39,518 nucleotides of DNA from positions 1 to 39,518 of the forward strand of contig MKVQ01000045.1 in NCBI GenBank assembly GCA_001899635.1. The letters run 5' to 3'. Origin of the DNA: Myxococcales bacterium 68-20 (GTDB lineage: Bacteria; Myxococcota_A; Polyangia; Polyangiales; Polyangiaceae). Below the pieces are notes generated by a model that did no database searches, was not told the DNA's origin, and saw only the letters and a list, made by a program, of their open reading frames with translations. Made by a program: the position numbers and the translations under genes. Positions 1 through 39,518 of this stretch are shown in pieces. The number at the start of each line of letters is the position of its first letter. The stretch's first letter is position 1.

Positions 1-42
1 AAACGCCGACCGTCGACACTCGCTAAGTGAGCGGCATTGAGG

Positions 43-837
43 CTAAGCCAGCTCACGCAGGAACGACACGACCACCTCTCCCAGGCGCTCGGGTTGTTCG
101 AACGGAAGGCCGTGACCGGCGTCCTTGACCTGTTCGATTCGCACGCGTGGGTTGATGCTGCGGAGGTCCGTTGCCATCTCGAGCGTCACGACGGGGTTGT
201 CGCCGATGACGAGCAGGCTCGGGATGTCGATCGCGCCTACCACGTCGCGATACTCGGGGTTGGGCGGCGTGAGCACGTCGAAGGCGGCCAGGTGGGTTCT
301 CAGTCTGGCCTCGGCCTGGAGCTCGACGAGCTCGGGCGAGCGACGTGGGTGCCGGGCCCGGGCCTGCGCCACGAGCTCTGACTTCTGTAGACCGAGAGCC
401 CGGCGGTGTTGAGCGGCGACGTCGCTATCGCGCACCTCGCGTTGGCGCTCGGGGCTCAAGAACGTCGGATCGACCAGGACGAGGCCGCGGAGGAGCCCCG
501 CACCACGACTCGCCACCACCGCGGCGGTCATGCCGCCCATCGAGTGGCCAAGCAGGACCGGACGAGAGAGCGAAAGGCCGCGGATGAGGCCCACGACGTC
601 GCTCGCGTGATCGTCGTACCGGTACCCGTGGTGCGGCGCGCTCGAACCGCCGTGCCCTCTTGCGTCGGGCATGACGACGTCGAATTCACCCTCGAGGGCG
701 CGTGCCAGGGGAGTCCAGCAAGCGCCGCTGCCCATCAATCCATGGAGCAGAACGACAGGAGGTTTGGCGCCTCCGGTTCGGAGGTAGTGGATGCTGATGC
801 CGTTCGTTTCGCAGATGCCATCGAGCCAGGTCGTCAT
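43..837 (-). CDS. alpha/beta-fold hydrolase
   Basis: Predicted 264-aa cytoplasmic alpha/beta hydrolase; the substrate cannot be told from sequence. Visible motifs are the oxyanion-hole HG at about residues 32-33, the nucleophile elbow GHSMGG with Ser99, a likely acid Asp213 in VIGDNP, and the catalytic His242 in DAGHGLPF. Together they form the usual triad, and the length fits the family. The frame stays open upstream to 930, but the family-like part begins at the chosen ATG (MTTWLDG). An alternative ATG lies at 888. It is the downstream gene of a same-strand pair of hydrolases with a 130-bp gap. It could be an esterase, lipase or haloalkane-dehalogenase-like enzyme. The fold is confident; the reaction is not. 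Confidence 0.85.
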   Translation of the reverse strand: MTTWLDGICETNGISIHYLRTGGAKPPVVLLHGLMGSGACWTPLARALEGEFDVVMPDARGHGGSSAPHHGYRYDDHASDVVGLIRGLSLSRPVLLGHSMGGMTAAVVASRGAGLLRGLVLVDPTFLSPERQREVRDSDVAAQHRRALGLQKSELVAQARARHPRRSPELVELQAEARLRTHLAAFDVLTPPNPEYRDVVGAIDIPSLLVIGDNPVVTLEMATDLRSINPRVRIEQVKDAGHGLPFEQPERLGEVVVSFLRELA

Positions 838-967
838 CGAGCCGTCCGCGGCAGAGGATAAGACAGACAAGCCCACCTCGGGGGTCATGTTCGCCCGCGC
901 CCCTCGTCCATCCGACCGCCTGACGAGCACGTAGCAACGCCAGGCCCATTACCGAGCACGAGTCGAG

Positions 968-1807
968 CTATCGGACGCGAGCGACGGGTACTTCGATGCG
1001 ATCTGCGAGCTCGCGAAACGCGGAGCGGACCGCCTGGGGATTCTCGAGCCATGGAAAGTGGGCGGCGTCGGCGATCGTTCGACGAACGACGTTGGGCGTT
1101 TGATACTCGTCGCGCTCCCAGAGCGTCTGGGTGACGACCTGGTCCTCCGCTCCGCTGACGATGAGCGTCGGTTGGCTTCGCGGCCACCATTGCGCAATAT
1201 AGGTGTCGTCGAAATGCTGATCGGACCAGTCCACCGCCGCGACGCAATAGGGAAGACGGCGCAGGACCTCTCGCCCGACTTCGAGACTGCTGGGCAGGAA
1301 GTTCCACGGTGCGGACTCGATGGTGAGCTCACGAAGCGCTTCGGCGGTCTTCTCCGCTTCGTAGACCTTCGCCGCCGCCTCCACCCCCGGCAACGGCTTT
1401 TGCTTCGTCATCTCGAAGAACGGCCTTCGCCACCCAGCGTCCGGCGCGCTGCTGACCAGCGCCATGCCGACGAGATGCGACTCGAGCTCCGGCACGGAGA
1501 GGAGGTACATCCCGCCGGTCGAGTGTCCGACGAACACCGGTTGCGGAAGTTCCTTCGCCGCCTCGACGAGGACTCCAGGCCACGCGTCGAAGGCTGCGGG
1601 TGACGCGACGGGCGGATGGAGATTCGAGCCGTCCCGCGGGAGGTCGACCATCCAGATGCTCCCCGGAACGTCGAGGATGTCGGCGAGCTCGAACATGCTC
1701 TCCGAGCCGAGACCGGGGCCACCGGGAAGAAGGAGCCAGCTCAACGAGCCAGGCCGTTCGATTCGCCGACGAAGGCGGACACCGGATGTCGTGAAGAGCT
1801 CCGTCAC
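968..1807 (-). CDS. alpha/beta-fold hydrolase, proline iminopeptidase-like
   Basis: 279-aa alpha/beta hydrolase. The N-terminal LLLPGGPGLGS at residues 25-35 resembles the HGGPG oxyanion motif of proline iminopeptidases. The nucleophile is Ser96 in GHSTGG, the acid is probably Asp222 in SGAEDQ, and the base is His250 in AAHFPWLENP. No signal peptide is visible. The start is GTG with no clear Shine-Dalgarno; a TATTCT hexamer sits 8 bp upstream, so the mRNA may be leaderless. It precedes a second hydrolase on the same strand, and an IS91 transposase scrap lies just upstream. Peptidase activity is only a guess from the PGGPG motif. Confidence 0.85.
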   Translation of the reverse strand: MTELFTTSGVRLRRRIERPGSLSWLLLPGGPGLGSESMFELADILDVPGSIWMVDLPRDGSNLHPPVASPAAFDAWPGVLVEAAKELPQPVFVGHSTGGMYLLSVPELESHLVGMALVSSAPDAGWRRPFFEMTKQKPLPGVEAAAKVYEAEKTAEALRELTIESAPWNFLPSSLEVGREVLRRLPYCVAAVDWSDQHFDDTYIAQWWPRSQPTLIVSGAEDQVVTQTLWERDEYQTPNVVRRTIADAAHFPWLENPQAVRSAFRELADRIEVPVARVR

Positions 1808-1815
1808 GGGGCTGG

Positions 1816-1821
1816 AGAATA
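1816..1821 (-). promoter_or_regulatory. candidate -10 hexamer TATTCT
   Basis: Read on the minus strand, TATTCT lies 8 nt before the GTG of the hydrolase gene. There is no Shine-Dalgarno in between, consistent with a leaderless or very short-leader transcript. No convincing -35 element was identified. Confidence 0.4.
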
Positions 1822-1868
1822 GAGCGCTGCATGCGCGATGTCTGGGAGGAGTCGAGGGCGCTTTGCGT

Positions 1869-1979
1869 GCGGAATGTGACGCCGTGCTCGTCGAGGCAGA
1901 CGAGCCGCCGGTTGGAGATGCCGCCGCGATGGGTGTAGCGGCTGAGGTAGCGGAAGACCCGATCGGGCCCGCTTCGTCT
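1869..1979 (-). pseudogene. IS91-family transposase remnant
   Basis: A minus-strand frame contains a stretch reading GPDRVFRYLSRYTHRGG followed by ISNRRLVCLDEHGVTFR. This matches the conserved C-terminal core of IS91/ISCR Y2 transposases (typically RYLxRYTHRVAISNxRL...VTFR). No adjoining transposase sequence was recognised on either side, and no start, catalytic tyrosines or element ends can be seen, so it is a fragment of roughly 35 codons from a formerly larger element. It lies between the hydrolase pair and the next plus-strand gene, marking an old insertion or rearrangement point. Confidence 0.75.
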
Positions 1980-2074
1980 CGCTCGTCGTCGACCGTCCCG
2001 AGCTTCCCCGGTCTCGCTACACGGGTGGCATGGACCCATCGTGCGATCGGCGGGATGACATTCCGGCCCTGGGC

Positions 2075-2080
2075 TAGGAT
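2075..2080 (+). promoter_or_regulatory. candidate -10 hexamer TAGGAT
   Basis: TAGGAT ends 9 nt before the ATG at 2090, leaving room only for a very short leader. The GAGG next to the ATG is too close for a normal Shine-Dalgarno. No clear -35 at 17 bp spacing was found. Confidence 0.4.
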
Positions 2081-2089
2081 CGCAGAGGC

Positions 2090-3229
2090 ATGCTCGGAGG
2101 CGCGCTGCGACGGTCGTCGAAACGCTGGTTCCGCGCGAGTCTCGGCCCGATCTTCGGTCTTGCCACGTGGGGCGCTTTCGGGCGAACGGCCTCCGGTCAG
2201 CCGTTGAACGACGGAGCGAGCGACCCCGCTCTGTCGATCGAGGAGGCTGGTCGCTGCCTGAGCGCCCGCGCGGTGACCACAGGCCTTCGTGCGTGGCGCG
2301 GTGACCGCCGGATCGACGAACGGCTGAGGTTCGCCATCGTCGAGCGCGGAGATTCGGTCGCCATCGTCGTCTACCGTGACGGCGAGAAGGCAGGCGCTCG
2401 AGAGTTCGCTGTCGGCGGGCGAACCTGCAGTGACGTCGTGAGGATGGTGAGCCTATCGGTCGCCATCATGATCGATCAGGCGCTGCTCGACGCGCGAGCA
2501 CGTCCTCCTCCTCAGGAGGAGAGCAAGACGGCTCCAGAGGAGCCCACGAAAGAGCAGCCCACGAAGCCGCCACCGCCCTCGAGCCCAGCTACCTCTCCCG
2601 ATCGAAAGCCTCCCGCGCCCCGCCGACGATCGCAAACTCCGGCGACTCGCCCCCGAGCGCTTGCCTTCGGGCTGGATGCTCCGACTTCGGCCGTCTCCTT
2701 GGGAACGCTACCTTCTCACGCGTTCGGGGTGGGCAGCGCGGTCGTGGCTAGCCTCAAGGAGCACTACGAGGGCAGCTTCTCCGTGACGGCGCTGCGCTCC
2801 GCACTCACGCCGTTCGGTCCAGGGAGGCTCGAAGGCCTGCTCGTCGCTGTCGGCCTCGACATGTGCTTGCGCGAGCCGATCTGGCAACGAGGATTTCGGG
2901 TGCACGCGGCCGCTTGCACCGGCGTCACCGTCGGAGCGCTCGAGGCGCGACCGCGGGGGCTCCAGGGCGCATATCCGGCGACGTTGCCCTACAGCGCGGC
3001 GTCGTTCGGGATGAAGCTCGTCGTCGATCTCTCCGACGGCCCATCTTCTTGGCGCCACTCGAACCCTTCGAGGAGCCGCGTGGCTCTGTTCGTCTCTTCC
3101 GTCCTCTGGGTCCCGTTCGCGTCCCCCCAGTTCGAGCTTCAATCGCGGACGGGGAGCGGGGGGGCGCTGCTTTGGGAGCCCGATGCCGTCGGCCTCGTGT
3201 TCCGGCTCGGACCCGAGTTTCACTTTTGA
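2090..3229 (+). CDS. secreted proline-rich protein, possible outer-membrane component
   Basis: 379 aa, family not recognised. A basic N-terminus and hydrophobic stretch at about residues 12-37, ending in ASGQ, look like a signal peptide. Residues 50-140 form a compact domain with two Cys. Residues 148-190 are a Pro/Glu/Lys-rich linker (PPPQEESK, PTKPPPP), as in envelope-spanning proteins. The C-terminal half (200-379) alternates polar and hydrophobic residues and ends in FRLGPEFHF; a terminal aromatic is typical of outer-membrane beta-barrels. It lies 172 bp upstream of an ECF sigma factor on the same strand, so it may belong to the same surface-regulation module. The barrel assignment is inference. 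Confidence 0.7.
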   Translation: MLGGALRRSSKRWFRASLGPIFGLATWGAFGRTASGQPLNDGASDPALSIEEAGRCLSARAVTTGLRAWRGDRRIDERLRFAIVERGDSVAIVVYRDGEKAGAREFAVGGRTCSDVVRMVSLSVAIMIDQALLDARARPPPQEESKTAPEEPTKEQPTKPPPPSSPATSPDRKPPAPRRRSQTPATRPRALAFGLDAPTSAVSLGTLPSHAFGVGSAVVASLKEHYEGSFSVTALRSALTPFGPGRLEGLLVAVGLDMCLREPIWQRGFRVHAAACTGVTVGALEARPRGLQGAYPATLPYSAASFGMKLVVDLSDGPSSWRHSNPSRSRVALFVSSVLWVPFASPQFELQSRTGSGGALLWEPDAVGLVFRLGPEFHF

Positions 3230-3401
3230 GGGGGGCATCGCGTAAGTTTTTGCCGTCGCCGGTCATCATCACGTCAGAGCGATGATCGAGCCTCGAACGC
3301 ACCCGGCAAGTGTCCCCATCGGCGCGGCGGAAGCACCCGGTCTTCGCGCGTCTCGGAGACGCCCGCAGGGCGTTCGCCGAGCCTCCGTGTGCGGACGTTG
3401 A

Positions 3402-3989
3402 ATGAGCTCTAGTCTGGTCGATCGGCGCGGGGCCGTAGCGGCCGCAGGCGTCGTCCCTGCCGAGATGGCCACGAACGTCATCGGTGCCGAAGAGCTCTTC
3501 CATGAGCACGCGGAGCAGACCGTCCGCTTCCTGCGGTGGATGGGACTGCGTGGGCCCGACGTCGACGATGCGCTTCAAGAGATCTTCCTCACGGCTCACA
3601 GGAGGGGTGGGTTCACCGTGGGCACAGCTCAGCCGTTCACCTGGCTTACCCGCATCGCAGTGAATGTCGTTCGCAACCGACGACGGGGTCGTCGCCGGCA
3701 TCCGGAGGAGCCGAGCGAACGCATCGACTTCCAGATCGACGAACGAGATCCGGAGAAGCACTCCGAAACCATGGAGTCGCTTGCATTGGTCGAACGAGCG
3801 CTCGACACGCTCGACTTCGACAAACGGAGCCTCGTCGTGCTCCTCGAGATCGAAGGACGGAGCCACGAAGAGGTGGCCCGGACGCTCGACATCGACCTTC
3901 GAACACTCTACGTGCGCGTGCACCGCGCGAAGAAAGAATTCATCGCGGCGTTCGAGCGCCTCGAGTCCAACTCACCGAGGGCAGAATGA
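3402..3989 (+). CDS. ECF-type RNA polymerase sigma factor
   Basis: 195-aa sigma-70-family factor of the extracytoplasmic-function type. Region 2 spans about residues 30-95 (DVDDALQEIFLTAHRR, then TWLTRIAVNVVRNRRR). An acidic linker covers 105-123. Region 4 covers 125-180, with the helix-turn-helix SHEEVARTLDIDLRTLYVRV. The first 21 residues are not conserved-looking, and an in-frame ATG at 3465 (MATNVIGAEELF) may be the true start; a TAGTCT hexamer at 3410-3415 would fit transcription starting between the two. Its stop overlaps the start of the next gene (ATGA), a typical sigma/partner arrangement. It probably drives genes nearby, possibly the lipoprotein operon that begins 776 bp downstream of its stop. 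Confidence 0.9.
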   Translation: MSSSLVDRRGAVAAAGVVPAEMATNVIGAEELFHEHAEQTVRFLRWMGLRGPDVDDALQEIFLTAHRRGGFTVGTAQPFTWLTRIAVNVVRNRRRGRRRHPEEPSERIDFQIDERDPEKHSETMESLALVERALDTLDFDKRSLVVLLEIEGRSHEEVARTLDIDLRTLYVRVHRAKKEFIAAFERLESNSPRAE

Positions 3990-4705
3990 TGTCGCGACCT
4001 TCTCGCATCGTCGATGATCCGACCGTTGCAGATCGGATCCGCACTCACGTACGGCGAGCTCAGGATGCTCGAGTCGGAGGCAGCCTCGGCCCGCAGCTGG
4101 CGCGCCTTCTCGTCGCCATCCGAGAGGAGCCGGCGCCTGGACCTTCGACTCACCGCCGCTGGCTCGCGTCGGGGATCGCAATTTCCGGCGTCGCCTGCGT
4201 CTTGTTCGGCCTGGTTTCGATCGTATCGAGCGGTGGACGGAGCGAAGCCGCAGACGAGCCGCCCCGTGTGGCTGCGCCCGCTGCGCCGCCGGAGCTGGCT
4301 GCGCCGGCGTCCGCGCCGAGCGAGGACGAAAAACCGTCACCGGAAGTCGCCCCGCAGGAGCGGGCGCTCGATACGCGTTCGGTCGACGATCTCCCTTCCG
4401 TTCGGCGACGTCCGGTCCAATCGAAGGGTGGCGGCTCGATCACGCTCGAGGACGAAATCGCCCAGCTCGCAGAAGTAAGGACCCTGTCTGAAAGCGATCC
4501 CGCGCGGGCGCTCGCAGCTGCGGAAGCCGGACACCGGCGATTCCGTTCAGGAGTCCTCTACCAAGAGCGCGAGGCCATCGCCATCGACTCACTCAAACGA
4601 CTCCATCGATTCGAAGAGGCGCGACGGCGCGCACAGCGATTCACTCAGTCTTATCCGGATAGTCCGTTCGCCAAGCGGGTAAGTGCTGGCGTCGACGACC
4701 TGTAG
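3986..4705 (+). CDS. single-pass membrane partner of the sigma factor, possible anti-sigma
   Basis: 239 aa. It has a cytoplasmic N-terminal segment of about 57 residues, one transmembrane helix at about 59-81 (IAISGVACVLFGLVSIV), an Ala/Pro-rich periplasmic linker (90-125), and a C-terminal helical region (150-239) reading like TPR units (ARALAAAEAGHRRF, FEEARRRAQRF, YPDSPFAKRV). The ATG overlaps the sigma-factor stop by four bases, so the two are translationally coupled. Topology and position suggest an anti-sigma factor or sensor, but no zinc-binding ZAS motif (HxxxCxxC) is present, so this is inference from context. The next gene starts 60 bp downstream on the same strand. Confidence 0.75.
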   Translation: MMSRPSRIVDDPTVADRIRTHVRRAQDARVGGSLGPQLARLLVAIREEPAPGPSTHRRWLASGIAISGVACVLFGLVSIVSSGGRSEAADEPPRVAAPAAPPELAAPASAPSEDEKPSPEVAPQERALDTRSVDDLPSVRRRPVQSKGGGSITLEDEIAQLAEVRTLSESDPARALAAAEAGHRRFRSGVLYQEREAIAIDSLKRLHRFEEARRRAQRFTQSYPDSPFAKRVSAGVDDL

Positions 4706-4764
4706 CTCGGTCCGCATCACGCATCCGCCCATCTCGGCGGACTCCATGGACGAGGAAGTTCAAT

Positions 4765-5946
4765 ATGAATCGACGACCTGGTTCGACCCTTGTCGTATCT
4801 GTCCTAGTTATTCTCGGGTATAGCGCATGTGCCTCTCCCCGTGCCTCGCTCGGGACCTACTCCGACGAAGCGGACGGAGGCGCGGCCCCCCGCTTCCAAG
4901 AAGCGGCGGATGCAAGCGCAGACGGCGCGCCTGCTGCCGCCGAAACGTCGATGTGCCCGAGCGATGAATGCGCCGAGCCGTACGCCACGTGTCCGAGCTC
5001 GCGCCATATCTGCGCAACGCGTCTCGACGACGATCCGCTCAATTGCGGCTCGTGCGGGAACGCATGCCCTGCCGGTACCTGGATGACCGGCGAGCTCAAC
5101 GGCGCAAGTTGGAGTTGTCTCAGCGGGCGCTGCGAGATGACGTGCACGAACCTCAGATATGCCGATTGCAACGGATATGTGGAAGACGGTTGCGAGACGG
5201 CATTGGGCTCGAATGCAAATTGTCGGTTCTGTGGCGAAGCGTGTCCTTTGGGCTACGAATGCCAGGTTGCGCCGCAAGCTATTCTCGGCTGTGTTACGAG
5301 AACGTGCAATTCTCCCCTTGTGATGTGCGGCGACATTTGCACGGACATCAACAAGGACAACCGGAACTGCGGCGAGTGTGGGTACGATTGTGGGGTGAGA
5401 GAGCCGCTGCCGCCTAATACGGTTCGGCCCCCATATATGGTGTATACGTGTGTGGCTGGCAGGTGCAACGTACTGAAGTGCCAGCAGAACTATGCGAACT
5501 GCAATCAGATTATTGACGATGGGTGTGAGGTTGATCTTCGGAACGATCCCCTGAACTGCGGGGCATGCAATGTCGTGTGTGGCGCGGGCGAGATATGCCT
5601 GAATGGGGCCTGCGTGTGCCGGGACCCGTGCTCGTGCGGTGGCAACGACTACGATAGCAATCCAAATCAATGCGGTTCGTGCAATCACGTGTGCCCTGGT
5701 GTGGACGCCGTGATGCCCGGCAGAAAGCCGCCCAAGGGGCATCGTACGTGCCGGGGGGGCCAATGTGGATATGCCTGCGACGAGGGCTGGGCCAACTGCA
5801 ACGGTGACGTGCTCGACGGATGTGAGATCGACGTTCGTTCGGATCCGCGAAACTGCGGATCATGTGGCCATTCGTGTCTCTCGAATCAGGCCTGCGCGAA
5901 CGGTGTTTGCGCGACGAAGCCGTGCTCTTCGGGAGCTCCGCAATGA
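4765..5946 (+). CDS. Cys-rich repeat lipoprotein (operon A, gene 1)
   Basis: 393-aa predicted lipoprotein. The signal peptide ends in the lipobox GYSAC with Cys22, and the +2 residue is Ala, not the Asp that retains lipoproteins in the inner membrane of E. coli. A short acidic/Ala linker leads to six Cys-rich repeats of about 35-60 residues, built on a pattern like DCNG..DGCE..L..DP.NCG.CG..C (for example YVEDGCETALG, then NCRFCGEAC). Cys spacing suggests disulfide-linked modules outside the cell. The family is common in Myxococcota and has no known function. RBS GAGGAAG lies just upstream of the ATG. It starts operon A and overlaps the next gene by ATGA. Its counterpart in operon B is at 33102-34370 and also has six repeats. 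Confidence 0.85.
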   Translation: MNRRPGSTLVVSVLVILGYSACASPRASLGTYSDEADGGAAPRFQEAADASADGAPAAAETSMCPSDECAEPYATCPSSRHICATRLDDDPLNCGSCGNACPAGTWMTGELNGASWSCLSGRCEMTCTNLRYADCNGYVEDGCETALGSNANCRFCGEACPLGYECQVAPQAILGCVTRTCNSPLVMCGDICTDINKDNRNCGECGYDCGVREPLPPNTVRPPYMVYTCVAGRCNVLKCQQNYANCNQIIDDGCEVDLRNDPLNCGACNVVCGAGEICLNGACVCRDPCSCGGNDYDSNPNQCGSCNHVCPGVDAVMPGRKPPKGHRTCRGGQCGYACDEGWANCNGDVLDGCEIDVRSDPRNCGSCGHSCLSNQACANGVCATKPCSSGAPQ

Positions 5947-7097
5947 GCGGCCGTCCTTTCCGCCTCATGGTGATCCCGAGCGGGATCATCGGAGGGGTCG
6001 TGTGGGGGTGCGCCGCCAGCTCGGGGGCACCTTCCAGCGAGCAGCACGGGAACGCAACGGGAGACGCCTCGGAGATTCCCGCGATTACGGCGGTGGACGC
6101 CTCCGACGCGCGACCGGATGGCGACGGTACTTGCAGCGACGACGGCTGGTGCATCGTTGACTATCCTTTGGACGGCGACCTGACGTTGGTGAGCCTGTGG
6201 GGGAGTAGCGAACGCGATGTCTGGGCCGTGGGATCGCGGGGAGCCATTCTCCACTGGGACGGATCGGCTTGGCAGCCATCGAACAGCGGCGTCGACTACG
6301 CGATCCGAAGAGTTTGGGGCAGTGGTCCGGGGGACGTATGGGCCTTCAGCACCCTCAACGGGATTCTGCATAGCTCGGGCTGGGTCGACGGCCAGGCCTC
6401 CTGGTCCCCGGCAGCGTTCTCCACGACAGACGATGCCGATGGGCTGACCGGGGTCCAGCAGACGACGCCCATCGTGAGCGTCTGGGGTGCTAGCGCGACC
6501 GATATCTATGTCGGCACCCTCCAGGTTCCTGGCGGGAGCGTGTGGCATATGAGCGGGTGGAACGACGGTGAACCGCGTTGGCGGCCTATCCTCGAATACC
6601 TGGACTATCATGGTCCCGTCTTCGGGACCGCGGCCACCGATATCTGGGTGGCGGGTTTGAATGGAAAGGCGGCGAACTCGCAAGGGTATAAGAGCGGGAT
6701 TGTCGACTGGACGATCCTTGATACTGGTACGCGCGCAAACCTGAGAGGGTTGTGGGGCGGGGCGCACGACGACGTTTGGGTCGTCGGGGACACTGGTACG
6801 ATCCGTCATTGGACCTACGACGACGACGGCGAACTGCGCTGGTTGGTCTCCGAGTCGAACGTGACAAGACCCTTGAACGCGGTCTGGGGCAGCCGTCCAG
6901 ACGACATCTGGGTGGTCGGAGAGGGAAATACGGTTCTCCACGGCGACGGAGAGAGTTGGTCGCGCTCGAACATTCCATCCGTCATTCCTGCCGAGACGCG
7001 CCTGTTCGACGTCTGGGGAACTGCACCCGACAACGTGTGGATCGTTGGCGACAACGTCATTCTCAACCGGCGCCGTCCTTCGGAGATGTCCCGATGA
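5943..7097 (+). CDS. Trp-rich seven-repeat propeller lipoprotein (operon A, gene 2)
   Basis: 384 aa. The start ATG overlaps the previous stop (ATGA); the frame is open further upstream, but the lipoprotein signal (VVWGC, Cys23) fixes this start. After an Asp/Ala linker comes the Cys pair CSDDGWC, then seven repeats of about 45 residues marked by WGSSxxDVWAVG-type strands (LWGSSERDVWAVG, VWGSGPGDVWAFS, VWGASATDIYVGT, FGTAATDIWVAG, LWGGAHDDVWVVG, VWGSRPDDIWVVG, VWGTAPDNVWIVG) alternating with ILHWDG-like strands. This predicts a seven-bladed beta-propeller on the cell surface. No enzyme motif is seen. It is a paralogue of the next gene and of the two propellers in operon B. Confidence 0.85.
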   Translation: MSGRPFRLMVIPSGIIGGVVWGCAASSGAPSSEQHGNATGDASEIPAITAVDASDARPDGDGTCSDDGWCIVDYPLDGDLTLVSLWGSSERDVWAVGSRGAILHWDGSAWQPSNSGVDYAIRRVWGSGPGDVWAFSTLNGILHSSGWVDGQASWSPAAFSTTDDADGLTGVQQTTPIVSVWGASATDIYVGTLQVPGGSVWHMSGWNDGEPRWRPILEYLDYHGPVFGTAATDIWVAGLNGKAANSQGYKSGIVDWTILDTGTRANLRGLWGGAHDDVWVVGDTGTIRHWTYDDDGELRWLVSESNVTRPLNAVWGSRPDDIWVVGEGNTVLHGDGESWSRSNIPSVIPAETRLFDVWGTAPDNVWIVGDNVILNRRRPSEMSR

Positions 7098-8248
7098 AGC
7101 ACGTCCTCATCGTTGCTCTGTTTGCCGTGAACGCCGTTCGACTCGCGGCGTGCGCATCGTCGGAGGTCGAGGCGCCGGACGCCGACGGTGGGCCTTCCGT
7201 CAATCCGCCTCCGCCGGAGGCTGAGCTTCCTCTGGACGCAAGCCCGAGCTCCGACGTCATTGATGCCTCCGCGCCGGACGACGCGTCTACGGAGTGCACC
7301 GAAGGCGGTTGGTGTCGAACGGCCGTCCCGCGAGGGCGCGACGGCGGAGTCCTGAGCCTCGCCGACGTCTGGGACCACGGCGGCGGTGATGTCTGGACGA
7401 TTGCCGAGGAAGGACTCGTCCTGCACTGGGAAAAGAGTGGATGGTCCGTCGCCTTCGATGCGGGAGTCACGCTTACCCATCTTTGGGGGACGGAAGGGGG
7501 AGGTCTGTGGATCGCGGGCAAGAACGGCACGCTCCTTCATCATGCCCCAGGGACCGCCCCTTCTATCTGGGAAGTCGTACCCATCGGAACGACGGCCGAC
7601 CTCATTTCCGTCTGCGAGGGGACGGCTCAGAGTCCCGCCTCGCGCAACGTCTGGGTGGCCGCCTCGGTTGGCACGACGAGTACTGTGTTTCATTGGGACG
7701 GCGCCACGGGTAGCGATGGTAAGCCGACATGGGCATCGAGCGCGATGACGCTCGCCCAGGCGAGGACGATGCGATGTGTCGACAATCGCGTCTGGCTGGC
7801 CGGGCTGAGCGTGAGTCCCTATGGATCGTTCATTCGCGTCAACGACGGCACCGGCTGGACATCGCCAATAGCGCCGCCTGCATCGAAACAAGATGACGGG
7901 GTAAACTCACTCTGGATCGCAGGTGAGTCGGACCTGTGGCTCTCCTCGGAGCGCGCGTTGTTTCATCGGACGGCGGGCGACGCAGGGGTTCCGGTCTGGG
8001 CTTCCTACCCCATCGATCTAGCGTTTTTCGCCCCGCCTATGAAGTTCTGGGCCGCGAGCGCGAGCGATCTCTGGATCGCCGGCAGACATGGACGGATCTA
8101 CCACTGGGATGGGAGCGAGATGCGGATCTCGCCGACGTCACGGAATGGAGCCATTCTCGATAGCCGGCTGAGGGGGATCTCCGGAAGTGCCGACGATGTT
8201 TGGGTCGTAGGGGACAATGTGGCTCTCCATCGCAAACGTTCGGAGTAA
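7094..8248 (+). CDS. Trp-rich seven-repeat propeller lipoprotein (operon A, gene 3)
   Basis: 384 aa, the same length as its upstream neighbour. The start is an ATGA overlap with that gene. The lipobox is RLAAC with Cys20, followed by an Asp/Pro/Ser-rich linker (to about residue 65) and the Cys pair CTEGGWC. Seven diverged repeats follow (VWDHGGGDVWTIA, LWGTEGGGLWIAG, a degenerate third ending NVWVAA, CVDNRVWLAG, LWIAGESDLWLSS, FWAASASDLWIAG, ISGSADDVWVVG). The repeats are more degenerate than in gene 2. It is predicted to be a surface-exposed beta-propeller; ligand unknown. The stop lies 4 bp before the RCC1 gene, so co-expression is very likely. Confidence 0.85.
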   Translation: MKHVLIVALFAVNAVRLAACASSEVEAPDADGGPSVNPPPPEAELPLDASPSSDVIDASAPDDASTECTEGGWCRTAVPRGRDGGVLSLADVWDHGGGDVWTIAEEGLVLHWEKSGWSVAFDAGVTLTHLWGTEGGGLWIAGKNGTLLHHAPGTAPSIWEVVPIGTTADLISVCEGTAQSPASRNVWVAASVGTTSTVFHWDGATGSDGKPTWASSAMTLAQARTMRCVDNRVWLAGLSVSPYGSFIRVNDGTGWTSPIAPPASKQDDGVNSLWIAGESDLWLSSERALFHRTAGDAGVPVWASYPIDLAFFAPPMKFWAASASDLWIAGRHGRIYHWDGSEMRISPTSRNGAILDSRLRGISGSADDVWVVGDNVALHRKRSE

Positions 8249-8252
8249 TTTT

Positions 8253-9683
8253 ATGCGCCGTATCCATTGCTGGTCCGCCGCAGGCGCCGTGTCGTTCGTT
8301 TCCTTGTGCGTCGGAGCCTGCTCGGCGGACGATGTCATCGGGGCCACGTTGGCGCCGGACGCGAGCGTCGAGCCAACCTCCGATGTATTCGATGGAGGGG
8401 ACGCTGCACCGGTCGACGGCGGCGTCGACCTCGATGCGCTCGATCGCGTCGAATGTGGAGTGACTCCGTGTGTCACCGCGCTTGCGGCTCGCGGCGGAGC
8501 CCATATATGCGCGCTGCTGTCCGACCAAACGGTGCGCTGTTGGGGAGCCAATACAGACGGGCAGCTCGGTCGCGAATCTTTCGACGACGCCAGCGGCGCT
8601 CTCTCCAGCAGCGGCAGGCCGCTCCCCGTCGTCGGGCTCGACAAGGTCACGCAGATCAGCGCGACGGGGCGCGAACGGACGGGGACGAGCTGCGCGCGTC
8701 GCGAGGACGGGGCGGTGATGTGTTGGGGCGGCAATCGACATGGCGAGCTTGGGCTGAGCGCCGACCGGCCAGCCGTCGACGCGAATCCACACCCGACACC
8801 GTCTGCCGTTCAAGGACTCGTCCCGGTACGACGCGTCGACCTCGGCGGATCGTTTGCCTGCGCAACCTCGCCGCCCGACGCGGTGTCCGCAGGAGAGTCG
8901 TCGTTCGCTGACTCCGGCGTCAACGCAGGCGGGGGGAGAATGTATTGCTGGGGCTGGAACGACGCACTCCAGCTCGGGCGAGGTGAGCTTCAGCAAAAGC
9001 ACGGCGTCGCGGGTGAGACGGCCCTCGACTTTCGACGCGTCCTCATTGGCGCCGGCACACTCCGGAATGGCTTTGCGATCCGTGACAACGGGGAGCTCTT
9101 GTCCTGGGGTGGCGCCCTCTTGAGCAGGAGCGACAGCGTCACCAGCACGGCGCTCGATGCCCTGGGGCGTTCGTCGTCCTTCGACGTCGACGGACGACCT
9201 CTATCTATTCCTCGCTTGTACGACGTTCGACGGATATCCGCCGGGGATACTTTCGCGTGTGCGGTGAGCGCCGGCAGCGCGTATTGCTGGGGCCGGAGCG
9301 AGGTCGGTGCGCTCGGCAACGGGACGAGCCAGGACGAACCGGTTCCGTTCGCGGTCCCACTGTCGACGTCGGAGCGCATCGTGGACATCGCCACGAGCAA
9401 CGCGACGACCTGCGCGCGTACGATCGACCGGAACGTCTACTGTTGGGGCGACAACACCAAGGGACAGCTCGGCGACGGTACCGCGCTACGCCAGTTCTAC
9501 CCGCTCCAGGTGAGCGCTCTGTCGCGGGGCGAGGTCGTCCAGATAGTCGCGATGGACGCGGCGACCTGTGCCCTGCTCCGAGAGGGCTCGGTCCTGTGCT
9601 GGGGCAGCAACATCGATGGGCAGCTAGGTCTCGGTGGCGCGGACGATCAGCCGCACTACGTTCCGCAGCCTGTCGTCTTTTGA
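8253..9683 (+). CDS. RCC1-repeat lipoprotein (operon A, gene 4)
   Basis: 476-aa predicted lipoprotein with lipobox CVGAC (Cys23) and a linker rich in Asp and Val. A conserved preamble VECGVTPCVTALAA precedes seven RCC1-type blades, recognised by CWGxNxxGQLG strands (CWGANTDGQLG, CWGGNRHGELG, CWGWNDALQLG, SWGGALLSR, CWGRSEVGALG, CWGDNTKGQLG, CWGSNIDGQLG). RCC1 proteins fold as seven-bladed propellers; the secreted bacterial versions have no known partner. The start is the ATG 4 bp after the previous stop, chosen for its position and the signal peptide. The operon B counterpart (29310-30650) shares the preamble pattern and seven blades. Confidence 0.87.
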   Translation: MRRIHCWSAAGAVSFVSLCVGACSADDVIGATLAPDASVEPTSDVFDGGDAAPVDGGVDLDALDRVECGVTPCVTALAARGGAHICALLSDQTVRCWGANTDGQLGRESFDDASGALSSSGRPLPVVGLDKVTQISATGRERTGTSCARREDGAVMCWGGNRHGELGLSADRPAVDANPHPTPSAVQGLVPVRRVDLGGSFACATSPPDAVSAGESSFADSGVNAGGGRMYCWGWNDALQLGRGELQQKHGVAGETALDFRRVLIGAGTLRNGFAIRDNGELLSWGGALLSRSDSVTSTALDALGRSSSFDVDGRPLSIPRLYDVRRISAGDTFACAVSAGSAYCWGRSEVGALGNGTSQDEPVPFAVPLSTSERIVDIATSNATTCARTIDRNVYCWGDNTKGQLGDGTALRQFYPLQVSALSRGEVVQIVAMDAATCALLREGSVLCWGSNIDGQLGLGGADDQPHYVPQPVVF

Positions 9684-9728
9684 CGTGAGAGAGCGATTCT
9701 AGGCGTTCACCCGCAGCGAGGGACCACG

Positions 9729-11630
9729 ATGTCGTCACGGTCAGCTTTTCAATCTGCCCTTCGGGCTGTCCGGCGGCTCTCGTCCGGATTTCGGGTTAGT
9801 TCGGTGAAGGGAGGCGCTCACCTCTGGCCGATCGTCGTCCTCGCAGGAGCGCTCGGATTCTTCGGGGGGGCGAGCGCATGCAGCGCGCGTTCACGCATCT
9901 TCGATCCCGACGAGGTCGACGCCGGTGGTGTCGCCGTGGACTTTTCATCCGATGCGTCGCCCTCCTCCTCCTGTAACGGCGACCTGCGACGCTGCTCGCG
10001 AGATCTGCACTCCCTCGTGGACGACTGTACGGGTGCCGTCGTGATGGAGTGCCCATCCGACCAGGGGTGTGCGAACGGAAAATGCGTTCCCGCTTGCGAA
10101 AGCGCGGAGGAGAACTCGGGCACGATCGGTTGTTCTTTCTGGACGACGCCGTCGGCCGGTGAGCGATTCGACGAGAGCCGAGGCGGTTGCTTCGCCATGT
10201 TCGTGGCCAACTCGTGGAATAGCCCCGTTCAGCTTCACGTCAGCTACGGGGACGAGGCTATCGACTTCTCGGAGGCCACGTACTTGCCTCGCGCGAATGG
10301 TGGTGAGCTCGAGTACGAGCCGTTGAACGGACCGCTTCCCCCGGGCGAGCTGGCCGTCATCTTCCTCTCTCACGATATGAACCAGAGCGATGCAGTGTCC
10401 TTCGTTGGATGTCCTCGCGCGCCCGGGCGCAAGGCGATGTCATTGCCCATGACTTCGGACAAGACGAAGGCGTTCCAACTGACGACGGATCGCCCGGTCA
10501 GTGCCTACTCCATGTTCCCTTACGGTGGCGCCAAGAGTCACGTTCCCACGGCCACGCTACTCATTCCAACTTCAGCATGGGGGAACAATTATCTCGTCAT
10601 CGATGCGTGGCCCGGGCCGGAACGGGTGAGAATCGGCACGACGAGGGCCGCGCTTCAGATCGTGGCTGCGGATGACGACACGCATGTCCGGATTGGGACC
10701 GAGCTGAATCTCCCCCCTGGGGTCGCGTCGTCCGTGCTGCAGGGTCGCACGGAGATTACGCTCTCGAAGGGCGAGCTCCTGCACGTCATCCAACCGAAGG
10801 AGCTGACGGGAACCCCGATCGAAGCCGACAAGCCGATCGCCGTGTTTGGCGGGGCCGAATGTCTCAATATCCCTGCGGACAAGGGGGCGTGCGAAAGCGC
10901 TCAGCAGCAGATTCCTCCGATTCGTGCATGGGGAACGGAGTATGCGGGCGTCCGATATCCCAACCGCCTCGCGGTCTATGATCCGGGGATGTCGAACGTC
11001 ACGGAGGAGCTCGTTCCATGGCGCATCGTCGGGGCGGCCAACGGCACCGTGCTCAAGTACGACCCTGCTCCGCCTGCAGGCGCGCCAGAGAGGTTGTCCC
11101 AAGGGCAGGATGCGATGTTCTGGTCCAATACACCCTTCGTCGTGAAGAGTCAGGATGCGGAGCATCCTTTCTATCTTGCTGGCTACATGACCGGCTGCGA
11201 GTCTATTCCTGAATTGACGGTTCGCGACTATCCGGGAGATCCGGAGTTTGTGAATGTTGTTCCGGCGCAGCAGTATCTCGACAAGTACGTGTTCTTTGCG
11301 GACATGTCCTATGCGTACACGAGCCTGGTCGTCGTTCGTCGGGATGAGGGGCGAGGGTTCGAAGATGTGCGTCTGGACTGTGCGGGGCTCATTGCCGATT
11401 GGCGACCGATTGGCAAAGATGGGCGCTTTGAATATGCTTATGTAAATATGGTGCGCGGTTTTAGGCCGCAGTCGTTCCCCGCCGGAGAGTGTACGAACGG
11501 CGTGCATGAGATTCAGAGCAATGGCCCCTTCACCGTGACCGTCTGGGGCTTCGGCAGAGCGTCGAGCTACGCCTATCCGGCAGGTGCGGGTGTGCGCACG
11601 CTCTCGGCTACGCAGGTGTCCGTCAGATAG
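9729..11630 (+). CDS. IgGFc-binding-protein-like lipoprotein (operon A, gene 5)
   Basis: 633 aa. A long basic N-terminus leads to a hydrophobic segment and the lipobox GASAC (Cys51); an in-frame GTG near 9804 could be the true start, giving a normal-length signal. An N-terminal Cys-rich part (SCNGDLRRCSRD, then CANGKCVPAC) is followed by a large beta-rich region typical of the IgGFc_binding N-terminal family seen in Myxococcota (markers NNYLVIDAWP, ADDDTHVRIG, GELLHVIQ, PIAVFGG, GTEYAGVRYP, PFYLAGYMTGC, FTVTVWGFG). Despite the family name, no immunoglobulin binding should be assumed. The 45-bp gap to gene 4 is compatible with co-transcription. In operon B this position is taken by a vWA protein. 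Confidence 0.82.
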   Translation: MSSRSAFQSALRAVRRLSSGFRVSSVKGGAHLWPIVVLAGALGFFGGASACSARSRIFDPDEVDAGGVAVDFSSDASPSSSCNGDLRRCSRDLHSLVDDCTGAVVMECPSDQGCANGKCVPACESAEENSGTIGCSFWTTPSAGERFDESRGGCFAMFVANSWNSPVQLHVSYGDEAIDFSEATYLPRANGGELEYEPLNGPLPPGELAVIFLSHDMNQSDAVSFVGCPRAPGRKAMSLPMTSDKTKAFQLTTDRPVSAYSMFPYGGAKSHVPTATLLIPTSAWGNNYLVIDAWPGPERVRIGTTRAALQIVAADDDTHVRIGTELNLPPGVASSVLQGRTEITLSKGELLHVIQPKELTGTPIEADKPIAVFGGAECLNIPADKGACESAQQQIPPIRAWGTEYAGVRYPNRLAVYDPGMSNVTEELVPWRIVGAANGTVLKYDPAPPAGAPERLSQGQDAMFWSNTPFVVKSQDAEHPFYLAGYMTGCESIPELTVRDYPGDPEFVNVVPAQQYLDKYVFFADMSYAYTSLVVVRRDEGRGFEDVRLDCAGLIADWRPIGKDGRFEYAYVNMVRGFRPQSFPAGECTNGVHEIQSNGPFTVTVWGFGRASSYAYPAGAGVRTLSATQVSVR

Positions 11631-11654
11631 GTCGCGGCTTTTACGGCCTCGACA

Positions 11655-11690
11655 CAGAAGCAGAAGCAGAAGCAGAAGCAGAAGCAGAGG
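11655..11690 (+). repeat. hexanucleotide tandem repeat at a ribosome-binding site
   Basis: Five exact copies of CAGAAG followed by a sixth, CAGAGG, end four bases before the ATG of the next gene. The last copy supplies the GAGG Shine-Dalgarno, and each upstream copy offers a weaker AGAAG. Because the array lies outside the coding region, copy-number change would alter leader length or RBS multiplicity rather than frame. Confidence 0.9.
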
Positions 11691-11694
11691 AAGC

Positions 11695-12954
11695 ATGAAC
11701 TTCAAAGCGGCGGCGCGTAGCTGGAGCATTGTGCAGTCTTTCGCCCTCGCGGGGTGTGCAGCCGCAGATGCGCCGCGAAGCGATTTCCCTCCGGACGCTT
11801 CGCAGGTCGACGTACTCGAGCGCGACGGCGGCATCGACGACGCGTCTGCCTCGGACGCCGACTCCGAGCGTCATCGAGGTCCGCGAGCGGACGCTGGCGT
11901 CGGAGAGGAGTCTACTGTCGAGGATATGTGGGCTGGACCCGCCATGACTTGCGCGCGGGTGAATCGTTCGGGCGTCGTCACCACGAAGTGTTGGGGGGAC
12001 AATCGGGCGGGGCAGCTCGGGCGCGGGGAAGCTTCTGCTACTTCGGTGGAGACCTTCGTTCCTCAGGCGATCCTGATGGATGATGGCTCGCAGGTCGTGG
12101 CGGTACGGAATACCATCGATTACGCAACTCAGAAGGTACGGACGTGCATTGTTTTGCGCGACAAGACCCTGAAGTGCTGGGGGAGCCGGTGGGACTCGAT
12201 CGATCCTCTGGCTGGCGTGGTGACTGCGCCGCCTGACGTGCCGTTGCTCGCGGGCGTCGAGGACGTGAGAATGGGGGAGGGGTTTCTTTGCGCGCGTCTG
12301 GAGAGCTCGAACGTCGCATGTTGGGGGGCCAACCAAGACGGCCAGCTGGGGCTCGGAACGCGAGACTATTCCCTTCACGAGCTTCCCGCAGAGATTCCGA
12401 ACTTCACAGCCGACGAGATCGCACTCTCGAATAGCCTCGCATGCGGAAGGAAGGGAGGTGAGGTGTCGTGTTGGGGCGGCTGGGGATCCAACTCCTCGTT
12501 CGGTTCTAGTCCGACCAAGGTCGCGGATCTGCACGGTGTGACCCAGATCCGTGGCGGCGGAGACGCCGTGTGTGCACTTGCGAGCGACAGCACGATCTGG
12601 TGCTGGACCGCGGATGGGGCGATGTCGCATCTGCTCGACCCGACGGAGGCTGAGCCGCAGCGCCTGCTCGAAAACGTTGCGGAGTTTGACATGGGGTCGA
12701 AGGCAACGTCGATCTTCCTCAGGATGAAGGATGGGACTGTGCGTTTTCGCGGGGCGGCGAACAACGCTGCGATCGTCACGTCAACCGTCGAAGGCATCGT
12801 GGATCCGATTCGCGTCGTCCTCGGACAGTCGCACCAATGCGCGATCATGTCCGACGAGACCGTTCGATGCTGGGGGGCGAACGTCTTCGGGCAGCTCGCC
12901 GTCGATCCGAAGCTCTTGAAGCAGAGCTCTCTGTCGGTGAAGGTCCATTTGTAA
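11695..12954 (+). CDS. RCC1-repeat lipoprotein (operon A, gene 6)
   Basis: 419 aa. The ATG follows an AGAGGAAGC ribosome-binding site generated by a short tandem repeat. The lipobox is ALAGC (Cys21), then an Asp-rich linker. There are seven RCC1-like blades, several degenerate: CWGDNRAGQLG, CWGSRWDSID, CWGANQDGQLG, CWGGWGSNSS, CWTADGAMSH, RFRGAANNAA and CWGANVFGQLA. The frame is open upstream through the tandem repeat, but that extension is low-complexity Arg-Ser and lacks a signal peptide, so it is rejected. It sits 64 bp after the IgGFc-binding-like gene. Role as for other secreted RCC1 proteins: unknown, probably protein or ligand binding at the cell surface. Confidence 0.85.
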   Translation: MNFKAAARSWSIVQSFALAGCAAADAPRSDFPPDASQVDVLERDGGIDDASASDADSERHRGPRADAGVGEESTVEDMWAGPAMTCARVNRSGVVTTKCWGDNRAGQLGRGEASATSVETFVPQAILMDDGSQVVAVRNTIDYATQKVRTCIVLRDKTLKCWGSRWDSIDPLAGVVTAPPDVPLLAGVEDVRMGEGFLCARLESSNVACWGANQDGQLGLGTRDYSLHELPAEIPNFTADEIALSNSLACGRKGGEVSCWGGWGSNSSFGSSPTKVADLHGVTQIRGGGDAVCALASDSTIWCWTADGAMSHLLDPTEAEPQRLLENVAEFDMGSKATSIFLRMKDGTVRFRGAANNAAIVTSTVEGIVDPIRVVLGQSHQCAIMSDETVRCWGANVFGQLAVDPKLLKQSSLSVKVHL

Positions 12955-13231
12955 TCGGCGGCGCAACTCGCCTCGGCTTCTACGGCGCAACTCGGTTGCG
13001 CTGATTGAAGAAAAGTAGAATGCGAGTGCTCAGAGCGGTTGCCTTGGACCGAGCTCGACGCCCGCTCGTCGATTCGGGCGGGCGGCGCGCTCGGGCCATG
13101 CAAGCGAGCACCGCTATAGAGCTCGCTGAGGACTGCGCCAACGTGGGGCAGCCGGCTCGAGCCACGAACCAAACCCCTTGCCTGTGGGCGAGGTTTGCTG
13201 AGTTGACCTGTAGCAGGAAGCTGGGGAAGTT

Positions 13232-15175
13232 ATGATAACTTTACGATTGGTAAACGCGGTTTGGCCGGCCTCTGCGATCGTCACTATCGTCCTGGCCGGC
13301 GCTTGCGCCGACCAGGACGTCACCCCGTCGAACGACGCGGACAGCTCCAATACCGAGCATGCTGGTAGCTACGATGGCGGGGCCGCGCCCACGACGTGCC
13401 CATACGGGAGCTGGGACAACCATGGGTGCGTCCCATGGTCCAACTGCGCGCCGGGAACCTACGTCGCGAAGGCGCCCTCCGCCACCTCGGACCGCACCTG
13501 CGCAACCTGCACGGGCGGGACTTTCAGCACGAAGTTCGATGCGGAGAGCTGCACTCCCTGGACCACGTGTTCGCCAGGCACCCACGTGAGCCGTCTCGGC
13601 ACGAGGAACGCCGATCAACAGTGCGCTCCGTGTGAAGAGGGCACCTACTCTTTGTCGCCGAACCAGAGCACGTGCTTGCCGGCCAACGCGTGCGCTGCCG
13701 GCACGGTGCAAACGAAGGCGGGAACGTCGACGTCGGGGCCCGTCTGCGCATCCTGTAAGGTCGGGACCCATTGCGCGGGAGGCACTGCCCCCGAGGAGCC
13801 CTGCGCGAGCGGCACCTGGGATCACGATGGCAAACCGGGGACGGCATGCGTCGCTTGGGTCGACTGCGTGCCTGGACTGTCCGTCGTGGCGGACGGAACT
13901 GCGACGAGCGATCGGACGTGCGCCGCATGCGGGGGCGGGACGTTCAGCGCAGTCGCCAACGCCGCGACGTGCGCGGCCTGGACCGAATGTTCGCCAGGCA
14001 GCTTCGTGAGCACGGCCGGGACCGGCGTCGCGGATCGCCAGTGCACGCCCTGTCCCGCGGGACAGACGAGCACGACCTCGAATGCTACTGCCTGCACTCC
14101 GCAGGCCGCCGACGGCGGGGCGCCTGGCATCAAGCTCGTTGGCGGCACCAACCACAGCTGCGCGCGCCTCACCGACGGCTCCGTCCGCTGCTGGGGGAGC
14201 AACACCTTCGGCCAGCTCGGCGACGGGACGACGACGCAAAGGCTTGCCCCCACCCCCGTCCCCGACCTCTCCGGTGTCGAGCAGCTCGCCGCAGGCGCTT
14301 ATCACATCTGCGCCCGCCTCACAGGGGGCACCGTCAGCTGCTGGGGGTGGAATTCCAACGGCCAGCTCGGCGATGGAACGACAGTCAACAAGCTTACCCC
14401 CACCCCCGTCCCCGATCTCTTCGGCGTCGAAGAGATCGTTGCGGCCAACACTTTTACCTGCGCACGCCTCGCGGGCGGCTCTGTCCGTTGCTGGGGACAG
14501 AATAACAGCGGCCAGGTCGGTGACGGAACGACGACGAACAGGCTGACCCCCACCACCGTTACCGACCTCGCCGGCGTCGAAGGGCTCGCGGTGGGTTCGA
14601 GCAATAACCACATGTGCGCACGCCTCGCGGGTGGCTCCGTCCGCTGCTGGGGACAGAACTTCTACGGCCAGCTCGGCGATGGAACGACGACGACCAGGCT
14701 AACCCCAACCGCCGTCCCCGATCTCTCCGACGTCGAAGAGCTGGCTGCGGGCGGTTCCCATACCTGCGCGCGCGTCGCGGGCGGCTCCGTCCGTTGTTGG
14801 GGGCGGAACCTCTACGGACAGCTCGGCGACGAAACGACAGTCGACAAGCTTACCCCTACCGCCGTCTCCTTCCTCTCCGGTGTCACGAGGCTCGTCGCTG
14901 GCAACTTTCACACCTGCGTGCGCGTCACGGATGGTGCCGTCCGCTGCTGGGGGCACAACTTTTTCGGCCAGGTCGGCGACGGAACGACGACGAACCGATC
15001 GATCCTCACGGCCATCCCCGGCATCTCCGGCGTCACGGAGCTCGCCGCAGGCAGCAACCACTCCTGTCTGAGTGGTGGCGACGGCTCTGTTCGTTGCTGG
15101 GGACAGAACATCAACGGCCAGCTCGGCGACGGAGCGAAGGTGAACCGATCCTCGCCGACGCTCGTGGGGTGGTAG
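13232..15175 (+). CDS. TNFR-like Cys-rich plus RCC1-repeat lipoprotein (operon A, gene 7)
   Basis: 647 aa. The lipobox is LAGAC (Cys25). Residues about 50-295 carry TNFR/GCC2-GCC3-like Cys-rich units (CTGGTFSTKFDAESCTPW, CSPGTHVSR, CEEGTYSLSPNQSTC, CGGGTFSAVANAATC). Residues about 300-647 are seven RCC1 blades, each with a CWGxNxxGQLGDGTT core. The RCC1 part is far more uniform than in the neighbouring genes, both in protein and DNA, and has a 150-bp period. The gap from gene 6 is 277 bp, so it may have its own promoter; a palindrome follows its stop. The architecture suggests a stalk of disulfide modules displaying a propeller. Confidence 0.87.
   Translation: MITLRLVNAVWPASAIVTIVLAGACADQDVTPSNDADSSNTEHAGSYDGGAAPTTCPYGSWDNHGCVPWSNCAPGTYVAKAPSATSDRTCATCTGGTFSTKFDAESCTPWTTCSPGTHVSRLGTRNADQQCAPCEEGTYSLSPNQSTCLPANACAAGTVQTKAGTSTSGPVCASCKVGTHCAGGTAPEEPCASGTWDHDGKPGTACVAWVDCVPGLSVVADGTATSDRTCAACGGGTFSAVANAATCAAWTECSPGSFVSTAGTGVADRQCTPCPAGQTSTTSNATACTPQAADGGAPGIKLVGGTNHSCARLTDGSVRCWGSNTFGQLGDGTTTQRLAPTPVPDLSGVEQLAAGAYHICARLTGGTVSCWGWNSNGQLGDGTTVNKLTPTPVPDLFGVEEIVAANTFTCARLAGGSVRCWGQNNSGQVGDGTTTNRLTPTTVTDLAGVEGLAVGSSNNHMCARLAGGSVRCWGQNFYGQLGDGTTTTRLTPTAVPDLSDVEELAAGGSHTCARVAGGSVRCWGRNLYGQLGDETTVDKLTPTAVSFLSGVTRLVAGNFHTCVRVTDGAVRCWGHNFFGQVGDGTTTNRSILTAIPGISGVTELAAGSNHSCLSGGDGSVRCWGQNINGQLGDGAKVNRSSPTLVGW
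14130..15172 (+). repeat. seven near-identical 150-bp RCC1 coding repeats
   Basis: The TGC of successive Cys-Trp-Gly codons falls at 14189, 14339, 14489, 14645, 14795, 14945 and 15095, that is, spacings of 150, 150, 156, 150, 150 and 150 bp. Long stretches of each unit share DNA sequence (for example GGCGGCTCCGTCCG and CAGCTCGGCGA). The single 156-bp unit has two extra codons. The homogeneity implies recent duplication or gene conversion. Confidence 0.9.
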
Positions 15176-15190
15176 CGGCCTGAAGACGCT

Positions 15191-15240
15191 CGGCGGCATG
15201 TCCGAGCGTCCACGCTGAAGCGTCGACGCTCGGACCGCCG
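15191..15240 (+). terminator. 50-bp imperfect palindrome after operon A, possible terminator
   Basis: The arms CCGAGCGTC (15202-15210) and GACGCTCGG (15225-15233) pair perfectly, with ACGCT/AGCGT inside and an outer CGGCGG/CCGCCG pair (15191-15196, 15235-15240). There is no T-run after it, so it is not a classical intrinsic terminator; it may protect the mRNA 3' end or form a cruciform. It begins 15 bp after the stop of the last operon A gene. Confidence 0.5.
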
Positions 15241-15357
15241 GTTCATCGATCATGCGAGCGCGCAGGAGGACGAAGACGGTCGTCGCTCGGTCGGGAGTCG
15301 CGAACGAAGGCGGAAGGCGGGCCATGTGGTCCGAGACTTGCGTGGCCCCCCGACCGA

Positions 15358-16563
15358 GTGCTGAGAACCGTCGATTTACTACCGGTGGTCGACGCCGGCG
15401 CCGTGAGCACGCGGCTGCGAACGCTCCTTGCGAGCGGAGAGCACACGGCGCGGGCCCACCAGCTCGATCGCGCGCGCGAGCTGTTCGACTTGGCCTACGT
15501 GCTCGGCACTGCTGCTGGCGCGACCGACGAGGCGGCGCTGGGCCTCGCGGGGCTGGGTTACGTCGCGCACTTCCGAAGCGAGGTCCTCGCGGCCGAGGAC
15601 CTCTACACGCGCGCGCTGGAAACAGTGAGGGGGCCGGAGCCGCGGGGGCTGATCGCGACTCGGCTCGGCTTCGCTCACTACGACCGCGGCGAGCTGGACG
15701 CCGCGGTCGTAGTGCTGACCCGCGTCCTAGCCAACGCGCCGACGAGCGCGCTCGTCGGCCGCGCCATCGGCACCCTCGGCAACGTCGCGCGCGCTCGAGG
15801 AGAGAGCGATCGGGCGATCGCGCTCTACGACGAGGCTAGCCATGTCCTGGCCATCGCGGGGGAGAGACGCATGGCCGCGACGTTCGCGATGGACCGGGCG
15901 ATCGCCGAGCTGCTCCGGCGCCGTCCCCAGTCCGCGCTCGTGCAACTCGAGAAGCTCACACGCGACGAGGTCGTCCGCAACGAATCCCAGCTCGGATCGC
16001 TGGTGAACCACTACACGGCACTCGCGCGCCTTCACTGCGGGTTGCCTGCCGTCATCGCCGAGCCGTCGCCCGCCGATCCCGTGATCGTGCACTATCTCGC
16101 TCGAGCCTGCCGGATCGCCCGGACGCCTTCGCGTGACGCGATGATCGAGCTCGAGGAGACCGCGCCGCTCAACGCTCACGCGCGTGTGACGTTGCAGGTG
16201 GTGGACACGCTGTGCCGCCCCGGAGCCGCGCTGGGGGAGACGCGCGCGCTCGTCGTCGCGCGGAGCGGGTCCTTCTTTCGTCTTGGCCCCGAGGAGCTCG
16301 TGCCGCTCGCGCAGCGGCCCGTGCTCGCTCGCCTCTTGATCGCGCTGGCTCGCGCCCGTCTCGAGCGCCCCGGCGCCCCGATCGCAGGCGAGCGTCTCGC
16401 CGAGCTGACTTGGCCGGGGGAGCGGATGGGCGCCGGGGCGATGAAGAACCGAATCCACGTCGCCATCGCGACGCTGCGCAAGCTCGGGCTCCGCTCCGCG
16501 CTGGAATCATGCGGAGGCGGCTATCGCATCGATCGCGACGTCGACATCCTCATCGTGGATTGA
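15358..16563 (+). CDS. TPR protein with C-terminal winged-helix domain, putative regulator
   Basis: 401 aa, cytoplasmic. Residues about 20-200 are helical repeats of TPR type (ARAHQLDRARELFDLAYVLG, AAEDLYTRALETV, ARGESDRAIALYDEASHVL). Residues about 305-395 look like a winged-helix DNA-binding domain (FFRLGPEELVPLAQRPVLAR, then GERLAELTWPGE, MKNRIHVAIATLRKLGL, GGGYRID), in the style of OmpR/SARP C-terminal domains but placed at the C-terminus. The start is GTG at 15358; the true start is uncertain because no strong RBS is visible. It lies 182 bp after operon A on the same strand and could regulate a neighbour. Its 3' end overlaps the convergent Kelch gene by 14 bp. Confidence 0.75.
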   Translation: MLRTVDLLPVVDAGAVSTRLRTLLASGEHTARAHQLDRARELFDLAYVLGTAAGATDEAALGLAGLGYVAHFRSEVLAAEDLYTRALETVRGPEPRGLIATRLGFAHYDRGELDAAVVVLTRVLANAPTSALVGRAIGTLGNVARARGESDRAIALYDEASHVLAIAGERRMAATFAMDRAIAELLRRRPQSALVQLEKLTRDEVVRNESQLGSLVNHYTALARLHCGLPAVIAEPSPADPVIVHYLARACRIARTPSRDAMIELEETAPLNAHARVTLQVVDTLCRPGAALGETRALVVARSGSFFRLGPEELVPLAQRPVLARLLIALARARLERPGAPIAGERLAELTWPGERMGAGAMKNRIHVAIATLRKLGLRSALESCGGGYRIDRDVDILIVD

Positions 16564-17890
16564 TGTTGGCGACATCGAGCGCCCACAAGTCCCTGTAGAT
16601 CGCCTTGTCGTTGCCAAAGCCGAACAGGATCCGCTCTCGCGCGGCGTCGTAGCTCCCAAACGCGCTGGTCCGCGCGGGCACGTTCGAGGGCACCTCGAGC
16701 TCCGTCCAGGCCTCGGCGTCGCGATCGAGGCTGAGCACTTGGATGTTCTCGATGGACGACTTCCCATCGGGGGTGCCGCCCCACACGAAGAGACGATGGC
16801 CCACGGGATCGAGCGCGTACGCTCCGTTGCGTCGCTTCATCGGTCCTGCGCCGTTGGCGAACAGGCGGCTCCACACGGCCGGTTCGCTTGCGAGGTCGAG
16901 CGCCCAGGTCTCTCCGTCGATCTCGAGCTCGCCGTCCTTCAGGGTCTGACCGCCGAACACGATCACGCGGTCGGCCACCTCGTCATAGGCGTAGTGAAAG
17001 CCCCAGCGCCCCTTCGGTTCCGGCTTCGACGTGGCGACGGGCGTGAAGCCGCCGTCGGCGGTGTAAGCGTGCACGCTGCAGTTGGCGCCCGAGGCCAAGT
17101 TCGCGCCGCAGACCGACAGCCAGCGCCTGCGCTTCGAGTCGTAGATCAGGCTCCCCGTGTAGCTGCCGGGGGCGTCGCCGATCACGTCGAGCTTCGTGGG
17201 CGTCAGGGACCGCTCGTCGTAGTCGAGGCGGTAGAGCGACGACGGCGTGTCTTCGATAACGGCGCCTTCCCCCGTCACCGCTCCGCCGAAGAAGAGCATG
17301 GCCCGTTCGCCCGGGATCGGCGCCACACGTCCGCCCGGCAATTGGGGGAGACCGGTCCCAGCGAGAGGTGACCACGTGCTCTTCGCGAAGTCGAAGCGCC
17401 AGGCGTCGTTCGCGGGCGTGAATTGCTTCGGGTAGTAGTGGAAGCCGCCGAAGACGACGAGCCCGCCGGCCCCTTCCGGATCGGTCCACCACGCGCCGTA
17501 CTCGCGACCGGGCGGCCCCACGTCATCGCCCCACTTGGCGACGCTGGTCCAGGCGAGGGGACGAAGCGCGATCGGCACCGTCTGACCGCATCCGAGGCGC
17601 AACGCGACCTCGCCGTCCGCGGCGGAGAGGTACGGCGCGCGGATCGTGACCGTCGTCGCGTCGACCGTCACCACCGCTCCGCCCGTGGCTTCGTACGTCA
17701 GATCGCCGTCGCGCGCGAACGTGAGGCGCCCGCCCTCCGAGACGCTCAGCTTCGCGGGAGCCCGCGCTCGGCACTCGGCGGCCGGATCCGAAGGCGAGCC
17801 CGGTCCGGAGCTCGAGCAGCCCACGAGCGCAAGCGTGAGCGCAAGCATGACGAAGTCGCACGGCAAAGGAGCAGCGTGATGACGGCCCAT
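16550..17890 (-). CDS. Kelch-repeat lipoprotein
   Basis: 446 aa from the chosen ATG (MGRHHAAPL). The lipobox is ALVGC with SSS after it, and an inner ATG at 17848 would also keep the signal peptide. A small beta domain (about 50-135, EGGRLTFARDGDLTYEATGG) is followed by Kelch-type repeats: GGLVVFGGFHYYP...WRFDFAKSTW, MLFFGGA, VIVFGGQTL...TWALDL, LFVWGGTPDG...VLSL, ILFGFGNDKA...LWALDV. This predicts a galactose-oxidase-like beta-propeller outside the cytoplasm. No copper-site residues could be confirmed, so it is probably a binding protein. It converges with the TPR/winged-helix gene with a 14-bp overlap. Confidence 0.82.
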   Translation of the reverse strand: MGRHHAAPLPCDFVMLALTLALVGCSSSGPGSPSDPAAECRARAPAKLSVSEGGRLTFARDGDLTYEATGGAVVTVDATTVTIRAPYLSAADGEVALRLGCGQTVPIALRPLAWTSVAKWGDDVGPPGREYGAWWTDPEGAGGLVVFGGFHYYPKQFTPANDAWRFDFAKSTWSPLAGTGLPQLPGGRVAPIPGERAMLFFGGAVTGEGAVIEDTPSSLYRLDYDERSLTPTKLDVIGDAPGSYTGSLIYDSKRRRWLSVCGANLASGANCSVHAYTADGGFTPVATSKPEPKGRWGFHYAYDEVADRVIVFGGQTLKDGELEIDGETWALDLASEPAVWSRLFANGAGPMKRRNGAYALDPVGHRLFVWGGTPDGKSSIENIQVLSLDRDAEAWTELEVPSNVPARTSAFGSYDAARERILFGFGNDKAIYRDLWALDVANINPR

Positions 17891-18507
17891 GGATGTCTTG
17901 TTGCTGTGGTCGTTCGAGGCGGCCACTTAATCGTGGCCCCGGCCGATTTATGCTCTGTTCCGTGCGCCAGCGGCCGCGCGCGCATCTCGCGCTCGACGAG
18001 GACAGGCTGCGCCCCGAGAGGGATGCCACTGTCGCCAGCGTGGTCGCGATCGCAAAGCCAGCGCTTCGCGGATCGAGCCACACGATGCGCCGCTCGTCAC
18101 CACCAGCTCGAGCACGCAGCGAACGACCTGCGCGGCCATCACCGGTAGCTGGCGGAGCGCGTGGACGATGTGGCTTCGTACTGCCTTGTCGGAGGTGGAT
18201 CGGCTCGCGAAGTAGCGGTCCTCGAGGCGAGGCATCTTGGCGAGAAAGGCGAGACGGAACCGCGGAGCAGACCTCTCAGATCGGCTGCGACCGTCGATTC
18301 CTGGCCGAGCGCTGAGATCGCCCCTGACGCTCCGACAGCTCTTTTGCGGGTGCCGGCCATGAGATGTGCTCTAAGCGTTCCCCCAGATCCCGTTCGCATG
18401 GAAGGCCTACCCACCTCACTTCTTGCCTTCTGAAGGTTGCATCGAGCCCACAGCCCGCCGCTCAATGTCGACAGCGCCCATCGTCCGGATCCCCACGAGG
18501 AAAGCTC
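17891..18507 (+). other. 617-bp stretch without a confident gene
   Basis: Frames are open on both strands, but none has recognisable domains. A minus-strand stretch around 18000-18250 (with RLAFLAKMPRLEDRYF and QVVRCVLELVVTSG) reads more like protein than its surroundings and could be the remains of a gene, but no complete product can be built. The last 15 bp include the CGAGGA ribosome-binding site of the next gene. Confidence 0.4.
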
Positions 18508-19986
18508 ATGTCATTCTTGTTCTCGAGATGGCTCACAGCGTCAGCCGCCGCATTGGTGTTTGGACTGGCTGCCGGCACCCTCGCCGCATGTAGCGACGAC
18601 CCGCCGGCCGACGACCCGCGGGCCGACGACCCGCCGGCCAATGTACCGCCGTCCGCCGTACCGCCGGTGGTCCGCAACGTCACCCTCGAGACGGCGGAAG
18701 ACACGCCCCTCGATGTGCACCTGTCGGCCAGCGACGACGGAGCGCTCAGTTTCACCATCGTCGACGCACCGGACCACGGCACGTTGAGTGAGATGGGCGC
18801 CAATGGATCCATCACCTACACGCCCGGCGCCGACTACAACGGCGAAGATGCATTCATCTTTCGCGCCACCAACCGCGAGGGCCAAAGCGCCGAGGCCACG
18901 GTGACCATCACCATCACCCCAGTGAACGACAAGCCGACGATCTCCTCGGTGGCCGACCAGAGGATCACTGCCGACAGCTCGACCGGCGACCTGGCCTTCA
19001 CCGTGGGCGACGTGGAAACCGCGGCCGCCAATCTCACGGTCACCGCCACGTCCTCCAATACCGAGCTGGTGCCCAACGACCCCAGCAATCTCGTCCTCGG
19101 TGGCTCCGGCTCCAGCCGCACCCTCGCCGTCGTCCCCGCCGCCAGGGCGAGTGGCTCCACGACCATCACCCTCTCGGTGAGTGATGGCTCCGCCACCACC
19201 ACCACCACCTTCACGCTCGACGTCACCGGTTTTGCGAGCCTCTACTGGATGACTGCCGCCGGCTCGCTGTGGAGGGTCGACGTGAACGGTACGAATGCCA
19301 TCGAGCTCGTGACCGGCATCAGCGGGGCAGCTTCCGTCGCAACCGACCCGGTGACCCGTACGGTCTTCTACACGCGCGACAGCGCGATCGTTCGAGCGGA
19401 CAGTGATGGGGCGAACCGGGTCGATGTCGTGGCGAACGGAGGCTACCCCAGCGGGCTGGCAGTCGATTCGACGAACCGCAAGCTGTACTGGTCCGACTTC
19501 AACGGCAAACGGGTCATGCGCGCCGAGCTGGACGGCAGCAATTCAACGCAGGTCGTTGGCGCCATCGATAGCCCGTCTGCCATCGCGTTCGATGTCCCGA
19601 ACGGCAAGGCGTATGTCATTACGTACAACAACACCAGGCTCGTACGATTCAACCTCGATGGTACCAACCTGGAGACCCTCGCTTCGAACCTGGGCGGCCA
19701 GGGCGTGGGCCTGGCGGTCGATTCGACCGGCGGGAAGGTGTACTACTCGACCCGCGGCACCAGTATCCATGTCGCCAACCTAGACGGCTCCAGCGCCACC
19801 ACCCTGGTGACGAACCAGACCACCGTGCACGGGATTGCCATCGATAGAACGGCCGGGCGGCTGTATTGGGCTGATTGGTTGGGTGGCGTGGTCCGGAGCG
19901 CCATTCTGGCCGACGGCAGCGATATCAAGGACATGAACTCGGGCAACGGCAGGAACTTGGGTCTGGCCTGGATGCCTGCGCCGTAG
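18508..19986 (+). CDS. cadherin-like/YWTD-propeller lipoprotein
   Basis: 492 aa. The start is the ATG preceded by ACGAGGA; the frame is open upstream, but the signal peptide fixes this start (TLAAC, Cys28). A linker of three DPPAD-like units follows. Residues about 56-140 are a cadherin/VCBS-like Ig-fold domain (EDTPLDVHLSASDDGALSF, then GSITYTPGADYNGEDAFIF). Residues 141-240 are a second Ig-like domain (NDKPTISSVADQ). Residues 244-490 form an LDL-receptor-type YWTD six-bladed propeller (SLYWMTAAG, VFYTRDS, KLYWSDFNGKRV, KAYVITYNN, KVYYSTRG, RLYWADWLGG). It probably binds a ligand at the cell surface. It appears to be a single-gene unit with a terminator behind it. Confidence 0.87.
   Translation: MSFLFSRWLTASAAALVFGLAAGTLAACSDDPPADDPRADDPPANVPPSAVPPVVRNVTLETAEDTPLDVHLSASDDGALSFTIVDAPDHGTLSEMGANGSITYTPGADYNGEDAFIFRATNREGQSAEATVTITITPVNDKPTISSVADQRITADSSTGDLAFTVGDVETAAANLTVTATSSNTELVPNDPSNLVLGGSGSSRTLAVVPAARASGSTTITLSVSDGSATTTTTFTLDVTGFASLYWMTAAGSLWRVDVNGTNAIELVTGISGAASVATDPVTRTVFYTRDSAIVRADSDGANRVDVVANGGYPSGLAVDSTNRKLYWSDFNGKRVMRAELDGSNSTQVVGAIDSPSAIAFDVPNGKAYVITYNNTRLVRFNLDGTNLETLASNLGGQGVGLAVDSTGGKVYYSTRGTSIHVANLDGSSATTLVTNQTTVHGIAIDRTAGRLYWADWLGGVVRSAILADGSDIKDMNSGNGRNLGLAWMPAP
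18598..18642 (+). repeat. three 15-bp tandem repeats in a linker
   Basis: Three consecutive 15-bp units encode DPPAD, DPRAD and DPPAN directly after the lipidated Cys of the YWTD lipoprotein. Unit number changes would stay in frame and alter the tether length. Confidence 0.8.
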
Positions 19987-20022
19987 CCGGGAGCGGGCGC
20001 GCTTCGACGGATCTGCTCCCGG
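19987..20022 (+). terminator. hairpin after the YWTD gene
   Basis: CCGGGAGC (19987-19994) can pair with GCTCCCGG (20015-20022) across a 20-nt loop, one base after the stop codon. There is no T-run. It lies just before a stronger terminator and may assist it. Confidence 0.45.
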
Positions 20023-20029
20023 ATTTCGG

Positions 20030-20069
20030 ACCCGATGAAGCGCGCCGGAGTCGGGCTTCATCGGGTTTT
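20030..20069 (+). terminator. rho-independent terminator
   Basis: A perfect 12-bp stem, ACCCGATGAAGC (20030-20041) with GCTTCATCGGGT (20055-20066), has a 13-nt loop; the TTTT tract (20066-20069) starts at the last stem base. It is oriented to stop plus-strand transcription from the YWTD gene before it runs into the convergent DUF1552 gene. Confidence 0.85.
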
Positions 20070-20094
20070 CGGGCGGGCCCTCAGTTGGTCGATG

Positions 20095-21549
20095 TCAGGC
20101 GAGGATCTCGGTGAGCGGCTTCCAATTGTACGCCGCGTTCCCGAACGTCTTGACCGGCACGTCGAATGCCATGCACAGCGCCGTCAAGAAGTCGTTGTTC
20201 GTTCGCCAAGCCGTGTTGGATGAACCGTTCCGTGCCCACGAGACCGCCTGCGCGCTCGCGTTCAGTGGGTCCGGAGCGGCATGGATGCACTGACCGGTCT
20301 TCAAGAAGTTCTTGCCCCCGCCGATCACGATCGGCGTTCCCTTCGCGCTGTGGACCATCGTCCCGAAACTGTGCAGCCAAATAATCGCGGTATTATCCAA
20401 CACGGTTCCGTTCCCCTCGGGAATGGCCGCGAGGCGGTCCATCAGGTAGCCGAGCGTGACGTTCCCATACCATCCAACCAGGGGTGAGAGCTTGGCGTAG
20501 TCTCGTCCGTGATCGTAGGCCCCGTGCACCCAGCCGCTAACGTCCGATCCACCCGGGATCACGAAGTCGGACCCGACAAAATTGCTCTTCTTGTCGTCCG
20601 CAAAGCCAGAAAAGTTGTAGGTTACGAGCCGCGTAGCGTCGCAGGCGATCGCGGCCACGGCAATGTCCATGAACGCCTTGACGAACCCCGAGAGAACGCC
20701 AGCCGCTGCGGTCTGCGGAGCGAGCTCCGGTGGAGGGGAGAGCCAGTTCATCTGCTTGGGGACGACGAGCGATGAGGGAATTGTCGGAGGAGAGCAGGCG
20801 GCGCCAATCACCTTCATCTCGTTTTCGAGCGCTCGCACGTTCGCCAGGTGCGACTGCATTTTCTCCCGATCCGCGCTACCGAGACGGCTCATGTAACTGT
20901 TCAGGTCCCTGACAGCGAAGTCCAGGACGCTCTTCTTCTCGGCCCGCTGCAATTGTCCCATGAGCCCGGCGCCGAACACGCGTTGGAAGATCTTCTGGAC
21001 ATCCATCTCATTCAGGACGGGCGAATTCTTGTCGAGCCAAGACATGGCGGTCTGGCCCGAATAGTCAGCGGGATAGGCTAGCGGGAAACGCCCATCGATC
21101 GATCGAAACGGGGTTCCATTGAACCTCTGGCTCGCAATGAACTGATCGACCGAAATGCCAGGCCCCGGCGCGAAGCGGTTGTCCGTGCCCGGGACCGCGC
21201 CGGAGACCGCGCCCGTCAATTGTTGCTGTACGAAGTTGTGCCCAATGCCGGGTTCTTCCAGTCCTGGCTCGAAATCGCACGCGCGAGTGTCGATGTTTTT
21301 GATGACGAGAAGGTTCTTGGCATGACGCTGCAGCGGCGCCAGGCACGGATATGCCGACAGGTCGCTCAACGGGCCGGCCGGAGGGAAGAAGTCTTTCTCG
21401 CTCACGTGCGTGCCGTTCAGCGTGATGATGAGGCGCTTGGGAAAAGCCGGATCGGCACGGCCTGTGCGGGAGTGGAGGAGGGGAACGAGGCCTGCCGCAG
21501 CGATCGCGCTCGCACCGGCAAGCCAGTTGCGCCTGGATATCTTCGTCAT
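20095..21549 (-). CDS. DUF1552 domain protein, Tat-exported
   Basis: 484-aa DUF1552-family protein of unknown function. The N-terminus SRRNWLAGASAIAAAG is a twin-arginine signal, so it is exported folded. Typical features include RLIITLNGTHVSEKDFFPP, a central ADREKMQSHLANVRALE helix and C-terminal NNDFLTALCMAFDVPV. The ATG at 21549 was preferred over a TTG at 21555 because a GGAGG lies 8 nt upstream. It follows the DUF1592/DUF1588 gene by 15 bp on the same strand. These two families are encoded side by side in Myxococcota and Planctomycetes, suggesting a joint periplasmic role. The family resembles sulfatase-like or DUF1501-type proteins, but activity is unproven. Confidence 0.88.
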   Translation of the reverse strand: MTKISRRNWLAGASAIAAAGLVPLLHSRTGRADPAFPKRLIITLNGTHVSEKDFFPPAGPLSDLSAYPCLAPLQRHAKNLLVIKNIDTRACDFEPGLEEPGIGHNFVQQQLTGAVSGAVPGTDNRFAPGPGISVDQFIASQRFNGTPFRSIDGRFPLAYPADYSGQTAMSWLDKNSPVLNEMDVQKIFQRVFGAGLMGQLQRAEKKSVLDFAVRDLNSYMSRLGSADREKMQSHLANVRALENEMKVIGAACSPPTIPSSLVVPKQMNWLSPPPELAPQTAAAGVLSGFVKAFMDIAVAAIACDATRLVTYNFSGFADDKKSNFVGSDFVIPGGSDVSGWVHGAYDHGRDYAKLSPLVGWYGNVTLGYLMDRLAAIPEGNGTVLDNTAIIWLHSFGTMVHSAKGTPIVIGGGKNFLKTGQCIHAAPDPLNASAQAVSWARNGSSNTAWRTNNDFLTALCMAFDVPVKTFGNAAYNWKPLTEILA

Positions 21550-21564
21550 GGACAATGCCTCCGT

Positions 21565-23286
21565 CTATTCAACCATATGGCTGCGAAATGCTTCACTCAT
21601 CGCGATTGACTTGAAGAGCGCGCGAATGTCTCCCTTCGACGATTCGAAACTGGCTCGCACGCTCTCCAGCGAGGCTTTGTCTCCCTCGACCGGCGGGCGG
21701 CCCAAGGCGAATTGGAAGAGCTGCGTGGCGAAGCACTGACGGACTTGTGCACTGTTCGCCAAACGTGAGGCGAACTCGACGGGGGTGGAGACCGGTCCGT
21801 CGACGTCGGTCCCGCTCAAAGCCGACGACGTATCGACGGGCACACCATTGTCCATCGTGCGATAGGCCCCGATCTCGTCGAAGCTCTCGAAGGGAAAGCC
21901 GAGCGGGTCGAGCGTTCTATGGCAGCCGGAGCACTGTGGGTTGCTCGAGAGGGGTTCGAGCTGCTGACGCGTGCTCTTGCCACTCGGTCGGGGAGGAAGG
22001 TCGGAGTTTATCGTGAACGGCGGCGGTGCGATGGTCTTGCATAGCAAGTTGTTCAATACCCACTTCCCGCGCCTCACCGGAGAGGATGATTCCGTGTTTG
22101 CGAGGAGTGAAAGAAAACTCGGCTGCATGAGGAGTCCGCGCCGTGTGCTCGGAAGGGGAATTTTGTAGGTTTGGTAATATGCAAGTGGCGTCGTCTGCGG
22201 GGTTCCGTAGAAAGACACGTTTTGCGGAATGCCAACGCTGTAGTCTGCCGTGAGGAGGGTGGACAGCTTGGCGTCATCCTTCTGGATCACGTACCGCACG
22301 AATTCCTCGGACTCGAAGCGAAACGCGACCGGTGACTGCGCGTCCCACGTTGGGTTGGTCTTCGTCAGCACGTCGATACCGTCGAGCCCGAGCCACTGCC
22401 GAGTGAACAGGATGATCCCTCGGCCGAAGCGCTCGTTGTCGCCGATGAGACGGTCGATCTCCTTGTTGACCGCCGCGTCGTCCGAAAGGCCGCCTGACGC
22501 CGCCGCCGCGCGTGCCGTATCGTCCGGCCCGCTCGCCCAGAAGAACGAGGCAAGGCGTCCGGCGAGATCGATTGGCGAGAGCGGTGCCCGCGCGCCCGCC
22601 ACGGTCTGACTGAACCCCAAGTAGAGGAAGTTCGGCGACGCGAGCATCCCGGAGAGCATGACGCGCGTCGCTTCCTGGGCGCTTGCAGCGTTTCCGTTGT
22701 CGTCCTTGAGCGCGCGTGTCGTCTGATAGAGTTGGATCAGGTCGTTGGTCAGATCCGCCGTGAGCCCGCCGCGAAAGAGGCTCGACCCAAGAGCCGTGAC
22801 GAGTCCCTGGGCGCAGGCCGTCTCGTCCGTCGAGGGCGTGCATCGGCCGAGCTCGAGAGCCGTGGCGAGGTGCTGGGTGGCCAGCTCATCAGCGGTGTCG
22901 AGGTACGCTCGAAGCTCGACGATCGAAGGCGACGTGAGGTTTTGGCCAATCTCAGCAGGAAGCGATGTGATGGGTGCGTACATCGGCCTCCCATTCGCAT
23001 CGAGGGGACGAGGCTTCAGCTTGAGAGAATCGCGCAGCGAATTTTCGTACTCGTAGCGCGTGAGCCTCCTGAGGCTCGAGCCAAGCGCGCCGTAGCTGTC
23101 TGGCGCAGCTGCATCGCTCCTCCCGTGGTCGCTGCTGTCGAGAGGCCGGTTGCTTCGATTGAAGTCGTACTCGGGGCCGGTGCATGCCGCCAGGGTGAGA
23201 GCGGACGCCATCACTAGACCTGGCCAAGAGCGGGCTAAGCGAATGCGATGCTCTCGAATCGTCGCAATTCGTCCTGCAGAATCCAT
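21565..23286 (-). CDS. DUF1592/DUF1588/DUF1595/DUF1585-type lipoprotein with a c-type haem motif
   Basis: 573 aa. The second of two adjacent ATGs is chosen: an AGGAGG lies 5 nt before it, too close to the first. The signal ends in the lipobox TLAAC. Domains in order are a DUF1587-like start (LRRLTRYEYENSLRD), DUF1595 (about 100-160), DUF1592 (about 190-320, LASFFWASGPDD), DUF1588 (about 345-440, RRGLLMQPSFLSLLA) and DUF1585 at the end (AMSEAFRSHMVE). One haem c attachment motif, CSGCH at residues 452-456, lies in NPQCSGCHRTLDPLG. The protein is expected to be a periplasmic or surface monohaem protein. It is first in an operon with the DUF1552 gene. Confidence 0.88.
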   Translation of the reverse strand: MDSAGRIATIREHRIRLARSWPGLVMASALTLAACTGPEYDFNRSNRPLDSSDHGRSDAAAPDSYGALGSSLRRLTRYEYENSLRDSLKLKPRPLDANGRPMYAPITSLPAEIGQNLTSPSIVELRAYLDTADELATQHLATALELGRCTPSTDETACAQGLVTALGSSLFRGGLTADLTNDLIQLYQTTRALKDDNGNAASAQEATRVMLSGMLASPNFLYLGFSQTVAGARAPLSPIDLAGRLASFFWASGPDDTARAAAASGGLSDDAAVNKEIDRLIGDNERFGRGIILFTRQWLGLDGIDVLTKTNPTWDAQSPVAFRFESEEFVRYVIQKDDAKLSTLLTADYSVGIPQNVSFYGTPQTTPLAYYQTYKIPLPSTRRGLLMQPSFLSLLANTESSSPVRRGKWVLNNLLCKTIAPPPFTINSDLPPRPSGKSTRQQLEPLSSNPQCSGCHRTLDPLGFPFESFDEIGAYRTMDNGVPVDTSSALSGTDVDGPVSTPVEFASRLANSAQVRQCFATQLFQFALGRPPVEGDKASLESVRASFESSKGDIRALFKSIAMSEAFRSHMVE

Positions 23287-23789
23287 CATGACCTCCTTCA
23301 GCGCCGGCTGGCGGCATCCACGGCCCACGCTTTGGCCCGCTCAAGCGAGAAACATGCCCGTAGGGACGCCGGCGGGCTGATACCCGAGTGGGCAGATGCG
23401 TTACGGTGGGATGGGCGTCGACCTCGCGCTCCCCGGAAGCCCCGCACGCGACAGCTGATGAGGTAGAGGCGCTCTCGTCGATCCTCCGCCCGGTCGCGCA
23501 CGTTCTGTTTCACCGCGCGGGAGCTCCTCCTCCGCGCGCTGTCCCCCAGCGTGTTCCTCTCAACGCAACTCCCGCCGGAGGGCCTTCTCCCTCGAGCACC
23601 CCTGGCGCGATCTCGCGGCGACGTCGCCCACCTCTCAACACCGCGTCCGGGAGAGAGCGCCCTCCGCGCCAGTCTGCTCCGGAGAAAACTAGAAGGCTTC
23701 TTCCGGAGCAAACCGTTCCGACGTTCTTTTCCAGCGGGGCGGCCGCTCCGGTGCGCTGTACTCTCTATGAGCCCAAGCGGTAGCGAAGG
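23287..23789 (-). other. 503-bp stretch without a confident gene
   Basis: The region upstream of the DUF1592 gene presumably holds its promoter. Open frames occur on both strands, but their translations are Arg-rich and low in recognisable structure. I see no RNA gene or clear repeat. The ribosome-binding site of the DUF1592 gene (AAGGAGGT) is at its edge. Confidence 0.4.
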
Positions 23790-24014
23790 TCAGCGATAAA
23801 GGCCGACGACGCCGCCCGCGCCCTCGCGGCGTCGACCGCGTCCTCCGCGTCCGCGAGCACGATGCGGAGGATGGACGGGCGCGTGGTAGTGGACGATCGC
23901 CGAGACGGAGGACTTCGCCACGCTGAACCGCTCGGCGATCTCGGCGAGGGGCAGGCCTCGGGCGCGGAGTTGGCGGACCTCCTCGGCCTCGTCGTTCGCC
24001 CTGCGTCGATTCAA
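23790..24014 (-). CDS. small helix-turn-helix protein
   Basis: A 74-aa product if translation starts at the TTG at 24014 (LNRRRANDEAEEV); an ATG at 24083 would overlap the divergent membrane gene by 39 bp and adds a His-rich stretch with no RBS. The core EEVRQLRARGLPLAEIAERFSVAKSSVSAIV is a clear helix-turn-helix (broken here as EEVRQLRARGLPLAEI and AERFSVAKSSVSAIV), as in small phage-like or resolvase-tail HTH proteins. The C-terminal third is Arg/Gly-rich and probably unstructured. It may bind DNA in the divergent intergenic region. It could also be a fragment of a larger recombinase or transposase. Confidence 0.5.
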   Translation of the reverse strand: MNRRRANDEAEEVRQLRARGLPLAEIAERFSVAKSSVSAIVHYHAPVHPPHRARGRGGRGRRREGAGGVVGLYR

Positions 24015-24044
24015 CGCAGGCCGCGCGAACCATCGACATCCACA

Positions 24045-24521
24045 ATGGTGCCGATGCTGCTCTTCGTGCTGCTCACGATTCATTCGTGGTTTCGCTGGGC
24101 CGTGGTCCTATCCACGCTCACGGTAGGTGCGCGCTACGCACGGGGATGGATCCGTAGACGGAGCTGGACGCCCACCGACTCGGCGCTTGCGCGAGCGTGG
24201 GTCGGCGCGATCGATATTCAGGTATCGCTCGGGCTTCTTCTCTACTTCACGGCGAGCCCACTCGCGGACATCGCGCGTCAGGACCTCCGCGGGGCGTGGT
24301 CCGACGATTCGCTTCGCTTCTTCGGGATCCTTCATCCGCTCTCGATGCTTGCCGCGGCCTTCGTCGCGCACGCGGCTTGGATCTGGACGCGTCGAACGGA
24401 AGACGGTGCGAACGAGCGCTTCCGGCGGCTCGGGCTTGGTGTGCTCGGTGTGCTGGTGCTCGTCGTCCTCGCGATCCCATGGCCTTTCCTTTCGTACGGC
24501 CGTCCCGTCACTCGGATGTGA
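24045..24521 (+). CDS. four-helix membrane protein, cytochrome b-like
   Basis: 158 aa with four predicted transmembrane helices (about 2-30, 50-71, 92-113 and 128-150). It resembles a widespread uncharacterised membrane family in Bacteroidota and Myxococcota, with an N-terminal HSWFRW, a central GAIDIQVSLGLLLYF and ILHPLSML, ending in IPWPFLSYGRP. His13, His97 and His109 lie within helices and could be haem ligands, but this is inference. A second ATG at 24054 is equally possible. It is followed after 5 bp by a DUF3817-like gene, indicating an operon. Confidence 0.75.
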   Translation: MVPMLLFVLLTIHSWFRWAVVLSTLTVGARYARGWIRRRSWTPTDSALARAWVGAIDIQVSLGLLLYFTASPLADIARQDLRGAWSDDSLRFFGILHPLSMLAAAFVAHAAWIWTRRTEDGANERFRRLGLGVLGVLVLVVLAIPWPFLSYGRPVTRM

Positions 24522-24526
24522 TTCCC

Positions 24527-24931
24527 ATGATCGAGCTCCGACGTTTACGCCTCCTCGCCTTCATCGAAGGCAGCTCGCTGCTCGTGCTCGTCGGCATTGC
24601 GGTGCCTCTCAAGCACGTCTTCGACGTCCCGGTTGCAGTGAGGGGCCTCGGGCCGCTCCACGGCCTTGCGTTCCTCGCCTACGTCGTCTCCGTCGTCGAT
24701 GCGCTCGGAACGCGCCGCCTCGACCGCCTTCAGGCAGGGCTCGCCATCCTCGCGGCCATGATCCCGGGTGGCAGCTTCCTTTTCGCGCGACTCATCACGC
24801 GCCTCGCGGCGGAGGAGACCGGCGCCGCATCGGCAGCGACGGATCACCAGCGCGACGTTCGCGGCCCAGGGCCAGGTCAGGATCACGTGTCGGACGTCCC
24901 TGTGTCGAAGAACCTCGACGAGAGGACGTGA
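24527..24931 (+). CDS. DUF3817-like membrane protein with antisense read-through tail
   Basis: 134 aa. Residues 1-95 match the DUF3817 pattern: FIEGSSLLVLVGIAVPLKH, then LGPLHGLAFLAYV, and AAMIPGGSFLF near the end, with three membrane helices. Family members normally end soon after this last helix. Here the frame runs on for about 39 polar residues that are antisense to the zinc-ribbon gene (24545-25012), so the natural stop seems to have been lost. It starts 5 bp after the cytochrome b-like membrane gene. Function is unknown. Confidence 0.75.
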   Translation: MIELRRLRLLAFIEGSSLLVLVGIAVPLKHVFDVPVAVRGLGPLHGLAFLAYVVSVVDALGTRRLDRLQAGLAILAAMIPGGSFLFARLITRLAAEETGAASAATDHQRDVRGPGPGQDHVSDVPVSKNLDERT

Positions 24932-25012
24932 CGACCAGGCCTCCGAGCCGTAGCGTGCGCCGCATCCCGGGCACGTGGCCGCGAGCGCGTCTCCGTTCCG
25001 AGGTTCGGCCAT
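24545..25012 (-). CDS. small zinc-ribbon-like protein with antisense read-through tail
   Basis: 155 aa in the open frame, but only residues 1-72 look like a real domain. CPGCG (Cys14, Cys17) and CRCG (Cys60, Cys62) flank SEAWSSRPLVEVL and ILTWPW, as in small Myxococcota zinc-ribbon proteins of unknown role. The start is ATG at 25012; an upstream ATG at 25030 is also in frame. The rest is hydrophilic and antisense to the DUF3817-like gene. The normal end of the domain, near 24803, abuts the normal end of that gene near 24812, so both appear to have lost their stops. Confidence 0.6.
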   Translation of the reverse strand: MAEPRNGDALAATCPGCGARYGSEAWSSRPLVEVLRHRDVRHVILTWPWAANVALVIRRCRCGAGLLRREARDESREKEAATRDHGREDGEPCLKAVEAARSERIDDGDDVGEERKAVERPEAPHCNRDVEDVLERHRNADEHEQRAAFDEGEEA

Positions 25013-25074
25013 GCCCGATGCATACGACACGGCGTGTCCTCCGAGGATGCGTCATGCTGACGCGAAGGAGCGCA

Positions 25075-25614
25075 CTACTTCGGGACCGGATGCTTCGCGA
25101 GCTTTCGCTGAAGACTACGCCGCTCGATTCGAAGAAGACGCGCGGCCTGTGAAATGTTCCCTCCGCAGTCGTCGAGGACGCGCTGAATGTGCTCCCATTC
25201 CGCGCGGGCCAGCGACGGGACCTCGTGCGAGATCGGCGAACGTTTCGGATCGGTTCGAGCGAAAGCGGCGAGCAGGTCGTTCGCGTCCGCGGGCTTCGTC
25301 AGGTAGTGCTTCGCCCCGAGGCGAACGGCGTCGACGGCGGTGGCAATGCTGCCGAAGCCAGTGAGCACCACGATGTAGATGTCGGGGGCGAGCGCCATGA
25401 GCTCGCGAACGAGATCGAGGCCGGACATCCCTGGCATCCGGAGGTCGATGCTTGCGTACTCGACGGCGCGGGAGCGCACGAGTGCGAGCGCCTCTTCGCC
25501 ATTGCGAGCGATCTCGCACGTGTAGCCTCGTCGCGCGAAAGCGCGCTGCATTTGAACGCGATAGCGTTCGTCGTCGTCGACGAACAAGAACGTCGAGCTT
25601 TCGAGGGAGGTCAC
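25075..25614 (-). CDS. regA: RegA/PrrA/ActR-type redox response regulator
   Basis: 179 aa. The receiver domain spans residues 7-120, with acidic residues at 13-15, phospho-acceptor Asp57 (SIDLRMPGMSG), Thr85 (VLTGFGS) and Lys107 (LTKPA). A short linker leads to a Fis-type helix-turn-helix at about 135-175 (GGNISQAARLLRIERRSLQR), the layout of RegA/PrrA. The start is a GTG overlapping the histidine-kinase stop (GTGA); the frame extends upstream but inside the kinase. In Proteobacteria the family controls respiration, photosynthesis and other redox genes. Targets here are unknown, though the di-haem-motif gene divergent from the kinase is a candidate. Confidence 0.88.
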   Translation of the reverse strand: MTSLESSTFLFVDDDERYRVQMQRAFARRGYTCEIARNGEEALALVRSRAVEYASIDLRMPGMSGLDLVRELMALAPDIYIVVLTGFGSIATAVDAVRLGAKHYLTKPADANDLLAAFARTDPKRSPISHEVPSLARAEWEHIQRVLDDCGGNISQAARLLRIERRSLQRKLAKHPVPK

Positions 25615-26927
25615 GGATTCACCCTTGCTTGACGCGGAAGCTCCAAGACGGCGCTCGTCCCGCCGCCGTTGCGTGGAGATAGCTCGAGCCGCCCGGCGCA
25701 CAGCTCCGCAAACGCAAAACTGAGGAACAGGCCGAGCCCCATTCCTTCCCCCGGAGCCTTCGTCGTGACGAAGGGCTCACCCAACCTGGAGCGCACCTCG
25801 AAAGGAATGCCGCCTCCGCGATCATCGACGACGAACTGAACGCGGTCGGCGACGCAGCGGGCCGAGACGACGACGCGGGCCCCCGTCGCTTCGCTCGCCT
25901 GGAGCGCGTTCGTGACGAGGTTGCCGAGAATCCGAACCAAGCCGCGTGTCGGGCACTCGATCGACTCGTTCGGATCGCCCTGCACGACGAGCCGCTCGCG
26001 TTCGCTCGGAGATGCTTGGGCACGAAGGTCGGCGAGAACGGCGCCGGTGGTCGTTGCCTCGGGTAACTCACCGAGCAATTGGCCGGCGCGCGCATTCATT
26101 CGATGAACGATCTCGCGACAGCGGGCGACCTCCTCGCGGATCACGCGTGCGTCTTCGACGGCCTCATGCGGAGCTTCCACGATGAGCCCGTCGAGGTCTT
26201 CGGCGGCAACCGTGATGGTGCCGAGAGGGCTCCCGAGCTCGTGCGCAGCACCTGCCGCCAACGTGCTCAGCGATGCGAGCTTCTCGGCATGAGATGCGAT
26301 CCGCTGCTTTCGGAGCAAATCGAGATGATGAGCACGCAGCGCACGTGCGGTGCGCCAGGTGATGGCGGCGGTGAAGAGCGCCAGGATCGTGAACGCGATC
26401 CACTGGCCGGCGAAGTGGCCTTGCTCGCCACCGGGGAGCAGCGTGGATCTCGCTCGCGCGAACAGGCACGCGTAGCTCGCGATCGTCATGAACGTGATCG
26501 CCCCGACCCCAGGGCCGGGCAAGAGCAGACCAGCCAGCAAGATCTGGACGAGGTAGAAGATGGCGAACGGATTCGTGGCGCCGCCCGTGAGGCCGAGCTC
26601 GAGCGTGAGTATGCCGACGTCGAAGACGAGGACGCCGACGATCGGGAGGTGCCCGATGTCCGGATACCGCCGTGCGACGACGGCGAGCGCGACGTTCGAG
26701 GCGGCCAACGCGGCGATGCACGCGAACAGCGCTGGGAGGGGGAGACGGATGTGCATCGCGAAGGATGCGATGACGATGGTGACGATCTGACCCCCGACCG
26801 CGTGCCAGCGCATGTGCGAGAGCCACGTCGCCGCCGTCGCCGAAGAGGACACGCGGGCCACGACCGTGTCGTCGACGTCGTACTTGCGGCGCGCGGGGAG
26901 GGGGCTCGACTCTCGGATCTTCGGCAC
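25611..26927 (-). CDS. regB: RegB/PrrB/ActS-type redox-sensing histidine kinase
   Basis: 438 aa. About six membrane helices lie between residues 45 and 195. The quinone-interacting motif GGATNPF is at 115-121. The H-box is GAAHELGSPLGT with His229. The conserved redox-active Cys is Cys270 in ARCREIV. The N-box NLVTNALQAS is at 336-345, with G-boxes DDRGGGIPF (368-376) and GEGMGLGLFLS (393-403). All hallmarks of the RegB family are present, so it should autophosphorylate according to quinone and redox state and phosphorylate the coupled regulator. The start is GTG with TACGTT 6 bp upstream and no Shine-Dalgarno. The first 40 residues are poorly conserved. Confidence 0.9.
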   Translation of the reverse strand: MPKIRESSPLPARRKYDVDDTVVARVSSSATAATWLSHMRWHAVGGQIVTIVIASFAMHIRLPLPALFACIAALAASNVALAVVARRYPDIGHLPIVGVLVFDVGILTLELGLTGGATNPFAIFYLVQILLAGLLLPGPGVGAITFMTIASYACLFARARSTLLPGGEQGHFAGQWIAFTILALFTAAITWRTARALRAHHLDLLRKQRIASHAEKLASLSTLAAGAAHELGSPLGTITVAAEDLDGLIVEAPHEAVEDARVIREEVARCREIVHRMNARAGQLLGELPEATTTGAVLADLRAQASPSERERLVVQGDPNESIECPTRGLVRILGNLVTNALQASEATGARVVVSARCVADRVQFVVDDRGGGIPFEVRSRLGEPFVTTKAPGEGMGLGLFLSFAFAELCAGRLELSPRNGGGTSAVLELPRQARVNP

Positions 26928-26933
26928 CCTGCA

Positions 26934-26939
26934 AACGTA
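26934..26939 (-). promoter_or_regulatory. candidate -10 hexamer TACGTT for the kinase gene
   Basis: On the minus strand TACGTT ends 6 nt before the GTG start, the spacing expected for a leaderless mRNA. It lies in the 86-bp divergent region shared with the di-haem-motif gene, where a response-regulator site could also lie. Confidence 0.35.
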
Positions 26940-27000
26940 GCGCGCGCACCACCGAGGGGCCCGCGTCAGTACGACGCAGGCTCGAGCGGTCGTGGCGGCC

Positions 27001-27006
27001 TAGCTT
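27001..27006 (+). promoter_or_regulatory. candidate -10 hexamer TAGCTT for the di-haem-motif gene
   Basis: TAGCTT ends 7 nt before the ATG at 27014, with no Shine-Dalgarno between, consistent with leaderless transcription. No clear -35 was found. Confidence 0.35.
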
Positions 27007-27013
27007 CGGGCCC

Positions 27014-27997
27014 ATGTTTCACACCGGCAGACGCCTGATGGCGGCCGCTCTGATTCTGCTGCAGTGCGGGTGCTCTCCTTATTCCCTTCCGCCGGCGTCG
27101 CGCCATGAGCTCCCTTCCACGCTCTCGGCGCTCGGGCTGTACGCTGACCTTCGGGCGGGCGAGGTCGTCGCGGACGTTCGGCCCTACCGGCCGTCGTTCG
27201 CCCTGTGGAGCGACGGGGCTACGAAGCGGAGATGGATCCGGCTGCCGGCGGGAGCGACGATCGACACGTCGGACGTCGACGCGTGGCGATTCCCGGTCGG
27301 AACCGAGCTCTGGAAGGAGTTCTCGGTCGGCGGCAAGCGCATCGAGACGCGCATCCTCCGGAAGGTGAGCCGTGAGGACGACGGCTGGGCAGCGATGAGC
27401 TACGCGTGGACCATCGCTCAAACCGAGGCGTTCGCCGCGCCGGACGGAGTGATCGACGCGCTCGGCACGCGGTACGACGTTCCGTCGTCCCGCACCTGCA
27501 TGGCGTGTCATGGCGGACGGCCCGAGCGCGTACTCGGCTTCGGTGCGGTCCAACTTGCCCACGAAGCAAAGCAGGTCGACGACGTCACGCTCGATCGGCT
27601 CGTCGAGGAAGGGCGGCTATCGGTCGAGCCAAAGAAGCCCATTCGCGTGCCCGGTACAGCGGAAGAGGCCGCCGCCATCGGCTACCTCCACGCAAACTGC
27701 GGCCACTGCCACAACGGAGGCCGCCCACCGGACGCGACGTACTTCCGGCCGCCGCCCACCGTCGACTTTGGCTTGCGCGTGCAGGACCTCACGTCGGTGA
27801 CGTCGACGCGTGCCTACGCGACTGCCGCGCGCTTCTCGATGGGGCTCAATCCCGCCGGCAGCCACCTCGTTCTCCAACGAATGACGCGAGAGGGGGCCTA
27901 CCGACGACGAATGCCGCCCATCGCAACGGAGATCGTCGACGACGAAGGCGTTGCGCTCGTCAGAGCGTGGCTGGAGCGTCGCCTCGCCGATCGCTAG
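27014..27997 (+). CDS. di-haem c-motif lipoprotein (SO_2930-like)
   Basis: 327 aa. The signal peptide ends near LLQCGC (Cys18 or Cys20), then a domain with ALWSDGATKRRWIRLP and WRFPVGTELWKEF, typical of the SO_2930/cytochrome-like family. Two CxxCH haem motifs are present: CMACH at 162-166 and CGHCH at 229-233 (GYLHANCGHCHN). It is probably a periplasmic or surface electron-transfer protein, or an oxidoreductase domain of unknown substrate. It is divergent from the RegB-type kinase across 86 bp, so redox control by that system is plausible. Its 3' end is 170 bp from the convergent operon B. Confidence 0.82.
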   Translation: MFHTGRRLMAAALILLQCGCSPYSLPPASRHELPSTLSALGLYADLRAGEVVADVRPYRPSFALWSDGATKRRWIRLPAGATIDTSDVDAWRFPVGTELWKEFSVGGKRIETRILRKVSREDDGWAAMSYAWTIAQTEAFAAPDGVIDALGTRYDVPSSRTCMACHGGRPERVLGFGAVQLAHEAKQVDDVTLDRLVEEGRLSVEPKKPIRVPGTAEEAAAIGYLHANCGHCHNGGRPPDATYFRPPPTVDFGLRVQDLTSVTSTRAYATAARFSMGLNPAGSHLVLQRMTREGAYRRRMPPIATEIVDDEGVALVRAWLERRLADR

Positions 27998-28167
27998 TCG
28001 AGGTCCTCGAGCTCTGCGTCGATACGGTCGTCGAGATCGTCCCGCGGAGGTCGAGCGGCGAGGCGGAACCGAGACGGCGAACTGCCGCCGTAGGAAGGTC
28101 AGAGGTCAGCCGTCAAGGTGAAGTCCGGACGCCAGGGCGCACAGCGAGGCGCTTTCGATTCGCCTGT

Positions 28168-29313
28168 TCACCGCGGGACGCGGCAGCCGAGCTCGACGTC
28201 GACGCGGCCGGACGGAACGCCCGTGACCGCCGAGCACGACGTCCCGCGCAAGACCACCTTCGTGGGACTCTCGTCGTCGTCGAAGGACCAGCCGTTCTCG
28301 GCGTCCTTCGGGATGGGCGTCGCGACTCCTTCGCGATCGGTGACCGTGACCTTCACGTCTCCGAGGTCGGTGTAGTCGTTCCGAGTAAAATAGAACTCGC
28401 ACGACGCGGAGAGCGCGCGGATCTCGTCGAGCGCCGCGATGAGCGCCTTGCGGATATCGTCACTCACGCCGTTTGGGACGATGTGAAAGTGGCAGACCTT
28501 GGCGACATCGAGGGAATCTTCTTCGCATCCTGCCGGCGCCGTGCCTCCCGCGACGGCGACGCGTCCCATGAAATCGACCCCTTGGCCTTGAGCCAAGGGC
28601 AAGATCGCGACCGAGAACGTTCGAATCGAGGGCGTCGATTCGTACTTCGCCTTGACGAGCGGGACGATCCGATTCGTCGAGTCGTCCGTCGGCGCACCGT
28701 CGCTGAGGAGGACGACGACGCGCTTCGTCTCCGAGACCTTGAGCCCCTGATTGCTTGGCGGCTCGAACGCCTCGATGACGTTGTACGCGCGCGTGAGCCC
28801 CCAATAGGTCGGCGTTGTGCCGTACTCGTCGGTGCCACCGCCCACTCCCGAGACATCGATGATCTCGACCATCGAGTCATAGTGCGCCTTGTCGAGGAAG
28901 GACCCGGGGCGAATCGTGTACGTCGACGGGAAGAAGCTGAGGCCGATGAACGTCGACGCGTCGGCGGTCGCCTGCAGATCCGCGAACGAGGCGAGGGACG
29001 CCTGGCGGGTTGCGGGCCAAATGCCGCCGTATTGCATCGAGAGAGAGGTGTCGACGAGGAACTGAATGACGACGGGCACGCGCTCGATCGGCGTCATGGA
29101 CGACGAGCAGCTTGGAGCCACCGGCGCGGCGTCGGTCCGGCCTGCGTCAGCGTCGTCCAAGAGACGCTGGTCGTCGGGCCGGGATAGGGGCTCGCGATCG
29201 CTCCCGCACGATGCCAAGACTAGGGCCGCAACAACGCCGAGCCGCGTAAGGATCGTGAGGCGCGGCGTCGACGAGATCGCCATCCGAGAAGGCAGGTTCA
29301 TGCGTGGCTTCAT
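28168..29313 (-). CDS. von Willebrand factor A lipoprotein (operon B, gene 5)
   Basis: 381 aa. The start ATG overlaps the upstream RCC1 stop (ATGA). The lipobox is LASC (Cys36), then an Asp-rich linker. The vWA domain spans about residues 79-290, with the metal-ion-dependent adhesion site DTSLS at 88-92, a likely Thr in the GGTDEYGTTPT segment, and the third motif SDGAPTDD. A Cys-containing beta region follows to the end. vWA domains with an intact MIDAS usually bind protein ligands through a divalent cation. It is the last gene of operon B and takes the place of the IgGFc-binding-like gene of operon A. Confidence 0.87.
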   Translation of the reverse strand: MKPRMNLPSRMAISSTPRLTILTRLGVVAALVLASCGSDREPLSRPDDQRLLDDADAGRTDAAPVAPSCSSSMTPIERVPVVIQFLVDTSLSMQYGGIWPATRQASLASFADLQATADASTFIGLSFFPSTYTIRPGSFLDKAHYDSMVEIIDVSGVGGGTDEYGTTPTYWGLTRAYNVIEAFEPPSNQGLKVSETKRVVVLLSDGAPTDDSTNRIVPLVKAKYESTPSIRTFSVAILPLAQGQGVDFMGRVAVAGGTAPAGCEEDSLDVAKVCHFHIVPNGVSDDIRKALIAALDEIRALSASCEFYFTRNDYTDLGDVKVTVTDREGVATPIPKDAENGWSFDDDESPTKVVLRGTSCSAVTGVPSGRVDVELGCRVPR

Positions 29314-30650
29314 TGAAAGTTCACCTTCATAGGCACAGGGTGGAGCGCGGCGTCGCGCGAGCCCTGTCCGAGCTCGCCGAAGAGGTTGGCGCCCCAACAG
29401 AAGACCTCACCGCTCTTGTCGAGAGCGCACACGGCGTGCGTCGTCGTCCCCACCCGAACCGCGTGACCTCCGAACGCCTTCACGTGGACGAACGAAGGCG
29501 CGAACGCGTTGGCCTCGCCGCGCGTCGACTCGGAAGCGCCCGCGCAGTAGACCGAGCCTGTCGTCGTGTGGACGCACGTTGCGCGCGCAGACGCCGCAAT
29601 GCCTAGAGGCCACGTGTTTCCGGTCAACGCCAGCGCTGCCGGGGTCGGGAGCTTGGTCGCCATGGAGTACCCTGTACCGAGCACCCCGTACGCGTTCTGT
29701 CCCCAGCAAGCGACGCGGCCACCCGCGATCGCGCAGGCGTGCGCGGGGCCCGCGGTGAGCGCGGTGACGTCGGCGAGGCTGAGCGGCACCATCGCGGCGG
29801 TTGGGGTAAGCGACGACTCGCGCCCGGAGACGGTCCCCCAGTTGACGAGCCCGGCGTCTGCGGTCAGGCCGTAGAGTGACTCGTCGCTGCTCGCTACCTG
29901 CTTGATCGCGAAGCCGCCGCGATCCGCGAGCGCGGGGCCAGCGACCATCGCGCTGGTGCCTGCATCGGGGCGCGCGAGCGCACCTTTGTCATTTCGCCCC
30001 CACACGTAGAGGTCGCCAGCGGCGGTGAGACCCGAGACGGTCCGGCGCCCCACATCGATCCGCGCGAGCTTGCTCGGGAGCGGGATCGTCTCCCGGCTCG
30101 AGTGTGGGAGCGTGTCGACGACGCTGCCGCCGTCACCGTCGGTTCGCGCGAGCTGCCCGTGCTCGTTCGAGCCCCAACACGCAGCCTCTCCGTTGCCGAG
30201 GAGCGCGCAGGTCACGAGCCCGTCGGAGGAGAGCTGCGTCGCGCCCGTCAGGTCCTTGACTGCGCTCGGGCCCGGCACGTGCTCGTCGTCGCTGAACCCG
30301 AGCGCGCCCCTCGCGTTCGCGCCCCAACACTGGACTGTGCCGCCGTCGAGGAGCGCGCAGAAGTGGTTTTCGCCCGCGACGAGGTCCGTGACGCACGGCT
30401 GCCGGGCCGCTTGGGCGCAGACGACCGTCTGGACCGCCGCGTCGTACTCAGGAGGTCCCGCGTCGGCATCGGGAGGAGCAGCGCCAGCGTCCCCGGACGG
30501 CGGCGGCTTCGTCACGACGTCCGGTCCGGCGTCCGTCTCGACGAAAGGCACGGCGCGCTCCTCGTCAGCGCACGCGGCGATCGCGGCGAGAGCCAGCGCC
30601 GCGATGGCGGCGCGAGAAGCACGCATGAGCGTCGAGCTACGAGTCTTCAT
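29310..30650 (-). CDS. RCC1-repeat lipoprotein (operon B, gene 4)
   Basis: 446 aa. ATGA overlaps lie at both ends. The lipobox is AIAAC (Cys27), and the linker is rich in Asp, Pro and Ala. The preamble VVCAQAARQPCVTDLVAG parallels VECGVTPCVTALAA of the operon A counterpart. Seven RCC1-like blades are seen: CWGANARGALG, CWGSNEHGQLA, VWGRNDKGALA, NWGTVSGRES, CWGQNAYGVLG, CAGASESTRG and CWGANLFGELG. It is a predicted surface-exposed seven-bladed propeller. Its close match in order and preamble to the gene at 8253-9683 indicates common descent of the two operons. Confidence 0.87.
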   Translation of the reverse strand: MKTRSSTLMRASRAAIAALALAAIAACADEERAVPFVETDAGPDVVTKPPPSGDAGAAPPDADAGPPEYDAAVQTVVCAQAARQPCVTDLVAGENHFCALLDGGTVQCWGANARGALGFSDDEHVPGPSAVKDLTGATQLSSDGLVTCALLGNGEAACWGSNEHGQLARTDGDGGSVVDTLPHSSRETIPLPSKLARIDVGRRTVSGLTAAGDLYVWGRNDKGALARPDAGTSAMVAGPALADRGGFAIKQVASSDESLYGLTADAGLVNWGTVSGRESSLTPTAAMVPLSLADVTALTAGPAHACAIAGGRVACWGQNAYGVLGTGYSMATKLPTPAALALTGNTWPLGIAASARATCVHTTTGSVYCAGASESTRGEANAFAPSFVHVKAFGGHAVRVGTTTHAVCALDKSGEVFCWGANLFGELGQGSRDAALHPVPMKVNFQ

Positions 30651-31918
30651 GGCGTGCCCTTGTGAAGCGAGATGCCCTGGCCGACTACCCAGATATCGTT
30701 AGGACTGGAGCCCCATATGCCATTCAGATTCTCGACGACGGGATACGACAGCGCGGTCCCCGCGGCTCGCCACGCCGAGCCGTCCCAGTGATAGATCCGA
30801 CCGACGTCTCCGACGACCCATACGTCGTCCGGCGCCGCCGCCCAGCCGCCGTTGGTTTTTGCCCACCTGCCCCTTTGGGCGCCTGTCGCTATCTCTCGGC
30901 TCGGGAACAGCTCGTTCTTCCAGGTGATCGTCCCGTCGTCTTCGCCGCTCGGCGCAATCGAGCAATAGGCGACGTTGCTGCCGAAGAGGTAGAACGTCGA
31001 CGGCGCGATTGCGAAGGCAGTACCCGAGTTGGCCTGCGAGTGTGTGCAGACGCGCGCCGTCGCGTCGTCGTATTGCACCCAGGTGGTGGTTCCGTCCGCC
31101 TCCGAGCTACGCCGGAAGACATGCAGGCGGTTCGATCGGACACCGGCGGCCCACACGTCGTCGGGCCCGGTACCGAAGACCTTGTAGAACGAGAATCCGC
31201 TCGGTGGGTTGAACGACGAGTCGATCTCCCAGCGTCCCGCCGTACCTCCTTGGGGTGGCACGTATCGAAGGAGGTCTGCGGCAGGGGAGCCGCTCTCTCG
31301 TGAGCGTCCGCCCGCCACGGCCCAGATGGTCGACGCGCCGGCGCCCCAGATGGAGTGAACGACCTGTTTGTCGGCCGTCACTTTCACGGGAGAAGGAAGC
31401 TCCACCTTCGACCACGTGAGGGTCTCCGGGCTCGCGCCGGTGCCGTGCAGGAGGTGCCGATCGCCGCCCACCCAGATATCCGTCGGGCCGCTCCCCCAGA
31501 TCGAGTGGAGCGCAGGGGCTCCGCTCGAGACTGGCAAATAGTAACTTCTCGTCCAGGCCGCGCCGTCCCATCGGAGGATTTGCCCCTCCAAGCTCGCGGC
31601 CCAGGCGGTGCCTTGGCCGTCGCCCCACACGGCGTTGAGCGTTTGGCGACCGGGGACCGGGATATGGCACCAGCCCTCGTCCGTGCACGGACGTGCCGGC
31701 GCAGCGTCGACCTCGTTCGCAGCGTCCGGCGACGCATCGACTACGCCGGCGTCCTCCTCGGAGCGCGACGCGTCGTGCCCGCCGTCGAGTGCCGGGCGGT
31801 CCGCTGCGTCAGCGTCGTCGTCGGTGGTCTCGACCGTTCCGTCGCTGCACGCGAACACGCAGAGCGCGAGCGCCGTGACGGGTGGGGTCCATCGAAGAAG
31901 GTACGGAAAGAACCGCAT
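30647..31918 (-). CDS. Trp-rich seven-repeat propeller lipoprotein (operon B, gene 3)
   Basis: 423 aa from the ATG that opens the signal peptide (MRFFPYLLRW); the frame extends upstream, but only into the previous gene. The lipobox is CVFAC (Cys24), then a long Asp/Ala linker and the Cys pair CTDEGWC. Seven repeats follow with VWGDGQGTAWAAS, IWGSGPTDIWVGG, IWGAGASTIWAVAGG, VFGTGPDDVWAAG, AIAPSTFYLFG, WAAAPDDVWVVG and IWGSSPNDIWVVG. It is predicted to be a seven-bladed propeller at the cell surface. It starts 11 bp after gene 2 and overlaps gene 4 by ATGA. Confidence 0.85.
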   Translation of the reverse strand: MRFFPYLLRWTPPVTALALCVFACSDGTVETTDDDADAADRPALDGGHDASRSEEDAGVVDASPDAANEVDAAPARPCTDEGWCHIPVPGRQTLNAVWGDGQGTAWAASLEGQILRWDGAAWTRSYYLPVSSGAPALHSIWGSGPTDIWVGGDRHLLHGTGASPETLTWSKVELPSPVKVTADKQVVHSIWGAGASTIWAVAGGRSRESGSPAADLLRYVPPQGGTAGRWEIDSSFNPPSGFSFYKVFGTGPDDVWAAGVRSNRLHVFRRSSEADGTTTWVQYDDATARVCTHSQANSGTAFAIAPSTFYLFGSNVAYCSIAPSGEDDGTITWKNELFPSREIATGAQRGRWAKTNGGWAAAPDDVWVVGDVGRIYHWDGSAWRAAGTALSYPVVENLNGIWGSSPNDIWVVGQGISLHKGTP

Positions 31919-31929
31919 CGAAAAGCTCC

Positions 31930-33105
31930 TCACGGGGTCCTGCCTGCCAAACGAACGATGACGTCGCCACCTACCGCCCACACGTCGTCCGCGCCGCTCC
32001 CCCAAACGCCTCGAAAGTCAGGGACGATGCCCGGGGCCAGGGCCACGGTGGAGAGGCTCCAGCTCGTCCCGTCGTAATGCACGATCGTGGCTTCGTCCCC
32101 CACCGCCCAAATGTCCGTCGGGCTCGAGCCCCACACCGCGCGTAGCGTCTTCTTCGTCGGCACTTCGACGATGCGCCAGCGCTCGTCGTTCGGGCCGAAA
32201 TGACGGATGGTCCCGAACGCGCCCACGGCCCAAACATCCTTCGGGCTCGAGCCCCAGAGCCCGTGAAGGGCGTAGTCGGACTGCGCATCGAGCGACGTCC
32301 ACGTGAGGGCCCCGGTGCCGTCGACCGTGCCGTCCGTGCGCGACGACATCGAGCCGTGCGGAGAGGAGGTCAACGGGCCAACGATCCATACGTCGCCTTG
32401 GCCGCTTCCCCAAATCGCGTTCACTCGGAGCGGCGCAGCGGCGACCCAGCCGGCGCCGCCGTCGACGACCGCGCTCCGCCAGAGGCCGCCCGTCGTCGTC
32501 CCGCTACCGCTGGCCCCAACCCACACCTCGCCCAAGGGGGACACCCAAAGAGCGCCGAGGGCCATGTGGTGACGGCGGCGATCGGTGCCCAAGATGCTCG
32601 CGAACGACGCCGTCTCGACGACGCCCGCGCGGTCGGGCTCGAAGCCCGTCGAGCAGGCGACGAGCGACGGCGTGCTGCTGATCCAGATCTCCTGAGGGCC
32701 GCGGCCTCTCACGTTGAACAACGCCCCCTCAGTGTCGAGCGCAGTGGCTGTCCACGTGGCGCCGTCCCAATGAAGGACCCGCCCCTGATTGCCGACGACC
32801 CACACGTCCTCCGGGCTGGAGCCCCAGACGTTCAGGAACCCGAAACGCCCGGTGAGCCCGCTGTCGACGGGGCACCATGCGGCGCCACCGCATGGCCCTT
32901 CGTCCGCGCACGCGTCGCCGTCACACCCCGCGTCCTCCTTCGGGCCGACATCGGCGGCGAGGTTCGTGTCGGGCGCCGCGTCCGGAAGAGGATCGAGCAG
33001 ATCGACCTCCGCGGTCTCGCTGCAGCCCATCATCCATATGGCGAGGGATGCGGACACGAGGCCGAGCGTGGCGAAGAGCCCCGTCCAAGGGGAGCGGCGC
33101 ATCAT
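31930..33105 (-). CDS. Trp-rich seven-repeat propeller lipoprotein (operon B, gene 2)
   Basis: 391 aa. The first of two adjacent ATGs overlaps the stop of gene 1 (ATGA). The lipobox is WMMGC (Cys28). The linker is Asp/Pro-rich and the Cys-containing cap is CGGAAWC. Seven strongly conserved repeats are marked by VWGSSPEDVWVVG, VRGRGPQEIWIS, LWVSPLGEVWVGA, IWGSGQGDVWIVG, LWGSSPKDVWAVG, VWGSSPTDIWAVG and VWGSGADDVWAVG. It is predicted to be a propeller of the same type as the other three in this window. No catalytic motif is visible; it probably binds a ligand or partner protein. Confidence 0.85.
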   Translation of the reverse strand: MMRRSPWTGLFATLGLVSASLAIWMMGCSETAEVDLLDPLPDAAPDTNLAADVGPKEDAGCDGDACADEGPCGGAAWCPVDSGLTGRFGFLNVWGSSPEDVWVVGNQGRVLHWDGATWTATALDTEGALFNVRGRGPQEIWISSTPSLVACSTGFEPDRAGVVETASFASILGTDRRRHHMALGALWVSPLGEVWVGASGSGTTTGGLWRSAVVDGGAGWVAAAPLRVNAIWGSGQGDVWIVGPLTSSPHGSMSSRTDGTVDGTGALTWTSLDAQSDYALHGLWGSSPKDVWAVGAFGTIRHFGPNDERWRIVEVPTKKTLRAVWGSSPTDIWAVGDEATIVHYDGTSWSLSTVALAPGIVPDFRGVWGSGADDVWAVGGDVIVRLAGRTP

Positions 33106-34370
33106 TGCGGCACCTCGTTTCCACACGAGACCATCAAGCACTGACCACCGACGCAGGGCTGGCCTGCGGCAAGGTCGCAGGCTTGGTGGCACGCGCCGCA
33201 ATGCGCGCTGCTGATCATCAGGTTCGTCTCGCACCCGTTGGTAGGAATGCCGTCGCAGTCACCCCAACCGTCCGCGCAGATGATGTCGCAAGCGCCGGAG
33301 CGGCAAACCCTCCGTTGGTGGTATTCGGGCCGATCGTCGCCTGGACACTTGTTGTTGCACGCGCCGCAGTTCTCGACGTCTTTGTCCAGATTGGAACACC
33401 CATTCGTTGAGCCCCCGTAGGGGTTCGGACAGAGCGTCTCGCCGGGATCGCACAAGCACTTGAGCGCGTACGCGTGGTCATATGCGCAAGTCTGCCCTTC
33501 TCTGCACGCGTTCCCGCATGCAGCGCAGTTCTGCGCATCGGTGAGCGACGTCTCGCAGCCATTGTCCGACCGTCCGTCGCAGTCACCCCAGCCCATCTTG
33601 CAGACGATCGCCGCGCACTCACCGCCGTCGCATGCGTATTCCTGGTTCAGCTCTGCGGGGAGGACGGGCGTATCGCACTGGACGCCGCAGGCGCCGCAGT
33701 TCTGGTAGTGCGTGTCGAGATCGACACACGCCCAGTTGGTAGTCGCACTACAATCGGTCAGGCCCGCGGGGCAGCCACATACGCCGCCCCAACATTTGAC
33801 GCCGTCTGCGCATTTGTTCCCGCAGGCGCCGCAGTTGTTGGGGTCATCGTAGAGGTCCGTCTCACAGCCGTCGTCCATGCTGCCATTGCAGTCTGTGAAG
33901 GCGTCGGTGGAGAGGTTGTTGAAGCAGCTTGGTACGCAGACGCCGTCGACGCAGTTGGTCGTGATGTGAAGAACGTCGAGCCTCTGGGTGTTGATGCTGC
34001 CACCGCCCCCGCCTCCCGGGTTCGGGACGAAGAACGAGTGGGTCGGACACACGTTGCCGCATCGACCGCAGTGGTTCGGGTCGGTACGCAGGTCGACGCC
34101 GCATTTCTCAGTCGTCGTCCCGTCCGCAGCCACGCACGTCGCGAGCGGGTATGGGCACGTCGTGCCCACGCACGAGAGCACCTGCTCCGGCACCGCGCCG
34201 TCGGGCGCGGTGGACGGATCCCCGACGAACACGCCGCCGCCCGCGTCGGGGTGAGCGTCCCGGCCAAAGTCGGCGACGCGTGGGTCGCTCGAGCAGGCCA
34301 GAGCGAGCGCCATAGGGAACGCGATGACGGTCGCCGCGAGGCGCGCCTCGGGTTTCAACGGTAGTTTCAA
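33102..34370 (-). CDS. Cys-rich repeat lipoprotein (operon B, gene 1)
   Basis: 422 aa. The start is TTG at 34370, supported by GAGGAAG about 6 nt upstream and by an immediate signal peptide with lipobox LALAC (Cys26); no ATG is suitably placed. Six Cys-rich repeats follow the pattern of the operon A counterpart (NGSMDDGCETDLYDDPNNCG, NGCETSLTDAQNCAACG, NGCETNLMISSAHCGACH). A Gly-rich loop (NPGGGGGGS) interrupts the first repeat. It is expected to form disulfide-linked modules outside the membrane. Such proteins are sometimes mislabelled tryptophan synthase in databases; nothing here supports that. It is first in operon B, with a Fur-box-like palindrome 75 bp upstream of the start. Confidence 0.85.
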   Translation of the reverse strand: MKLPLKPEARLAATVIAFPMALALACSSDPRVADFGRDAHPDAGGGVFVGDPSTAPDGAVPEQVLSCVGTTCPYPLATCVAADGTTTEKCGVDLRTDPNHCGRCGNVCPTHSFFVPNPGGGGGGSINTQRLDVLHITTNCVDGVCVPSCFNNLSTDAFTDCNGSMDDGCETDLYDDPNNCGACGNKCADGVKCWGGVCGCPAGLTDCSATTNWACVDLDTHYQNCGACGVQCDTPVLPAELNQEYACDGGECAAIVCKMGWGDCDGRSDNGCETSLTDAQNCAACGNACREGQTCAYDHAYALKCLCDPGETLCPNPYGGSTNGCSNLDKDVENCGACNNKCPGDDRPEYHQRRVCRSGACDIICADGWGDCDGIPTNGCETNLMISSAHCGACHQACDLAAGQPCVGGQCLMVSCGNEVPQ

Positions 34371-34444
34371 GGTGTCTTCCTCAACGAAGTGGCTGCGTAC
34401 CGTGCCTTCGATCGAGCCTCCGGTGACTCGCGGGCGACCTTAAT

Positions 34445-34459
34445 GAAAATGACTTTCAA
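34445..34459 (-). promoter_or_regulatory. Fur-box-like palindrome upstream of operon B
   Basis: TGAAAATGACTTTCA has inverted arms TGAAA/TTTCA. Against the 7-1-7 Fur consensus TGATAATNATTATCA it matches 11 of 14 defined positions. It is centred about 82 bp upstream of the TTG start of operon B, in an AT-rich patch. A ferric-uptake-regulator family protein is the obvious candidate binder; another regulator cannot be excluded. Confidence 0.45.
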
Positions 34460-34889
34460 TTTCAACTTAAGAAGGGCCCGGTGCTGTCACGACCGCCACG
34501 AGGTGTTCGGTGACGCTCTTCGCCGCGAGCACGGCAGGTCCGCGTCGTCCACGCCACTGCCGCCGGCGCGCAGGGCCAACCTGGCCGTTACACAGGCGGA
34601 TGTCGCGCGGCGCGAAGCACCGAGGCTGCGATGGACCGTGCCCGCGTCGACCAGCCAAACGCAGAGCGGCGCGCGAGGTGGCGCGTGAGCACTGGAAGCG
34701 TTCGCTGCACATGGAACAGGCTCTTCCCCCGCGCGTTCTGCGCGCGGTCGGCGGAGAACTGCACCCGCCGGTTCCCAACGCGGACAGACCGCGTACCGGC
34801 CAGCGACCGACACGCTGATTCCGGGCGTAGCGAACCGTTCCCGACTGAGCGATTGCTCATTTGAGCGTCGGCGATCCTTGCGCCTCCGC

Positions 34890-34895
34890 TAGGCT
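34890..34895 (+). promoter_or_regulatory. candidate -10 hexamer TAGGCT
   Basis: TAGGCT ends 9 nt before the GTG at 34905, with no intervening Shine-Dalgarno; this suggests a near-leaderless mRNA. Confidence 0.35.
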
Positions 34896-34904
34896 GCAGC
34901 CCCG

Positions 34905-35498
34905 GTGAGTCGCAGGGCATATCTCGGGTTCGTCGCCTGGTCCGTCAGCGCGTGTGCGGAGTCGTCTCTACCAGCGAGTACTCTCGCTCCGCCGACGAGC
35001 AGGGCGGAACCCGCAGCGGGGAGGTCATCGAGCGCGAATCCTGCAGCCTCTGCGGACGCTGGGGTGGCGCCGAGAGTCGGTGATTCCCAACCGGAAAACG
35101 CAACCTGCAAGAACAAGAGGGGATGTTGCGGTCAGGCGACAGACGAGCTCGAAGACGCCCTGAAGGCCCGCATAGCCCAAACGCGCGCCTGTTATGAGGC
35201 GGCGTTGGGCGGGGAGCCGACGCTCCAAGGCAGCATCGCGATGAATCTCATTGTCGCCCTCGATGGAAGCGTTCCCGAGATCGCCGTCGCCAAGAGCCCA
35301 CCAAACATGGATCAGGTCGCACGATGCGTTCTGGACCACCTCCGCATCGCTTCGTACCCGCCACCAATCAACGGCTGCGTGGAGATCATCGTTCCGATCA
35401 ACTTCCTTCCGCGGCCCAGATCGAGACCGCCTATCAGCGGTACATCCACCGAGGTTAGCGAGGTACGCGCGTCCGGCGGCACGACTTCATCGCGTTGA
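34905..35498 (+). CDS. AgmX/PglI C-terminal domain lipoprotein
   Basis: 197 aa from a GTG start. A short signal with SVSAC (Cys17) precedes a Ser/Ala/Pro-rich linker (20-65). Residues about 82-170 match the AgmX/PglI C-terminal domain of Myxococcota: LKARIAQTRACYEAALGGEP, then GSIAMNLIVALDGSVPEIAV, VARCVLDHLRIASYPPP and VEIIVPINF. This TonB-C-like fold is found in gliding-motility and envelope proteins, where it probably links envelope layers. The tail past residue 172 is disordered. A CKNKRGCC cluster just before the domain is unusual. It lies upstream of, and divergent from, operon B. Its role is inferred from the fold only. Confidence 0.82.
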   Translation: MSRRAYLGFVAWSVSACAESSLPASTLAPPTSRAEPAAGRSSSANPAASADAGVAPRVGDSQPENATCKNKRGCCGQATDELEDALKARIAQTRACYEAALGGEPTLQGSIAMNLIVALDGSVPEIAVAKSPPNMDQVARCVLDHLRIASYPPPINGCVEIIVPINFLPRPRSRPPISGTSTEVSEVRASGGTTSSR

Positions 35499-35840
35499 AC
35501 GACTCGACCAAGAACACGATGTTGCTCGCCGCGAGGTGAAGTGCGTACGCGGCCAGATGGACGGGAACGTCGCGCGGGGTGGCTCCGGCAATCAGCGAGA
35601 GCTTGCCCGCGCGCTCCGCGACCCTCGCATCTCGCTGACGACAACCGAGCTGAAAATGCCCTCCGTGTCGTGGCGTGGGCCTGGATCAACGGATGAAGAC
35701 CTTCACTGCAGCCGAGACTACCGGCCGGGGTCCCAGTGGTCAGCGGGTCTTCGTTAGCACCTGTGAAGAAGGCCAGCTCCTCGCTGGAAGTGTGTCAATA
35801 GTGGTTGTCCTTTATACGCATTCGACTGTAGGACTGGCGC
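35499..35840 (+). other. 342-bp stretch without a confident gene
   Basis: No recognisable coding sequence is visible. The last 40 bp hold a plausible promoter for the downstream DNA-binding protein gene. Confidence 0.4.
35805..35834 (+). promoter_or_regulatory. candidate promoter TTGTCC-N18-TAGGAC
   Basis: A TTGTCC at 35805-35810 and TAGGAC at 35829-35834 are 18 bp apart, and the latter ends 6 nt before the ATG at 35841. An alternative -10 is TATACG at 35813-35818. The absence of a Shine-Dalgarno fits a leaderless message. Confidence 0.4.
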
Positions 35841-36287
35841 ATGTCCAACCTCCAGCAGACGATCGAAGCCCACGCCCAGAAGTTCGCACTCGCTCTCGTT
35901 GATGCGCTGCGTAGCGCCAGCCTTGATGAACTTGCGAGCGTCACGGGCGGTCTTACCGCCGCTGCTCCTTCCCGTGCAGCCCGCAGCGAGAAGACCAACG
36001 GAGCCACGACGGCGGCCCCGAAGGTCACCAAGAAGGTCTCAAAGAAGGCCGGCCGGCTCGGCCGTCGTTCCCCCGACGACATCGCGAAGACGCTCGACCA
36101 GATCGTGGCCGTCGTGGCGAAGCACGCTGAAGGGCTTCGGGCTGAGCAGATCAAGGCTGCGCTCAACCTCGACACGCGCGAGATGCCCCGCCCCCTTGCA
36201 GAAGGCCTCAAGTCTGGCGTCCTGAAGAAGAGTGGCCAGAAGCGGGCAACGGTCTACACGGCGGGGGCGGCGAAGAAGAGGAAGTGA
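35841..36287 (+). CDS. lysine-rich DNA-binding protein
   Basis: 148 aa. Residues 1-40 are helical (LQQTIEAHAQKFALALVDAL). Residues 45-75 are a Lys/Ala-rich linker (KVTKKVSKKAGRLGRRS). Residues 75-140 look like a small winged-helix domain (DDIAKTLDQIVAVVAKHAEG, LRAEQIKAALNLD, SGVLKKSGQKRATVYTAG), followed by the basic tail KKRK. Similar proteins are found in many copies in Myxococcota and are annotated as DNA-binding; the composition resembles a nucleoid-associated or histone H1-like protein. It is alone on its strand, with a likely promoter directly upstream. Confidence 0.75.
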   Translation: MSNLQQTIEAHAQKFALALVDALRSASLDELASVTGGLTAAAPSRAARSEKTNGATTAAPKVTKKVSKKAGRLGRRSPDDIAKTLDQIVAVVAKHAEGLRAEQIKAALNLDTREMPRPLAEGLKSGVLKKSGQKRATVYTAGAAKKRK

Positions 36288-36337
36288 CGTAGGGCGATTC
36301 CGCGCAACCTCCCGCCATCGGGCCGAGACTCCCCGAC

Positions 36338-36839
36338 ATGGGGATGAGGCAGCTTGCGCTCTGTCTGGGGACGGTGGTCGTTGGGGGGGCTACAACGACG
36401 TGGCGCCGCCGCAGGTGAAGCCGAGCGGAGTCGAAGAGCGGACGGCGCCACCCGCTCCAGGCACCACGCGGGTCATCTTGGATGCGAACGGTGAGCGGGC
36501 GACCGACACCGAAATCGTCAGTGTGACTCGAAGCAGTGCAACCGCGTACGGGGACGGGGGGGGACCGCAAGGGCGTACGGTCAGTCGGAGGTGACCAAAC
36601 CCATCTGCGTCACGCCGTGCGTTGTTGATCTATCGCTTGGCTGGCATCAACTGCGCTTCGAGTCGCCGACGGATGACGAAAGGCGGAGCGATGAGGCCAT
36701 CCGGATCGGAGAGCGCCCCAAAGTCATTCGGCATGCAATGGGCCGAATGGAGTCCATCTCTTGGGGACAGTTCGTCGGAGGCGGATTGGTGTGGTTTGGA
36801 CTTGGGGTGGGGGCGGTAGCTCGCGGTCATCTTCTTTGA
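36338..36839 (+). pseudogene. PEGA-like secreted protein gene with two -1 frameshifts at poly-G tracts
   Basis: Three successive frames give one coherent protein of about 167 aa. A signal peptide MGMRQLALCLGTVVVGG leads into GYNDVAPPQVKPSGVEER, then TTRVILDANGERATDTE, then SATAYGDGG, then the third frame VTKPICVTPCVVDLSLGWHQ and a final hydrophobic helix GGGLVWFGLGVGAVARG. TPCVVDLSLGWHQLRF resembles a PEGA domain. The frame changes fall in G7 (36383-36389) and G8 (36556-36563), and each would be repaired by one extra G. It is a pseudogene, a phase-variable gene or a sequencing homopolymer error. It follows the DNA-binding gene by 50 bp. Confidence 0.65.
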
Positions 36840-37242
36840 TCTCGCCGTCAGCGGAGCCGGGCCCGTAGAGGAGCGTGACGGCCTCGTCGGTGACGGCGCT
36901 GACGACGACGAGGGCGCCTTCGTTCGTCGCAGCGTTGAGGACATGGTCTCCGCCCCCGAGCGAATGAAGATTCGCTCACGGACGCGCGCAGCATCCGCCG
37001 TGAAGCGAGCTCGCGGTGAGAAGCTCGGTGGGCTCATTCCGTTCGAGCAACGGCTCGCTCGTGACGGCGTCCGGCTCGAAGCCAACCCCGGCGAGCAGAG
37101 CATCATCGCCACGATCCGCGAGCTCGCGGTCGTGGGCATGAGCCGACGCGCGATCGTCTCCGAGCTACAGCGACGCGGGATCGTGTCGCGGACTGGCCGC
37201 ACGCTTCAGATCACCCAGGTGAACCGCATCCTCACGGCGTGA
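36826..37242 (+). pseudogene. serine-recombinase (resolvase) C-terminal remnant
   Basis: From 36943 an ATG opens a 99-aa frame; the same frame is readable back to 36820. IRSRTRAASAVKRARGEKLG matches the end of the resolvase catalytic region and its long helix. LIPFEQRLARDG, EQSIIATIRELAVVGMS, RRAIVSELQRRGIVSRTG and ITQVNRIL match the recombinase DNA-binding tail. The catalytic serine region and most of the N-terminal domain are absent, and the preceding 35 codons are acidic and diverged, so this is a truncated, probably inactive relic. It overlaps the end of the frameshifted gene. It marks a former mobile element or prophage. Confidence 0.7.
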
Positions 37243-37416
37243 GCCTTGTTCCGGGCCACCGGTCATTCGCACCGCCGACCGGAAGCGTCGTCGGGGAAGG
37301 CACCTTCGAGGGGCTGCTCGCACAGGGCGGTAGCTCTGCCGCTCTCCACGAGGGGCGCGCCTTCGCGAGCCGTCGCGTGTCGCCGAGCGCTTGACGGAAC
37401 GCTTGCGGGGTCGTAC

Positions 37417-37432
37417 TTAACAAAAAAGTTAA
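37417..37432 (+). promoter_or_regulatory. palindrome TTAAC-N6-GTTAA, possible ArsR operator
   Basis: TTAAC and GTTAA flank six A residues, 32 bp before the GTG of the ArsR-type gene. An AT-rich inverted repeat in this position is what an autoregulated ArsR-family gene would show. Confidence 0.45.
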
Positions 37433-37464
37433 ACACGGACATCGACCGCAGCGGAGCCCTCGCC

Positions 37465-37845
37465 GTGCCTCTTTCCCCCTCGATTGACGTCACGTTTGCC
37501 GCCCTCGGCGACCCGACGCGGCGGGCCATTGTCGAGCGCCTCGCCTCGGGAGACGCCACCGTCCTCGAGCTCGCGGCGCCGTTCGACATCAGTCTCCCCG
37601 CGATCTCCAGGCACCTCAAAGTGCTCGAGCAGGCGGGCATCATCACGCGCGGGCGCGATGCGCAACGTCGTCCCTGCCGGTTACGGCCCGAGGCGCTGCA
37701 GCAGGTGACGGCGTGGGCCGAGCACACGAAGCGAGCGTGGGAGGAGCGCTTCGAGCGGTTGGACGAGTACCTGCGTGAGTTGCAGGCCGAAGAGAAGAAC
37801 AAGACCGGAAAGGACAAGGACCATGGCGGACGGAAGAAGCGTTGA
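37465..37845 (+). CDS. ArsR-family transcriptional regulator
   Basis: 126 aa from GTG at 37465; the frame is open upstream, but that part is not family-like. The winged helix spans about residues 5-90: FAALGDPTRRAIVERLASGD, then LELAAPFDISLPAISRHLKV, LEQAGIITRGRDAQRR. There is no Cys-based metal site, so it belongs to the metal-independent group that is commonly paired with SRPBCC/AHSA1 proteins. The C-terminus is a charged helix with a Lys-rich tail. It overlaps the SRPBCC gene by 23 bp. A short palindrome upstream suggests autorepression. Confidence 0.85.
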   Translation: MPLSPSIDVTFAALGDPTRRAIVERLASGDATVLELAAPFDISLPAISRHLKVLEQAGIITRGRDAQRRPCRLRPEALQQVTAWAEHTKRAWEERFERLDEYLRELQAEEKNKTGKDKDHGGRKKR

Positions 37846-38308
37846 GCAATCGTGGGCGTTGGATCGGGAGATCGTGCTTTGCCGCGTGTTCGATGCGCCG
37901 CGTGAGCTCGTCTTCAAGGCGTGGACGGAGAAGGAGCACTTCGCCCGGTGGTTCGGCCCACGAGGTTTCACCACGACGATCCACGCTGCGGACATGCGCG
38001 TCGGCGGCATGCTCCGGTTCGACATGCGCGCGCCCGACGGCAAGTGCTACGACAACCGCATCGTCTTCCTCGAGATGAAGCGGCCGGAGCTCTTGGTGTT
38101 CGACCACGGTTCCGACAAGGACGATGACCCGAACCGCTTTCGCGTCACGATCACCTTCGACGAGCAGAGCGACAAGAAGACCGTGATGACGATGCGCCAG
38201 CTCCATCCGACGGCGGAGCGGCGCGCGATCGGCATCGGCTTCGGGGCGGTCGAGCTCGGCTACCAGACGCTCGACAAGCTCGCCGAGCACCTGCGTTCGC
38301 AGACGTAG
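37823..38308 (+). CDS. SRPBCC/AHSA1-family protein
   Basis: 161 aa. SRPBCC (START-like) fold of the AHSA1 group: EIVLCRVFDAPRELVFKAWT, then FARWFGPRGFTTT, MRVGGMLRFDMRAPDG, and the C-terminal helix VELGYQTLDKLAEHL. These proteins have a deep hydrophobic pocket and are thought to bind small ligands. The gene overlaps that of an ArsR-type regulator, a frequent pairing of unknown purpose. A second such pair faces it at 38622-39489. The start is the ATG of MADGRS, within the end of the regulator gene. Confidence 0.87.
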   Translation: MADGRSVEQSWALDREIVLCRVFDAPRELVFKAWTEKEHFARWFGPRGFTTTIHAADMRVGGMLRFDMRAPDGKCYDNRIVFLEMKRPELLVFDHGSDKDDDPNRFRVTITFDEQSDKKTVMTMRQLHPTAERRAIGIGFGAVELGYQTLDKLAEHLRSQT

Positions 38309-38621
38309 TCGCTGTCCACCATGATGGCTGCTCGAGGAGGGCGAGTACGGATAGCAGCTACCGCCTACAGCGCGGTGAACCCGTTCTCGGTCTTCCACCC
38401 GTCGATGAGCTCCTGAGCCCCGGGCTGGTCGCAGCCCTTCGCGACGACTGCCGCCACATCTTGAACTCGCCGTCATTCCCCGCCGCCGCGTCGATGCAGA
38501 CGTTGCGGCGGCGTCCCTCGGCGCGGTGGCGCGATGGCGAAAGGGTCGGTGTCGCGCGCGCCACTTCACTCATGGACCGAAGCACGACCCAATGACTGAA
38601 GTGGCCCGCGGGACGATCACG
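38309..38621 (-). other. 313-bp region between convergent pairs with a possible gene scrap
   Basis: On the minus strand a short frame ending at a TAG at 38365 reads DVAAVVAKGCDQPGAQELID then GWKTENGFTAL, which looks like a genuine protein C-terminus. An upstream stop in that frame, and a neighbouring frame with RRNVCIDAAAGNDGEFKMW, suggest a decayed gene. No family is recognised. No terminator was identified. Confidence 0.35.
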
Positions 38622-39146
38622 TCATGACCGTCCCGAACTCGCGACCAGCGTGACGAGCAGCGCGTCGAGCTGATCGTGCACCTCGGGCGCCGCGTCCGCA
38701 GCGCCGCCGTTGACGTCGGCCGCTTCCTTCGACGGGAAGAGCTCGCTCACGACCACCAGCGTCTTGCCGCCCTTTTCCTCGAAGGTCACCGTCGTGACGG
38801 AGCCCTGGTCACCGTCCTCCTCGTTCGTCCAGACGATGCGTGAGGGCGGGATCACGTCGGTGTACTTGCCGAAGAACGCCATCGTCTTCGACCGATCGTT
38901 TCCGACCGCGAACTCGAGACGGTAGGTGCCCCCGGTACGAACATCCATCGCGCAAGAGACGAGGATCATCCCGATCGACTTCGGTACCCACCACTGCTTG
39001 AAGAGCTCGGCGTTGGTCCACGCCTCGAACACGATGCGCGCCGGCGCATTGAAGGTTCGCGTGACGACGATCTCGCGGTCGGATTTCCGTTCGACCGTCG
39101 TGCGGTTCTTCGTGGCGGTGCGCTCGTTCTCAGTCCTTGCTTCCAT
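38622..39146 (-). CDS. SRPBCC/AHSA1-family protein
   Basis: 174 aa. AHSA1-type SRPBCC fold: EIVVTRTFNAPARIVFEAWT, then FKQWWVPKSIGM, MDVRTGGTYRLEF, FFGKYTDVIPPSRIVWT, and a C-terminal helix that is partly replaced by an Ala/Asp-rich segment (ADVNGGAADAAPEVHDQLD). The N-terminus has an unusual charged extension of about 20 residues. It overlaps the ArsR-type gene by 17 bp, so the pair is co-expressed. It is probably a ligand-binding protein; the ligand is unknown. Confidence 0.87.
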   Translation of the reverse strand: MEARTENERTATKNRTTVERKSDREIVVTRTFNAPARIVFEAWTNAELFKQWWVPKSIGMILVSCAMDVRTGGTYRLEFAVGNDRSKTMAFFGKYTDVIPPSRIVWTNEEDGDQGSVTTVTFEEKGGKTLVVVSELFPSKEAADVNGGAADAAPEVHDQLDALLVTLVASSGRS

Positions 39147-39489
39147 CGACCTTCTCCTTCATTTTCAGTTGCTCGACGACCTTGTCCAACGCGTCGAAGC
39201 GTTCGTCCCAGAGCTGGCGGAACCGCTCGAGCCACGCCGACTCTTCTTCGAGACGACGCGGGCCGAGCTTGCAGGTCCGCACACGACCGACCTTCTCCGT
39301 GGTGACGAGCCCGGCCTCCTCCAAGACCCCGACGTGCTTCTTCATGCCGGTGAGGGTCATGTGGAACTTGTCGGCGAGGTCCGTGATCGAAGCGTCGGAC
39401 CGGCCGAGCTGCTCGAGGACGCCGCGCCGGGTGGCGTCCGAAAGCGCGGCGAACGAGGCGTCGAGGCGTGCTCGCGAATACTGAACCAT
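39130..39489 (-). CDS. ArsR-family transcriptional regulator
   Basis: 119 aa. The winged helix covers FAALSDATRRGVLEQLGRSD, ITDLADKFHMTLTGMKKHVG and VLEEAGLVTTEKVGRVRTC, then a C-terminal helix rich in Trp, Arg and Glu (SAWLERFRQLWDERFDALD). No metal-binding Cys pair is seen. The ATG lies inside a perfect 7-bp inverted repeat, indicating direct autorepression. It heads a two-gene operon with the SRPBCC gene, and is similar in layout, but not closely in sequence, to the pair at 37465-38308. Confidence 0.88.
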   Translation of the reverse strand: MVQYSRARLDASFAALSDATRRGVLEQLGRSDASITDLADKFHMTLTGMKKHVGVLEEAGLVTTEKVGRVRTCKLGPRRLEEESAWLERFRQLWDERFDALDKVVEQLKMKEKVDGSKD

Positions 39490-39498
39490 GTGGTTCAG
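39481..39498 (-). promoter_or_regulatory. operator-like palindrome over the ArsR start codon
   Basis: CTGAACC-ATGT-GGTTCAG has perfect 7-bp arms and covers the start codon. A regulator bound here would block transcription start or early elongation, so autoregulation is likely. Confidence 0.65.
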
Positions 39499-39518
39499 TG
39501 TCTAACGCACGAATCCGG

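Follow-up and report, generated by a model that had tools for sequence, protein, structure and literature searches.

The window, the whole 39,518-nucleotide stretch of DNA analysed here, carries a complete copy of an eight-gene unit made of a regulatory half and a surface half. The two halves have different descent and are joined within the gene of the first lipoprotein, C, at the linker between its signal and tail and its first body cysteine. The 6.9-kb surface half, from the body of C to I, lies repeatedly behind different regulatory halves, both within the source genome and between species. With a probability of about 0.6, we read these loci as a repertoire of sigma-controlled surface complexes that is re-wired through cassette exchange.

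A standard unit and an odd module in the window

The standard unit runs O - S - A - C - T1 - T2 - R - I, with the quartet C-T1-T2-R as its core. An earlier note had described two opposed operons, A and B, sharing this quartet; all the genes that it named open at the coordinates below, in the order claimed.

2090..3229, +: O, outer-membrane barrel protein of 379 aa, without Pfam match (unit A)
3402..3989, +: S, ECF sigma factor; TIGR02937 and PF08281/PF04542 above cut-off (unit A)
3986..4705, +: A, presumed anti-sigma factor/sensor; own-genome family match at C45:3989-4699 (unit A)
4765..5946, +: C, Cys-rich lipoprotein (A1); NF041328 E 7e-21, below cut-off; Stig1 PF04885 above cut-off
4954..11630, +: predicted span of the unit A surface cassette open to exchange, starting at the first body cysteine of C and ending with the I stop codon
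5943..7097, +: T1, Trp-rich propeller lipoprotein (A2), by predicted structure and fold match
7094..8248, +: T2, second Trp-rich propeller (A3), second-position clade of the propeller tree
8253..9683, +: R, RCC1 propeller lipoprotein (A4); PF25390 E 8e-56; 6 RCC1 stretches
9729..11630, +: I, IgGFc-binding-like lipoprotein (A5); PF17517 E 1.6e-89; standard fifth cassette gene
11695..12954, +: extra RCC1 gene after I (A6), feature of a cassette subfamily
13232..15175, +: TNFR_c6 and RCC1 lipoprotein (A7), 277 bp after A6; unit membership uncertain
33102..34370, -: C of module B (B1), Cys-rich family
31930..33105, -: T1 of module B (B2), first-position clade
30647..31918, -: T2 of module B (B3), second-position clade
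29310..30650, -: R of module B (B4); 147 bits with A4; RCC1 family by profile
28168..29313, -: vWA-like lipoprotein replacing I (B5); PF00092 E 3e-4, below cut-off

Operon A conforms to the standard layout. Module B departs from it, having neither a sigma factor gene nor an IgGFc gene, and its architecture ('<.CTTR.x') has no O, S or A called adjoining it. Unit A begins upstream of the operon first described: its start at 2090 adds genes for a barrel, a sigma factor and a TPR protein, a regulatory half that had gone unnoticed. The tight spacing reported for the quartets held (A, -4, -4 and +4 bp; B, -4, +11 and -4 bp); past them the distances are 45 bp (A4/A5), 64 bp (A5/A6), 277 bp (A6/A7) and -4 bp (B4/B5). 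The continuation of A with IgGFc-like, RCC1 and TNFR-RCC1 genes was likewise as described, while the gene said to encode a vWA protein in B is only vWA-like. A lipobox, claimed for every product, was found by a simple pattern in 10 of 12, the exceptions being A1 (YSAC) and A2 (VWGC). An RCC1 gene 3' of I recurs in 7 modules of the source genome, unit A included, and in regions L197-L199 of related genomes.

A unit family filling a tenth of the genome

The source genome (11.9 Mb; a draft of 52 contigs with 4.2% contamination) holds 138 Cys-rich genes, 124 of which are followed by exactly propeller, propeller and RCC1 genes in that order, and 84 strict eight-gene strings; the unit families comprise 1,028 genes and 1,206,535 bp, 10% of the genome. 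Upstream of the Cys-rich gene, A is the next called gene in 110 of the 132 cases on the same strand; no S was called within four genes upstream in 14 of the 138 modules, some of which lie at contig or stretch ends. Downstream of the quartet, the next called gene is I in 127 of the 134 modules with a called neighbour, which rules out the earlier reading of the IgGFc gene as a ligand-binding accessory of operon A. Overlaps of 4 bp between S and A (68/95) and between C and T1 (94/121) make a single operon likely, and A and C are separated by no more than 137 bp in each of the 84 strict units. In the genomes searched, full-length Cys-rich relatives are confined to the genus of the source genome, which includes MAGs deposited as Labilithrix sp.; there the C-T-T-R order recurs, as the proposal of a conserved module had implied.

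The idea that A and B arose as a duplicated pair was rejected on their mutual blast ranks, 32nd to 122nd, which make them distant members of a family of ~124 modules. Blast paired the two operons position by position for A1/B1 (124 bits), A2/B2 (150 bits) and A4/B4 (147 bits) and was weak at A3/B3, where 58 bits fall below the 105 bits of A2/B3, so that the propellers are not paired by blast alone. In a tree built from the 248 propellers of 124 modules, first and second positions nevertheless separate with none misplaced (support 0.998). An inherited four-gene module was also borne out: its genes are co-inherited at corresponding positions (Mantel r 0.87-0.94 for C, T1, T2 and R), with few supported tree conflicts.

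Two histories meet inside C

Across the 84 complete units, Mantel correlations were 0.75-0.78 among O, S and A and 0.87-0.95 among C, T1, T2, R and I, against 0.05-0.14 between the two blocks; these last values are small yet exceed most permutations, indicating that the halves are partly dependent. Among tree splits with support of 0.95 or more in these units, 44 of 45 O-S-A splits conflicted with supported splits of T1-T2-R-I, as did 52 of 54 in the reverse direction, whereas conflicts within the cassette were rare (C body against T1-T2-R-I, 0/23; C body against R-I, 2/23; T1-T2 against R-I, 1/42). The change of history falls inside one gene: in columns 1-45 of C, nearest neighbours are shared with O/S/A in 25 of 84 units and with the cassette in 2, whereas in columns 46-90 the counts are 4 and 23.

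DNA alignments place the borders more closely. Of the 16 closest cassette pairs, 15 align in one stretch of 6,808-6,979 bp extending from the linker of C as far as the end of I, and the sixteenth aligns in two pieces. In 16 of 18 closely similar pairs the left border falls between -3 and -16 bp relative to the first body Cys codon (-58 and -62 in the others); the right border ranges from -16 to +85 bp relative to the I stop. To the left of the border, paired units have no recognisable DNA similarity, and their sigma factors (identity 0.22-0.39, against a mean of 0.34) are no closer than average. The best cassettes are 88% identical in DNA, and I proteins up to 89% identical stand behind distant sigma factors. 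The closest O-S-A pairs, for their part, often have cassettes that share a subtype (0.55-0.60 identical in 5 of the 14 closest, compared with a median of ~0.33), a further sign that the halves are not wholly independent. The first body Cys of the unit A C gene is at nt 4954; its cassette borders are predictions from the 18 other pairs, the nearest relatives of unit A being too distant.

In related species, sigma loci carry other cassettes, and three regions (L246, L218 and L270) switch their own-genome partner within C, as does L247 less cleanly. Exchange is visible as evolutionary divergence, and no live switching was seen.

Predicted roles of the unit products

S is classed as an ECF sigma factor by its domains for sigma70 regions 2 and 4 (PF04542 and PF08281, both above cut-off in 3/3 proteins scanned, TIGR02937 likewise in 3/3), and has 131 clustered relatives in the regions examined. 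The A family alignment has a short N-terminus, one membrane helix, a Pro-rich linker and a TPR-like C-terminus, the A protein of unit A giving a weak TPR_14 match below cut-off. Neither an anti-sigma domain (Pfam or NCBIfam) nor a FecR match was found in the three A proteins scanned; its membrane helix, together with its position and 4-bp overlap with S (3986 versus 3989), makes A a presumed anti-sigma factor, predicted to bind S. S adjoins A in 40/40 regions of other genomes picked by A matches, and O-S and A trees are free of conflict at 39 supported splits (0/39), consistent with co-descent. O, with 118 clustered relatives in the regions examined, was modelled by AlphaFold as an N-terminal a/b domain followed by an 8-strand barrel (mean pLDDT 70), whose best fold match is the OmpA barrel 9fzc (E 1.4e-4).

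On the surface side, the T1 model (mean pLDDT 82.5, pTM 0.81) predicts a beta-propeller fold for T, best matched by the Ycf48 propeller 2xbg (E 5.8e-11), with WD40 propellers also among the top matches. A Pfam scan of the module members other than the RCC1 gene of B assigned I to the IgGFc_binding family (PF17517, 300.5 bits against a cut-off of 25.6). C resembles the MXAN_6577-like cysteine-rich proteins (NF041328; E 7e-21 and 3.5e-23), although at 74.6 and 82.1 bits it lies under the family cut-off of 100. That the cassette products form a cell-surface complex, as the earlier note proposed, is a plausible prediction.

We considered the tail of C as a possible signalling plug but do not claim that role. 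The pattern C-x(2,9)-[VIL]-x-[LIVFM]-G occurs in 40 of 112 C tails and in 7 of the 422 tails of T1, T2, R and I; in 20 other regions (19 outside the genus, and L293 from a congener in which no C was found), 6 of the 9 tails that follow A carry it. The pattern was composed after several of those tails had been viewed; in 20 fresh regions the prospective test failed (2/11 versus 4/56 control tails, P 0.25). A k-mer scan of five regions for a common promoter or border motif gave nothing general, and the strong signal upstream of I proved to be R coding sequence. Some k-mers upstream in a subset, such as ACGATTT before S in 16/111, may be real.

Discussion

How the halves came to be mixed admits several explanations. 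An artefact of assembly or gene assignment is very improbable: the genome is a contaminated draft and five of its contigs begin or end within Cys-rich genes, but the two histories meet inside a single gene, A and C are close neighbours in every strict unit, separate assemblies show the same pattern, and since the closest cassettes differ by ~12% in DNA, easy mis-joining is unlikely. Whole O-to-I units might instead be mobile, as passengers of some mobile system, with half-mixing a by-product of unequal crossing-over between neighbouring C genes. Neighbouring units do lie less than 12 kb apart in 14 of 100 pairs, and six interspecific whole-unit matches, of which two involve the same unit of the source genome, mostly begin near O (similarity from 19-95 bp before it in five, from 412 bp in L199) and end near I (0-17 bp past it in four, extending over the extra RCC1 gene in L197 and L199). 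In an empty-site search, pieces of one L262 flank were found at distant places in the source genome, a result that would need a synteny baseline to be informative; the flank test was short, as the own-genome stretches, where no second unit was close by, extended less than ~1 kb upstream of O and ~2.6 kb downstream of I. Against such mobility, no recent whole-unit duplicate was found, and the closest O/S/A pair, 71% identical, has cassettes only 57% identical; we consider the explanation possible but doubtful.

Ordinary, non-adaptive gene conversion among paralogues, with borders falling at sites that tolerate chimeras (the operon end and a disordered linker), appears to us about as tentative. 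Synonymous codon conservation at the left border does not exceed that in the rest of C, giving no sign of a conserved nucleotide site, the linker ranks among the most variable parts of C, and selection for fitting partners would alone purge chimeras within the cassette; yet conversion needs shared stretches, which the paired units lack left of the border, and breakpoints are rare within the 6.9 kb of homology, as the few within-cassette conflicts attest. The modular halves, the nearly fixed borders, the size of the repertoire and the similar I proteins behind distant sigma factors would also suit live surface variation, in which members of a population would move cassettes from one sigma slot to another, in the style of antigenic variation, to give a changeable coat. 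We regard this as improbable: identical recent copies are absent among the 121 units compared, divergence is seen only between species and between loci, and no silent cassette store was noticed in analyses designed for other ends. Equally speculative as the mobility and conversion accounts, and rather unlikely in our judgement, is the bolder proposal that ~130 sigma/anti-sigma/barrel slots, each closed by a lipoprotein signal and tail, take interchangeable five-gene cassettes by dedicated recombination at a fixed border in the first lipoprotein gene; if true, such slot-and-cassette recombination would combine signals and surface complexes freely and be a categorically new source of surface diversity.

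In the reading that we favour, a sigma-controlled repertoire re-wired by cassette exchange, A would act as the anti-sigma factor and O as the outer-membrane partner. When O or the surface complex senses a ligand or contact, S would be released and would transcribe its own operon, so displaying that complex. The number of loci would then provide a repertoire of surface complexes, each separately switched, and cassette exchange would couple a signal to a new displayed complex. The most likely use would be as recognition or adhesion surfaces (for prey, glycan or kin) or as a changeable coat against phages and predators.

The arrangement resembles the polysaccharide utilisation loci of Bacteroides (thetaiotaomicron) in its many copies of a sigma factor and membrane anti-sigma factor tied to outer-membrane surface genes. 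Unlike in those loci, the barrel here is small, OmpA-like and modelled with 8 strands, the lipoproteins belong to Cys-rich, propeller, RCC1 and IgGFc-like families, the copies number ~130, and the halves have changed partners; SusC-, SusD- and FecR-like families had no match in the scanned unit A proteins. Bacteroides receptor shufflons are invertible segments at single loci, whereas here a five-gene cassette has changed partners between loci genome-wide. Common to both is recombination that alters which surface receptor is expressed with a given regulator, as PMC12548429 describes for the shufflons. Myxobacterial SitA polymorphic lipoprotein toxins likewise form families with modular N- and C-terminal parts (PMC8546572). 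Here, unlike in SitA, the change of partner joins regulators to a five-gene surface set, and no toxin domain was matched in the scanned unit A proteins. No title among the matches listed in an open-access literature search describes the system, and we know of no other bacterial genome with a tenth of its DNA in one repeated, self-regulated surface locus.

The separable regulatory and surface halves amount to a natural experiment on the re-wiring of sensors and outputs, and they make more than 100 paralogous sigma/partner pairs available for studies of specificity. If the products are recognition surfaces, they would constitute a new repertoire for the interactions of myxobacteria with prey, kin or phages, in which cassette exchange may re-wire which signal drives which surface coat.

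The two operons belong to a large module family

Both operons of the earlier note, each with a gene for a Cys-rich lipoprotein (C), two propellers (T1 and T2) and an RCC1 protein (R), were confirmed in the window in their gene orders and spacings. Other genes were named there by sequence reading.

4765-9683, + strand: unit A, C-T1-T2-R, followed by genes for an IgGFc-like protein (I), a further RCC1 protein and a TNFR/RCC1 protein
20095-23214, - strand: two adjoining genes that presumably resemble a DUF1552/DUF1592 pair
34370-29310, - strand: module B, C-T1-T2-R, with a vWA-like last gene
37465-38308, + strand, and 39489-38622, - strand: two convergent copies of an ArsR-like gene beside an SRPBCC/AHSA1-like gene

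A lipobox had been claimed for every product; 10 of the 12 fit a simple lipobox pattern and the other two do not. The proposal that the operons are a duplicated pair was not borne out: they are distant members of a large module family, ranking each other, in BLAST searches of their own genome, 118th and 122nd for C, 32nd and 34th for T1, 46th and 54th for T2, and 69th and 41st for R. Position-by-position pairing did hold for the propellers, T1 and T2 forming two clades with 0 of 248 sequences misplaced (support 0.998), so both were already present in the ancestral module.

A profile of the window's two Cys-rich proteins matched their own genome 184 times; these matches reduced to 138 separate C genes, most of them directly upstream of a propeller gene. 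We called genes with a codon model in 136 stretches around these C genes and assigned families with profile HMMs; the 138 modules comprised 124 C-T-T-R, six C-T-R, two C-T-T, one C-T and five C genes alone, four of the last being cut by contig ends. Cys-rich genes are broken at five contig ends (the starts of C16, C40 and C52 and the ends of C34 and C46), as if repeats had broken the assembly there.

An eight-gene unit

Clustering of neighbouring genes yielded four more large families, with 131 members for S (ECF sigma factors), 128 for I, 118 for O (barrel proteins) and 113 for A (membrane TPR proteins). Upstream, the first called gene shared the strand of the module in 132 of 137 cases and was A in 110 of those 132; downstream, the first called gene was I in 127 of 134. 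The unit order is O-S-A-C-T1-T2-R-I, with all eight genes present in 84 modules according to our gene caller, which overlooks some A genes, the window's own included. Counting the O-S-A half moves the start of unit A to 2090; no O, S or A was called beside module B, in which the vWA-like gene occupies the I position.

Genes of the seven families cover 1,206,535 bp, or 10.1% of the genome (1,028 genes on 38 contigs, a total that takes in nine RCC1 genes outside modules, 139 versus 130). The median span is 9,433 bp from O to I (96 units) and 6,904 bp from C to I (121 units). Overlaps of 4 bp are usual between S and A (68/95), C and T1 (94/121), T1 and T2 (98/121) and R and I (74/121); S to I therefore probably form a single operon.

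Pfam and NCBIfam identify S as a sigma factor, and Pfam identifies R as RCC1 and I as IgGFc_binding. In the A proteins a short N-terminal part is followed by one membrane helix, a linker rich in proline and a TPR-like C-terminus; Pfam and NCBIfam recognised no anti-sigma domain in the three that were scanned, and we infer an anti-sigma role from the 4-bp overlap and co-descent with S. O had no Pfam match; its predicted structure (mean pLDDT 70) joins a small domain to an eight-strand barrel, closest in fold to the OmpA barrel (E 1.4e-4). The T1 model is a propeller (mean pLDDT 82.5, pTM 0.81) whose closest fold is Ycf48.

Two halves with different histories

Across the 84 complete units, pairwise distances were correlated among O, S and A (r 0.75-0.78) and among C, T1, T2, R and I (0.87-0.95); between the halves the correlation was just 0.05-0.14, mostly above permutation. 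Nearest neighbours were likewise common to 35-43 of 84 units within O/S/A and 36-52 within C/T1/T2/R/I, against 2-9 between halves. Among tree splits with support of at least 0.95, 44 of 45 O-S-A splits contradicted supported T1-T2-R-I splits, as did 52 of 54 in the reverse direction. Conflicts within the halves were few: 0/39 for O-S against A; 0/23 for the C body against T1-T2-R-I, 2/23 against R-I and 3/49 for R-I against the C body; and 1/42 for T1-T2 against R-I, with 2/49 in reverse. Only one of 15 supported O-S-A cherries recurred in the cassette tree. Mispairing of genes from different units could have produced such discordance, and is ruled out because none of the 84 units has more than 137 bp between A and C. 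The separation is incomplete, in that five of the 14 closest O-S-A pairs have cassettes 0.55-0.60 identical, the median pair being at about 0.33.

The border between these histories lies inside C. Columns 1-45, comprising the signal peptide, lipid cysteine and tail, had nearest neighbours in common with O-S-A in 25 of 84 units and with the cassette (C body-T1-T2-R-I) in two, whereas for columns 46-90 the figures were four and 23; finer windows placed the switch at about columns 45-60, a low-complexity linker that leads up to the first body cysteine. On these comparisons, the C tail shares its descent with O-S-A. A role for the tail as a contact with O-S-A was also considered, and its motif test failed on fresh data (2/11 versus 4/56).

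Within the 84 complete units, the 16 pairs with the most similar cassettes were aligned: in 15, a single alignment of 6,808-6,979 bp at 78-88% identity ran from the C linker to the end of I, and the remaining pair aligned in two pieces. In the 18 pairs (20 units, among 121) whose I proteins are more than 80% identical, the left border fell 3-16 bp ahead of the codon for the first body Cys in 16 and 58 and 62 bp ahead of it in two, and the right border fell between -16 and +85 bp from the I stop (median +1.5). Sigma identity in these 18 pairs was 22-39%, equal to background (mean 34%). A 6.9-kb cassette with nearly fixed ends therefore stands behind distant regulators, in frame within C. K-mer counts revealed no common site at the borders.

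Relatives and partner switches

The module recurs in related genomes: complete or near-complete units were read in four congeners (G003, G006, G009 and G011). With a profile of 26 C proteins, scoring the best 24 candidates per genome, full-length relatives (E <1e-70) occurred in eight of 12 genus genomes (its own, G001, G003, G004, G006, G007, G009 and G011). Under the same scoring, the 66 other family and order genomes had no such relative, though weaker, mostly partial Cys-rich matches appeared there (best E 1e-47). Among the best five candidates per genome in 377 phylum genomes, three congeners without C included, none beyond its own genome reached E 1e-50. G003 had at least 40 matches, some partial, among the best 150 of 184 candidates, and G006 had 12. 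Four congener loci (L320, L321, L323 and L325) carry C genes with no propeller or IgGFc partner alongside, perhaps the state preceding cassette assembly.

We compared 25 loci with S, C and I matches by their best match in the window's own genome. S and I pointed to one unit in six (L197, L199, L205, L209, L256 and L262), L209 and L256, which come from two MAGs, having a single own unit as their match; in three more, O and A, though not S, agreed with I; and in 16 the halves disagreed, several by weak or mixed matches. A clear partner switch was seen in the DNA of three loci: L246 follows C23 (83%) as far as C and C19 (86%) beyond it, L218 passes from C6 (70%) to C16 (92%), and L270, whose I match comes from an adjacent unit, from C40 (84%) to C17 (82%). 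In L247 the match changes from C27 (70%) to C16 (83-85%) by way of short mixed matches.

Two loci from related MAGs, L247 (also L330) and L334, have an extra RCC1 gene between A and C (O-S-A-R-C-T-T-R-I). At L201 (also L318) and L207, O-S-A is divergent from C-T-T-R-I, and the cassette therefore has its own upstream region.

Origin of the two halves

Of 58 genomes from the genus, family and order, 50 carry the A family, the window's own among them, with up to 16 matches per genome outside the genus. In 40 regions picked by A matches in other genomes, one of them in congener G005, S adjoined A in all 40 and O was also found in 33; other genes, often lipoproteins, lay downstream. This spread, with S always beside A, marks O-S-A as a regulatory block both old and widespread. 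The order-wide blocks (such as L276-L315) precede varied genes, one at L294 reading like a vWA protein, and O-S-A may itself be a sigma-linked lipoprotein system that has yet to be described.

At E 1e-90, IgGFc relatives occurred in 75 of 183 genomes of the order, its own and the genus included, and those read outside the genus had no other cassette genes beside them except on one short contig. This 7.7-kb contig with unit genes (G092:C195; L214/L316), in a MAG of another family, is perhaps misbinned; transfer between families is possible. Among the genomes searched, the joining of O-S-A to the five-gene cassette, and its amplification, are confined to this genus.

Proposed working

By analogy with Bacteroides sigma/anti-sigma loci (PMC3878776), O and A would relay a surface event to S, and S would then transcribe its own operon so that the surface complex is displayed. 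Those loci serve as a model for the signalling; defining parts of them were looked for here and not found, SusC and SusD in the unit A proteins scanned and FecR in three A proteins. A sigma-coupled surface repertoire is a kind of system already known. Among titles found in the open-access literature, none described these units, and we know of no counterpart for exchange at nearly fixed borders between a sensor half and a surface half. Such cassette exchange would change which complex a given signal displays.
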